Positions 1-64,000 of a DNA stretch of 64,000 nt are shown here, piece after piece. Source of the stretch: Siderastrea siderea (Eukaryota > Cnidaria > Anthozoa > Scleractinia > Rhizangiidae); the NCBI GenBank assembly GCA_964030785.1, contig OZ034970.1, forward strand, positions 34,264,443 to 34,328,442, written 5' to 3'. A program made the position numbers and the translations under genes. Every line of letters starts with the position of its first letter. The stretch's first letter is position 1. Below the pieces are notes generated by a model that did no database searches, was not told where the DNA came from, and saw nothing but the letters and a program-made list of their open reading frames with translations.

Positions 1-1884
1 ACTATCGGAACTCAGTACGACTAGCAACTTTACTAACCTCCTACTCACTGAACAAACTTTTCTAGAAAGTTAGTTTGACTTACATTGGTGTTACCATAGC
101 AGCACAACTTAACTTAATTAGTTCTTGCTCTTGATCTTGTGACAAAAGTTTAAAAATCTCCCTTGAATAAATTGTCTCACAAACATATACCTACATTTAA
201 GTTTAATTTAGATGCCATGGAAAAAATTCAGTGCACTAAGGTCTTTACCTTACTGGTCCCAGATTCTCTAGGGCATTGTCTGCATGGCCTAATTCCAGTT
301 TCCTTCCAGCTGAGGAATGTTTGCCCTATCTCTACAGCATCTTTCTCTTTCAATGGGTCTAGGCCCACCAGAAAGTTTAGTGTTGAGGAGGTTATTTTTC
401 TCCTTTGGCGCTGATGGGCTTCAGAAGGGGGCTTAGCTCCCCCTCCTCATACGCCACTACAACCTCCACTGCTAGACTGAAACTTTCAGCTGGCAAAAGA
501 GCCAGCTTGAAAAAATTGGTGAGAAATGATGTCATCCCATCCTGTAAGAAATATTAATAAAAATAAATAAAAATAAATTAAATAAAAATATTCATTTTCC
601 AACAACTTTTCATTGTAATTTCATTCACCCTTGAAAACGATTAATTATACGTATAGAGCAGGCTTATAAGCTTCAATTCACATGGTTTACTTCTAACTGC
701 AATTAAGCCTAAGTCTTTATTTAGACTGTACGGAACTTACCCATGTTTAAGTCTATCGGCTTTCACCTACCTGTACCCTCAAGTTTACCTTCACAGCTGC
801 TCTTGTTAAAGCTATAGGATTAGAGTTGTTTGCCAACATAACTTCATAAATTACTCTTTCTAGGCTCAGTAGCTTAATTTGAACCAAATTATACAACGAA
901 TCAACTAAGCCTAAGTTTAGAGCCGCTGTCGATCGGTTGAAAGACGACAACTTTCGTTAAACTGAAGCAGTGAGAAAAGAAATAAGAATTGTTAGCCCTT
1001 ATCGAATTTCTGCATAACACAACCACATCTGCATCCATTCGGGTTGGCGTCTTTGACCGACCAGGAGCAAATGTAAGAACGATTAGAGCAATCCTGTTCC
1101 ATATTAAAGTGCGACGCCATCTTTAACCCTCGTTTTTACCCATGAGCTTTTGCAGTTATAAATTAGGCAGTAATGTGAGATGACGACACGCTGTCTGGGA
1201 CCGAGACAAAATGAAAACTAAAGTCGTGAGTACTCGTGCATGGCAGCCACTCGTGACCCATTCACGAAAGGCGAATGATCCGGTTAATCCATCAGTTAAT
1301 CGATGAGAAATCAATTTTTATGAGTTAATGCATATTTTAGATCTTTCTTCGAGGGCAAATTAGATTTTGTGTATTAGGTTTGATAAGAAACATCAAACAA
1401 TATACCTTAAGAATTTTATTTTAAAACCTGTAGTAAGAATAAAAAGACTTTGGACCAGCCCCAAAGATCCCAGTACGCACTGAGTCTGCCCACAGATATA
1501 CCCTGCTTGCGGTAGGCTGTAAATGTCTGAATGTAAGATTTCACACCAGTTTGCATTACCTTGAGGCTGCGTGCCTTCAACAGGGTGTCGAAAGAAAAAG
1601 TTATCTTTCGCAGTTCTCAAAAGTTTGCAATAGCCATTTGAGGATCAATATCTGTGCATATAAGCTTAACTGCAGCATGAACTTCGACAAAAAGTCAAGT
1701 TTTTGTCTTCTTTCGTTTTGCTGATTCCCAAAAATGATAGACTAACAATCAAGGCTAAAACGTAAGCTAAAGCAAATCAGACCAAAGATAGGCTCATAAC
1801 ATAAGCAAGTTAACAAGCTTAAATTATCGAGAGGACACTAAACGTACCATTGTCTTAACCCATTAGCTTAAGGGCAGTGTAGAT
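1..1884. other. No recognisable gene
   Basis: Only short open frames of under 85 codons occur on either strand, none with a motif I recognise or with good splice sites around it. The stretch is AT-rich and carries no clear tandem repeat. Confidence 0.5.
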
Positions 1885-2468
1885 TCACATGGCCACCACT
1901 TCTTCTTGTGTGAACCCTTCCTCATACTCTCCAGTAAACGTTGTGAGAACTTTCCTCAGTTCTCTTAGCAGATTTCTGGCATTGGGAGGCATCTTGATAG
2001 TAAAGGTTTCCCCTCCATCTTTTCAAATTTCTGTATAGCCATCTGCCTTCCAGATAGCTCTCCTGCTCTTCTTCTCTTTTTCCTGGGTGGCGCGGGCGCC
2101 GGGTCGTTGTCTTCTCATTTTCCGTTTTCTTCTTCTCTTTCCGTCGTCTCTTTTGCTATTTCTTCTTCTCTTTCCATCTTGTCTTTTCCGTTTTCTTCTT
2201 CGCTTTCCATCATCTCTTTTCCGTCTTCTTCTTCTTCTTTTTCCATCATCTCTTTTCCGTCAACTTCTCTTTCCATCATCTCTTTTCCGTTGTCTTCTCT
2301 TCCCGTCATCTCTTCTCCGTTTTCTTTATCTCTTTCAATCTCTTGTACGTTTTCTTCTGTTATCATAAGTTCTACTTCTTGGTACTCTCTTTCCATCACT
2401 TTCTCGTCTCCTTGCTCTCTTTCAATCTCCAAACAGAACTTCGGTTGGAAGTGACGGTTACGCACCAC
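1885..2468 (-). pseudogene. Glu/Lys-rich low-complexity coding relic with a possible C-terminal exon
   Basis: On the minus strand an open frame from 2468 encodes short Glu-, Lys- and Met-rich repeats such as DGKEMMEREE. These arise from a TCTTTTCCGT-type minisatellite on the plus strand at about 2110-2350. Downstream, in another frame, is a more natural-looking tail with the motifs RRAIWKADGYTEI and TFTIKMPPNARNLLREL, ending at the TGA at 1885-1887. An in-frame TGA at 2023-2025 (AAATTTGAAAAG context) interrupts that tail and could be a decayed CGA. I do not recognise the family. The frame change and internal stop suggest a broken last exon. Alternatively the whole stretch is a simple-sequence coincidence. 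Confidence 0.3.
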
Positions 2469-2798
2469 GCTTTCTCATATAATGAGCAAAAATTTTGACA
2501 GAAACCTGTTATTCCAGTTATAACCGGTTTAACTGGTTTATGCCTTGTACCGGGAAAAGGTGATCACATTGTGCAGACTCATACAGATACAAACGTATCA
2601 TTTAAGTGTGTTCATTCACCAAGCGCTTACATATCCCACCGTCTCGTCAGAGAATTGCGAAGGTTCAAGATAAAGCTTATCGTGGAAGGGGAAAGAAGCA
2701 CTAGTGAAGCGATTGACGACTAACTACAAGTTCACAAGGTGATATTCTTTATGAAAAGTTTTCCTTCAATGATATCTTGCTTTCAATAAATTGCACAG

Positions 2799-3116
2799 AT
2801 AGATGATGTTTGGTGGAGCTTCCCGCCAGAAAATGAGGTAGAGAACGCTGTCAAAAAGCTTGCCGCACTTGAGGAGCAGACCTTTCAGGTTTGACAAACC
2901 ATCATTTTAAGAACTTTTTCCAATTAAAAAACGTGAACGTTTTCATTTTATTTCGTCACAAGACGATATTCATATGATGACCTTTTGTTTTTGTAACCTT
3001 TATTGGTTTTTAGAATGACAACAGCAAACGGACGTACATCAAACAACACATTTGTGATGTCTGAAGTTTCAGATTATTACACGTTCTGGAAAGAGAATCA
3101 AATTACGGATAAACAG
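2799..3116 (+). pseudogene. First two recognisable exons of the DUF7869-type pseudogene
   Basis: Exon 2799-2888 follows the acceptor TTGCACAG and reads DDVWWSFPPENEVENAV; the donor is CAG/GTTTGA. Exon 3014-3116 follows GGTTTTTAG and ends CAG/GTAAGC. In the frame carried over from the first exon the second hits TGA after KQHICDV, while another frame stays open (EVSDYYTFWKENQ). A frameshift therefore separates the two halves. Any exons further upstream are not recognisable. Confidence 0.5.
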
Positions 3117-3224
3117 GTAAGCCAACTGAAACAATGTAGAAGTGCACATAAACTATTTCCTTTGGAGAATTTTGTGCTAAAAACAAACTTGTGCCAGTCT
3201 ATTTTACCTAAATTCGGTTAAAGT

Positions 3225-4770
3225 GCACACGTCTGTTTCATTTGCGACTTCTCTCTAATAAGCAAGAACTCGCGAGTGTGTTTCAGTGGTGACTTTTGCT
3301 TAATAACCGATAATGCGCACGTCTATTTTAGCTGCGACTTTTGCTTAATTGACAAGAATTCGCAGGATTCTATTTTAATTATGACTTTTGATTAGCAACA
3401 AGATGACGACTTCTCCTTAATAGCCAAAAGTGCGCACAAGTCTATTTTACTTGCGACTTCTCCTTAATAACCAAAAGTGCGCACAAGTCCCTTTTACTCA
3501 CGACTTCTTAATAAGCGAAAGTACGCACATGTCTATTTTACTTGCGACTTCTCCTTAATAACCAAAAGTAAGCACAAGTCTATTTTACTTGTGACTTCTC
3601 CTTAATAACCAAAAGTGTGCACAAGTCCCTTTTACTTCGACTTCTCTTTAATAACCAAAGAAGTGCACAATTCCATTTTACTTACGACTTCTCCTTAACA
3701 AGGGAAAGTACGCACGTCTATTTTACTTGTGACTTCTCCTTAATAACCAAAAGTAAGCACAAGTCTATTTTACTTGTGACTTCTCCTTAATAACCAAAAG
3801 TGCGCACAAGTCCCTTTTACTTGCGACTTCTCTTTAATAACCAAAGAAGCGCACAATTTCATTTTACTACCAACTTCTCCTTAATAAGCGAAAGTACACA
3901 CGTCTATTTTACTTGCGACTTCTTAATAATCAAAAGTGTGCACAAGTGTATTTGACTTGTGACTTCCCCGTAATAACCAAAAGAGCGCACAAATCTATTT
4001 TACTTACGTCTTCTCCTTAATAACCCAGAGACCGCACAAGTCTATTTCACTTGCGACTTCTCCGTAATACCCAAAAGTGCGCACACGTATATATCACATG
4101 CAACTTCTCCTTGATAACGAACAGTACACACAAGTCTATTTCAGTTGCCACTTCTCCTTAACAACCAAAAGTGCGCACAAGTATATTTCACATGAGACTT
4201 CTCCTTAAAAGCCACCAGTACGCTTTAACAACCAAAAGAGCGCACTAGTCTATTTCAGCTGCGGTGGTTACTTTAAGTAACCAAAAGTACGTACAAGTCT
4301 ATTTTACTGGCGACTTGGACCCAAAGTGTGTTCAAGTCTATCCCAGATTTTAATGTTGGTTAATAACCAGAAGTGATGACAAGCCCATTTCAGCGAAGCT
4401 ATACTGTCAATGAGTCCTTTCTTTTAGTTGTGACTTTTGCTTAATAAACTCAATTGTTCGTTTATCTATTCTGTATCTACTTTTTGTTACAAACTAAGGT
4501 GCACACAAAACTTCTGGTGTGCGTTTGCTCTGTGTAAAATGTGTGGAAGCGTTCATTAATAAGAATGGTTGCAAACCTATGTCAGTGGCGACTGTTACTT
4601 AATAAGCCAACGTTTTTGCAAGTCTGTCACAGTTTGAACAGTATGCTTGATAAGCCAAATGTGTGCAAATCTATTGCATTTGCGACTTTTGTGTACTGAA
4701 TGAGCGAAAGTACGAGCAATCCTCTCTCAGTACGGACAACCTTTGTTTATTAACAAAACCTGCAGATGAG
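3225..4770 (+). repeat. Degenerate satellite, about 47-bp unit
   Basis: Roughly thirty diverged copies of a unit near 47 bp follow one another inside the intron between pseudogene exons 3014-3116 and 4890-4920. Each carries the words CGCACAAGTCTATTTTAC and GACTTCTCCTTAATAACC. Clean units sit at 3424-3470 and 3471-3517. Both ends of the array fade gradually. No open frame follows the periodicity. Confidence 0.9.
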
Positions 4771-4889
4771 ACTATGATTTTACTGCTTTATCTGACGAAC
4801 TGTGAGCACAATGCTATTTAGTAGGGAATTTGTGTCTCAATTATTTACATAGGGTAATATGGGAATTAATTCCAATATCTTTCTTGTAG

Positions 4890-5512
4890 AGTGGAGAAGA
4901 GACAGCGAAAAAGGACAGCAGTGAGTATAAACAAAGGCTTCATACATATCGTACATGTATTGGCGAGTTGTTGTATCCAATTAAATGTCTGGCTTCCTTT
5001 GTTATAGAAAAGCTACCAAAGAAAATTGACACCGCGGAACTTATACACACTTGGGAGAATTCATGTTGCAGGGACCACTGCATCCGGCAACTTCCCATCA
5101 AACACATACTGAAACAGCGAGAATATTACTGGGGAAAAGACCCTAGTGAGCGGAGAGAGTTTCTTATGAACAGCATCTCCGCCAGCAAGGTGTATGCCAC
5201 AAGACCGTCTTAATTACAATGTAACCCTGGGGTCTTTATTAATCTCTTTATATACGAAAGTCGAAATTGTTTCTGGCTATCAACGTGTTATATTGCAACC
5301 ATTTATAATTTTACATCCTTTGTAAACTTTTCTTGGTAAATCTCTTCATCTACCTGTCAGTCTGTTTTTTTTAATCTACTTATTCAGTTGCCTAAGATCT
5401 TAGAAACCAACACACGCGGAGGAAGTGGGCCTTCCGAGAAGAGGCACTTTCTGGAGGGTGCCAGCCTTTGCATCAAAGCGTGGTGCAAAGTCTATGGCGT
5501 AGCAAAATCGTG
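4890..5512 (+). pseudogene. Exons 3-5 of the DUF7869-type pseudogene
   Basis: Three exons join in phase. Exon 4890-4920 follows TTCTTGTAG and ends at GTGAGT. Exon 5008-5189 follows TTTGTTATAG. Exon 5388-5512 follows TTATTCAG. The middle exon has the pattern typical of the N-terminal part of these transposases: a Cys pair in WENSCCRDHC, the block LPIKHILKQREYYWGKD, then SERREFLMNSISASK. The last has GASLCIKAWCKVYGVAKS, matching the conserved block in which a Cys precedes an AW...hG segment. No stop interrupts this part. Confidence 0.65.
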
Positions 5513-5735
5513 GTACATTCTCCATGTAATAGTTGAATCATTACTAATGTTAAAACTCATGGTATTTCATATGCTAATGACCATAACGTGAAAATAGCTT
5601 GTAAAACGAAGAAGGCTAGATACATCAGGCTTTGCAAACAACTTTGCACCCCATTCATTTCCGCTTTATAAAACGAGCTATTGCTTCGAAAATTTGCATT
5701 GCATATTTTAAAAAACCGTTAATGCTATACCAGCT

Positions 5736-6139
5736 GGGATCCAGAAGACCAACCCCACGTCCTCATTGTGGATCCTGGGCAACGCCTATGGTGGCTAACA
5801 GGGCTCTGGTGAAAGCACGAAGGCTAACCACCACGTGCTGGATTTTGCTGGTTACGGAAACTGAAACTATAGCTAATTCACTGGATGCCCCTTTGGGAGC
5901 AGAAAGAGAAGGAACAATCCCCATTAACCCGATACACCGGGGAGCGAGGCAAGGTATGAAGTGCGCTGCACAGATGAAGCAGTCGTGGAGGCGTATGGTG
6001 TCTAAGGAACTGGAGAACATCGGGAGGACATGGGGCGAGGCCAAGTTGCTAGCAAACAACAAAATTCGGTGGAAAGCTATGGTAGATACCCTATGCCTCT
6101 CGAGGGGCTAAGAGGATCAAGTCAAGTCAAGTCAAGTCA
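5736..6139 (+). mobile_element. 5'-truncated LINE 3' end with 11-bp target-site duplication
   Basis: A 404-bp insertion is bounded by perfect copies of CTATACCAGCT at 5725-5735 and 6140-6150. It encodes the last residues of a LINE ORF2: EAKLLANNKIRWKAMVDTLC followed by a stop near 6111. It ends in repeats of the pentamer AAGTC. Truncation at the 5' end, a simple-sequence tail and a duplication of this size are what target-primed reverse transcription leaves. The short C-terminal block recalls RTE or related cnidarian LINEs, but the clade cannot be fixed from so little. It lies in the pseudogene intron between exons 5388-5512 and 6268-6562. Confidence 0.85.
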
Positions 6140-6267
6140 CTATACCAGCTATTCAGCAAGCGTATTGAGACTACAGGAGACTAGGATTTTTTTGTAAAAA
6201 GCTTGTGCGGAGTTTACTTAGGAATGTTCTCATTATTCGATTTTTTTCTTTGCTTTCCATTACATAG

Positions 6268-6562
6268 TTACTATGAGAGGGCAAAAGAATCTGTACAAGA
6301 GACGTCAACTGGAGAGGGAAAAACTGGAAGGTCGCGAAGTGTGGCATTCGACTTTGCCATTGGTTGGATGCACAAGTTCGTGATGAACACGGACAGCATG
6401 CCAACGAACGGCATGTGACACCTACCTGCCTGCCTGACAAAGTCAGCTGTGCATGAAATTTACAAAGAAGAAATGACAGGGAAAAACCGACCTTTCCTGG
6501 CAAAATCGACATTTCTGTACAACATGTGGAAAGAGCAATTTCCGGACGTCTTAATTCCAAAG
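6268..6562 (+). pseudogene. Exon 6 of the DUF7869-type pseudogene with in-frame TGA
   Basis: The acceptor is TTACATAG and the donor AAAG/GTCTGC. The single T before TACTATGAG completes the codon begun by the TG at the end of exon 5388-5512. The frame contains FDFAIGWMHKFVMNTDSMP and, after TGA at 6416-6418, continues unbroken as HLPACLTKSAVHEIYKEEM to WKEQFPDVLIPK. Because both sides share one frame, the TGA is a point nonsense change. The context fits CGA to TGA by methyl-CpG decay. Confidence 0.75.
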
Positions 6563-6936
6563 GTCTGCAAAATTGCTACTTGTAATAATAATGTGTTGCT
6601 TATTTACTGAGTAAACTGATTGCTTCGTTAACTGTTTCCAACACGTTCGCGTCGTTTTTTTCTCGTTTTTAGATGCTTTAAATGTTGATAGAACACGCTC
6701 CCATGATTTCTTACCTATACTACATAACTAGCGTTTTGAATCCAAATTCACATAAAAAGTTCATAAGAAGTTGAAGGACCATAATGTCAATACATTAACG
6801 GCTTTCAAAATGGGTTTTACTGTTGTCGTTGTTGGTTTTAGTTGTATGTATGTGGAGTTACTGTAAGTGTTTGATTAAAGCACTAAATGAAGGAAAAATG
6901 ATAACTTCTGAGTCGATGTGTCATTGACCTCTACAG

Positions 6937-7396
6937 CAAAGCCATTTTACGAAGTGTTCTATTTGTGTGCACATCAAGGAAGAATTAGGAAAACCTAACC
7001 TACAACAAGAAACACGAAAGCAGTTGGGCCTCATGAGGAAAATCCACTTGACACCACAACTGTAAGTTATGCACAATATTATTTTTTGCCGCCCCCCCCC
7101 CCCCCGAAAAAAAATGGAACAACATTGCGTCCTCAGCCACCACATCAGTTAGTGTCAAGTTAAATTTGGTACTCTGACCATTATGTCAAGTCGGGCGGAG
7201 AAGTGCAATATTGAGCATAATATTTGCTTTAACTCATTCGTGCATTTCCTTTCTTACCGACGGCAGAGCCGAGAGGAAAAAGTACTACAAGCATGGCAGG
7301 AAAGCGAAGGCCCAGCTAGAGAAATATGTTTTGCTGACCGCCGATGGGATGGATCAAGGCAAACACAACCTGCCGCATTTTACGACAACCACGAAG
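6937..7396 (+). pseudogene. Exons 7-8: zinc-knuckle-like segment and first catalytic Asp block
   Basis: Exon 6937-7061 (CTCTACAG acceptor, GTAAGT donor) encodes SHFTKCSICVHIKEELG, a Cys-x2-Cys pattern, and a downstream His. It ends in phase 2. Exon 7267-7396 supplies the missing base, then reads AERKKYYKHGRKAKAQLEKY and ADGMDQGKHNLPHF. In DUF7869-type proteins the DGMDQ block is the likely first acidic residue of the RNase-H fold; this is knowledge of the family, not shown here. The intron contains an uninterrupted C-run at about 7092. Confidence 0.7.
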
Positions 7397-7721
7397 GTTA
7401 GTGAAATTACAAAATGTACTTTCAAAAACGTAGAGGAACAACTGCAAGAGCTTTTTTAAAATTTAGACACATCATTGTAACATTAGACCACGTAGTCGGT
7501 TTATCTCTACTTATCGATGCAACATTATTCATTGTAACGAAGATGTGTTAATTTGAACATGAACATGGCTTATAGTCGCACGCTCTGAATAACAATAGAT
7601 GGACAATAACTAGAGGTCACTAGAACATCGAGAGTTCTGCGTTACCATTTCTGAAGCATCAAATGAATGAAATTGCGCTTGGTATATGCAAGGGTTGACT
7701 TGAAGTCTTTGTTCATCTTAG

Positions 7722-8670
7722 GATTGATGATCATGCATGGAAATTAAAGACCCACATGATGGGTGTCCTGGGAAACAACCACACCAAAGCGGGAGCCTAC
7801 ATTGACTGCTGTCAATATCCCCATGACAGCAATCTGACCATCAACATTATTTTGCACACTCTGCTATGGACACAGTCAACGGTAAGCAAAGAAAGAAAAT
7901 GGTTACGTATACCACATGTGCGTTTCTTTCCAACGAGACATTTCATAATATGCTAATTTGGAATGCTGGTAACGTGATTAGAGGCCACTAACACAGTATA
8001 AGTAAGTTCAAGAAAGGCGAGAGAGGCATCAGTTGCTACTCTGTTTTTTGAGGAGTAACTTACAAGAGCTCATCCTGCCATTCAATATTGTCTTTATAAA
8101 CTTAGTCTGTTTCAGCGTCAAAGCAGCACTGTGCACCAGTCTTTTCAGTTGGCTTTTTTTTAAATAAGCAACCATGTGTACAATTCCCTTTCTTCCTTTT
8201 TTCTTTGTCTAACAAGCAAGAGTGCAGGAAAGCGATCTATTTTAGTTCGCGTCAGAACAAGACCACGAGTATGTCAGTTTCAGTTATGACTATTGATTAA
8301 TAACCAACGTTGGGCTTAAGTCTATTTCAGTTGCATTTTGTTTACCAACCAACATTGCGCGGAAGTCTATTTAAGTAACGACTTTTGTTAATGAACAAGA
8401 ATGCGCTCAAGTCAATTTCAGTATTCCCTTTTTATAAGCAATATTGTGCGCGTCTGTGAAACTGGTAATGTTTGGCCAGTCATAAACTCACTTGAAGAAA
8501 TTCCATTTCAGTGCTTTTTCATGAGTATTAAATGTTCAATCATTTCTTTATACAGTTGGGCCAACTACCTCCTACGCTGTACCTACAGATGGACAATTGT
8601 TGGCGAGAAAACAGAAACCGTTATGTGCTGTTTTCTCGTCTTGCTAGTAGAGTTAGGTATTTTCAAGAAG
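7722..8670 (+). pseudogene. Exons 9-10 of the pseudogene, frameshifted
   Basis: Exon 7722-7881 (acceptor TTCATCTTAG, donor GTAAGC) reads DDHAWKLKTHMMGVLGN and CCQYPHDSNLTINIILHTLL, but one base out of phase with exon 8. Exon 8556-8670 (acceptor TTATACAG) begins LGQLPPTLYLQMDNCWREN, then changes frame near 8625 to CCFLVLLVELGIFKK. Both halves match neighbouring blocks of the same family, so an indel of one or two bases lies between them. Confidence 0.65.
8200..8480 (+). repeat. Second degenerate patch of the 47-bp satellite
   Basis: Words such as AAGTCTATTTCAGTTG and GACTTTTGTTAATGAAC recur about every 50 bp and match the array at 3225-4770. The patch lies in another intron of the same pseudogene, about 3.5 kb downstream, and has only four or five worn copies. 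Confidence 0.6.
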
Positions 8671-9343
8671 GTGAATAACTTTGTGATTTTAACTGTAATA
8701 TAAATGCAACGTTTCAAGATTTTTGTCGCTCAAAATGCATTATGCTTCTTCAAAACTTATTCCCTCATTTTTGTAACCTCTAAACAGAGAATCATCCAGA
8801 GCAACTCAGCAATTCCTGTAACAATCCTTGCATATTGAATAACTTAAGTCTGTTGAATCATCAAAACAGGAAATAGAAAATTGACGTGGTGCGACATTTC
8901 GATGGTTCCACCATCATTTTCAAACAGTGAGTGCGTGCTTAAGCCAGACACTCAGTGATTGAAAATGATAGTAGAACAATCAAAAAGTTGCACCGCATTA
9001 TCTCCTATACAGTATGGGAAATTCGGGGAAAAGAATTGGTTCATGCATTTAGCTGTGTGTTCATCGAGTCGTGCATGCACTGCACTTGGGCAGTCTGTAG
9101 AGCACTCAAGAAGCTAGAGTTTTTCGTGGTGCGTACGTTTCTCACGTGCTCTCCAAACCTCTCCTGTGCTTCCATAAATCGATGGACGCATGCTAAGCAT
9201 GAAACAATTCAGTCTTACTGGCCAATAACCTACTGCTATCTCCAATTAAACACTTTTGTTGAAACTCTGGGACACTATTTTCTTTTTGTTGAGGATGCAA
9301 GGTACTTTCTAAAATTTTGTGTATATAATATACAAAATTACCG

Positions 9344-9380
<37 letters not shown>

Positions 9381-9391
9381 GACTACTACTA
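9344..9391 (+). repeat. (CTA)n microsatellite
   Basis: About sixteen CTA triplets with one CGA interruption, immediately 5' of the acceptor of the last pseudogene exon. Confidence 0.95.
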
Positions 9392-9416
9392 ATGATATTT
9401 ATTTATTTACTGGCAG

Positions 9417-10045
9417 ATAAAGGTGTGCTTTTTGATGACAGGCCACAGGCACGAGGACATCGATCAGATGTCGATTCCAGACGCCTCCGAAAGAACAACG
9501 CCCAGACCCTTCTCGAGCTCATGAGAGAGATTGGAATGAGCTACTTTCCAGCCATAGTGGCATCGCTGATTACGTTTATGTATGACGTCAAGGAATGGCT
9601 GGAGGGGTGTGCCATTCGAAATCTCTCTGGGCATATCCACCAGCATCAATTTAAGCTTGTGAGGGCTCCGGACGGGAAAGCACGATTGTTTTACAAGAAG
9701 TGGTCAACCACTCCCACCTGGTCACCTCCGGAAGGCATCGCTCTTCTTCAGAAGGTGCCCAGTGGAAAACCTAACGTTGTGGTGCCCGATGTGGCAAAGT
9801 TGAATATTCCAAAGCTTAAGCAGGATATTCCAAGATACAGCCTCCATTTCGACCCTCCCACCACTAAGTGGTGGGAGGACTTTATTAAAAATGGAGGCCC
9901 TGTAGAAAGTGAGAATCCGCAGTGGGTGCTGCCTCCCTTCGCCGTCAGCCAGAAAATGATGCAGAGGAAATCTCCGCCGTCACCAGTGATATTCAGGATA
10001 CCCTCCTCAAACTGGTTGAAAGGGAGGAACGGGAGGTGGAGGTAA
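9417..10045 (+). pseudogene. Last recognisable exon of the DUF7869-type pseudogene
   Basis: After the acceptor TTTACTGGCAG the exon reads FLMTGHRHEDIDQM, the most diagnostic motif of the family. It then shifts frame near 9470 into SRRLRKNNAQTLLELMREI and a 150-codon stretch with KWWEDFIKNGGP and NPQWVLPPFAVSQ. A further shift near 9950 moves the natural continuation (ENDAEEISAVTSDIQDTLL) to another frame. The His-x-His pattern in GHRHEDID is expected near the third acidic residue of the active site. An AATAAA follows about 120 bases downstream. Confidence 0.75.
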
Positions 10046-10163
10046 TAGCATTAATTTGTGGTGAAAATGGAATTGATTGCACAGTATGGCTCATCGTGGT
10101 GCACACTTAAAGACAGTCATTTTGTAATTTTTAAAATTTTTTGTAAAATTTTCCGTGCCTTGA

Positions 10164-10169
10164 ATAAAT
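10164..10169 (+). promoter_or_regulatory. Candidate polyadenylation signal of the pseudogene
   Basis: AATAAA in the context CCTTGAATAAATGACG, downstream of the last exon of the plus-strand pseudogene and preceded by a T-rich stretch. Confidence 0.45.
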
Positions 10170-10783
10170 GACGGGCGTATGTATACAAAGAACAGACACG
10201 TTATTGGCTATAGAAAGTTTACTTTGGACATGTGACACCTCCTTACTTTTCCCACACAATACTAGTGAAATACAAAACAAGACAAAGAGAACAAATGATT
10301 TAGGGAGTATTAAGCAAAAACTATCTTACGAGTGAAATAATATCACTTTTAGTCTCAATGTAAAAGGCTTTTTAAATATTACCACAGTTTTCAGTAATTC
10401 ATAATTACTTTCAAGGACATTATTTTTTTGTCAAATGAAACCTGACTAAATACTTCCACTGGTTACTCTAACTTGTTATTCTTGCTATTCAAGGTTACAG
10501 TTGGACGCAAAAGAAAGGGGACCACAAAGCAAGGAAATAACAAGAGTCAAAAAATTGGAAATTTTTTTTAACTACGAAATGTTTAGACTTGAGTTTTTCT
10601 TTTAAATTGTTTTACTCTATTAAGGACGTTTGTGCTAATTGTTTCTGCGGTTCCTTACCGTGCACACAATTCACGTCGCCATGTCATGCCACGTCATGCA
10701 TTGAGTGTGCACGCTGAATAAGAAATGAGATATATAGCGCTAGTGGGCATTTTAACATCTGTGCACAAATTTAACTCTCTTCA
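10170..10783. other. AT-rich intergenic stretch
   Basis: No open frame or repeat of note; separates the pseudogene from MITE debris. Confidence 0.5.
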
Positions 10784-11110
10784 GGGGCACCCAACGAGTA
10801 ATTTCGGTAAATATCTGTTCGGAAGGAAGGTCGGCTAGAATTTTCGAATGTTCGGCTTTCGATTTCGGACCACGTCTCTGAGGAGAACTGGCAAACTAAG
10901 ATTTTCGAACTTTTTCTGAACAGATTTCCTAGATATCTCGGAAACGTTTTGAAGAGTGAGTAGAAGTTTCGAAACTGCATTGAAGAGTGCTAGAATTTTC
11001 GGGGAAAAAATGGACCAAGAACTTTCGAATGAAACTGAAATCCTTATTTGGAAATAAAGTGATAGTGCTAGAGCAAGGAAATCCTTCAGAGATATTCACC
11101 CCGAATGGTC
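10784..11110 (+). mobile_element. Remnant of a CAGGGGCACCCAACG-terminal element
   Basis: Begins with CAGGGGCACCCAACGAG and continues with many TTTTCGAA, TTCGGA and AGAATTTTCG words. The same terminus in reverse (CGTTGGGTGCCCCTG) ends a similar TTTTCG-rich stretch at 53,200-53,580. Two pieces sharing an end and composition argue for a repeat family. The opposite terminus is not identified here. Confidence 0.5.
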
Positions 11111-11258
11111 ACACATGAGATAGCATTTTCAGGCATTTTGACCAACTGAAGAGTTGTTAAATGAGCGGTGGCGGTCTTTCAGCGTTCCTTTCTTTCTTTT
11201 ATGCTTTTTTTCTGCATTCCATTTAGAGCGAGCTTTCCCACCTGAACGAGAGGACGAC

Positions 11259-11738
11259 TTGGGCCTAGCTACAAAAAACCGAATTTTTTTCGGGATTTTT
11301 AGAAAACTGTAAGATTTTAGAGATTTGGAGGGATTTTTAGAGGTTTTGGTGAATATTTTCAAGGTTTTTTGTTTATTTGTCACAAAAAAGCTTGAAACTT
11401 AGAAATGTTTCGCCACAAGCGATTCAGGTGACGAAACTTTTTGATGCCCCCTTGATGCCCCCTCACTGTATCGGTCGGCGGTTTTACCCATAATCCAGCA
11501 TTCCTTGCTGTCCGTGAGTTCAAAATGGTGGGCTCAGCAAAGCTTGTTGGTTTGGCTTATGTGGGCGCTAGCAGAAAGCCCACCAAAGCCATGGAATTTT
11601 CACCACATCATGGGATTTTAGAGATTTTTAGGAGTTTTTATGGGATTTTTAGAGGTGAAACCGGAGATTTTTAGATCATTTTGGAGAAATTCCGGAAAAA
11701 TTTTTAGGCCATTTTTCCGGATTTTTGTAGCTAGGCCT
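11259..11738. mobile_element. MITE with GGCCTAGCTACAAAAA termini
   Basis: The left end reads GGGCCTAGCTACAAAAAACC and the right end is its near complement, GGATTTTTGTAGCTAGGCCT. AGGACGAC flanks it on both sides (11,251-11,258 and 11,739-11,746), an 8-bp duplication of the size made by hAT-type transposases. The interior is rich in GGGATTTTTAGA words. No coding capacity. Confidence 0.75.
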
Positions 11739-13367
11739 AGGACGACGACGACTCGACTCCTTTGAACGGCCAGTTTTCGCGCCAAAACTGGGGAGTGGCG
11801 TGCACGTGACTCGCAACATATGTCTCATATTACATTTGCTTCTTTTATCGCTTTCGCAATCGACTCATGTTGAACGTTCAACCGCAAGTCACATTTCAAT
11901 GTACATGTGCCTAGTATAACTTGTAATTGGCAATTCTATCCCCAGGGGTGCCAATGGACTACTCTGATTGGTCTTCGCTCAGAGACCCACATGGGTCGCT
12001 AAAAATGGTGTTAATCAAGTATGAAAAGTCCCTCGTCTGGCGGGCCATATGAAAAAAGACGAAGGTCATTTTTGGTAGTTTACATTCTGTTGACTCTATT
12101 CACCCCCACCTGCCAGCCGATAGCATGTGAGACTCGGAGCGCACGAGAGCCACATTGGTCAGCACCATCTGCCTCTATATACACCGGCGCAATTACGTCT
12201 CGCAACATGATTACGACACAACATTTGGAATTCTTGTTTAGCCTATGAAAACGGAAGTATTTTTTCAGCTGTCACTTTCTCTCCGCCCGCAAAATAAATA
12301 AATAAATAGTCGTAAAAGGCGTCTCCTCTCCCAGGCTAAGCCCTGTTTAGCCTAAAGCAAAGACCCGCGTAGGGTCGCAAAAACTTCATGTTAAAAGGTA
12401 CACGTAGACTGGTACAGGAGTCAATTGTCCTTGGTTAGGGATCAGTGTGTGTGTAGTTGAAACCTGGGCGCGCAAAAACAACATGGAGTAGAGCAGAAAT
12501 AACTAGCAGACTGGGGATCGCTGGTGAAATATCGCCCCCTCCCCCCTCTCGAAAACCACACACAAAAAACGTTGTAAGTCCATTGTTTAATGATGTTATA
12601 GTAAATCAGAGTAAAACTGACAAACATTTAAACAGTAGATAGAAAACTATTCACTGTGGATTTCATGGGTCCGGCTACGAAAATCTTACTTATGTAAAAC
12701 CACCTACTCGTAGGCATCAGTAACTTTACGCAAACTCGACTGGAAAGAATGGAACTTCCTAAAAATTCAGAATATATATGGTCATCTACTGCGCTATTTT
12801 ACCTCAGCTAGTTTTGTTCAATCTTTTCTCACTATACGAGAGCTAATTCTACCGAGGACGACAACTGGATTTTCACGGGGACAGTCTGGCTAAGTGTCTT
12901 GTTTTTTGTATATAATATTATAATATAACATATTCTGCCCTTCTTCCTGAAAATCTCGGCATCGCTGGAAATCGGGGACATTGGAGCCAGCGCTTTTTTG
13001 GGCGTCCTACATAGAGGGCTTTTGTAAATGGTGCATACCGCTGATCCAAGCGACATAGTTTGGGCTCACATTTAAGGATGGCACACGATGCAATGAGTCG
13101 CTTACAAAACCACGTTTTGTCCCATATAAACACCACTGACCAAAATAAATCTCGTGAAGCCGAGAAGCCTGTTTGGAGCAGACAGCAGATTTTTGGACTT
13201 TACAGGGACTTGCAGATGTGTCACCGAATGCTATTTTTTCGTGGTTTTCAAGTGCAAAAAGTTAACATCAAAATAAATCGGATGGAGCTGAAAAACGTAA
13301 GGTTAGTTTGTTCAGTGCATAGTTTTACCGAAACCACTTGAACAATTTTTCGACTCCATTGAGTTAA
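11739..13367. other. No recognisable gene
   Basis: Short open frames only. Two similar GACCC-hairpin words (near 11,990 and 12,362) may be the edges of another small element, but I could not delimit it. Confidence 0.4.
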
Positions 13368-13607
13368 CAGGGGACGTTCCATTTTTTATCCGAACCCCCC
13401 TAAGGATGGCCAGTTTCTGCACAAGGGGGGTCGGATTATTAAATCAAAGGAGCCGCCAAAAAATGAACCCCTCTGAAATTTTTGCAAAGTTGCCGCCGAA
13501 AAGTCAACCCTTCGGATTTTTTTCTTCAAAGGGTGCCGCCAAAAATCTGAGGGGTGGGAATCCTGCCATCTTTGGGGGGGGGCGGATAAAAAATGGAACG
13601 ACCCCAG
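13368..13607. mobile_element. Short MITE with CAGGGG-type termini
   Basis: The left end CAGGGGACGTTCCATTTTTT and the right end AAAAAATGGAACGACCCCAG are inverted copies over about 25 bp. Between them are G-run-rich repeats (GGGGGGTCGG, GGGGGGGGGCGG). CAGGG ends are common in hAT-type MITEs; no clear 8-bp duplication is visible, so the class is a guess. Confidence 0.65.
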
Positions 13608-13771
13608 GTAATCGCTGTTTATAAACTATGAGTTCACATTAAACTATCAGGTGAATATTTTTGGTAACACTACAAGAGAGCATACTCGCAAGCCAACAGA
13701 AAACTTAGCCATTTCACTTCAATGCTATTCCAGATAGCATTGTTCAATGTTTAGTACATCATTAAGCAATA

Positions 13772-13930
13772 AGACACTTGCACGATGGTGTCATTTGACT
13801 ACAACTACCAGAATTCATTTCATGTTTCCTTTGTTTTTAAAATTTGTAATCCCATTGAGGTTTAAGTAGCGCTTCGCCTAAAATGGAAAGTGAAAACAAT
13901 AGGCTTGCGGCACTGCGAACCGTTGCGATA
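13772..13930 (+). repeat. Left terminal inverted repeat of element 1
   Basis: Pairs with 20,095-20,252 in reverse orientation. Best-conserved blocks are GACACTTGCA, ACTACAACTACCAGAAT and the segment around GCTTCGCCTAA. Confidence 0.75.
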
Positions 13931-15725
13931 AGTGCTTGTTGAATTAGTACGCAAATTAAATTTTTTATTGGTCAAAGAAACATTAGCGCAAAATTCAAAC
14001 AGACTTTCTCAGAAAAGTGATCTTAATAGTAAGATTGCCGAGCCGAATTTAACACGATATACATTTTGAGGCAACAAGTAATACAGCGTAATTTCAGCGA
14101 AATTGTATCTGAGGAAAGTTACATTTTTGAATACATATTTTTGTATGTTTGAAATATCTGTTTTTTTCCCTATTCACGATGACAGAAATATCACTTTCAT
14201 GCAGGACCATTAGTCTAAAGTGTTCACGGTATATCCGACACCCAATCACACGCGATTCCTCCTATGCAAAACAAATGAGCAACAAAATGAAAAATAAAAA
14301 TACAATGTTTTTGCTGACTATTTGCATTTATATGCACAAATGTTTGTTGTTCATTTTATGATATACAATCACAAACTGTAAATGTTCATCAAAAATCTTC
14401 AAAAAATCAGAAATACCGTTGGCTGCATCAAAAAAATAATCACCTCCCACTGTATCTTTGAGAAGATATAAGTCCTCTTCAAGTTTATCCACGTTAACCG
14501 TGGGAAGAATACTGGCGGCACTTCCTCATAAAGCTTCCCTGTGTCACCTAAATGTAAATGTTTTCAGTGTAGCAAGTTTCAGCTACTCGATTTCCAAAGA
14601 AACATAACAATGACCAAGAAATGTCAAATAGCAATGTCATATATTTACATTTCTATGGTCATAGAATTCATTATTTACAAATCTGAAAACAAGAAAATGG
14701 GTTCTTTGTCTTCTCTACTCAGCTTACTGAATTACATCCAAAACAAACAAACTTATGAAACTTCAAGTAAGCATGTCAAGAATGACTGCCGTGTTTACAT
14801 ATGCATGCCACATAATGCATGCAGGTGGCAGGAAATTTTCACCCTTTCTGAAAGGACTTATTAAAATCAACCGTTCGGGAATTTTTTTTTTTTGCAATAA
14901 AATAAGTGCAAAATCACATTTTACAGGAAAACAACTTCAGTTCTGTAACAACATAATACGCTGTAAAACCTCCCAGGCTATGTAATGTATAACACTACAT
15001 ACAACTGAACCAGTTCTTTAAAAAACCACACAGTGGCTAGTGCAATAACACGCTATCTGACCTGCTGTTTCATGTACAACTACAATTTGGAAACTCCACA
15101 AAACCTTATTCACTGATGTTTTTTTCCTTAAAAAAACAACTCACATATATCTTGTGCTTGTTTGCACAACTATTACAGTGGTCAAACTTGTGATAGGTGC
15201 ACATTACCCACCTTTTGTCACATATAACTATGTTTATAAATGTTAATAAAGATAATAGAAATAAAAGTGAAATTCTCACATTTTCAAAAATCAAAATTAT
15301 ATCTGGTTGTTCAAAATCCCCCCCAAAAGATACACTGTGTACTGTATGTACTATGTCACCCCGGACACCGGTTTTGCCAGCTCTAGATACATTTTGTCAA
15401 ATTTTTTGCATTCCATACCAAATTCATGCCATAAACTTTTACTGCTCCTTAAGTGGAACCCAGAATTAGGATTGGATCTTCAAGTTTGACCGCTGTTAGT
15501 AGGCATACAAGTCATGTTTGCATCGAAGTCATGTAACCAGTACTCTTGAACATTTCTAAGTAACTAATTAGTGTCAAAAGAGGGTACAGACTGTATTTGT
15601 TCACAAGTAACTAATTGTAGTCAGAGAGCAAATTGACAGACCAAAACCATAGCTTTGGATTAGCATTCGATTAATCCAAGAGGAAAATGCCTTTGCCTCA
15701 CTAGTGCTTGCCCTGATAAGGATCA
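13931..15725. other. Non-coding interior of element 1
   Basis: AT-rich, no convincing exon. It lies downstream of the minus-strand peptidase-like gene and could hold its 3' UTR. Confidence 0.4.
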
Positions 15726-16521
15726 CTTCGAGCAATCAATGCCCCATTGTGGCCATGGATGTGAGAGTCAATAGGCATTACACATAGTGTCATAAGAGTC
15801 CACAATAATCAACACTGTCTTGTTATTGACCACTAAAATGTGGAATGCCTGTTTCTGTTGGGTTCACACCAAGCAAATTGTACTCATGTAGAATACCACC
15901 AACATGACAGTGTTCACCAGGTGCAGTAATCACATCTTCCACAGCAACATCAATCCCCTCACCTCCAAACAACGCGTCGTGCATGCCGTTCCCTGTCCTG
16001 ATTGCTTCTGTTATAGCTGTTTCCCACTGCCTGTTAAGGGGTTGTGCAACAGCAGGTGCTGTCAAATTGGACTGATGATAAATGAAGCCAAAGCTAAGTG
16101 CAATAAATGCGCAAGCATTGCTGCCATTTCTGCCGTCAATGGTTGACTGACTGACATTCCATGGGAACAACCACAGTGTTATGCCACATCCAACATCAGT
16201 GCCATCCACAGAAGAAGATGTACTCACAGGTGTTAAGACAGGTATCAATGCTGCGGCTGCTGCAGTAGAACTCGCACATGTTGACACTGTAGGTGCTGCA
16301 ATAGAACACACAGTTATTGAATTTGTACATGTAGGTGCTGCAGTGGAACATGCAGGTATTGAAGTTGTAGGTGTTGCAGTATAACACACAGGTACTTAAG
16401 TTGTAGGTGTTGCAGCAGAACACACAGGTACTGAAGTTGTAGGTGTTGCGGAAGAACTCCTAGGTATGGATGTAGGGGCTGCAGTAGACACAGCAGATGC
16501 TGCAGAGGATGATGAAGGCAC
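15726..16521 (-). pseudogene. C76-like cysteine-peptidase-domain exon, broken
   Basis: The frame read from 16,389 to 15,823 begins with Thr/Pro/Ala/Ser/Cys-rich repeats of about ten residues (TPTTSIPACSTAAPTCTNS). It then enters a folded-looking domain: WNVSQSTIDGRNGSNACAF, QWETAITEAIRTGNGMHDAL and GGILHEYNLLG. GSNAC is a plausible Cys nucleophile with its preceding polar residue. Past the stop at 15,823, in another frame (15,737-15,772), is IDSHIHGHNGALIA. This is the Asp-x-His pair expected for herpesvirus-tegument-type (C76-like) peptidases, so a frameshift lies between the halves. Upstream, TAA near 16,395 replaces the TCA present in a neighbouring repeat copy. The exon is also split by a MITE. 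The family call is an inference from motifs. Confidence 0.55.
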
Positions 16522-17821
16522 ATCCTCAGAGACCCAGGGGCAGCTAGTCGGGACGACGGGATTTTCATGGGCGAAAGTTTACAACAAGAGCGGGAGAGCC
16601 CCTGGGCTCTTACTCTTACCGAACGAGTTCCAGAAGCGTTTGAAATCCTACATTCTTATTGGCCAGAAAAAATCAGCGAAGAGGAACAGCCGGGCGACTC
16701 TCATGTCTTCTTACACGAGGTTGTTTTCCTCATCAATCGCCGTAGTAGCGTGGCCCGTTCAACGGGAACATTTTGAGGAGAGCTTCAGAAAAAAAAATTA
16801 ATACTAAATAAATAAACGAAGTCGAAGAAATCGCAAACTATAACGTGGCCGGAAGAAAACAAACACTCAGCGGGATTTTTCACGAAGGACTTATCGAAGG
16901 TATCGTAAATTTTTAGAGCTAACGACTCCCCTTTCTCAAGTGTTGCATGAGGCTAATAGCTACTCGAGTAAACGATGTTACTAATTATTTCTCCTTGTTC
17001 GTTGAACTACGTCTGAACCTTTCCACGGGAATCTCCAATGCACGGGCCACGCAACTATGTCGATCGAGCGTGGGAACCACAGTTAACCAAAGCGTAATAT
17101 GAGTGTTTGTATGGAGCTGAAATTCGATCGAAAATAATAGGCAGTCTTCCGCTGAAAATGCATTAAAATGGAAATACAGCTTGAAAAACATTACCTGCTG
17201 TGTGCTTGCTGAGTTTTTATTGCTTTTCCGAGCTTCTGGAGGCCGATCTGGGCGATTTTCTGCTTAACGGTCGATGCCACGTACTAGAGAGAACCAGTTC
17301 TTTCTAGCACGTGACATGACACACTCGATCAACATAGTTGCGTGGCCCGTGCATCAGAGATGGAAAGTTTCAGACGAAGATCAACGAAGAAGGAGAAATA
17401 GTTACATTGGAGAAAGGGGAAGTCGCTAGCTCTACCTTCGATAAGTCCGCCGTGAAAAATTCCCTGTGAGTGTTTGTTTTCTTGCGGCCACATTATAGTT
17501 TGCGATTTCCTTGACTTCGTTTATTTATTGTTATTTTTTTCTGAAGCTCTCCTCAAAAATGCTCCCGTTGAACGGGCCAGGCTACTACGGCGATTGATGA
17601 GGAAAACAACCTTGTGTAAGAAGACATGAGAGTCACCCGGCTGTTCCTCTTCGCTGATTGGCCAGAAAAAATTTTTCTGGCCAATCAGAAGGCGGGATTT
17701 CAAACGCTTCTGGAACTCGTTCGGTAAGAGTAAGTGCCCAGGGGCTCTCCCGCTCTTGTTGTAAACTTTCGCCCATGAAAATCCCGTCGTTCCGACTAGC
17801 TGCCCCTGGGTCTCCGAGGAT
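16522..17821. mobile_element. Mutator-type MITE with long inverted repeats
   Basis: Termini ATCCTCAGAGACCCAGGGGC and its complement bound about 1300 bp. The two arms of roughly 480 bp pair almost throughout (GCAGCTAGTCGGGACGACGG at left, its complement at right). GATGAAGGCAC (11 bp) is duplicated at 16,511-16,521 and 17,822-17,832. Long arms with a 9-11-bp duplication are typical of Mutator-like elements. It sits inside a Ser/Ala-rich coding stretch of the element 1 gene, whose frame resumes on the other side. Confidence 0.85.
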
Positions 17822-17853
17822 GATGAAGGCACTGCTGGTGCTGAATTTCCTTA
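17822..17853 (-). pseudogene. 5' part of the interrupted peptidase-gene exon
   Basis: A minus-strand acceptor (CCTTGTTTACCTAAG) is followed by codons for NSAPAVPSS, which continue beyond the MITE as Ser/Ala-rich sequence and then the Thr/Pro repeats. The exon starts two bases into a codon. Exon 19,525-19,701 ends in phase 0, so at least one more exon is missing between them. Confidence 0.5.
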
Positions 17854-17976
17854 GGTAAACAAGGAAAACAAGTAATTAGAACCCACATGCAAATACCAAT
17901 GGTTGTAGATAAAGAAATAGGAGAAAACCAGTGGTTAAACAAGCACATTGATAACAGTAGAGTAACTACCTTGCTC

Positions 17977-18010
<34 letters not shown>

Positions 18011-18545
18011 TAATAATAATAATAATAAAAATAATGATGATAATAATATTTGGGCTCTAGGAGCACTTAAACAGAGTCTCAGTGCTCCTACAATTATGCA
18101 GATGAAAAGAAATCTAACTAATACTAATTACACTAAAAAGCTAGAAACTAACGTAACAATAATAATGATTAATTCTTGAAAAGTTAGGTTTTTAAACTCG
18201 TTTTGAAAGGGGCTACAGATGCAGGGTTCTTAATCTCACTAGGCAGTTTATTCCACAACGTAGGAGCTGCAACTGAAACTTAAGGCTCGTTCTCCAATCA
18301 ATTTTGTTCTGCATTTGGGAACTACAAGTAGATTAGAGATTTCAGAGCATAAACAGCGGGATGGCTCCGATAGCTATGTAGGGGTCAGACCATGAAGCAC
18401 GTAAGTAATGCAAAGAATCTTAAAGGTTATTTGCTTCCTCACAGTAAACCAGTGAAGGTTATTATAAACTGGAGAAATGTGGTCGAATTTCTTGACCTTT
18501 GCTACAAGTGGTGCCGCTGAATTTGAATTTGCTGTAACTTTGCAC
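17977..18545 (-). mobile_element. 5'-truncated LINE ORF2 C-terminus with (ATT)n tail
   Basis: Read on the minus strand, the segment encodes DHISPVYNNLHWFTV, then TFKILCITYVLHGLTP, and further on, after frameshifts, SVAAPTLWNKLPSEIKN. These are hallmark blocks of the extreme C-terminus of LINE reverse transcriptases in the CR1/L2/jockey-like range. A 3' UTR of about 100 bp (GTGCTCCTAGAGCCCAAATA) leads into about 24 ATT triplets, which on the plus strand appear as (AAT)n at 17,977-18,048. The 5' end is truncated. Confidence 0.8.
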
Positions 18546-18704
18546 AAGACATGTTTAGAAGCATTTACCAAAATAAATGTTTCAAAAGTGCTAGCTCTCT
18601 CCTCTGTAGAAGCCTCCTACAATCATGCTTTTACTGTACTGCACATGTTGGAAAAAATGTATGGAGGCTGGGTAGATGAAAAAGAGTAAAGTGTGAGGGG
18701 AACA

Positions 18705-19135
18705 CTGGGAAGGAGAGTAATCCTTTCCTCTTAACAGTATAGCCACGCAAGTTCCCTCTTATATCCAGACTGGAGAGTAATCATTTCCTCTTAAGAGTAT
18801 AGTCACGCATTAAGTTCCCTCTCACATCCAGACTTTGAGAGTAATTTCCTCTTAAGAGTATAGTCACACATTTTGTCAAGTTCCCTCTCACATCCAGACA
18901 GGAGAGTAATCATTTCCTCTTGAGAGTATAGTCATGCAAGCTCCCTCTCACATCCAGACTGGAGAGTAATTTCCTCTTAAGAGTATAGTCATGCAAGTTC
19001 CCTCTCACATCCAGACAGGAGAGTAATTTCCTCTTAGGAGTATTGTCACACAAGTCCCCTCTCACATCCAAAGTGGAGAGTAAACATTTCCTCTTTAAGA
19101 GTGTAGTCACGCAAGTTCCCTCTCACTTCCAGCAG
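18705..19135 (-). repeat. Minisatellite, 57-66-bp unit
   Basis: About seven copies of a unit with GAGAGTAATTTCCTCTTAAG and AGTTCCCTCTCACATCCAGA. Spacing between copies is 66, 60, 57, 57 and 61 bp. On the minus strand it translates as LLSSLDVRGSLHDYTLKRK-like repeats, but it lies in an intron position between exons of the element 1 gene. Confidence 0.85.
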
Positions 19136-19524
19136 GAAAAATGAGAAATGGGCTTTTTGGTAGTGTGGCAAATGACCAGAAAGAAATTAGCATATTTATT
19201 TTTCTTAATGTCAGGCGTATGGACTTTTACTTATGCTTATGTCACCATGTTCTTTATAATTATTTGTGGTCAATAATACAAAATAAATGAAAAAAATGTA
19301 GGTCACATTTTATCACTGATTTATAACATGTTCCTGTTGGAGACTCTGCGGAGGAGAGAGCAGTGCTTGTGAAAAAACCACACCTGCATGACAAGCACAA
19401 ACATGTTCTTCAAATAATGGAAACAACACTGCCAACGGCCATGTAATACTAAAAGGTTACAGTACGAATTTCGAAGAGGCAAGCAAGCTTATTTAGAAAT
19501 GCATAAATTATGGCTCATACTTAC

Positions 19525-19701
19525 CTCTAACTTATGGTATTTCACTTCAACTTCTAGCCTAGAGAGGCAAGAGACACAAAATTTTCCTTTTCCTCCCCTT
19601 GTTCTTTGGGTCTTGGGTGGCAAGATTGAAGATGCTTGCTTCTTTGCAGGTGCGCTGTCGCAGTTGTTGCGTGCTGACTTGACCATGTTTCCACTCATCA
19701 T
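19525..19701 (-). CDS. First coding exon of the element 1 gene
   Basis: ATG at 19,701 opens 59 codons that stop exactly at a strong donor (TTAGAG/GTAAGT). The peptide is basic, with MVKSARNNCDSAPAKKQ and a Cys-x2-Cys in KFCVSCLSRLEVEVKY. I chose 19,701 because ATG codons are doubled there and the upstream frame does not look coding. It lies about 550 bp inside the right end of the element, the usual place for a transposon gene start. No family recognised. The downstream exons carry the peptidase-like domain, but the direct splice partner was not found. Confidence 0.55.
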
Positions 19702-20094
19702 GATGAGGACAATAACAAACGGCTTTTAAGGGCTTGGAGAACAATACCAGAGCACCGAATCCCGATAATAAAAACTTTTTATACTCTTTCATATCATATA
19801 CAAACTTATTTACCATTTATCTACAAATATAAGCATGCACAGCGACTTGAAAAGATGAAACTACAGCTGAAATACTGACAAATGCATAAAATCAATATGA
19901 AAATCAAGACACAGCCTTGCAACTTTCTTTGCTCACATACAATTTCCCGATAACCTGCGAAAAAATAGATCAGCACGCAATTTTTCCATATTTGGAGGTT
20001 ACGAGCGTGCAATCGACAAATTTCGTAGAAAATATGAAAGAAAGTAATTTTAACTAATCAAATTGTTGCATTTTAATTGAATGAGCCAATTATG

Positions 20095-20252
20095 ATGCGT
20101 GCGACATTCTTTGCATTCCGATGCCGATTTCTCTTTCCGTCTTAGGCGAAGCACTACTTAAACAACAATTAATAGCACTAATTTACACAAGAAAGGAACA
20201 AACTGAAGGATTCTGGTAGTTGTAGTGAAATGACGCCATCATGCAAGTGTCC
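20095..20252 (-). repeat. Right terminal inverted repeat of element 1
   Basis: Reverse partner of 13,772-13,930. It ends ATGCAAGTGTCC, followed by the TA duplication. Confidence 0.75.
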
Positions 20253-20262
20253 TATCCACATT

Positions 20263-20432
20263 GTCTCCTGTATTAGCTTGTTCCAGGCCTCAGTTAGTTA
20301 AGGCAAGCAAAAAATGAAAAGTGAGTGTGGTTTTCTCCCAAGTCCTTGCCCGTCTTTTCTTTCACTCGCTTTTCTTTTTGCCCGTCACAACCAATTGAGA
20401 GCCTGAAACAAGCTAGTACAGGAGACATGTAT
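20263..20432. mobile_element. Foldback MITE with 30-bp arms
   Basis: TGTCTCCTGTATTAGCTTGT on the left pairs with ACAAGCTAGTACAGGAGACA on the right. The interior has repeated CTTTTCTTTC and GCCCGTC words. It lies between element 1 and the last exon of gene A. Confidence 0.65.
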
Positions 20433-20566
20433 CACAGTTCCTTTCAACATACAATGCCCATGTTCAGTGTACAGATGGAAATTCAGCATGAAGTTGTTTA
20501 CTGTGGATGACAGCAACAGTGTTCTCTTCACGTGATAACAGAAACCATGTTCCTTTCATCTGTTCT

Positions 20567-23500
20567 TTACACTGGAGGGAATGTCTGGTGCAACTTTGAA
20601 ATTTCTTCTTGGATGGAGAACTTTACACTCTTCCTCAGAAATTTTAGATCGTTTTGTGAAAAGCTAGGTCTCCAAGATTCAAATGGTTTGTCTTGACTGT
20701 CTTTTAGAAACTCTGCAAAGCATTTCATGACATAGAGTCCACAGTCTTTGTCATTTGTTTGTCTCGGGACAACTGGATACTGAATCTCTTCAATAACTAG
20801 GGTTTTCTTCATTCCATGTGGCTGTCGTTTCTCCTTCGCAGCCCATTCATCTTGTAAATACCTCTTCACAGTCTTTTCGAGGGAGCCATGTGTGCCATTT
20901 AAAGAATCAAGAATCATGATAGATGTTGTTTTGTCATTTTTTATGATAACTAGAAGCCAGTGCAAGTCCTTGCATATCGGCATGAATAGATACCTCTTGT
21001 AAAATATGTCAATGTTTTTGGTCCACTTTCTAATGGCTTGAGGGTTGAATTGAATTAATTTTTTGTAGAAGCATGAATTGTAGATAAATGTTTGTTTCCT
21101 CATTATGTGATCGAGATGAGTCTCAGCAGTGAAGAGTAGAAAGAAATCCAGCAGGTCATCATTTACTTTTTTACCATGCTCGAGACAGCTGGCAAAAGTA
21201 TTGAATAAATCAATTCCACCCAAACTTGTGCGATAAGTCAAAAGTGACTTAATGGGTAGTATAAGACGTTCGTCACTGCTTACTGGCTTTCTTTCTCTGA
21301 CTTGCAATGTCATTGCTTCAAATGCAAGGTCATTTTGATTGATTACTCTCTCTGAAGTTGCATGCTCCACGAAACATCTAATATAATGAAGAAGGCTCAT
21401 GTAGTTAGGAAATTGCAAAACAACTGAACTGCCTTGGTCATCTATCATTCCAGCAGAGTCTCGGGCATGTGAATCGACAACATACCACATGCTATAGCTG
21501 TGAGCACAGGCTATAGTATATTCCAGAATCCGAAGCACAACTCCTACTGCCTTGCATTCTTGACAGTTTTCAAATATATTCTCTAATCCTGCCAATTCAT
21601 CTGCATGTATTACCTCCTTCTTATCGATTGTACCACCCGTTATATTTGTTTCAAAACAGAATTGGAATTCAAAGCACTGCACCTCTGAAGGTAGCTCATC
21701 CAGGGCTAACCTGGAGTCACTATGGACGGGTCTTCCTAGGTGGCACAACTGGAGGAAATGCAACGTGTCCCCGACAAACAAAACGTGATCAAGGTCCCGC
21801 CCCTTCCAGTTATCAATTGGTTTCACTGTGTTATATAGTAGCGCTGTTAGTGCTATCGCAGAGCACTGCTGGCCTGGATAATGAAAATCTTGATGCTGTG
21901 ACTGATGAAATGACCCACTGCAGACCATGGATGGTGCTACAATATCCTTGGTTCCCTGCACCTGTTGCGGCATACCCCAGTTTAATGGTGGTTTAGCTAT
22001 ACTTTCTTTTGTCAGACTTGATGAATACCTCGCTTTTGTAGCAGATCTTTCATTTGATGAAGTATTTTTGGGTGAGCTGGTCTCATCGTCACTGTCTGTT
22101 GATGTAACTTCAAAGGAATTGAAGGTTGAGAGGGACTGCCTAAATTTGTAACCATTTGACTTCCCCTTCTTTTTTTTACTTTTTAATACCCTGTCTCTTT
22201 TCCTAGTTATTTTAGTGCTTGATGAAGGTTTTGGCAATGGAAGACTTGTATCATTCCTGTGAACATTGATTTCACTGGCATCTTTTGTCTCTAACCCAAC
22301 ATCTTCCACAGGGTATTTCACTTTCTTTCCACCATTTGTTTGGAAACTTACATTTTTCCTCTTTTGCTGGCTTCTCTTTCTCGAATTATCTGAGAACTTG
22401 CTATTCTTTTCTTCAATGATATTTGACCATCTTCCTTTGCCCCTCTTGTTATCATGCTTCTGGACATCTGAACACTTGGCCTTTTTTAGTGGGCTCTCAG
22501 TTTCATCTTTTGTAGTATGCTTGCGAACTCTTCCTCTCCGAGAAACTGTTTGGAACTGTACAGGCTCTCGAAATGAAGAACTTGGCAGCCACATGTCTTC
22601 AGGACCATACCCCTTAAACCGGACCTTGTACTCTTCTGAGTGGTACTTTCTGTTCAAACGAACATCAAGAATTTTTTCCACTTCATAAAATTCATCATCA
22701 TTCTCTTCACTGGATTGAAGATCATCATCATGTAATGGAACAGGTTTTTCCAACCAATTTTTGAGATCCATTTGGCTGTCCTCAGATAAGACAGTTAGAC
22801 CATCTTCATTTTTATCAAGAGTTACTTCACAAATTATTCTTCTCACAGGCAACCACTTAGAAACAAAAACACTTGACATGAAGCCATATTGATTAGATGC
22901 AAGTTCCCTGTTCTTGTAAACTTGACCTCTTACAAAGCACTTTGATCTTGAACTTGTACTGACCAATTCTTTTCCCTCTTCAGATAAAATGGAAAGGATG
23001 TGAACAATGAAGAAAGTGTCCCCATTTGCATCTCTAAACTGTATGATATCATGAGTTGGGTCTATAGGTGTCATGGTTTTATGTAGATCGTTTGCTACCC
23101 AGTGACGTCGGCTTCTTTCCTTGGATATGAACTCTCTTGGAATAAGAAGTTTCAGAGCTTTGTTTATGTGTATCATTTCTCCATTTCTTTCGATGTACCA
23201 CTTTTGCTTTCCTTGACTGAGGTTTTTACTTGCTTTTTCTTTTAAATTCTCTTCCTCATCACTATCTCCATCACTGTTTGTTCCAAAATCAACATTCATT
23301 TCATTCAAATCAACTTCCTTATCATCTCTTCCACAGTCTGCAGTTGGCATTATAAATTCTTCTTCTCTTTCAACCAAGTCTTCCATTTCTACTTCTGTTT
23401 GTACTTTCTCTAACAAGTTGGCGTCAACGGAAACATCAAGCTTGTCATACGTACGAGGCTGATTCGAAACTACAATTATGCCTTTTGGCTTAGGAAATGT

Positions 23501-24876
23501 GTAGGGAAATTCCCATGAGCTGTTCTCCATTAAACACCTTTGGAATTCAGACGGCAAGTATTCCTGTACAAGTTCTTGAGCTGCTTTAATGCCCTCTTTA
23601 TGCATGTGTTGCTGTCTTTTCAAGAACTCCTCATAAGTGTTTGGGTACTGGTACGTGTTTGGTTTCATTTTTGAGGTACGGAAGTGAGAAAGTTTTCTGT
23701 TGCTTGTGGCTGGGATCTTGATGTGCTCATAAGGGGATAACTCTGACAGAGCTTCAGTAAGAAATGTCAGGTCTTTTGTTTTACTAATCATCTCTGCAAA
23801 TGTAGGAGCTGTGTCTAGAGACTGTAGTTGATTAGTCTTGCCCTGTAACTGTCCAATAATTCTTTCAGTAGCAATTGTTCCAGAGCGATGTAGAGAACAG
23901 GCCTTTGGTCCAAGATTTTTAAAGTGCAAGTACATTGCCAGACAGTGTAATGAACCGGCTGAGAAGAGCAATTCTGCTGTAGTGTACGCCCCATAGGTAA
24001 TAAAGTGACCACGCTTTTCTTTCAATTTTGCTGCATTAGCTTGAGAGTGCAGTTTCATTTTTTTTATTTCAAGGTATTTTTTCCAGAGTCTAAAAATCAT
24101 TATCCCAGTTGACAATGCTTTCTGGATTTCTTCAGGTGTTCCAAAATTGGGATCAAAAAATGGTTCAGTTAAATAGTAAACAGCAATCAAATAAAGGCAT
24201 GTTCCATCTGATCCCTTGACATGTTCATGGAGCATTTCTGCAACTTTAGATGTAAAAATTCTGTTTGCAGTGTCAGGTCGCTGGTCAAAGAAGCTTATCA
24301 AGAGGAGATCATTTGTAGAGAATGGGACACTCTGGCCTTTTTTCTGACATATGGACATAAGCTCTTGTAAGTGATTGATTGTTGCAACAATGCTCCCACG
24401 TTCATCCTTGAAGAAGGTCAGATCTCTAGTATCATATTTAAGCACACGGAGAAATGTCCGTCTCAAGTGGTCATAATCACCATAGGAAATACTAGGTAGC
24501 CGCCAAAAATATGGTGCTACAAATTTCTCATCAGGAATTCCTAATCCTAAATAGTAAATTCCCTGTGCTACAGTTGATTCTGTTGGTGTCATCAGCTGGA
24601 TAGAAGCAGAAAGTGAAAAACCAGCAGAGTCTGTTGAGTGACCAATAAGACTGACCTTCTTTTCTGCACAATCTTTCCTCACTTTTTGCCAGATTTTTAA
24701 TAGATGAGTTCCGCTGTATCCCTTCTTGGGTGTGGGCCACATCAGATAGACCAATGGTTGTGACTTTTCTCCAGTAAGGTTACACAAGTTATGAATTGCC
24801 ACTTTCGCTGCTAGTTTGCCTTTGTCAATTATTCCTTGTACTGTCCGTTGCAGCGCAGAGAAGTCATCTGTATCTC
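20567..24876 (-). CDS. Gene A last exon: DDE-like, chromodomain, C76-like and Ulp1 peptidase domains
   Basis: The acceptor TTTGTTTACAG/GA supplies two bases that complete the Gly codon begun in exon 26,719-26,830. Residues are counted from the open frame at 24,886. About 1-350: transposase-like, with LIGHSTDSAGF (D86), FFDQRPDTANRIF (D201) and TIATERIIGQLQG (E341) as candidate acidic residues. 500-560: acidic. 732-779: chromodomain, EFYEVEKILDVRL to YKVRFKGYGPEDMWLP, cage-like Tyr734, Phe757, Tyr760. 780-960: basic, Ser-rich, nuclear-localisation-like runs. 1003-1170: GQQCSAIALTALLY (C1008) and YVVDSHARDSAG (D1138, H1140), C76-like. 1255-1400: Ulp1/SENP fold with H1309 (KDLHWLLVII), D1327, Q1375 and C1382 (PRQTNDKDCGLYV), all four active-site residues present. 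Expected chemistry is cleavage of ubiquitin-like proteins from substrates. Stop TAA at 20,567. Transposase identity is the weakest call. Confidence 0.85.
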
Positions 24877-24887
24877 CTGTAAACAAA

Positions 24888-26718
24888 CAGAATTAAGATT
24901 TACAAAAAATAATAGAAATTTGGTCTAACATTAAATGATTCCAGAATTTGTAAAAAATACATTTGCAGCAATAGACTGATTCAAAATTCATACTTAAGTT
25001 AAACAGTAATTGTAAATTTCTTTTCAATTATTAGGTGTGAAAAGAAGGGTAAACTAAAGAATAATTTTGGGTTTTCAAATTTCTTCCGATTTTTGAGGAC
25101 ACTGTAATGTAAAACCAAATTACAAGGAATAAAGCTAGAAACCATTAATTTTCTATTTAACATCTTTAAAAGCTGTTTACATAAACACTGTTCAAAATTG
25201 TTTTCAAATAAAAGATAATGTTTAAGTTCATTAGAATCCGTCTTGAAAACCTGTCTTCCAGTTTCTGTCAAAGGTTTTCATTTTTTTAAAAACCAAGTTT
25301 AATTAACCATGTTTAGTTGGTGTGAAAGGGGCAGCACATGTACTTATACAGAAAACAAATGCATAAAAGAACAAGTGGATTAAGAACCTCCAGACTTTTA
25401 TATATGAACCTTACAATAAATATATGAAGAATTATTCAGGCTGACCTTGAAAAAAGTAGGTTCTTAAATGTGGGTGTTAACTGTATTTATTTTTATGTTG
25501 CTGCTTAGTGCATCTATGAAGGTTTTTTTGCTGGCTAATTCAAATTATTTTGACAGCTCGGACTGTTTCTACTGCCCAACCTCCATTTCCATGTTGCATT
25601 CAATGAGTACCTGATCTCTGGAGGGTCTTTTTAAGGAAATACTCGTTGTAACCAATGAAGCTGTGATTCCTTTTTTAACCCTAACTCACAGAGTGTGTTT
25701 AACATGTAATAAACTTCTCCACATAATTTTATACATTGTTCAGTAGACAGGAAAACTTAGCAGCCACAGGGTGAACATGTTGATTTCATCTTATTTACTG
25801 TACAAGGAAGTGTATAGCAGCTAGAAATGAGCAATACTAATCAGATCTTGGAAGTTTAAGGGCTAAGAGTCATTATTTAGACTGGTCATAAAGCACAGGG
25901 GGTGGGCTGCATGCTTGTAAAAGAGGGTGGGCTTAGGATAAGCCATGCATCATTTAAGAGGTGGGGCATGTAATAGTTTGTTTGTTTGTTTTTTTGTGGC
26001 ATCAAATGGTGTCTTTTGATAACATGCCAGCATAACTGCAAACTTGGGAATTTCGCTCTTTCCCTGAGCCCCCTATCCTCCAGAATTTCCAATTCCCTCC
26101 TTGGGTGGGTTATAGATATTTTCTGGAATTACACATTCACACATCTGTGGTTATTAATGAAACATAATAGATGCAAATCATTTTCTCAAAGTCATTTCAG
26201 GTATATCAAGAAATAGATCTCATGCAATGATAAACTGGGAAAATAAGACTTTGTATAATATTTTTCATCTAGAGTCAACTTTCCACTTTGAATGCTATTG
26301 TTCATCATGATCTTTACAAACATAGGACATAAAGTACAGGGAGAAGGGGCGGGGGGGGGGGCGGAGGCTGGGAAAAATTATCATTTTACGAAGTCTTGTT
26401 TTATGTGATCTTACTGTTATTTACTGGTGATGGGTCATTTCATTTTTTACAGACAAATATGGGTGTGCCAGGCATTATCATGCAAACATTTTAGGGTAGG
26501 TCACATAAAACTGGCCTTCATATTAATGAATATTTCCTGCTTACCACCCCCCCCCCAACCACCACCCTGCCCCACTCCCCTGTATTTTATAACCAGTCCC
26601 TTACAATCTTCTACTTTCTGGAATGTTAACTTTTATAATAACAGCACTGTTAGATTCATAATTGTAAGAAATGCATTTATTTACAAAAGAAATATGGTCA
26701 TAATTGGTCATTCCTTAC
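24888..26718 (-). other. Gene A intron
   Basis: Donor GTAAGG at 26,718, acceptor TTTACAG at 24,877. AT-rich with homopolymer runs (poly-G near 26,350). No inserted element recognised. Confidence 0.6.
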
Positions 26719-26830
26719 CCAGTTTGCTATTTTTTCTTGGAATTTGCATGACATCATTCTCCCATCTATCTATATCACCACTCCAAGAATTGCCGATCAG
26801 TGTCACCTCTCCTTTATCATCTTGAACGGC
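26719..26830 (-). CDS. Gene A internal exon (112 nt)
   Basis: Acceptor ATTTCTTCAG, donor CTGG/GTAAGG. It encodes VQDDKGEVTLIGNSWSGDID and ENDVMQIPRKNSKL, and its final G joins GA of the next exon to make Gly. The frame is open with no stop. I recognise no separate domain; it probably forms the first part of the transposase-like region completed in the next exon. The preceding exon must end in phase 0. Confidence 0.75.
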
Positions 26831-27469
26831 CTGAAGAAATCTGAGGGAAGTAATTTAAGTTAATACTAATTTAATAAATGCTGCAGTTTTTCTGGAGGCC
26901 TATTAAGCAGTGGAGTGTTCAATACTGTTTGAAGATTTTTTTCTTTTAACAATCAGTATCAGGAGATAGGGGCACAAGGCAGGACCAAAAACCACAAAAA
27001 ATGTAATTTAAAAGGGACAGTAAATCATATAAACAACACTAAGGCATCAATATCTGCTAGGTCTTGTACAGCCACAGTGCCACAGGTGCAAGCAAAAAAT
27101 TCACTACAAAACTCAAGGCCCCCATTCTTGGATTCCAACACAGTGGATTATAATTTGCTTAAAGGTTTGAGTCAGCTTTTGAAGCAATTAATTTTTACAC
27201 ACACTTTGTATGTTATTTCTGAGTGCATTAAAAAATGTACTCAACTATAACAAACTTGCTTGAATAATAAATTAGCCAGTTGGAATAAATGCCACCTTTT
27301 CACAGAAAGTATCACAAATAATCACCTGAAGAATTTTCATGTTTTGGAGTAAACAAAGCTGTTGCTATATTAACCTCTAATGACAGCATTTACTGTTTCT
27401 TTTTAAGCAAGTGAAAAAAAATATATAATCATTGACTGGACAAAATACACAAGGACTGCATTTCATGTA

Positions 27470-27655
27470 TTAAATTTTCTGTCCAATGCAATCTCCACAC
27501 CTCAATGCCCTTGCCTCATCACTGGCCTCTATCACAGGACCATCCAGATAAAGACACGCAGCTTGGTCCAACACATCTGAATTGTAACCTGGTTGCAAGG
27601 CTTCTTTCTTATTAAAGTTGTCACATGTTGTGCCACAAGGAAGACCAAACAAATC
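27470..27655 (-). CDS. Gene A internal exon, 3' limit uncertain
   Basis: The acceptor ACATTGCAG starts the exon in phase 0, matching the end of exon 28,251-29,771. The frame reads DLFGLPCGTTCDNFNKKEAL, DVLDQAACLYLDGP and EASDEARALRCGDCIG. It then reaches TAA at 27,470. No donor in the right phase is obvious before that stop: AG/GTGTGG after EARAL would give phase 2. Either an exon is missing between this one and 26,719-26,830, or the copy is damaged here. Confidence 0.6.
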   Translation of the reverse strand, partial: DLFGLPCGTTCDNFNKKEALQPGYNSDVLDQAACLYLDGPVIEASDEARALRCGDCIGQKI

Positions 27656-28250
27656 CTGCAATGTGTATTAATAACAATTAATACACAATTCATTAATGAA
27701 TTTATTATGATTCATTGTAATGATTCACCAAAACCCATATGGGAACAATGCAGAACTACATGAAATTAAGTGTTTATGGGAGATTTGATCTGAATGATCA
27801 AATCTAAATGGCATCCTGATATGAATATCAAATATTGTTTTTTGATTTCCATTTTCCTTCCCCGCATTTTTGCCGTTTAAAACGTAAAATTTTACTTCTG
27901 CTCATGTCAAAAACCGCGCAAAGGGAGACCTGGGGATAGTCATGTTTTGATGTCATTCCAGGAACGGAGTCGATGCCGAAACAAACTACAGTACGTGGGC
28001 CGCATTGCGGAGATCTAATACAGTCATTTTATTTTTCTTTTCTCCGCAACCGCCAAATTAAGCACAAAATTATGTGAAATCTGTCATATACACTTTAAGT
28101 TGCTTTTTACTCTGATGTGGCAAAGTCACAGGATGATACATGTAGCTTCAATCAAATAGAAACAATGACTATAATGAAACTAAATCCTGTGCAAGCAACC
28201 ATGCACTCATTCTCAGATATATTTTATTAACTTGAACAGAACAGACATAC

Positions 28251-29771
28251 CTTTGTTAACTTGTAGTTGCATTCTCCAAGCCTTATCTTGTGCATTTTCC
28301 CAATAGTTTTAATTAATGGGATGTAATGATGATTTACTGTCCCCTTAAGTTTGCCAACCAGATTTGTGAGTATTGCTATCTGTACAGGTCTTGTCACATC
28401 AATGTCTTGCTTGAACAAAGTGAGAAGGTCAACTATTAGTTTCTCCTGGTATCCATGCTTGCAGCTTTCATGTAGCATTTCCTCCCAGCCTTGGACACTT
28501 CTTTCTCTTTTCTTCAGTGCAGATACTGCTCTTGACACATTTTTGTTTTCAAGACTTAAGGAGTGGATAGTGGCTTTTACTTCAGTCTTCTTTGCATAGT
28601 CATGCCGAAATCCCCTTTTCCCCATCCTTGAGGCTGCAGTGTTCTTAAGTTTTCCTTCTGACCGCTTGTTGATTAAGTCAACGAGATAATGCTCTTGCTT
28701 GTGGCAGTTGTCACAGGTAAATGGATATTTGGGGTTTCCACTTGGTTTTCCAGTACATGGTGGATCAAGACTTTTTATGGTACCAGTTATCTTTTGTTTT
28801 ATTCCATTGTGAATGATTTCTCTGTTTAACAGTGAATACACTGCCCTGCCTGGCCTTGTTTCAGAAAGTCTTCCTGCTTCTTCAGGGTGCTTTGCTTTCC
28901 ACCCAGCCCATGATACACAATTTTCATGCCCCTTTTCTAAAAAACACTGGTACTTTCCCTTTTCTCTTTCTCTTTCAAACAACAATTTGCTTGAAACTCT
29001 GCGTATTGCCACATCCTCCTTGAAGCTCTCCACGACTTGTTTGTTTTGGTAAAACCCTAAGCACTGAGTCACTCTACTGTCACGTTCTCTGATTTTCAAG
29101 GCCTCAAAGATGGTTCTCTGCTTTGAAGCAGAAGGGTCTTCCTTTGGCAGAGAGAAGTCCTCCTTACTAGAACCAGTAAAGAATAGTGCAGCCATCTGGT
29201 GTACCTTTGTCTTTTGATGATCAGTAGCCTGTGCTACACCATCAAATTGGTGATGATCAACCTTAGACAGTTTATTGAACATACCTCGCTTAACACACAG
29301 TGCTTCATAGTGAGGACATATTGCACATTTTATAGAGACTCTTGTTCTGTTCCTTGGTGATTGACAACATACAGCAGTGAACTGGGGAATTACATCATTG
29401 ATAAAGGTGAAGCTTCTGAACTCATAGGCAGCAGTCTGGCAGACAACAATGGGTGGGAAGGCTACACTCAGAAAAGCTCTCACACAATTACTCAAGTGGC
29501 TGGTGCCATGTGTTGATTCCTGGTATATCTTTAATCTTTCTTCACTGCTTCTTTTTGATGATGGAAATGGGAACAACTCTTCAAGATAATCCTTAAAGCT
29601 AGACACACCAAGCTCCTCTGGCCCTATGTCTTTCACTGCCAAGTTGTTCCAACATCTTGAGTTCAAAAATGTTTTGTTACAATAGGATTCAAAAGAAGAA
29701 GGAACATAAATTGGTCCTTTGTTCTCGATAGGTTCTTCTATCCATGCATCCTCAGGCTGCTCAAACAACAT
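28251..29771 (-). CDS. Gene A Cys-rich exon
   Basis: A 1.5-kb open frame ends at AACAAAG/GTATGT. Recognisable elements are a Cys/His cluster VSIKCAICPHYEALCVK, a long basic/helical middle with REREKGKYQCFLEKGHENC, a second Cys pair in YPFTCDNCHKQEHYLVDL, and helical KERSVQGWEEMLHESCKHG. Two Cys-x2-Cys pairs suggest zinc-binding, perhaps DNA-binding, modules in front of the transposase-like region. I know no named family. The open frame starts with ATG at 29,771, which overlaps the end of the preceding exon by 11 bases in another frame. A single-base deletion in GATGTTGTTTGAG would explain this better than a true start. Confidence 0.75.
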
Positions 29772-30971
29772 CTGGTGAGTGGGTTTGTTCTTCTACTGTA
29801 GCTTCAGCTTGATCTTGTAAAGAATCCGGTGTCTGGATTTGGTCTTCAACTGCAGCTTCAGCTTGATCTTGTAAAGAAACTGGTGTCTGGATTTGGTCTT
29901 CTACTGCAGCTTCAGCTTGATCTTGTAAAGAATCCGGTGTCTGGATTTGGTCTTCTACTGCAGCTTCAGCTTGATCTTCTAAAGAAACCGGTGTCTGGAT
30001 TTGGTCTTCTACTGCAGCTTCAGCGTGATCTTGTAAAGAATCCGGTGTCTGGATTTGGTCTTCAACTACAGCTTCAGCTTGATCTTGTAAAGAAACCGGT
30101 GTCTGGATTTGGTCTTCAACTGCAGCTTCAGCTTGATCTTGTAAAGAATCTGGTGTCTGGATTTGGTCTTCTACTGCAGCTTCAGCTTGATCTTGTAAAG
30201 AAACCGGTGTCTGGATTTGGTCTTCTACTGCAGCTTCAGCTTGATCTTGTAAAGAATCCGGTGTCTGGATTTGGTCTTCTACTGCAGCTTCAGCTTGATC
30301 TTGTAAATAATCCGGTGTCTGGATTTGGTCTTCTTTTGCAGCTTCAGCTTGATCTTGTAAAGAATCCAGTGTCTGGATTTGGTCTTCTACTGCAGCTTCA
30401 GCTTGATCTTGTAAAGAATCCGGTGTCTGGATTTGGTCTTCTACTGCAGCTTCAGCTTGATCTTGTAAAGAATCCAGTGTCTGGATTTGGTCTTCCACTG
30501 CAGCTTCAGCTTGATCTTGTAAAGAATCCGGTGTCTGGATTTGGTCTTCAACTGCAGCTTCAGCTTGATCTTGTAAAGAATGCGGTGTCTGGATTTGGTC
30601 TTCTACTGCAGCTTGAGCTTGGCCTTGTTCCGGTTGATCCACTGGAAAATCAAGATCTGCTTGTGGGGTCTCTTCATCTGCTGGAGCCAACCTTCCTTGA
30701 GATCTTTGTATGATCCCTTTTATTTGTTTCTTGCCCCTGGTTAGCTTTACATTTTTGAATGAATGATGTTTACCAAATACATGACGGCCAAGGCATTCAA
30801 AGAGGGCCCTCTGGTTTAAGGTGCTCTTCTCAACATTAAAGTGGTTGGCTACTTTTTCGAAGAGTTCTGATTTAAGGATTCCATCACCCCTATCAAAAGA
30901 TACTTCATAGACACCATCAAGCCACTGAATTAACTCTTGGGGGCAAATGTCTTTAAAATCCTTTTTAGGGC
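29761..30971 (-). CDS. Gene A exon with 18-residue acidic tandem repeats
   Basis: The acceptor TTCTGTTTTTAG supplies GC, which completes the Gly codon left by exon 31,219-31,285. The first 115 residues look folded: DICPQELIQWLDGVYEVSFD, LFEKVANHFNVEKSTL and ECLGRHVFGKHHSFKN, then the basic VKLTRGKKQIKGIIQR. The overall pattern is like a winged-helix DNA-binding module, but this is only an impression. Then come sixteen 18-residue repeats of the form DQAEAAVEDQIQTPDSLQ, acidic and Gln-rich. The frame ends TGA at 29,761. The repeats read through without indels, so the array is maintained in frame. Confidence 0.8.
29797..30615. repeat. 54-bp coding tandem repeat (about 15-16 copies)
   Basis: The unit TCTTGTAAAGAATCCGGTGT...CAGCTTGA repeats every 54 bp, for example at 29,828 and 29,882. 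Copies differ mostly at one codon (Pro/Leu, Asp/Val, Asp/Tyr). The length is a multiple of three, so copy number can change without loss of frame. The opposite strand is also open, but only because of the repeat. Confidence 0.95.
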
Positions 30972-31218
30972 CTAAAAACAGAATAAGAGTTAGACTAAGA
31001 AGTGCCCTCATTCTAACCTGGGCTTTATTGCAATTCATAATTATCTGAACTAAAATGTCACAATAACGAGCATTACAATATGAGGAAGTAACCAATTTGG
31101 GAGTAAGGCTGTCCTGCACACAGCATACAGAGCATGATCAAAGATAAATTTAATGCATTTCTAACTAAAACAGGGATTTCATTCTTTCCAGAACAATTTT
31201 TTTGTTGCTTTTCATTAC

Positions 31219-31285
31219 CTCCTCCAGAAACAGGGCCTTCCACTAATGCCAGACATATGATTGAACACTTGAAATCAGCCAACTT
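31219..31285 (-). CDS. Gene A exon: C-terminal part of the ubiquitin-like domain
   Basis: A 67-nt exon (acceptor AAAAGATCAG, donor GGAG/GTAATG) encodes KLADFKCSIICLALVEGPVS followed by Gly-Gly and the first base of a third Gly. Read after exon 32,625-32,769, it lines up with the end of ubiquitin, where Asp-Tyr-x-Ile is followed by a beta strand and Gly-Gly. Phase is correct on both sides. The Gly-rich end falls exactly before the next exon, where a processing peptidase could cut. Confidence 0.75.
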
Positions 31286-31750
31286 CTGATCTTTTGTTAC
31301 CTTCAGACAAATTAAGAATCAAAAATAACTTGAGGAAACATATTTGGAGGGGGTTTAAATTCCCTTTTTATCCTCCATCCATATCAGGATTACAACTTGA
31401 TATACAAGGTAAGTAGCCCGTATATTAGTTAGAAAGGTTTGTAGTTGAAAAAATGCATACAAGTATATGGAAACTATGTTTAATGGGGATGAATGTGAAA
31501 GCTTAGTGCAATCTAGTCTTGAATTCAATCCTTTAAGACCTGATCTAAAAATGCATATTCTCATTACTGATCTCCACACATTTCTTATGGAACTATTAAG
31601 GAGAATTTGTCTAAATATCAAGACATCCTATCCTCAGTGATCACCTTTTTTTCTTAATTATCTCCATGAGACTTCATTCAATCCAAAACTGCTATCATAG
31701 GATAGTGCAAGTTCCCGTAAATCGGAGATAAATTTTTTGGCGATTTTTAA

Positions 31751-32267
31751 AGAGCCAGTGTCACCCAAAGTCCTTTGCACTCCAAGGTACATTTTTCATA
31801 ATATGAAAAATCCGCCATATGAAGTCTGATTTGTACCTTCTTCCTTTGCTGCCATTAATGTTCCGAAAGCACTGATGTGAATTTCGAGTTGAGATTGAGG
31901 TGTCGTCGTATCGATTTCGTTGCATATTTCCGAATTCTGTAGTGTTTTGGCATGTTGGATGGTTAGTAGCATTTAGGAAAGGTAAGGCGAAGGCCCGAGT
32001 CTTCCGGGCTCTGCCAAAGTTGTACGCCCGAAGGAGTCCGTGTATTGGTAGCAGACTGACGAAAAGAGTTGTTTTCTTCAGTAACATCTAGTGATGAAGA
32101 TATTTCTATTTTCAGAGGCTACTGCTGTACATATCAGCTTTTAGCTAGAAGGCCATTGTGGCATGGTACAGTTTGTGAAAAGTCCGGCAAACGTGCCAGC
32201 CAAATGCTAAAAGCTGTTTCATAACAGAAACACAAGCGTGCAAAGCACTTTGGGTGACACTGGCTCT
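31751..32267. mobile_element. TTAA-flanked MITE, copy 1 (517 bp)
   Basis: The termini AGAGCCAGTGTCACCCAAAG and complement are each flanked by TTAA (31,747-31,750 and 32,268-32,271). The same ends bound the 1.0-kb element at 36,930-37,931, and interior words such as GTCCGGCAAACG are shared. TTAA specificity is known for piggyBac and Kolobok transposases; AGAG-type ends fit Kolobok better. It lies in an intron of gene A. Confidence 0.9.
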
Positions 32268-32624
32268 TTAAAGTTAACGTAGAGAAAGAGGGGGGGGGAT
32301 TGGTGAATTTAGGAAAATTGAAAATTGTTAAGAATTAAAACTGAGTTAAACTTAAAATTTCAAGTCAATAATAATTATTAAAAGACGGACACCAAAACAC
32401 AAACAATTCCAGGTGCTCTTGCATGTGGGTGGACTGTCTGGGGGTGCGTACAAAAGTATTTCCTCTTTTATTTCTTTCTTAAATCTTATCCTATTTCCTC
32501 AAACTTCATGTAATATATATTGCCCCCTTAAGCAAGTTTAATTATTAAATTAAGACACTTTAAATGCCTGGTTCTGTTTAGTTAGATTTGTGTTATTGTG
32601 AATCCTTTAAGACATAAAACATAC

Positions 32625-32769
32625 CTGAGTATTGCCATAAAAAATCCTTTGATTCTGTATTGGTATTTGAGTAACATCTGCTAGCTTGTGCTTAAGCTCA
32701 TTTATGGTAGTTGTGAGTGGTACACTGACAATCAAGCTTCTATAGCCATGATACAGCAACACAGAGAGG
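32625..32769 (-). CDS. Gene A exon: ubiquitin-like domain core
   Basis: Acceptor TTATCTTTTTCAG, donor CTCAG/GTATGT; 145 nt, beginning with the third base of a codon. The peptide contains SLIVSVPLTTTINELKHKLA and DVTQIPIQNQRIFYGNTQ. This reproduces the ubiquitin pattern of a second beta strand, the helix whose sequence resembles tIxxLKxKIaxxtgIP, and Q-x-x-x-Y. The preceding exon supplies the first strand (YFMSVSLKM, then LSVLLYHGYR). In ubiquitin-family proteins this fold is either a tag or a docking module. Confidence 0.8.
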
Positions 32770-33031
32770 CTGAAAAAGATAATTATTAATGTTAATATCA
32801 TCGTGGTGGATTTTATAATAAACTTTTGAGGGAAGTCTTGGATTCTGACATATACCAATCTTAATAAACAACTCTGCCACAAGCATACTTGTACTTGTAT
32901 GATTTTAAGGTCACTCTGAGAGAAAACGTTTTCAATCATTACCCCTAAATATACATTTTGCACTAAAACACAAAATGCTCCCATGTTTGCAACTGCAAAT
33001 TAACTTCACACTATACACTCAAATCACTTAC

Positions 33032-33132
33032 CTCATCTTCAGGCTGACAGACATGAAGTAAGCCTCCCTGTTTAATTCAGTTGAAATGAAATGTCCTCCT
33101 CTACATTGCATTTTTCCTTTTTGTTTATTAAG
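33032..33132 (-). CDS. Gene A exon (101 nt) leading into the ubiquitin-like domain
   Basis: Acceptor TGTTTTTGTAG, donor GATGAG/GTAAGT. It encodes LNKQKGKMQCRGGHFIST and ELNREAYFMSVSLKM, then two bases that pair with the next exon to make Ser. Phase 0 at the start agrees with the upstream exon. The last ten residues probably form the start of the ubiquitin-like beta sheet. Confidence 0.7.
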
Positions 33133-33179
33133 CTACAAAAACAAGGGAAGGTTTATTATTATTATGAATCATTATCATG

Positions 33180-33211
<32 letters not shown>

Positions 33212-33212
33212 C
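33180..33212 (+). repeat. (TTA)n microsatellite
   Basis: Eleven TTA triplets just upstream (on the minus strand) of the acceptor of exon 33,032-33,132. Confidence 0.95.
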
Positions 33213-33836
33213 ATTATAAAAGGTGGAAAAAATGGAAACTATAGGAGGAATCAAACAAGCAATCAAATAGCTATCATGGCTTCAAGCATCATACAACTTA
33301 AATGTTGCTTTGAAAATGGTGTCTGTCTGCTATGTTATTGCATCCAAATGTTACTTTATAGAAAATATCAGACTCCAAAACCTAGGAATGGCAGCCATGA
33401 AGAACCATCACATAAGTTGTAATGACTAATGTTGGTGAGGTTTTCCATTCTTTTTTTTCCTTGGGGGCAGCCAGGCTCTTAATTTTAATAGGAAAAATAG
33501 TTGTCATCTTGGACAACCAGACAACTGCTAATTTCAATGATCGTCATGAACGTCGTCATTAAAGAAACTACACTGTATATATCATGACTGTATGACCTTA
33601 TGACTGTATGAAAATCTTTTACATGCAAGAGCTCTTTAGTAAATAATCTCAACAGCTTTACTACCACATTTTTTAAACCTCCTAATAAGTTACCAGGAAC
33701 AGGGACTTAACTTTATGAGTACAATATTAATTTTTTTTATCTTTTTCTTTATGTTGTCACTTCATAAGAAGTAGTACCTGTACCTGGTTTTTCATAGATA
33801 CTCTGAAGGCATAATCTTCTTGTTTTATTCTCCCAC

Positions 33837-33986
33837 CTTTTTATATCTTATTCTTTTTTTCTGAGCAACAGGAGAGACATTCCTCTTTCTCAACTTTCTG
33901 TGCTTAGCAACACAAGCGTGCGCATCATAGCTTGGTTCTGGTTTCCTGAAACACCTCCTGTACTCTTCCAAACTGCACAAAGCACT
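33837..33986 (-). CDS. Gene A exon 2 (50 codons), basic
   Basis: Acceptor TTTTTTTATAG, donor AAAAAG/GTGGGA; exactly 150 nt, phase 0 at both ends. It encodes SALCSLEEYRRCFRKPEPSY, AHACVAKHRKLRKRNVSP and a Lys/Arg-rich end, so it may carry a nuclear localisation signal. Cys and His spacing (LC, RCF, HAC) could be half of a zinc-binding module. No family assigned. Confidence 0.65.
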
Positions 33987-35039
33987 CTATAAAAAAAAGA
34001 AAGATTTACATTGTTTGTATTCATTTCAAAGATGCAGAGTAATTTGCAACAGTCGCAATTTTACAGATATCCCACGTGACCATGTATTTTTATTCAAACC
34101 ACGTGTAAATATTGTTGATTAAAAAGGAGTATATTGTACACAGTCATCACCATAATGTCAAACTACAAATGTAAAATAAAAAAATTCGGGTACTGACTAA
34201 ATCATAGAAAAGCTCAAGAAATGAAAATTGTTGGAACAGAAGGTTCTTAACCTTGTAACAATTAAAATAAAGGTAGAGTACTGTTAAAAGTGCTACTCAA
34301 GGAACATAACTATTTTTAACTGATGCAAAATGCCTTATAAGAATCTGCAGTAAACAAGACAACCACAATTTTTACATTACGAACAGTTTCGTGTACAGCG
34401 TAGCTTGCATTCTGGGTGTCATTACTATGAGATGTGGATCGACACCCCTCCTCTACCTTCTGTTACTGGACCCCTCAATTGGACCCCATTTGTACCCCCA
34501 ACTGGATCCCTTTTTGTTGTGTACCCATTTTTTGCCCTAATGTGGGCCGGTCCTATTAGAAACCTAACACCAGACTGCCTTCTAATTTTATGAACCAGTA
34601 TTCTAGCAATCCAGCACATTTCATGTCCAGAGAATTTAGTAACATACTTGAGATGTTACTACATGTATAAACAGTGGAAAGACAAGAACAAATTTCACTG
34701 TTCTCCGAGTACTCTCAAACATGTAAATTTTCCCCAACTCCAAGTGAGATTCCCTTACTTTTTCCGACCTGGATTTTTCCCTGACCAGACCATCAATACA
34801 ATTTACAATTTACAATTTACCAGACCAATACAATTTAAATTACAGAAAACATACCTGAACTCCTTGAACAATGCAACATCTAACTAAGACAGTCACATAT
34901 AACAAGGCAACACTGCTTTAACACCACATATTACACTACCTTCCAAAACGTTATTTAACTCAGCAAATAAGCTATTAATCACCATACATGTATATATATG
35001 TACATAGGTTTACACAAGAGATCAAAGCCAAATCTTTTA

Positions 35040-35758
35040 TGAGAATTTCTATGCCCTGTATGTCACTTGAAAGTAACGGCAAACTTTCTACCAGGAAGTG
35101 ATACGGGAACTTCTGTGACACATCCAGGCTTACAAAATGAAATGAAATTTCTGCCAATCTTTCATTGAGAATTTTTCTATGCCCTGTATGTCACTTGAAA
35201 GTAACGCTAAACTTTCTTCCAGGAAGTGATGCGGGAACTTCTGTGACACATCCAGGCTTACAAAATGAAATAAAATTTCAGCTAAATCTTTCATTGAGAA
35301 TTTTTCTATGCCACTGTATGTCACTTGAAAGTAACGGCAAACTTTCTTCCAGGAAGTGATGCGGGAACTTCTATGACACATCGACGTTTACAAAATAAAA
35401 TGAAATTTCACCCAAATCTTTTATTCAGAATTTTTCTATGCCCTGTATGTCACTTGAAAGTAACGGCAAACTTTCTTCCAGGAAGTGATGCGGGAACTTC
35501 TGTGACACATCCAGGCTTACAAAATGAAATGAAATTTCAGCCAAATCTTTTATTGAGAATTTTTTTATGCCACTGTGTGTCACTTGAAAGTAACGGCAAA
35601 CTTTCTACCAGGAAGTGATGCGGGAACTTCTGTAACACATCCAGGCTTACAAAATGAAATGAAGTTTCAGCCAAGTCTTTTACTCAGAATTTTTCTATGC
35701 CACTGTGTGTCACTTGAAAGTAACGGCAAACTTTCTTCCAGGAAGTGATGCGGGAACT
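35040..35758 (+). repeat. 130-bp satellite, left block (about 6 copies)
   Basis: Start points of the word TCACTTGAAAG at 35,063, 35,191, 35,321, 35,450, 35,580 and 35,710 give a period of 128-130 bp. Other unit words are TTCCAGGAAGTGATGCGGG and ACACATCCAGGCTTACAAAA. The last copy is cut off after GATGCGGGAACT, where the 6.1-kb element begins. Confidence 0.95.
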
Positions 35759-35782
35759 GCCCGTGCAAAAAAGCGTCCTGCT

Positions 35783-36057
35783 TGGGTCGGCCCGGGCTGG
35801 CCGGGGCCGTCCCCACAGGGCCGGCCCAGACCGGCCCAAAATTAGCATTTTTGAAAAATGCTAATGAGAAGCCGGCCCTGGCCGGCCCGGGCCGGCCCAA
35901 GACAGACATATGACAGGGACTGGCCCACCCTGGACCAGGACAGCCGGGGCCGGCCCCAGCCGGCCCAAATGGAAAATATTTTCTGCTTTTCAGGCCAGCC
36001 TGGGCCAGTCAATCCCAAGCCATTTTTTTGTTGTTGTTGTGGACCTGACCAGTCCTA
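35783..36057 (+). repeat. GGCCGGCCC subterminal array of element 2 (left)
   Basis: Very GC-rich stretch of overlapping GGCCGGCCCGGGC, CCGGCCCAGACC and similar words in an AT-rich region. Equivalent arrays lie at 41,595-41,830 and 60,931-61,135, in each case next to the GTGCAAAAAA terminus. Subterminal repeats of this kind are binding sites for transposases in several superfamilies. Confidence 0.9.
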
Positions 36058-36390
36058 AGCTAGTCAGGGCAGCCATTAACTGAAAAAGTGGCTACATTTT
36101 TACAGTTACTTTGTTTAATTTGCTTTTAATAAAGGAAAATGTGCTTTCCTCCAATTTAAAGAAACTTGACCCCTGAACAAGAAATAAAACACAGAGACCT
36201 GTATTCATTCATGACTAGTTTATTTATAAATTACCCTTAATTTACAACTATTAGATCAGATCTTAAAATTTAAGTATAAAACAAGGCTTACCGTTGTTTT
36301 ATACATGTGTATAACATTTTGAAATCTGATGACATTACCAACCGAAAGCACTGTTTAAAAAAAAAAACTGAAATACCAGTCAATTTGATT

Positions 36391-36497
36391 TTACAGTGCT
36401 CCTGGGGGAAACTGCTTTAAGAAATTGTTTACTGCAAGTCCACATTCCTGATCTGTCTTCAAATCTTCAGGAAGCAGAAATCTTTCCTTAAGAAGTT
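36391..36497 (-). CDS. Possible terminal exon inside element 2
   Basis: The minus-strand acceptor TTTTTATTTACAG is followed, after two bases, by LLKERFLLPEDLKTDQECG and LAVNNFLKQFPPGAL, then TAA. The acceptor is strong and the peptide looks natural, but no upstream exon could be tied to it. A donor at 39,144 (AAAAGAG/GTAAGAG) has compatible phase. It may be the last exon of a gene carried by element 2. Family unknown. Confidence 0.35.
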
Positions 36498-36588
36498 CTG
36501 TAAATAAAAAATAAAAAAAAGGTCTGTCACATCATGTCATGGTTCGTTAGGTAGCACACCATCTCAAATTTCAGGAAAGTCCTTGTAT

Positions 36589-36745
36589 AGACTGCAATTA
36601 GTCTCTAATTTTGGCAGTGGCGATTGTGTGGTGGGCGAAATACAAACACGCGCGCACAGGTCTCCTCGAAATTTCGTGCACGCGCATGTGTGTATTTCGC
36701 CTGCCCCACAAATCGCCATTGCCAAAATTAGACTACTCGCAGTCT
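36589..36745. mobile_element. 157-bp MITE with perfect 11-bp duplication
   Basis: The inverted ends AGACTGCAATTAGTCT and AGACTACTCGCAGTCT (imperfect complements) are extended inward by an AATTTTGGCA..TGGCGATT arm. AGTCCTTGTAT flanks it at 36,578-36,588 and 36,746-36,756 without mismatch. Size and duplication fit a Mutator-type MITE. Confidence 0.9.
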
Positions 36746-36758
36746 AGTCCTTGTATTA

Positions 36759-38609
36759 CACTCAAACTAAGAAAACCGTGAACACTGAAAATATTTCTGG
36801 AATGTTCATTGTGTTAATACTGTTTTGACCAATCACATGTGAGACCTTGCAACCACAGAAAACGAATGGGTTTCCAAGTCACAGAATCAAGTTGGTTCTC
36901 AATCTGTTTCAAAAAACCTCAAGATTTAAAGAGCCAGTGTCACCCAAAGTGCTTTGCGCGCCGAGGTACATTTCTCATATATCAAAAATTCACCATTTTT
37001 TTGATTGTCGTGAAGTCTGATTTGTATCTTCTTCCATCGCTGCCGTTAGCGATCCGAAAGCACTAGTGTGTGTCGCCGTATCGATTTCGTTGTATATTTC
37101 TGAATTCTGAAGTGTTTTCGCGGTGGAGAAGGAGATCTTTAAATTGAATGCCTCGTAGGGTTCAGGAAAGTTAAGGCGAAGGCCGAGTCTTCCGTGCTCT
37201 GCCAAAGGTGTACGGCCGAAGGAGTCCGTGTATCAGTAGCAGAGGGAAAGAAAAACATCTATGGGTTTAAGCAATAGTACTGACACTGTGCTTGTCGAAA
37301 TAGTGCTACATTCGTTGCCAAATGAAAACAGAAGGAACGTTGATTTACCACAAAATAACAGTAGCTATGGGCTTGCTCCAAAATAGTGCTTATGGTAATG
37401 TGCTCACTGTCTGTTTATGTTTTATTTTTACAAAAAGTGTAAGTGGCTATTCTGGTTTTGCGTCCATTGACATCAGTCGATGCGATCGATCGCGCAATCA
37501 ATCGATGGGACTGTAATAGATCCATGTATACGCATTGAATGCAAAGTCATATCTTGAGTAGTTTTCTCCAATGGCATCTAGCGATGAAGACGTCAATATT
37601 TTTGCTAGTTGTTTTTGTCTTGTTATTTTTATGTCGAGTGGAAGTGGCTACTCTGGTTTTACATCCATCGAGATCGATCAATTGATTGATCAATCGATCA
37701 GTTGTTATGAAAGCTCCATACGCGTTGACTACAAAGTCAGATCTAGAGTAGTTTTCTCCGGTAACATCTAGCGATGAAGATATTACTATTTTAAGAGGCT
37801 ACTACTGTAAATATCAGCTTGCTGAAAGGCCAGTGCGGCAGGGTATAATTTGTGAAACGTCCGGCAAACGCGCCAGCCAAACTTCAAACAAAAACACAAC
37901 CGCGCAAAGCACTTTGGGTGACACTGGCTCTTTAACCTTCATTGTTATCTTACAGGAATTGAAAGTGCTATTCCTTTCTATCTGAGAACCATGTGCACTA
38001 CGCAAGCAAAAATAAGTTTGAGCGCTTTTGGATCTAATAAATTTTTGGACAAGCTGATGCAACAATAAGACATTTCAAATAAAAGCAACTCAAGCTGCAC
38101 TTATTTCACTGTGATATAAAGATGCAATGTTCTTCCTCAAAATTCACCCAAAGCTGCTGTTAATTCTGATAGCAGAGCTGACTCAATTTACTTAGGCCAA
38201 AACATCCATGCGTTCGAGACGGGCTTGCAACATACAATGTCTAGTTGCAAATTTTAAACATGACAGTTTCAAATTTAACAATGGTACTGAGTGAGCAGGC
38301 TGTTAAAAATTAACAAACACCGGTTTCGACAATCTGTGGCTGTTGCTACAATGCAGCGGCAACCGCTGAGCCAAAGTTTTCGCTTGCGCAGTGCACGTGA
38401 CTCTCAGATAGAGAATAACAATCTAAGTTCCTGTAAGTGAAGATGAAGGTTTAATCTTGAGGTTTTAAGAAACAAAGTGAGAACCAGATCCGTTCTGTGA
38501 CTAACAAACCCATTTGTTTTGTGGTTTCAAGGTCTTGCACGTGATTGGTCAAAACACAATGGACATTCTGAGAAATATTTTCAGTGTTCATGGTTTCTAA
38601 GTTTGAGTG
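36759..38609. mobile_element. CACT-terminal element with about 250-bp arms, nested in element 2
   Basis: The left arm from CACTCAAACT (36,759) pairs with the right arm ending AGTTTGAGTG (38,609). Common arm words include GAACACTGAAAATATTTCT, TTTTGACCAATCAC and ACCTCAAGAT. TA flanks both ends. The TTAA MITE at 36,930-37,931 is inserted into the left arm, whose pairing resumes beyond it (CCTTCATTGTTATCTTACAG opposite the right arm at about 38,420-38,445). Without the MITE the element is about 845 bp and non-coding. CACT ends suggest the CACTA/EnSpm superfamily. Confidence 0.75.
36930..37931. mobile_element. TTAA-flanked MITE, copy 2 (1.0 kb)
   Basis: It has the same AGAGCCAGTGTCACCCAAAG ends and TTAA flanks (36,926-36,929; 37,932-37,935) as the copy at 31,751-32,267, but is about twice as long. 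An internal segment (TTTTCTCC..GGCATCTAGCGATGAAGA) is present twice, and there are GATCGATC-rich palindromes near 37,480 and 37,680. It is inserted in the left arm of the CACT element. Confidence 0.9.
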
Positions 38610-39189
38610 TAGAACTAAAAAGACTGACTTGAAATTATTATTACAACTATCATCACAGGATCTTTTTAAACTTTAGTGTGAAACCAATGGTGTGTAACAT
38701 GGACTGATTTACAACCTGCTCAATGGGCATTTCATCTGAGAACATTAATATTGTGCTAAAGTAAAGAGCCATTTAGGTCTTGATAAGAAACTATAAAGGA
38801 ATCCAACCCTTTTCAGCAACAAATCCAGTTTTGCCTTCTTCTTCTTCTGATAGTTCACTAGTTGAATGTGGAAATCAGACAAATTTGTATTTGACTATTC
38901 CAGTAAGTTCCGATCAAGAATTTACTCATTTGCACGAACGCTTTCAGCTAAATTGTCACTTTACATTCAAGCTTATTAAAGTCTTACATAGAATTTTGCT
39001 TTGAAAGGACATTTCAAGACAACATTGCTTCATTTTAATACATGACAATTGAGAAATCTAACCATTCGCTCGGGCGATTGAAGTGAGAAATATCTGCGAG
39101 CTTCGAATTCTACGCCAGAATATGAACATTTTCCCACTCTTACCTCTTTTCAGACAGCCTGGGTCATTGCTTCTTCTTCAACCACTCGA

Positions 39190-39411
39190 AATTGTTCCAT
39201 AACCGAAGCGTTTCAGAGAAAAAACGTAGAATTAAGCAGTAAAATGCAGTTCTACTCTAAACAGACTCGATCTATTCAAAACCACGCGCCCAAACTCAAA
39301 CTTCGCACTTTTCCATTCTTTCAAAGACACACGTGACGGCGAACTACAAATGCGCATGCGTTTGTGATCTCACGGCCTCCCTGGGAACTAGCATGCTCAA
39401 AATCAAACATG
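39190..39411. promoter_or_regulatory. CpG-containing promoter-like region with NRF1 motif
   Basis: ATGCGCATGCG at about 39,351 contains the palindromic NRF1 consensus (YGCGCAYGCR), next to an ACTACAA word. CACACGTGAC lies upstream, and AACATGGCGGA at the ATG at 39,409 resembles a YY1/initiator element. Such a cluster is typical of TATA-less housekeeping promoters in animals. A minus-strand GTAAGAG donor at 39,143 suggests it could work in both directions. Function is inferred from motifs only. Confidence 0.4.
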
Positions 39412-39672
39412 GCGGACGAACTAGTGCTGTTCAACGTTCAGCACGAAGAACAAGGGGTCGTTACACAAAAGATATGCAACATTGTTATATTTACAAGAGC
39501 TAAGCGACAAGGACAAACTTGTATTTGTTATTCCACGCGAAAAATTATCCATTTACAAGTCTTTTATGGGGGGAAACAGATAGGAAAGCAACGAACACTA
39601 CAGCGGACATTGAAACACGTGTTGTACGTCACTACTGAAGAAAATTCACTTAGCAGAAGAAAGTCCTTTTAG
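39409..39672 (+). CDS. Hypothetical short ORF downstream of the promoter-like region
   Basis: ATG at 39,409 has a good Kozak context (ATCAAACATGG). It opens 87 codons beginning MADELVLFNVQHEEQGVV and passing ICNIVIFTRAKRQGQTCICY to a stop at 39,672. An earlier in-frame codon exists, but the Kozak and YY1-like context favours 39,409. No homologous family recognised. It could be the first exon of a longer gene, but no clear donor stands out. It lies inside element 2, so it may be carried cargo. Confidence 0.35.
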   Translation: MADELVLFNVQHEEQGVVTQKICNIVIFTRAKRQGQTCICYSTRKIIHLQVFYGGKQIGKQRTLQRTLKHVLYVTTEENSLSRRKSF

Positions 39673-40198
39673 CATGAAGGACTGAACAAAGAGAGTTTTA
39701 AAAAGGAGAACAGTGATAACAGGTCCAAGTATCTCACAGTGGAACTCATTTGTAAAGAGGACAAAAGTTCAGTCTTAAATGACACTCAACTGAATACGTT
39801 GAACAAAGATTAAGGTGAGCTCAGCAGAACAACAGTACACTTTGCCAATGATAAGTTTACTTTTGATGACTTTTTAAGCTGACTAAGCTTCAATGGATGA
39901 GATTGTATTAATGGTAAAAGATAATAAATTTTTCTGTCACAAAAGTGATTGTTCCTTAATTTGAAAACCTTTTTTAAGTTCTCAATATTCCACTCCCTTT
40001 CAAACAGCAAATGCTGGCCTGTGGCATGTAAAGCGTACAGCCACCCAAGTGCAGGCTGCTGTGAACAAGCTGGGGAACACTTCATTTGTTTGATGTTTAA
40101 GTCAAGCTTCAGTTCACCAACAATTTTTGTTAGCTGGGAAACCCTTCTGTTATGTAATCTTTGCTTGTTACAGAATGATTTCTTATGATCAAACTGAA

Positions 40199-40355
40199 AT
40201 AGGCCTGTGAACAGGCTCTCTGGTCGGGGAAAGAGCGAAGAAAACAAAGGGCAAGAACAAACAGAGAGACAGGGAGGGGACTATGCTCCACTTGCTCCGC
40301 TTGCTGATTTATTTTTGCACTTTTCCCCACTGCAGAGCCTGTTCACAGGCTAAGC
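40199..40355. mobile_element. Foldback MITE, AGGCCTGTGAACAGGCTCT type
   Basis: TAGGCCTGTGAACAGGCTCT at the left and AGAGCCTGTTCACAGGCTA at the right are inverted copies. TA appears at both edges, as for a 2-bp duplication. Interior has no coding capacity. Confidence 0.7.
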
Positions 40356-40453
40356 TGAAATTCACACAACAAGGGGCATACTTGCCACTGCATGATATTG
40401 TTTTAAAACCAGACAAACAGCTATACACATAAAGCTCTCAGTAGCTTTGTATT

Positions 40454-40494
40454 ATAATTTGGTAAATTGTGATCATCACAATTTACCGAATTAT
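40454..40494. repeat. 20-bp-stem palindrome
   Basis: ATAATTTGGTAAATTGTGAT is followed after one base by its complement, with one mismatched position. It would form a cruciform or hairpin. No flanking promoter or gene is seen. Confidence 0.85.
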
Positions 40495-41109
40495 GACATG
40501 ACTCCTGGGTTCAAACCATTTATAGTAGCTTTGTATTATACACAGTGAAGCACTAGCTGTGCTATCCAACACACATTTTTGACTTCATTTACCAGAATTA
40601 CAGAATTGTTGTGACTAGGTTTGTCAATTATTATGAATCCTTATATTTAGCAAAAAGGAAAATAATGTAGCATGTCAATCCCAGGCTATGAAGCTTCGTT
40701 TCCACTTAGGAGAAGGAGAGCATTCAAACAGAAAACAAGAAAGGAACAAAATCTCTTCTGGATAAATGAACTTTAAATGAAGCATGTTTACTGGACATGC
40801 AAGTGAGGGCAGCACTTTCATCTCACACATGACTGGAACAAAAAAATTGTAGTTACACAACTGGGAATGCCAAAATCAAATTTGAGCAAATTGGTGAGTG
40901 ATCATGACCACAAAAGTTAGTAATAAGAACTTTAAAGATCTTAAAGCTCCATAGAGTTTCCACAGACTGATGTACTCTTTGGGAAATTTATCATGGGACA
41001 TTCACCTTTGGTGGAGAGAGGGTTCAGAATGCAGAATATATTATTTACATATTTGAATATATTATTTAACAGATGATAATTTTGCATGTTGTAAGTATTT
41101 CGGCAAGTA

Positions 41110-41594
41110 TTTAGGCCATGGGGCCTCTCTACATTATGTAGGGTTAAGCACTCATTCCAGAGACAATTGGCTTTCAGTTATTGTTTCACAGTCACTTGAC
41201 AGTTACAAGACTTCAATGATGACTTTTAAGGATTCTCTGGTCTGCAAAAACCCTGCCAAGAAGTCTTGACTTTTGAATGTAACTCTTAAATGGACTGCCA
41301 ACTATCTGCTCAAGTTGGAACAGTAGATCTATATGAATTGATTATATAACTGGATGAGTCCAATTGAACTTCTTAAATTATTGCCAGAGACTCAGTGTTA
41401 AAACTAAAAATCATTTATATTAATTCACTGTTTATCCAGTGTTCTAATCCTGGCTACACTGCAGTAATTCCGAAAACTGTTAGCTGACCATATCTGACCT
41501 GACCTGACTTGTAACAGAAATGGCTCAGGTCATCTACCCAAGAAAACTGTTCAGGCTGGCCTTGACATTTGCCAGTCATTATTGCCTTTATTCT
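41110..41594 (-). repeat. Element 2 right subterminal unique segment, shared with the 61-kb copy
   Basis: Read in reverse, blocks here recur in the same order at 61,140-61,680: GATGACCTGA, TCAGCTAACAGTTT, CCAGGATTAGAA, TTTAAGAAGTTCAATTGGA and ACTGTCAAGTGAC. This shows the two TIR copies are one family, not chance ends. Confidence 0.8.
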
Positions 41595-41830
41595 ACCAGA
41601 CCAACCTAGCCAGCCCATGACTGGCCTGGGCCGCCCTGGGCCGGCCCTGGCCAGTGAATAGCCAGAGAAAATTGAAGTTGGCCAGCCTTAGCCGGCCCGG
41701 GCCGGCCAAGGCCATGCTGGGCCAGGCCAGTTTTCTGGCCTGGGCTGGCCCAGGCCAGCTATGGCAGGGCCAGGCCGGCCTGGGCCAGGTAAGGCCGGCC
41801 CAGGCCAGCCTGGGCTGGCCCGAGCAGGAC
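41595..41830 (-). repeat. GGCC-rich subterminal array of element 2 (right)
   Basis: Mirror-image counterpart of 35,783-36,057, with CCAGGCCAGCCTGGGCTGGC words, adjoining the terminus at 41,831-41,846. Confidence 0.9.
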
Positions 41831-41846
41831 ATTTTTTTGCACGGGC

Positions 41847-43315
41847 GAGTTCTGTGACACATCCAGGCTTACAAAATGAAATGAAATTTCAGCCAAATCT
41901 TTCATTGAGAATTTTTCTATGCCCTGTATGTCACTTGAAAGTAACGGCAAACTTTCTTCCAGGAAGTGATGCGGGAACTTCTGTAACACATACAGGCTTA
42001 CAAAACGAAATGAAGTTTCAGCCAAGTCTTTTACTCAGAATTTTTCTATGCCACTGTGTGTCACTTGAAAGTAACGGCAAACTTTCTTCCAGGAAATGAT
42101 GCGGGAACTTCTGTGACACCTCCAGGGCTTACAAAATGAAATGAAATTTCAGCCAAATCTTTCATTGAGAATTTTTCTATGCCCTGTATGTCACTTGAAA
42201 GTAACGGCAAACTTTCTTCCAGGAAGTGATGCGGGCACTTCTGTAACACATCCAGGCTTACAAAATGAATTGAAGTTTCAGCCAAGTCTTTTATTCAGAA
42301 TTTTTCTATGCCACTGTGTGTCAATTGAAAGTAACGGCAAACTTTCTTCCAGGAAGTGATGCGGGAACTTGTGTGACACATCCAGGCTTACAAAATGAAA
42401 TGAAATTTCAGCCAAATCTTTCATTGAGTATTTTTCTATGCCACTGTGTGTCACTTGAAAGTAACGGCAAACTTTCTTCCAGGAAGTGATGCGGTAACTT
42501 CTGTGACACATCCAGGCTTACAAAATGAAATGAAATTTCAGCCAAATCTTTCATTGAGAATTTTTCTATGCCCTGTATGTCACTTGAAAGTAACGGCAAA
42601 CTTCCTTCCAGGAAGTGATGCGGGAACTTCTGTGACACATCCAGGCTTACAAAATGAAATAAAATTTCTGCCAAATCTTTCATTGAGAATTTTTCTATGC
42701 CACTGTATGTCACTTGAAAGTAACGGCAGACTTTCTTCCAGGAAGTGATGCAGGAACTTCTGTGACACATCCAGGCTTACAAAATGAAATGGAATTTCAG
42801 CCAATTCTTTTATTGAGAATTTTTCTATGCCACTGTATGTCACTTGAAAGTAACGGCAAACTTTCTTCCAGGAAGTGATGCGGGAACTTCTGACACACCC
42901 AGGCTTACAAAATGAAATGAAATTTCAGCCAAATCTTTCATTGAGAATTTTTCTATGCCACTGTATGTCACTTGAAAGTAACGGCAGACTTTCTTCCTGG
43001 AAGTGATGCGGGAACTTCTTTGACACATCCAGAAGAAGTTCTGTGTCACATCAAGGCTTACAAAAAATGAAATTTCAGCCAAATCTTTTATTCAGAATTT
43101 TTCTACGCCACTGTATGTCACTTGAAAGTAACGACAAACTTTGTTGCAGGAAATGATGCGGGAACTTCTGTGACACATCCAGGCTTACAAAATGAAATGA
43201 AATTTCAGCAAAATCTTTTATTGAGAATTTTTCTATGCCACTGTACGTCACTTGAAAGTAATGGGAAACTTTCTTCCAGGAAGTGTTGTGGGTATTTCTG
43301 TGACACACTGTAACC
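41847..43315 (+). repeat. 130-bp satellite, right block (about 11 copies)
   Basis: Same unit and orientation as 35,040-35,758. TCACTTGAAAG-type starts occur at 41,931, 42,061, 42,190, 42,321, 42,451, 42,580, 42,710, 42,840, 42,968, 43,118 and 43,247. The open frames on the minus strand are by-products of the repeat. Confidence 0.95.
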
Positions 43316-43352
43316 CACTTGAAGTCTATTAAATGTAATGGGAAGCTCTCAC

Positions 43353-43387
43353 CTCTGAAGCCATCTTGAACAAAACAGGAAACAATC
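43353..43387 (-). CDS. Gene A putative first coding exon
   Basis: A small exon between CTATATTTCAG and GAG/GTGAGA carries CAAGATGGCTTCAGAG: an ATG at 43,364 in strong Kozak context, then Ala-Ser-Glu, ending in phase 0. Exon 33,837-33,986 starts in phase 0. The acceptor implies at least one non-coding exon further upstream. The link is plausible but rests on splice sites and phase alone. Confidence 0.45.
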
Positions 43388-43889
43388 CTGAAATATAGAA
43401 AAAAAAAGGGAATGAGCTGTTTTCTACAAAGAATCCATTTATTTCTGTGTGAGTCACAGCATAAAAAATAAAAGGTTAAGCGTCGGTTCTCGAGTCTTGC
43501 TCACAAAGATTTCTCCGAAATGTTTATAATTCTGACTTTTGTGTCCATTTTGGGGGCATTTTACGATTCACTAAATAAGTGTGACTACTTATCTTAGATC
43601 ACTTATTTCGTTTTTTTTAAAGCTAATTTAGCCTCTTAGTTTGGGTGCGCACTCGAATTTGGACTCGAGTCATAGGTAGTCTTAACACTAGAGCCCAAAT
43701 AAGGTAAGAAATATTTTTTAAGTACTTCAAGTAAAATAAAGCTTCACACAAAATCGTTGCTTGTTTACTTCAAGTTAAGTTTAGCTTAATTTCCCACGTG
43801 ATTAATAAATATTGATTGACAAACCTCGCCTTCTAAAAGCTCAAGAAACCTCAAGTTCGCTTAGTCGGTTGTAAGGATGGTTTTCAAAT
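43388..43889. other. Upstream of gene A; no feature recognised
   Basis: May contain a 5' non-coding exon or the promoter of gene A; nothing specific is visible. Confidence 0.35.
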
Positions 43890-45306
43890 CATTTGAAATT
43901 TTTTTTGAATCGTCTCAACTTTCCGACTTTAATGAGATGCAAAGTGAAGTTACTCAAGATTTTACAGGGGTCTTCACACGCGTATTGTTGGTTAAGTACA
44001 ACTTAGCAGCTCTTACGTCTTAACGGCCGAGTGTTGAGATAGCCGACGGTCTAGTTGAATATTATCGTAAAATCTAAATTGATTTTTACAATCACAGAAG
44101 CAATATTTTGAATAAAAACGAGCAAATAAAAGGTCCACGCTTATGAGTCGTAAATTAATTCGCATAACCGTCGTCTTGACAAGACGGCATCACTACAAAG
44201 AAGCTTTGTTCTGATTTCGAGCCTCGGACAGGTCCAGGCAAAAATTTGTTTCTTCCAATCTTAAACTGTTTCGTTTATTTTCGTATTCTTTCTACCACTA
44301 AGCTTCGCGAGCCTCTACGAGACATGTATCTCTAGTTGTATGTAACTTCCAGCTAACGCCAAACGTAACTTAACTTGAATTCCAAAATTTTGTCTCATAC
44401 ACGTGAGCACGCTAAAAATACTCTTGTTTTGCGTGCATTGGTAAATTGCTGCCACTACTTTCCTTTACATCAATAAGTATTGTTTTATCTTGAAGCAATC
44501 GGTGGAATTAAACCCCATTGTCATTTAGAAAACGTTTGCGTTTGAGGAGAAAGCAAAAGTTATAGGAGCTTACACTTATTACACAGTGTCACCACGTGAA
44601 ACTTTTCTTGGATCGTTTCAACTTTCCGACTTTAATGAGATGCAAAGTGGAGTTAAGATTTTTGGTTAAGTAAAACTTAGCAGCTCTTACGTCTTAACAG
44701 CCAAGTGTTGAGGTAGCCAACGGTCGAGTTGAATATTATCGTAAAATATAAATTCATTTTTACAATCACAAAAACACACTTCGAATAAAAACGAGGGAAA
44801 AAAGACTCACGCTTATGAGCCGTAATTCGCGTAACCGTCGTCTTGACAAGACGGCATCACTACAAAGAAGCTTTGTTCTAATTTCGAGCCTCGGACAGGC
44901 CCAAGCAATTTTTTTTTCTTCCAAACTTCATTTTCTTCGTTTATTTTCGTGTTCTTTCTACTCGGAAGCTTCGCGAGCCTCTACGAGACACGTATTTCTA
45001 GTTGCAAGTAACTTCTTGCTAACGTGAAACGTAAGTTAACTTGAATTCAAACATTTCATCGCATACACATGAGCACGCTAAAATACTCGTTTGTTTTGCG
45101 CGCACTGGTAAATTACACGCGACTACGTTCCTTTACATCAATAAGTATTGTTTTATCTTGAAGCAATCGGTTCAATCAATATTCCAAGAAAAAATGGAAA
45201 AGCTATTAAAGGAATGGAATGAAAGCCCATTGTCTTTTAGAAAACGTTTGCGTTTGAGAAGAAAGAAGAATTACACTTACACAGTGTCGACCAGTGTCAC
45301 TACGTG
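43890..45306 (+). repeat. Direct duplication, about 703 bp offset
   Basis: TTCCGACTTTAATGAGATGC occurs at 43,921 and 44,624. Following blocks keep the same offset (AGCAGCTCTTACGTCTTAAC, GACAAGACGGCATCACTACA, GAAGCAATCGGT) up to about 44,600 and 45,306. Similarity is high but with indels, so the duplication is not brand new. Confidence 0.9.
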
Positions 45307-45391
45307 TGATGAAGAGATCTCGATCACAGGAACATCGGGAACGCCGTCTTCGAATTCGTCGCTGAAAACGAGCAGACACATGTTTCAGTGA
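45194..45391 (+). CDS. Hypothetical 65-codon ORF in the second duplicate
   Basis: ATG at 45,194 (AAGAAAAAATGG) opens MEKLLKEWNESPLSFRKRLR, a basic stretch RLRRKKNYTY, then a Ser/Thr-rich end to TGA at 45,391. The first duplicate has the matching TCATTTAGAAAACGTTTGCG segment but no ATG in place. Not recognised; may be a first exon or chance. Confidence 0.25.
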   Translation: MEKLLKEWNESPLSFRKRLRLRRKKNYTYTVSTSVTTCDEEISITGTSGTPSSNSSLKTSRHMFQ

Positions 45392-45962
45392 TACTTGTGT
45401 TTTCAGAAATAACCATTAACGTGCTCCCAAGGCAAACTTTTATACGCACCTTCCTATTTCTGTTAGTCACATGTATGCAGAAACCGCCCGGTCCAGGAAC
45501 GTAAAGGTTATGAAGATCACATGTCGCCCCTTGGTCGCTTTACCTGTCATCTTCCTGTCATCAGCGATGTTATCTTGTTTCATGCTATAAATGCGAACCA
45601 ATCAGATTTTTACCGGAAATCACAGCGCCTTGTTGGGAAGCAAAGGCGGGAAGGCGAGCGGGAAATAGCATGTCGAAGTCGTTTAATTTCGAAACATCTC
45701 TAATCTGTAACTCTCTCTATAAACGTTGATCTGCAGATCTTTCAATATCCGTTAGGAATTTCATTATCCTGCAAGCAACATTCTCTAAGGACCTCTAAGA
45801 AATAACTGGTCAAAGCCCAGGGGGGTGAAAGCCAAACTGTAACAGCAAACAAAGCAAAGGAGCTTGACACTCCAGGCTATTACCGCCCTACCAGAACGGC
45901 ACTACAAGACTCTTTTGTTTTACAACCAGCCAGACAAAAAAACAAACAAAACGCCTGATCGC

Positions 45963-46178
45963 TAGAGTACGAGCTGTCTCTCTTTCCACTCAGGGATAGT
46001 CGAGGGAAACGAACAAGCGAGCGGGCGCAAAAATTGTCCGCGTTGTTGAAACGGGACGCGCGTGTCAAGGCGCTAGTGTGGTGAGTTCGACACGCGCGTC
46101 ATGTTTCAACGCTCGCGCTCGCTCGCTTGTTCGTTTTCCCCGACTACGGTAGCGGAAAGAGAGACTGCTCGTAGTCTA
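45963..46178. mobile_element. Foldback MITE, ACTACGAGCAGTCTCTC type
   Basis: TAGAGTACGAGCTGTCTCTC at left pairs with GAGACTGCTCGTAGTCTA at right. The pairing continues inward (GGGAAACGAACAAGCGAGCG against its complement) over about 80 bp. The interior is GC-rich (GACGCGCGTGTC). No coding capacity. Confidence 0.85.
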
Positions 46179-46299
46179 CCTGATGGCAGGTTAGACGTGA
46201 CGGTGAAGACGGTCGGCGGTGACTGGATAACACACAATATTCGCTGCACCACCGGAAATTAACGACCGGCTTTTTTGAATTTTACAGAGAAACACAGAG

Positions 46300-46812
46300 A
46301 GAGCTATTAGCCGTGGCCACACTATTTACGTTGGGCAAATTCACCAAAAAAGTTCCCGAGGTAATTTCTTCTCGGTTTCTTTTTACCTAGGAAAAAGGAA
46401 AGGTCACACTACGGAAATTTAGCCGAGATAAATAAATAGCCGTTGTAATAAACTGGGTTCGGCGCATCTTAAGGATACAAGCTGTTTGTGTTAAAAAAAA
46501 AAAAAACACAATCCTTAACGGCACCTGAAACTTAATTGAAATTTCAAATCCGGAATTAAGAAGATACAATCTTGCTCTGAATTGGGACATCGCGTCTATT
46601 GGTTAGCTACGTTGGTAATTGAATTTTCCCTAGCTATCGCCTTGGGGTAGCTGTCAAGTGAAACTCTATTGTTCTCGATACATATCTCCAAGCTCCAGAC
46701 GATAAAATTTCCGCGAGGTAAATTATCGAAGAAATAATCGGTTACACTTTAAAAATTCGGTTTCAACAAGTTTCCCTTAGAAAAAATTCTGTAGTGTGAC
46801 CACAGCTATTGT
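46300..46812. mobile_element. Possible MITE with GTGGCCACACTA ends
   Basis: ATTAGCCGTGGCCACACTAT at the left and TAGTGTGACCACAGCTATT at the right are inverted copies over about 20 bp. An internal word GGTCACACTACGGAAATTT repeats the terminus. No clear duplication was found. Confidence 0.45.
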
Positions 46813-47960
46813 TGTGATCATGCCTTGAAGGGCTCTTTCCTTCCTTACCAGGGCGGGAAAAGGTTTGTCTATTTCCTTAAAATTGGTTCGATCTTGGGGT
46901 GGAATATTTTCTCTCCTTTGTGACTGGCAAAATACGGCTGGCTGGTTGGATATTTGAATGTGCAACATGCACAAGTTGGGATTTCACGTCCAGTATGTGC
47001 TTTAATTTATGTACCACCATTTCGACTCTGATTTCGACTACAACATTTGGCGCCAGGAGTTCCTGTTGGCGCGTGAAAGTTTTCATTCATAATTACTTTT
47101 AGTAGAAATCAAACAAAGGTGTATTGCTTTGTCGTTATAGATTTTGCGATATCAGCGTTTATAAACGTTCTGTCTTAGTATTCTGTCTGTTACTCATTTG
47201 ACAGTCGCTCGAATTTATCTGCTCTCGGAAAAGCTACGTGTTTTTGTTCATGAGAAACCCTCAGGCCTTAGAAACAGAAAGTTCGGTCATCTGAAATGAC
47301 CGAACTTTGATCCCTACCCGCTATAAGACAATAGGAGCCGTTGACAGGGCACACAGTCGGTTTCTCCTCTGGCCTCTAGTAAGCGAATGTTAATCGTCAG
47401 TCACAAGTCAACACTTGACGAGGCACACAGTTGGACTCTCGTGTGTTCTCTGGTAAAACGACTGTGTAACCATCAGTCACACGTCAACTTTTCACGGTGC
47501 TTGCAAAATATCGAAACATGCGAGCGCAAGAACCGCTTCGCTTCGTTCTTTTTACTTGCGGTTCAGCTTTTCGATAGTTCGCCTCCGCTTCTTCAGACAT
47601 GCCGTACTGAGCCGAATAATTAATAGTCAGGCGAGGCAAGCAAACGTGACAGACAATACAACACGCAGTCAGTCCACTTTTTTCGGGAGGGGGAGGTTAG
47701 GTGGGAGGGTGTTATAATTTGAAATTGTTGTACATGCAAGCATTAGACTACCTGGACTTGATGTTTCCGGTCATTTACTGCAATATTCTAGTAATGAATG
47801 GGTGAATTGAAAAATATATATATTCTCATACCTGTTATAATTATGCTTCATTCAGTTTTGTTTATCATTAGAAATTAGCAAGGGTAGGGTGAGTTGACAT
47901 TTTTTATTGTCAGGAAGTAAGCTATGTTCTTCACTTCCGTTTACAATTCCGCTCAGTGAG
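46813..47960. other. No recognisable gene
   Basis: Contains a 13-bp-stem hairpin at 47,278-47,308 and two partly similar segments (around 47,345-47,420 and 47,420-47,500, both with CACACAGT..GG and ATCGTCAGTCAC / CATCAGTCAC words). Confidence 0.4.
47278..47308. repeat. Perfect 13-bp hairpin
   Basis: AAAGTTCGGTCAT, a five-base loop CTGAA, then ATGACCGAACTTT. It resembles a factor-independent terminator shape but has no such role expected in an animal genome. Confidence 0.9.
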
Positions 47961-47964
47961 TCTA

Positions 47965-49240
47965 TAGTACTGTTTGTGTCACATTGAACTGTATGAGGCG
48001 CAACACCCGCCAGTTCAGAAGGATAAAAATATTAAGTGCGATCTTACATTTTGTGATCAGTACTATTTATGTTACATCGAACTGTATAAGGCGCAACACC
48101 CGCCAGTTCAGATGGATAAAAATATTAAGTGCGATATTAATTCTGTGATTAGTACTGTTTATGTTACATCAAACTGTACGAGGCACAACACCCGCCAGTT
48201 CAGATGGGTAAAAATATTATGTGCGGTCTTAAATTTTGTGATCAGTACTGTTTATGTTACATCGAACTGTATAAGGTGCAACACCCGCCAGTTCAGATGG
48301 ATAAAAATATTAAGTGCGATGTTAATTCTGTGATTAGTACTGTTTATGTTACATCGAACTGTATGAGGCACAACACCCGCCAGTTCAGATGGATAAAAAT
48401 ATTATGTGCGATCTTAAATTTTGTGATCAGTACTGTTCATGTTACACCAAACTGTATGAGGCGCAACACCCGCCAGTTCAGATGGATAAAAATATTAAGT
48501 GCGATATTAATTCTGTGATTAGTACTGTTTATGTTACATCGAACTGTATGAGGCGCAACACCCGCTAGTTCAGATGGATAAAAATATTATGTGCGATCTT
48601 AAATTTTGTGATCAGAACTGTTCATGTTACACCAAACTGTATGAGGCGCAACACCCGCCAGTTCAGATGGATAAAAATATTAAGTGCGATATTAATTCTG
48701 TGATTAGTACTGTTTATGTTACATCGAACTGTATGAGGCGCAACACCCGCCAGTTCAGATGGATAAAAATATTATGTGCGATCTTAAATTTTGTGATCAG
48801 TACTGTTCATGTTACACCAAACTGTATGAGGCGCAACACCCGCCAGTTCAGATGGACAAAAATATTAAGCGCGATCTTAATTCTGTGATTAGTACTGTTT
48901 ATGTTACATCGAACTGTATGAGGCGCAACACCCGCCAGTTCAGATGGATAAAAATATTAAGTACGATCTTACGTTTTGTGATCAGTACTGTTTATGTTAC
49001 ATCGAACTGTGTGAGGTACAACACCCGCCAGTTCAGATGGACAAAAATATTAAGTGCAATCTTAATTCTGTGATTAGTACTGTTTATGTTACATCGAACT
49101 GTATGAGGCGCAACACCCTCCAGTTCAGATGGATAAGTGCGATCTTAAATTTTGTGATCAGTATTGTTTATGTTACATCGAACTGTATGAGGCGCAACAC
49201 CCACCAGTCCAGATAAACAAAAATATTAAGTGCGATCTTA
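47965..49240 (+). repeat. 92-bp satellite in 185-bp dimers
   Basis: About 14 monomers contain TGTTACATCGAACTGTATGA, CAACACCCGCCAGTTCAGA and AAAAATATTAAGTGCGAT. Two monomer types alternate, one with AATTCTGTGATTAGTACTG and one with AATTTTGTGATCAGTACTG, so longer similarity repeats every 185 bp (matching frames start at 48,574, 48,759 and 48,944). Open frames of about 104 codons are a by-product. Confidence 0.95.
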
Positions 49241-50739
49241 AATACTGTGATTGGCATTGTTTATAAAATTTAAGTCATACCTTGGTTCTGTCCAGCGTTC
49301 TTCTTTTATTCTGTTCGACTAGTTCCTTCCATTTGGCATAGTAAACACGAGCCAGTTATTTAGCACGCGAATAAGTGTCTCTTTCTTTCTGTTTTCGAAT
49401 TTTCTTGGCCTCTCTTTACATAATCCGAGACAATCGTTTTCTTTTGTTTCTTTCATTTCTTATCCTGCGTTTCTCATCGATTGAATTTTCATGAGTGTCG
49501 TGACATGATCGTTCTTTCGAAAGCGCGCGCTTTCCCAACAATTCCCGCTTCCAAGGCTTGTAACGCGATCGCTGGCTAAGTTGCCTCTGGCTTGCGTATG
49601 TGCCCGCTATTCCATAATCCGATATATCAAATTCGAATGGGCAGCGGCTTATCGCAAAACAATAGCGACAATTCCTTATTACAGGGAAAGTACAACAAAG
49701 GAATTTTAAGCAAATTGATCTCTGTGGTGCAAATCACCGAAATACATCACAATGATAACGTTAGGGATGACACCGTTGTTTTCGATGATGTGAACCTTTT
49801 TTTTAAATTAAAAAAAGCACTCGTGATTATATATCATCATCGCGTCTGCACTCGACAAAAATCGTAGTGTCTTCACACAGGTAGCGCGACGACTGAAAGA
49901 TCCTACAAAAGTTCGAAAAACAACTCAAGAAGCTTGAATGTTTCCCATTTTCAGGTTTCCATTGCGGCAAAAAAGCTAGGGTTTCAAATTCGACGGGTGA
50001 AACGCGCCGGATGTATGTTTTCGGCCGCAAATCAAACTCCAACTGCGAGCGTTGAAAACGGCAATCAAGATCAAATTCCCTTACACTCTATGATTGGCTT
50101 AAGCGATGGGTTCACTTAATTAGATTTTCGAGCATTTAATTAGATCAATGTTAGCGTCCATAGCAACTAAGGCTTCCAACAGCGAGCCAAAAAATCCTCT
50201 ATGAGGGTTCTCATGTTCGCTTATACTGAATTATTTTTTAAGCTCCGCCTATGCCGAAACATGACAGTTTTTTCGTGATAATAACGCAGTATGACCACAA
50301 ATGATGTTGATAGGCTAACACTGAATCATGCTGTCAAAAGGGGAGGCGGAGGCTCAAGTAAAAGCCTTTGTGTCAGCTGGCTTTTCTGATTTTTCTTCCA
50401 TTCACTTCTTCACCCTTTCGGTTTTACCCCCTTTCCCACTAGTAACCCAGATGCTTTGGCTCTATGTTTTGTTGTGCCAACTTTGCGAAGTCGCGCGGTC
50501 GTTAACGGGCTGAATAAAAATGTAAACAAAATTCGCCTTGTAATTTTGGCCTGGACGTGGGGTTTGGAAAATGTTGTTAGCCGCGTGACTCGCCCCATAG
50601 TTTACATGGCTATATATAGTTTATGTGACTCGCCCCATAGTTTGTGGTCTCGGGTACCCGAGACAACCCTCCCCTAGGCGAGCTAATTTTTCACCTGTTT
50701 CTTTGAAAAGTTCAACGAACCGTTTACATGAGGATCACC

Positions 50740-50740
<1 letters not shown>
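49241..50740. other. No recognisable gene
   Basis: Short open frames only. A direct repeat GTGACTCGCCCCATAGTTT occurs twice near 50,585 and 50,628. Confidence 0.4.

Positions 50741-50775
<35 letters not shown>
50741..50775 (+). repeat. (ATC)n microsatellite
   Basis: About twelve ATC triplets without interruption. Confidence 0.95.
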
Positions 50776-51036
50776 TCGGCTGCAGAGCAGCCGACCACAA
50801 GTTTCCTCCAGCGATGGCGGTCTTGGGCGATTTCCAACTTTATTAGAATCCCCTTTTACATATAAGCTATTGTCTAACAACTAACACTATATTTAGGATA
50901 TTAGATTTTCTTAATCATGGTATTAAATAATCCTAGTCATAAAACTATTCAGTGTGGTTGAAATCTATTGTGAATTGGCCTATTAGTATATTCATTTCTT
51001 ATTTGTAAAGCTTCATGAACAAAATAACCTAGTTTC

Positions 51037-51835
51037 TTACAAACAAGTATCAACATTATTAAAAAGAAAAATAATTTTGTCTGGTTCACCTAAAGAGTCG
51101 AATCCTGCATATTTTAATTTGAAGTCATTTGTCAAATGTTTCCTAATATTTTCAAAATGATTACAATATAAAGGGAAATGAATTTCATTTTCAATTTCGT
51201 TGGAAGAGCAGTACTGACATATTCGTAAGTTTTCAGGTCTCTTTGAATGCAATGTCTTCCGGATTCAATTCTGAAATAATGATTACCTGATCTATGCTTG
51301 GCTAAAGCTTTTCTTTGATTCATGTTTTTGATTAGTTCTGAATATTCAGATTTGCTTACCTCGGTTTTGAACATAGAGTACAAATTTAATTTCGTGTGAC
51401 ATGGGATCATTTCCATTTGATAAGTTTTCAAATCAGAAGTGATAAGTTGTTTTATCTTTTGTAAATGATTTTTAATTATTTATCTGTGACATGATTAATG
51501 TTTCGTGGGGACTTGTGATGTCTTAGATAATATTGTTTGAGTAGTTCATTTAGTGTAGACATAAATGATGATTTCCCATTGTTTGCTAGTTGGTTTACAA
51601 TGTGTAGGCATTGTCTAGCAACGCTATTTTCTGGGAGTGTTTCAAGGTGTAACCAGAAGTTTATGAAGCTTTAGAAAATATTATATTAGACAGGAAGTCG
51701 TCCTGTTTCGTTTCGGGCTATAACATTTGATGCTCTTCTATTTAAGCCCATATAATACTTGTAGAATTGAGTATGTAATCTTTCAATTGGGTGCTTTTCC
51801 CATTTTTTAGCTGATAGGCCAACTCGTTTCGGGGA
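51037..51835 (-). mobile_element. LINE ORF2 C-terminal fragment, decayed
   Basis: On the minus strand, from the right: HPIERLHTQFYKYYMGLNRR and SNVIARNETGRLPV, then, after stops and frameshifts, NQRKALAKHRSGNHYFRIES and, in another frame, RICQYCSSNEIENEIHF. This order matches the C-terminal end of cnidarian LINE polyproteins, where the Cys-x2-Cys...His...Cys motif follows the R-x-x-x-H-x-x-x-I-E-x-G-R block. Several frame changes show it is inactive. Confidence 0.75.
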
Positions 51836-53199
51836 AGCGAGACAACTCGGGAGGGGGGGGGGTGGTTGTCTCACCTCGGCAGGTAAGGTAACTCTAGCAG
51901 GTGGGAGAACTTTTTCTCATATAAACACTTTTTCTCGCCTACCCGGGACGACTTGACGTAGCGTCTGGCTCTTGGCTTAAAAACGCCTACATCAACAAAA
52001 TGTATACTGGAGAAGAAAAATTTTCACAAGCAGAGGCTACAGTGATCAAATCAACGAAAAATTCTGAAGGAAAAGGGCGTATTGAGACAACTTTTCTCCA
52101 TTTAAAGCACCTTTAAGCGTTTTGAAAAGCCGAAAATCCCTGAAGTCTCCCACTTTATCAATCTGGAACAGTAACATAAATTTGTTTTTTTTTTCCCGTC
52201 ATTCTTCTGTCTTCTGTCTCCACGGTCGATAAAACACTTTTGCCAACAAATTTTTGGGAAAACAAGAGTACCGACTGCAGGAACCATGGAACCATTCAGG
52301 TAGCAAAAGAATCGTAGAGCGGCTTGCAGTACAACCACGGCGAACAGGTAGATAGTGTAGTTTTTCGGGTTTTTCAAAAATGCACGTCAAACGTGAGTGG
52401 TTCAAGTTTGAATGTCACAAATCTCTACACGGAGTAAAATATTAACTAATCGAGGTCTTCGGATTTGTTCAGGCTTCTTTACCAGGTTTAGAAAGGAAAT
52501 AAATTTTCATTCTCCTTTTTCCTTTTATTCGCCTCAAGCGAGAAGATGACGGATTCTTTTATTCGGTCAAGTGTGGGGGTATACCTGAGCTCGAAAGATG
52601 GTTATACAAACATCAAACTCATCAAACGCTATGCTGTGCTTTAGGCGAGTTAAACACGTAGCTTTATTTACGTGTCAAACCATGTAGCTTGGGATAATCC
52701 CATACTAATTTAAGGGGACACAAAATAAGAATATACAAAAATTAAGATAGAAACCCTGTTCACGGCAGATAGGCAAAAAAAACACACTCCGTCAAGCAGA
52801 ATGTCCAAGGCCGTATAGCGGATTACTCCCCCCCCCCCCCCCCAAGAAGGGGGAGTAGTATTATCGAAGTATTAAACAGCGCTACACACCTAAGAAATTT
52901 CTAAATACGAGGACAACGAATGTTAGTGCATGAAAGTGTACATTTATTAGGCTACTTACTTTGCATTTTGCATCGAGGACAGAGATGCCCCAGAAGCTCT
53001 CGTTTGTAATTCAGGGTAAATTACATTTTACATTATTCAAAAATGAATAAAATGCGAAAAATAAACCTCAAACCTTTGAAAATTGGAAGCTTCTCATACA
53101 TTTACAATTTATTTTCTCAGTAATCAGTAACTGTTTCACTGTTTTGAGTTAAATAATCCACCCCCCTCGTGATCAACAGTAAATATCTGACGTGTAACC
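51836..53199. other. No recognisable gene
   Basis: AT-rich, with a poly-C run near 52,830; no exon supported. Confidence 0.4.
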
Positions 53200-53581
53200 T
53201 ATTCAGATCCCTAGTGTTTTCGGATATGCGAATTCAGTTCCTATGACATTCGGAAACAATTAATAACTTCTATGATTTTCGCCAAAATTTTTTGGAAAAT
53301 CGGAGTTTAGGAAAACGTCCCCTAAAATTTTCGCCAAAAAAAGGACGAACACGTAATCTAAAGTTTTCGAACAGACCGGTCACGATTGCTAGAACTTTCG
53401 GATGGGGCAAAAAAGCCACCTAGAAATTTCTACAGACCATAAGTTCCCCTAGAACATCCGAACAGATAAATCTTTTGTAGGACGGCTCCAAACGCACTAA
53501 ACGAGCTTTTAAAGCATTGGCGAAACCATTTTAGGTCATTCTAAAGGATTTTGAGACATCAGGTCGTTGGGTGCCCCTGTC
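53200..53581 (-). mobile_element. Second remnant of the CAGGGGCACCCAACG family
   Basis: TTTTCGG-, GAACTTTCGG- and CCTAGAA-rich sequence ending in TCGTTGGGTGCCCCTG at 53,581, the mirror of the end at 10,784. Confidence 0.5.
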
Positions 53582-54192
53582 TCTTAAATGTTCGGTGATC
53601 CCAGATTTTCTTTATCGATCATCTACGTTTTATGAAAAATGGAACAAAGTCTGTGTTGGGGACATTTGATTTTTTTTCAACTTTTCTTCCCACACATCAT
53701 CAAATTCTGCTATTATTTAAGCTGCACGGTGTTGGCAAAAGTCCATTTCAAAGGTTGAGTTTAACTGAAAGGATGACACCAGTTCAAATTGTTTGCTTGA
53801 CAGACCCACTTGAATGAAATTCGGCGAATTATTTTTAATATTTTTCAACTAACAACCACTGCGGCGATGTGGAGTTACAAGGGCCGATTTGTCAAAACTG
53901 GAGTAGTTTTCCACGTGCTTTATTTGACAAAGCCGGTGACACCCCAATGTTTTTGCATTTCTGACATAGGTAACTGATTATCTTACTGTGGCAAAAGTAT
54001 GAAAAATCTGAGTTGTAGAAGATTCTCGCGTGAACGTCCTTAGAAACAACAAAAAAAACACTTTATGACCAGGATCCAAGCATTGGTTGTCGATGTCTAC
54101 TCTACTTCCTACTTGAAATTACTTAAACACTAAATGTTTTCTGAATAATGAATGTATAAATATCATATATTACAACTGCGGGATGAATAATT
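53582..54192. other. No recognisable gene
   Basis: Nothing supported on either strand. Confidence 0.4.
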
Positions 54193-54449
54193 AAATGTAA
54201 AGAAGAACAACGCAGTTATAGACGCAACTTCTGCAGTTGCGAAAAGAGAGCCTGAAAAAAATTCAGGCTCGTATGGGATTCGAAACCATCAGCTCTCAGT
54301 TGGCTTGTTAGCTCAATTGGTTAGAGCGCTGCACAGGTATCGCAGAGTTCAAGGCTTCGATCCCGACAAAGCCTGAATTTTTTTCCGGCTTTCTTTTCGC
54401 AACTACAAAAGTTGCGTCTATAACTGCGATGATCTTCTTTACATTTATT
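54193..54449. mobile_element. Long-TIR MITE with a tRNA-like core
   Basis: Arms of about 80 bp pair almost fully: AAATGTAAAGAAG, CGCAGTTATAGACGCAACTT, AGTTGCGAAAAGA and AAAAAAATTCAGGCT on the left, complements on the right. The unpaired centre (about 54,301-54,372) resembles a tRNA: TTAGCTCAATTGGTTAGAGC is an A-box-like D-arm, CTGC..GCAG an anticodon stem and TTCGATCCC a B-box-like T-arm, with GGCTTGT/ACAAAGCC as acceptor stem. Confidence 0.8.
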
Positions 54450-54538
54450 AATTGTTTTCTGTTTCTTTCTCTTCACTTGCAGAGGAAGAATGCTGGCTGC
54501 ACTGTTGTTGGAAGACGTCCTCTCCTAGAAAAGAAAAA

Positions 54539-54554
54539 GGTTCTTTTAAGAGCC
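54539..54554 (+). promoter_or_regulatory. Histone-type 3' stem-loop 1
   Basis: GGTTCTTTTAAGAGCC has a 6-bp stem (one G-T pair) and a TTTA-type 4-base loop, with AAAA before and ACTTG after. It resembles the metazoan histone mRNA 3' element. No histone ORF precedes it. Confidence 0.5.
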
Positions 54555-54641
54555 ACTTGTTTTACAGTGAGAAAAAAAACAAAAACAAAATAGACAAGAC
54601 AAACAAAAAACAAAACAAAAAAACGTAAAACAAAACAAAAA

Positions 54642-54657
54642 CGGCTCTTTTAGGAGC
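54642..54657 (+). promoter_or_regulatory. Histone-type 3' stem-loop 2
   Basis: GGCTCTTTTAGGAGCC preceded by CAAAAAC and followed by ACCACA closely matches the histone stem-loop consensus, including the flanking A-rich 5' side and ACCA-type 3' side. It lies 103 bp from the first, same strand. Confidence 0.55.
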
Positions 54658-54662
54658 CACCA

Positions 54663-56229
54663 CATAATACAAAAGTGAATGACCAACAAATATGAATTTA
54701 ACATTTAATTTTCCAGTGAAGAGTACTTATATTATGCTTCCCATTTAAAACATTTAGTTTTAACCATTACGTTTTTTGTTAACTATAGTTAATAATTGAA
54801 ACTTGTGCGTTAGGCATATCGTTTGACGACTACAAGCAAAGTAATATACACATGTAAGGGTGATGAAGTTTTTCATTTATGTTGACTTCGGACTAATCAA
54901 CGAATGTGCGCTAAATGAAAAAACGGCTGTTATTTAGAGCAGTCCTCGAATAAGTACATATTTAGTACTTATAACCTGCGAACTACATGTACTATAACAT
55001 ATATTTCAACAACCAATGGCTAAGAAGTGCTTCACTGTCACACTGAGCAATCTAAGTTGTAAAACGTATCTATAATAACTCAAAAATATATTTTAGGCCA
55101 CCAAAAAGTCTGGGAAGACTGTATTTACGGCAGCAATACCTTAAAATGCCACAACGTTGTATCTAAACGAACCTAGCATGTTCCTATGTGCTGTTTTGCA
55201 AAGAAGAGGCTACTGCCTCATAAAAATTTATTGTATTCTCGCATTTCATTACAAATAATGGACAAGTGAATGAAGGAAGGAATTGTCCATATATGGACAA
55301 TATTTGTGTGCTGTCTGTCTGCCTATATCAGCTCCTGTATAAAACTTCCTGCTGGGACTACTGCACTTCAACCTCTCATGACTGTTTACGCCTTTCACTT
55401 TCTCTGTCTCCTAGTGGGTAAACAGAAATAGCATATTACAGGTATAAAGGTTACAACGAAAAGATTACTAACTCAACACAACATATCGTCCTGTCAATAA
55501 CATTTTTAAGTGGCTTTTGATAAGTGATGAAAGTCCGCGTAAGTCTTTTCCAGGGCTGAGTAAATTTAATTAACACAAATGTCCTAAGCCTGTTTCAGAC
55601 GGGAGTATCGTTTGTAGGAGTCGATCATACACTGATATTTTTTTTAATCAAAGTGCTTTGTCCTTTTCTATCGCCTTCTTTGTCGTCTAGCTACACGATA
55701 GCAGTAACGTTTGCTAGAAAGCTCTATAAGCGTATTCAAGCATCCAAAAAAATGCTAAAAAATTAGTTTTAAACTGAGTTTACCGTCTTTCTGTTTTATT
55801 CGACGGGAACAAAATCTGCTTTTTTGTCGGAGTTTTTTCGGCAAAAACTTCTCAACAAGCAAGTGTAGAGTCATAAAAAATACATGCATTATTTATGCTA
55901 TCCCTCTGGAATGTTCATGTCTTCTCAAACAAATTTAACAGTGGCTAGTTACTGTTGTCAGCGGTAGCTCAGTTTGATGGGCCAGAAGAAAAGACACACA
56001 CCTTTTGTCTGGATAAATTTTGGCTATGTGCAAGCAACACATAGCCGCTTTAATATTCCAAAATTCCTTGCAAAAATTAACGACACAATAAAACAAAAGC
56101 TACGCCCATCAAAGGTGAGGGCAATGAACCGCCAAAGCTCACTTGGGTAAACTGGGCAGCCCCACCCTAGCACTGACAACAGGGACTAGTCTCTGGAGGA
56201 ACACGGACAACAAAAAGCCAAAAGACAAG
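54663..56229. other. No recognisable gene
   Basis: AT-rich. A perfect 20-bp palindrome ATTGTCCATATATGGACAAT lies at 55,282-55,301. Confidence 0.4.
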
Positions 56230-56231
56230 CA

Positions 56232-56475
56232 GCTACCCCTGCAAGCTACTGCAGCAATGTGTAGATTATTATGAGGAGCAGAACAGTTACCCCTGCAAAC
56301 TGCGCTGCATATAGGCAAAGAAAATTCCAAACAAGCTACCCCTGTAAACTGTTTGGAAGTTTATATTAGGACTAACTAAAAGATCAAATGGTGAGCGCAG
56401 TTGACTCTGGAAACTATGCTCCTGTAACCCCTAAAGAATAATCAGCCAGACAACGAAACAGCCACCCCTGTAGAC
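56232..56475. repeat. Spaced ACCCCTG(C/T)AAACTG repeats at the DIRS 3' side
   Basis: GCTACCCCTGCAAGCTACTG, GTTACCCCTGCAAACTGC, GCTACCCCTGTAAACTG and GCCACCCCTGTAGACTGG recur at about 50-70-bp intervals, each followed by a partial complement. Terminal short direct or inverted repeats would fit the split or inverted repeats of DIRS elements. Confidence 0.6.
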
Positions 56476-56522
56476 TGGTTTGTCATGGCCGAGAAGCGGC
56501 CATATTCCAAACCAACAATTGC

Positions 56523-57463
56523 CTAAGGAGAGCTGAAACAAGTATGTGTACTTTGCAAACTAGGTAGGCGAATGTACTTTTTAAAAGCATCTGATTTCCA
56601 TCGCCCCAAAAGACGAATCTGGGTTTTGGAATAGACACACTCGGCAGTGTGGGAGGCTGCCTTGATGCGAAAGCTATGACCCTTATATCTGTCTGGGTTA
56701 AGACCACAGCTCTTGATTGCCCTTGCCAACCAGTCGCAAAATTCAGAACGGGTAACAGGTGACCCATCCAGATGCTGAAAAATGGGTCCTGGACGACAAC
56801 CTCGGAATTGGAGGTAAACAAGGAGAGTGTCGACTGGGCAAACAACCGGCTCACACGTAAGAACCACGGAGAGTGGTGGCTCATTGTAATGGTGTTTAAA
56901 GGAATAAAAAGTAACCTTTATTGCCTCGGTGTCCCCACGCACAGTAGACAACTTTTCCAACTGCCGCAACTGTAACACAGCTGGTGATTGTTTGGTGACT
57001 GTGATTCCACCAATGCGCAAAAAGGCTAAACAGCCATAGCACACCTAGCTTTAAACATAGTGGAAACGTAGTGAGAATCCAAAATACTGGGGCACTGCTG
57101 AAAAATCTTTGTTAATATGGGAATGGAGAGTGGCATCCGCATATCAAAGCGCGGGTCAACCTTTCCATACCATTTAAACATCTCTAGAATAAAAAATACT
57201 TTGGTGGGATCGGAAACACCCGCCAGCTGGTGCGAATAACCCAGTGCAGAAACATAGGTATTGACTGTGGAAGAAGCGTAATTTTGCTGATATAAATGGG
57301 CAATGAAAAGAGCCAGAGTCGCTGGAGGGATTGGGAAATCAGGTGACGGATTATCGACAATGCTGAAAAGAAAATTGCGGTACAGCTTCCAGGCACGGCA
57401 ATAGGTTGGAATGGAAGATGGCTGCAAACTAGAATTAATTAAGTGGGTCACTACATCCTCCAA
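56523..57463 (-). pseudogene. Tyrosine recombinase of the DIRS-like element, frameshifted
   Basis: The N-terminal part (57,463-57,026) is a phage-integrase-like helical domain: LQPSSIPTYCRAWKLYRNFL, TLALFIAHLYQQNYASSTV, NTYVSALGYSHQLAG. The frame changes near 57,040 (TGCTATGGCTGTTTAGCC) and continues as the catalytic half (57,044-56,523). There FLRIGG has the first Arg, YKGHSFRIKAASH the His-x2-Arg, LLGRWKSDAFKKYIRLP the Trp and the nucleophilic Tyr. All tyrosine-recombinase active-site residues are therefore present, but one indel splits the gene. In life the enzyme would insert a circular DNA copy without target duplication. Confidence 0.85.
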
Positions 57464-59370
57464 TTTTGAGGCTGCATGGGTGGAGGGACAACTGTCGGAG
57501 TTGGGTGCATGTGAGCGGGGGCGAGCTGCTGGAAACGCTGGATCTGCAAACGGGACAAGGAATCCGCCAAATTATTGTGAATTCCTGGAACATGGCGGGC
57601 TCGAAACAAAATATTATGCTTGAGACAAGAAAGAACAAGCTTCCGTACAAAGGACATTAGGAAGGGGTCCCGGCATGAATTCTTATTAATAACATGGACT
57701 AATGCTTCATTATCCATGAAAAGGAGAACCCGCTTATTTTTCATCCTATGACCCCATAACAGTACACTGAGGACAATTGGATAAAACTCGAGGACAGCGA
57801 TATTGTACGATTTCCAGGACTCGGGCCACTCACTATAACACCACTGGTCACCAAAAACAGCCCCAAAACCTAATGCCCCTGACGCATCAGTGTATAGGTG
57901 AAGAGTGGATGAAGTTAACCACCCTTCATGCATAAAAAAGGAACAGCTGTTAAAATCTGTCAGGAAAGTGAGCCAAACCCGCAAGTCAGACTTAACAGCT
58001 GAATTAAGTCTGACAAGGTGCTGTGGTTGTTTAATGCCGACAGTTAAATCAATAAGCCGACGGAGAAATGCCCGTCCAGGAAGGACAACAGAACATGCAA
58101 AATTCAAAAGCCCTATAAGAGACTGTAATTCTTGTAGAGTAACCTTCTTCCGGGTCAGAAATGCTGAAAGTAAATCAACACACCGCAGCACCTTGTCTGA
58201 GGGGAGACAGGCCTCAGAGCGAATGGTATCAAGTTCAATACCGGCAAATGACAAAACCACCGCTGGACCTACAGTTTTTTCAGGGGACATAGGTATACCC
58301 AAATAGTCACACAAGTCCAGAAAACAAGAAAGCTGACTGGAACACAGAGACCTAGTGGGAGCAACGATGAGAAAATCATCCAAGAGATGAATCATGTTAG
58401 GTATGTGGAGCTTGGTCCTGGCAATCCACTCTACTGTGCTACTGAAAGACTCGAAAGTTTAACATGAGCTAGCACAGCCCATGACCATACAACGATCATA
58501 GTAAAAAAGTCCACGCCAGCACATTCCGAGAAGATGGTAATCTTCAGGCCGGATAGGAATTATGCGGAAAGCACTCTTGATATCAGTTTTGGCCAAAAAA
58601 CTACCAATACCAGCAAATGATAAAACCACTGCTGGACCTACAGTTTTTTCGGGGACATAGGTATACCCAAATAGTCACACAAGTCCAGAAAACAAGAAAG
58701 CTGACTGGAACACAGAGACCTAGTGGGAGCAACGATGAGAAAATCATCCAAGAGATGAATCATGTAAGGTATGTGGAGCTTGGTAGGCAATCCACTCTAC
58801 TGCGCTACTGAAAGACTCGAAAGTTTTACATGAGCTAGCACAGCCCATGACCATACAACGATCATAGTAAAAAAGTGCACGCCAGCGCATTCCGAGAAGA
58901 TGGTGATCTTCAGGCCGAATAGGAATTATGCAGAAAGCACCCTTGATATCAGGTTTGGCCAAAAAAACTACCTACCCCAGACCGAGTTATCAGCTGAACA
59001 GCATCATCAACGTGAGCGTAAGTGACACTAGTATGTTCTGGGGGAATATAATTATTCACCGAAGCACCTGAGGGATACGACAAATGCTGTATAAGGCGGA
59101 ACTCCCCAGGTGATTTCTTAGGAACTACCCCAAGGGGTGACACAGAAATATGGAAACGGAGAACTAGGAAAGGGGCCAGCAAGGCGCCCAGAGGACAATT
59201 CTTTCTCAATATATTGGTCTACTACCTCAGGATGCTGGTGGGCCGATAACAAATTAGGGGCCATCATGGCATTGCCAGAACCATCATAATGTATGGGAAA
59301 GCCATTTTGAAAACCACAAATCAAAAATTGAGTCTCGCTAATCGAATATAATGTGAGTAGGGGATGTAAC
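57451..59370 (-). pseudogene. Reverse transcriptase and RNase H of the DIRS-like element, broken
   Basis: RT blocks in order: FQNGFPIHYDGSGNAMMAPN and VVDQYIEKELSSGRLAGPF (frame to 59,118), LGVVPKKSPGEFRLIQHLSY (to 58,949), MAKPDIKGAFCIIPIRPEDH (to 58,744), and the active-site motif HLLDDFLIVAPT. The RNase H follows in the same open frame: STLHLYTDASGALGFGAVF, AVLEFYPIVL, FMDNEALVHVINK and PGIHNNLADSLSR give the usual acidic residues. At least two frameshifts and a tandem duplication (58,239-58,975) disrupt the palm domain. The RNase H half is intact to the stop at 57,451. Confidence 0.85.
58239..58975 (-). repeat. 369-bp tandem duplication within RT
   Basis: GCTGGACCT starts at 58,262 and 58,631, and the sequence stays aligned through CGATCATAGTAAAAAAGT and TTTTGGCCAAAAA. 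The offset of 369 bp equals 123 codons. A one-base deletion in the second copy (TTTTTTCGGGG against TTTTTTCAGGGG) changes the frame. The copies differ at scattered sites, so it is unlikely to be only an assembly error. Confidence 0.9.
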
Positions 59371-60582
59371 CTATTTAGCCTGACTGGAGTTGGTAGGTCG
59401 GGATTTGGCAGCAACAGAGGTGGAGCTGGGTGGTGCACTGGGGGGACGAAAATTACATTTGGAGCTCGGATGTAGCCGATGACACTTAGGGCACTCATGC
59501 TTGAAATTACAACCAGGACAGGCACCACTATGATGGAACTTTCGGCAGTAACCATGGGGGATGAAAACAGGGTTAGCCCCCGCATTCGATGGCCTGGGTG
59601 GTTTTGTGGTTGATAGATTCTGTGAGCGAATCCACAACTCCCAGTGCACCTCATTCCGAGCCAAGCTGGCAGGCTGTTGTTGCTTTAAATAGCGGAAATC
59701 GGTGTCATAATACCGCCAGTTGGCCCCCTGCGCTCCCAAATTGCGAACCACCTCACCAGACTTCATGAGGGCAGGGGCCTCCTGGTTGAATTTGGTGGTA
59801 TATACCCCCACAAAAATTTGAAAGGCAGAAATCCAAGCATCTATAGAAGTCAGGGGCTTTGCCTTGTTAGTGGGCTCCAGGCACAGGGTGGGAAGGCCTG
59901 CTGAACCAGAGGCTGCCGATGTGGTGACAGACAAATGGTACTGTGGCTCCGTAGGGGAGTTGGCAAGCAGCAAACCAAAATCAAAATATTCATGAGCCCA
60001 TATTTTGGCTTTAAGTTTAGCAGGGACTCGACAATCAATGGAAAGACTCGTGGGGGTAAAAACATCCCTGGGCCTGTCCTGTCCTGGAGCCGGAGCCGGA
60101 GCCCCCACCCCCAAAGGCTCACCTGAAAGATTATGGAGGACAGATGGCACCGACCCCTGTACGCTGGCATCTGCCCCCACGGTTGCCCCCAGTGGTGCAG
60201 CAAGAGCCCCATCATGGGATAGTTGGAAGGGAGGTGGAGCAGCCGAGGGCGCCGTAATACCGGCAGCCACCACACTCTGTGTGGAAAGGGTCCGCAGCAC
60301 CTGGTGGGTCACTGCTTGAGTGATGTCCTGGATGAGGGAGCTGCTAGCCATGATGGAGTTAGAGGTGCTTGTTGCTTGGGTGACAGATGGTGTGGTGTGG
60401 GTGAAATTGTTGTTGAGGCTGCTCACAATTGTGGAAGTGGCGGTGGAAGACAGTGCTGCAGCATCGAGGCAAGTGGCAGGATTGATTAACCGGGCCGGAG
60501 GCCGGATGTTCCTCCGGCTGCTACGCATGGCCAGTGGGGTAGGGCGTGTAGCCTGGCGACGATTTCTGGCAGCACGAGACAT
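59371..60582 (-). CDS. Gag-like protein of the DIRS-like element
   Basis: A 403-codon frame from ATG at 60,582. The N-terminal half is basic, then Ser/Thr/Ala/Pro-rich (RNRRQATRPTPLAMRSSRR, SSTATSTIVSSLNNN). From about residue 185 it is folded: SIDCRVPAKLKAKIWAHEYF, DAWISAFQIFVGVYTTKF, WRYYDTDFRYLKQ and WELWIRSQNLS. Near residue 350 a zinc-knuckle-like cluster follows, CRKFHHSGACPGCNFKHE then CPKCHRLHPSSKC, with Cys and His spacing usual for cnidarian DIRS/Ngaro gag proteins. It would bind template RNA. The frame is unbroken, the best-preserved part of the element. Confidence 0.85.
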   Translation of the reverse strand: MSRAARNRRQATRPTPLAMRSSRRNIRPPARLINPATCLDAAALSSTATSTIVSSLNNNFTHTTPSVTQATSTSNSIMASSSLIQDITQAVTHQVLRTLSTQSVVAAGITAPSAAPPPFQLSHDGALAAPLGATVGADASVQGSVPSVLHNLSGEPLGVGAPAPAPGQDRPRDVFTPTSLSIDCRVPAKLKAKIWAHEYFDFGLLLANSPTEPQYHLSVTTSAASGSAGLPTLCLEPTNKAKPLTSIDAWISAFQIFVGVYTTKFNQEAPALMKSGEVVRNLGAQGANWRYYDTDFRYLKQQQPASLARNEVHWELWIRSQNLSTTKPPRPSNAGANPVFIPHGYCRKFHHSGACPGCNFKHECPKCHRLHPSSKCNFRPPSAPPSSTSVAAKSRPTNSSQAK

Positions 60583-60700
60583 TCTAGGATAAACAGAAAG
60601 AACCAGAAAAGCAAGCCCCCACGAAAAAGGCTGGTTTGTAGGTTAAGTTGCTGCAAAAAGTGATCACCGCTCAAAGAACACAAAAACAAACATAAAAACA

Positions 60701-60908
60701 ATTACAACACGAGCGCAGCAGGGTGGCATGGCAGACTATACAAACACAGTGTCGCCGCATAGCACCACCCCATGAAGCTGCAAAATAAAGAGAGCCATAA
60801 ATGAGAAGAAACAAAGTAAAACCAAGGTATGCTCCAGGCTAACAAAAACAAATTAGGCCATAAATGAGCACGAAGCCAGAAAGTAAATTAAAACAAAGCA
60901 ACGTGCTA
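60701..60908. other. DIRS upstream flank
   Basis: Short segment between the gag side of the DIRS element and the next TIR terminus; may hold the DIRS left terminal repeat, not resolved. Confidence 0.35.
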
Positions 60909-60930
60909 CCCGTGCAAAAAAGTGTCCTGC

Positions 60931-61135
60931 CCGGGCCGGCCCAGACCAGCCTGGGCTGGCCTCTCCTGGCCTGTCCAGGCCAGGCCCTGCCATGGCCAGC
61001 CCGGGCCGGCCCAGGCCAGAAAACTGGCCTGGCCCAGCCTGGACTTGGCCGGCCCAGGCCGGCTAGGGCTGGCCGACTTCAATGTTCTCTGGCATCTACT
61101 GGCCCAGGCCGTCCCTTTCTAGCGTGGGCCAGTCT
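60931..61135 (+). repeat. GGCC-rich subterminal array, third copy
   Basis: GGCCGGCCCAGACCAGCC and CCAGCCCGGGCCGGCCC words as in the two arrays of element 2, next to the same terminus. Confidence 0.9.
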
Positions 61136-61680
61136 GACAGAATACAGGCTCAAATAACTACCAGCAAGGGCTTGGGCCTGTGAGTCAGAACAATTTTTTT
61201 TTGGTTGATGACCTGATCCCAGCTCAAATCAGGTCAAGTCAAGTCATGTGTTCAGCTAACAGTTTGGTTTACAGTGTTACCCAGGATTAGAATCCTGGCT
61301 TGACACTGAAATGATTAATTCAGTGAGTAAGGTGTAGTTCAAATACTAAATCCCTGGTAAATTATTTAAGAAGTTTAATTGGAGTCACCCAGTTGTAATC
61401 AATTCACAAGTACAGACCAAAACATTCCTTGTGAAAACAGACAAAGATACTGAGCAGAAAGTTGGTTGTCCATTAAGTGTTATATTCAGAAGTGAAGTAT
61501 TCTTCAACATTGGCAGGATTTATTTTGAGAAAAATAATCCTCACAAGTTACCAAGTCTTAAAACTGTCAAGTGACGGCCAAAACAGCAACTGAAAGCCAA
61601 CTGTACAATCAAAGCTTAACGTTAAGTAATGTAGAGGAGGCTACTGGCCACCCATTGAACAACTGCTTTTCCAAAAGACT

Positions 61681-62076
61681 GCTTGGAGATTACAGTTAAG
61701 CAATTAGGCAACTGAGATTTTCATCTATGAACTTACGATCGGTGCCAAATGCAGTCTTAAGATCCATGGCTGAAAAGCCTTTTCTGATGCTTCAGAACTC
61801 TTTTCTCGACAATATTAGACAGTGCACATCAGAAAGTCTCTTTTAAAGACACCTTTCTAGACAAGCAAATTTTTTTGGTTAATCAGTTTTCTCACTTTCT
61901 GTTTTTTTTTTCTCTTTTCGTTTAATCACAAATGTTTAGACCACTGGAATTTTAAAAAAATTGGGGCTAATACTTTGGTTATTATTACTAATTATTATTA
62001 TTAATATTAAGCATGGAAAATCTTTTCAATAAGAAATCTACAAAATATGAAAAACTAATTTCCATTTAGTTCATAG
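61681..62076. other. 3' flank of the transposase-like gene
   Basis: AT-rich, probably 3' UTR and untranscribed element sequence; no clear AATAAA close to the stop codon. Confidence 0.4.
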
Positions 62077-62194
62077 CTAGTCTCTCTCAACATAGTTTGG
62101 CATGAGAGAGATGTAAGTCTGGCTCTCATTGCCTTCCATTATGATGCATTTATCCACAATGCTTGATACATTGACAACCGTCGTCACAGGTTCT
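62077..62194 (-). CDS. Transposase-like gene, last exon
   Basis: Acceptor TTATTACTCTTCAG. The first A completes the Gly codon left as GG by the preceding exon. It encodes EPVTTVVNVSSIVDKCIIME and SQTYISLMPNYVERD, then TAG at 62,077. A short beta-rich C-terminus ending this way is usual for the tail following the DUF4218-like region. Phase agreement makes the exon secure. Confidence 0.8.
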
Positions 62195-62520
62195 CTGAAG
62201 AGTAATAAGAAAGTACCACAAATGTCAAACCTTGAAGAGAACAGGTGATTTTTTTATCTCCTAAATAACAGCAAATGTCAGCAACAGACTTAAATTTTAT
62301 CTCTATGTCCAATAATTATTATTGCTGCTAGAATCAAAGGGTTACAACTTAAATTCATGAGTTATGACTTGATGAAAGGAATTTCCTTTTAACCCTTGTT
62401 TTAAGGTTTCACACTAATGACCCACCCTTCAAACATCCTCAGGTCAGATAACTGGTGACAAACCAGGTACCAACTAACCATAATAATAAGCAATTATACA
62501 CATATTCTAAAATTACTTAC

Positions 62521-62880
62521 CCTTGAGGTATTTGCACTGCATACAGTCTGGTGCAGTATGCGGGAAGTGGGCTTGTTGTCATTGTCAGCTCAGTGACACA
62601 TGCATATGCCACTTGTTCCACCAATACAAAATACTGGATGATACCAAACTTGTTGTTAAAGTACACTGCACTGGAGTTCCTCTTTGCCATTCTTGTGTAA
62701 TCCCTGCTGTAGTAAGCCACATCCGCAACCATTGCCCTTTGGAACTTCTCAATTGGTCGGTCACTGTCAAGTGAAATGCCCGAGTTGCCAAACACCTCTT
62801 TTAACTTTGCAGTCGGCTCAAGGGCTGTTAACTTGCCTCCAATTCCACAGTTTTTTGTAGTTTGACTAACTTTGAATGCC
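62521..62880 (-). CDS. Transposase-like gene, penultimate exon
   Basis: Acceptor TTTTGTTTTAATAAG, donor CAAGG/GTAAGT, 360 nt. It begins with the G completing a Gln codon. Recognisable blocks are NCGIGGKLTALEPTAKLKEV, FQRAMVADVAYYSRDYTRMA and KRNSSAVYFNNKFGIIQYFV. The pattern of an aromatic-Ser-rich stretch, then Y-x-R..K-R-N-S..V and a hydrophobic strand with G-x-I-x-x-F, is the C-terminal domain found behind DUF4218 in TNP2/CACTA-type transposases. Role presumed structural or DNA-binding. No stop or shift. Confidence 0.8.
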
Positions 62881-63188
62881 CTTATTAAAACAAAAGATTG
62901 CAAGAATGAATAATGAAAATGGCACCAGTCTTCTCAATTTTAGAGAATTTGGCAACATATCTAGGTTGTGTATGATTTCAGAAGTTCAAAACACAATGTG
63001 CCATTCACAGACTGGACAGGAGACACTAGCATACTGTCTTTCACAGGTTGGCAGGTATGTTTTAATGAGAGATGTGTCATGAAACATTCTTATTAAAACA
63101 TACCTGCCAACCTGATTTAACAGAATACAGCAATAGTATGTCTATCAAAGTTTGAATCAACAAATCTTGCAATGTAACAGGTACTCAC

Positions 63189-63310
63189 TGCCGTTTGCTA
63201 GAAACCATTTTGATAACAAAGTCCATCACTTCACTGCGATCTTCCGAACTGGCCATACATCTTGACACCTCAGAGGACAGCTGGCGTTGAATGCATATGC
63301 TCCAGAGAAC
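63189..63310 (-). CDS. Transposase-like gene, internal exon (122 nt)
   Basis: Acceptor GTGTTGAACAG, donor CA/GTGAGT. It starts in phase 0 after GKQ of the preceding exon and ends with CA of a Gln codon. It encodes VLWSICIQRQLSSEVSRCM and SEVMDFVIKMVSSKR, a helical linker. Phase matches on both sides. Confidence 0.75.
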
Positions 63311-63471
63311 CTGTTCAACACATTCAAACCCCCAAAATTGTTAAATGGATTGCCAAATAACATGCAAGTAAGGCCATGTGCGTAAATTAGAACAAAGTTT
63401 AGTAATAAGATGCTCATAACATTTTTAATATCTGCAATTAAGTCTTCCAACATTACCATATTATTCAGTAC

Positions 63472-63629
63472 CTGTTTGCCTATCATACCAGTTCCATGAA
63501 TGAACTTTGTTACGCTTCCATTCATCCCTTCAAATCCAAAGCATGACCATGCCCACAGTGGTCCCCAGCATCTCACAAATTTGGCAAGGTGCATTAAATT
63601 GTGATGGTTTAGCCTGCAGTTTCTCTCAC
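63472..63629 (-). CDS. Transposase-like gene, DUF4218-like core exon
   Basis: Acceptor TATTAATTCTAG, donor CAG/GTACTG, 158 nt. GT completes a Gly codon begun upstream. It reads ERNCRLNHHNLMHLAKFVRC, WGPLWAWSCFGFEGMNGS and KFIHGTGMIGKQ. The motif N-x-H-x-L-x-H-L followed by GPLW-x-x-S-x-F-x-FE is the signature of the DUF4218-like domain in TNP2/EnSpm-type and related animal transposases (family knowledge). The Glu of FE is a candidate active-site residue. Confidence 0.85.
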
Positions 63630-63839
63630 CTAGAATTAATAAGATAATAATTATAATAACGGACAATTAATATTTGAAGTTATGATCTTTGCCACGCAGA
63701 CTCGATTCCCAGTACAAATTGAATGTTGTCTGGCATTAATGGGCTTAAAAATTAAAATGAGCCACAGAGTTTTCCCTTTACTACAAACAAGATACACACT
63801 ATAACAAAAAGTTGGAATGTATAAAAAATGTTGGCTAAC

Positions 63840-64000
63840 CATACAAAGGTGCACACTGAGCATAAAACAGGGTCAAGTATTGTTCTGCCTTTGACACGTC
63901 ACTCTGTGTGATGGACTCTCCAAGCAGGATATGTATCCCTTCCACCAGCAAGGCAAAGTGCTCTAAGTAAACCTCAGGCAGGATACCATCAAGGCAGGGC
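63840..64000 (-). CDS. Transposase-like gene, exon running off the right edge
   Basis: The exon is open to the window end and stops at TATG/GTTAGC in a phase that fits the next exon (Leu-Tyr-Gly). It encodes CLDGILPEVYLEHFALLVEG, then HILLGESITQSDVSKAEQYL and a final LYG. This helical stretch precedes the GPLW block in the same transposase family. The catalytic N-terminal part lies outside the window. Confidence 0.8.

Follow-up and report, generated by a model that had tools for sequence, protein, structure and literature searches.

A probable damaged giant transposon in the coral Siderastrea siderea, with a P-like transposase core fused to chromatin-reading and ubiquitin/SUMO peptidase domains

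According to the passages of PMC2836005 drawn on here, Ginger1 transposases carry an OTU or an Ulp1 domain at the C-terminus, not both, in one case together with a PHD domain, and many of them are found in Hydra. Cnidarian VTD genes fused to transposon-associated domains receive a one-sentence mention in the excerpt of PMC9741609 used. Kyakuja elements, in the excerpted account of PMC12730594, have CA...TG ends and 7-bp duplications and are without terminal inverted repeats (TIRs), and the signature D, D, [C/D](2)H, E is that of the P superfamily (PMC8230255). We compare with these systems a locus of Siderastrea siderea; the window is the whole stretch of DNA that was analysed, 64,000 nucleotides of contig OZ034970.1. 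The locus is probably a 42.8-kb DNA transposon insertion, whose gene encodes a P-fold D-D-E transposase together with BAH-like and chromodomain, VTD and Ulp1 parts; the ends, the duplication, the fusion in one frame and the conserved catalytic residues are read directly from the DNA. The insertion is delimited by the following features:

10782..53579, minus strand: complete insertion of the transposon, 42,798 bp long and with its gene on the minus strand, from the end repeats and TCTCTT flanks
10782..10797, plus strand: left terminal inverted repeat, CAGGGGCACCCAACGA
53564..53579, minus strand: right terminal inverted repeat, inverted partner of the left one
10776..10781, plus strand: left target site duplication, TCTCTT
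53580..53585, plus strand: right target site duplication, TCTCTT
10812..10823, plus strand: subterminal motif TATCTGTTCGGA, candidate transposase-binding site, starting 31 bases from the left end
53457..53468, minus strand: subterminal motif TATCTGTTCGGA, starting 112 bases from the right end

Homology to copy 2, at C5:28.2 Mb, stops at most one base from the right end of the window element. The limit of homology between two diverged relatives, C9 and C12, is TCGTTGGGTGCCCCTG, and the same 16 bases stand at 53579, the point of mismatch between the window and copy 2, which is 98% identical, has sharp ends and lies 6 Mb away on the same contig. A reading of the window as an element without TIRs was dropped once the C9/C12 end had matched the right end of the window; comparison of the window with copy 2 gave no inverted repeat because copy 2 is without the left 762 bases and so without a left end. 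With up to three mismatches, the terminal repeat matched the window at the two ends only (0.22 expected), and two or more matches were seen in 3 of 100 shuffled windows. In its own genome CAGGGGCACCCAACGA has 1148 exact copies (582 forward, 566 reverse), against 0 for the reversed string; among the regions examined, two exact ends lie in the window and one each in copy 2, C9 and C12. The second candidate end of C12 is imperfect, and a target duplication was not found there. Inverted repeats were also not found by comparing C10 with C4b or C3 with C4, or at C11, and no Helitron-type ends were seen by eye in the comparisons of the window with copy 2, C10 with C4b and C3 with C4. At C4:71209927, close to the C4 copy, stands an L-type end that we did not take as an end of that copy, because its 42-base spacing is that of the short elements.

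Ends of the same kind are borne by short, non-autonomous elements. TATCTGTTCGGA occurs twice in the window. Genome-wide there are 117 ends of the left kind (with TATCTGTTCGGA) and 590 of the right kind (with the looser motif ATCTGTTC), and the controls gave 0 for both counts. C9 and C12 have the subterminal motif at 113 from the end, and the right motif of copy 2 is one base short. Among 100 places listed, at least 13 inward-facing pairs of ends lie 398-418 bp apart, and perfect flanking repeats were found in all six short elements sampled from the 13 pairs. Four of the six have repeats of 6 bp, and the other two, which are one duplicated locus, have repeats of 7 bp. These elements are unlike the coral MITEs covered in the consulted section of PMC2872659, which are of the TTAA/piggyBac type. 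At C2:35034344-35034384, 41 bases are identical to the left end of the window and a facing right-type end lies 2.6 kb off (C2:35031752), a pair that is perhaps an internally deleted relative. Beside copy 2, at about C5:28254717-28255135, lies an element of ~420 bp that has both subterminal motifs and, in diverged form, the same ends.

The repeats might belong to another transposon with a transposase of its own, which captured the gene locus or was invaded by it, so that the gene would be a passenger. The element is far longer than its short kin, and the orientation of the gene with respect to the ends is reversed between lineages: the end with the motif at 113 is downstream of the gene in C9 and C12, and its counterpart in the window is upstream. 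Moreover, with up to three mismatches no terminal repeat was found in the examined stretches of six relatives (C3, C4, C10, C4b, C11 and the degenerate C13). We nevertheless consider this reading unlikely, as two diverged gene lineages stop in the same repeat, 1-2 bases from the homology boundary, and the 10 other window ORFs considered, all of them larger unspliced frames and six of them inside the element, had no DDE transposase match in Pfam.

The gene, which we prefer to read as the transposon's own, was modelled as follows:

29771..30971, minus strand: exon A, which encodes the N-terminal domain and a tandem repeat of 54 bp (18 residues per unit), from the ORF
28251..29770, minus strand: exon B, part of the transposase, coiled and with cysteines, from tblastn with relatives, donor and frame
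27501..27655, minus strand: exon C, first catalytic Asp (VIEASDEAR), from tblastn with relatives
26719..26840, minus strand: exon D, from tblastn with relatives
20567..24876, minus strand: last exon, with the rest of the transposase, BAH-like domain, chromodomain, VTD, Ulp1 and stop, from the ORF and acceptor

The model begins with exon A at 30971, upstream of which neither a further exon nor a start was located. The sequence-only reading had joined its exons in phase at most junctions. The junctions 28251/27655, 27501/26840 and 26719/24876 are GT-AG and phase-compatible; exons A and B are out of frame in the window owing to a 2-base indel relative to copy 2 near 29.77 kb. By eye, the N-terminal domain of exon A resembles those of the C3, C4 and C11 relatives. 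The 54-bp repeat spans 29780-30628, about 16 units in the window, as against about 3.45 kb in copy 2. In the C11 relative, C11:4607820-4615115 is a single frame of 2432 codons with a Met at the N-terminal domain and an Ulp1-like domain at the end (Pfam C48, E 0.0011, just under the cut-off), and because this frame is open throughout, the layout of core, chromodomain and peptidase in one polypeptide is independent of splicing. The core followed by VTD and Ulp1 in one frame was found in the window and six relatives. The earlier proposal that the chromodomain and two peptidases form one polypeptide is thus borne out at the level of sequence by their common open frame. The window copy itself is probably inactive. 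Upstream of the gene and inside the element, arrays of a 130-bp tandem repeat lie at 35026-35758 and 41850-43307; in the C12 and C9 relatives the gene is preceded by a 69-bp array.

A ubiquitin-like (UBL) domain had also been assigned to the gene. The half UBL at 32625-32744 is genuine, and in this genome the piece has two matches, the window and the 98% copy. Its donor is in phase 0 and the next supported acceptor in phase 1, so that a direct junction breaks the frame. Because of this mismatch and of the restriction to the window and its close copy, we do not count the UBL as part of the gene, to which a further exon in between might yet join it.

Copies of the gene, some degenerate and some open, are dispersed over many contigs. 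Open frames of 778 codons with VTD and Ulp1, the core being absent from the same frame, lie at C10:38501435-38503768, C4:11486154-11488487 and C1:58872335; those of C10 and C4b are about 98% alike, with a dN/dS of 0.30. Between near copies dN/dS was 0.57 and 0.30, only mildly low. If this were a domesticated host gene that lies in a duplicated segment, the introns and the sharp-ended 98% copy on the same contig would be accounted for, but this is very improbable given the TIRs and target duplication, the dispersal just described and the frame damage in both near copies, which in copy 2 amounts to two in-frame stops and a frame break.

The transposase core has a P-element-type RNase H fold with an insertion, the part that binds GTP in the P superfamily, and P-element transposase was its only strong fold match. 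The residues D, D, [C/D](2)H and E are conserved in 33/33, 46/46, 46/46 and 45/45 rows, respectively, where the catalytic Asp and Glu were assigned from conservation and predicted secondary structure and the (2)H motif is common to other superfamilies too. P elements make an 8-bp target duplication, not the 6 bp of the window or the 6-7 bp of the six short elements, and Pfam listed no THAP match for exon B, nor did it list one when given the C11 protein minus its first 39 residues. Because neither THAP nor the 8-bp duplication was found, we do not file the element in the P superfamily. A profile search of PDB sequences gave no sequence-level match to P-element proteins among the best 60 of 92 rows, NCBIfam gave no match for two proteins, and a P-element HTH match in one relative, P0045, was sub-threshold (E 0.026).

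Kinship with the KDZ (Kyakuja-Dileera-Zisupton) transposons, to which the sequence-only reading had pointed, is quite unlikely. The CA...TG ends are as in Kyakuja, the gene is large and has an Ulp1, and the fold comparison listed no KDZ structure, so the P-element match stands without a KDZ counterpart. That match is strong, however, the element has 16-bp TIRs and 6-bp duplications, and for six proteins no KDZ match was listed at E up to 10 by Pfam, whose library we take to include the KDZ model and whose HMMER filters drop most matches above 0.1. That the gene is a transposon gene, as first suggested, is well supported by the inverted repeats, the 6-bp duplication, the short non-autonomous kin, the DDE residues and the transposase fold. 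Taken as a whole, the sequence-only observation is borne out in part, and so is its interpretation. We read the locus as a giant transposon copy that has been damaged, from a group in which chromatin-reading and ubiquitin/SUMO peptidase domains are fused to a P-like core. These domains lie in the last exon:

22568..22696, minus strand: chromodomain
22757..23095, minus strand: BAH-like domain (tentative)
21284..21934, minus strand: VTD (C76-like) peptidase, Cys1010 and Asp1140-x-His1142 of the 1441-codon frame
20582..21256, minus strand: Ulp1 (C48) peptidase, His1311, Asp1329, Gln1378 and Cys1384

The window chromodomain is under the Pfam cut-off, several relatives are above it, and a family profile gave E 2.8e-9. 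Its aromatic cage, read by eye, is Y-F-Y, which we take to occupy the cage positions of a chromodomain. The VTD domain has both the Cys and Asp-x-His residues and the VTD fold (the C76 family is not listed by the Pfam copy used), and the Ulp1 domain has both His-Asp-Gln-Cys and the SENP fold. Both peptidases are of the papain fold, the VTD being of the tegument type, and both have the look of enzymes that would remove ubiquitin and SUMO marks. It is plausible, as suggested earlier, that the protein would be directed to chromatin and would edit SUMO or ubiquitin there.

With a limit of E 1e-3, a first protein search yielded 52 proteins, the last of which is a protease from a fungus and matches the Ulp1 part only. 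Used in tblastn, these 52 relatives gave three further blocks upstream of the last exon. For a survey of peptidases, 98 proteins pooled from the protein searches, whose named relatives come from Oculina patagonica, Pocillopora verrucosa, Desmophyllum pertusum and Clytia, were classed by motif patterns. The chromodomain motif was present in 41 of the 98, and 25 of the 41 had at least 350 residues after it: six with VTD, 11 with a MPDQP..SCGV Ulp1-like motif, two with NTCPID, one with USP (P0048, PF00443, E 1.5e-20) and five with no pattern. Precomputed Pfam matches place an Ulp1 in all six VTD proteins as well. Among the five without a pattern, P0035 and P0039 have by eye a similar Ulp1 motif at the end, P0062 has a weak C48 match, and P0017 and P0021 seem cut short. 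Over all 98 the counts were six for VTD with the core, 13 for MPDQP, three for NTCPID and one for USP. NTCPID is a cysteine motif only, and a peptidase match was not found for P0045. The motif QTGCNDCG occurs in Clytia P0043 and a like motif in P0046, P0067, P0070 and P0075, with weak Pfam C48 matches in P0067 and P0070. This suggests that in relatives the position is taken by other mark-stripping enzymes, one type of eraser having apparently been swapped for another there.

Several other features of the window were noted. Inside the element and downstream of the gene, an ORF at 15826-16395 (minus strand) has a GSNACAFIAL cysteine motif, with no match in Pfam or among the 52 relatives. Outside the element are a DUF7869 ORF at 9329-10042 (plus strand, E 4.1e-13), a histone 3' UTR stem-loop whose score just reaches the gathering threshold (54638-54683, plus strand, 34.1 vs 34 bits) and fragments at 56526-60642 (minus strand) that weakly match RT-RNase H (E 0.0073) and a tyrosine recombinase (E 0.012). 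These fragments are possibly a DIRS-type retroelement, and within them lies a 366-bp tandem duplication (58236-58972).

With respect to binding, activity and function, we infer that the protein would bind both the CAGGGGCACCCAACGA ends and the TATCTGTTCGGA sites, which are asymmetric, and would move the element by cut-and-paste with a 6-bp duplication, and that the short copies of about 398 bp would be mobilised in trans. The chromodomain could keep the complex on methylated histone tails, where the peptidases might take off ubiquitin and SUMO, so that the transposase would be protected or host silencing or repair marks undone. We hold in even balance the broader proposal of a new cnidarian group of P-like DNA transposons with a chromatin-guided, ubiquitin/SUMO-editing transposase, in which the reader part is combined with exchangeable peptidases (VTD+Ulp1, other Ulp1 types, USP, an unassigned NTCPID domain) and either transposition or the evasion of silencing constantly requires that ubiquitin or SUMO marks be reversed where histones are methylated. 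If true, some transposases bring along a chromatin reader and ubiquitin/SUMO erasers of their own, with eraser types interchangeable in one slot. Why transposons carry such peptidases, a long-standing question, would then become directly testable, because this genome has a relative with an open frame as well as a short non-autonomous element to serve as substrate.

We found no description of the exact domain combination in the open literature (subscription journals and Repbase reports lay outside the scope), in agreement with the initial remark that no described family has it; Ginger1 and the cnidarian VTD fusions, as presented in the cited parts of PMC2836005 and PMC9741609, are partial precedents. 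Like Ginger1, the window gene has an Ulp1 fused C-terminally to a transposase, where Ginger1 has Ulp1 or OTU, but the Ginger1 core is of the Gypsy-integrase type, with a GPY/F motif, and a chromodomain is unmentioned in the cited passages of PMC2836005. The window VTD has the Cys and Asp-x-His active site and the fold of the VTD (tegument-like) deubiquitinases of Helitrons and herpesviruses in the PMC9741609 excerpt, and differs in being joined to a DDE P-like transposase, a chromodomain and an Ulp1, the last unmentioned in that excerpt. With KDZ elements, as far as the PMC12730594 excerpt describes them, it shares a large transposase gene and, with Kyakuja, CA...TG ends, whereas it has 16-bp TIRs, a 6-bp duplication, a P-element fold and no listed KDZ profile match. 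With Drosophila P-element transposase and THAP9 the window gene has in common the core fold and the D, D, E signature; it departs from them in having no THAP match, no sequence-level match, a 6-bp duplication, and an added reader and peptidases.
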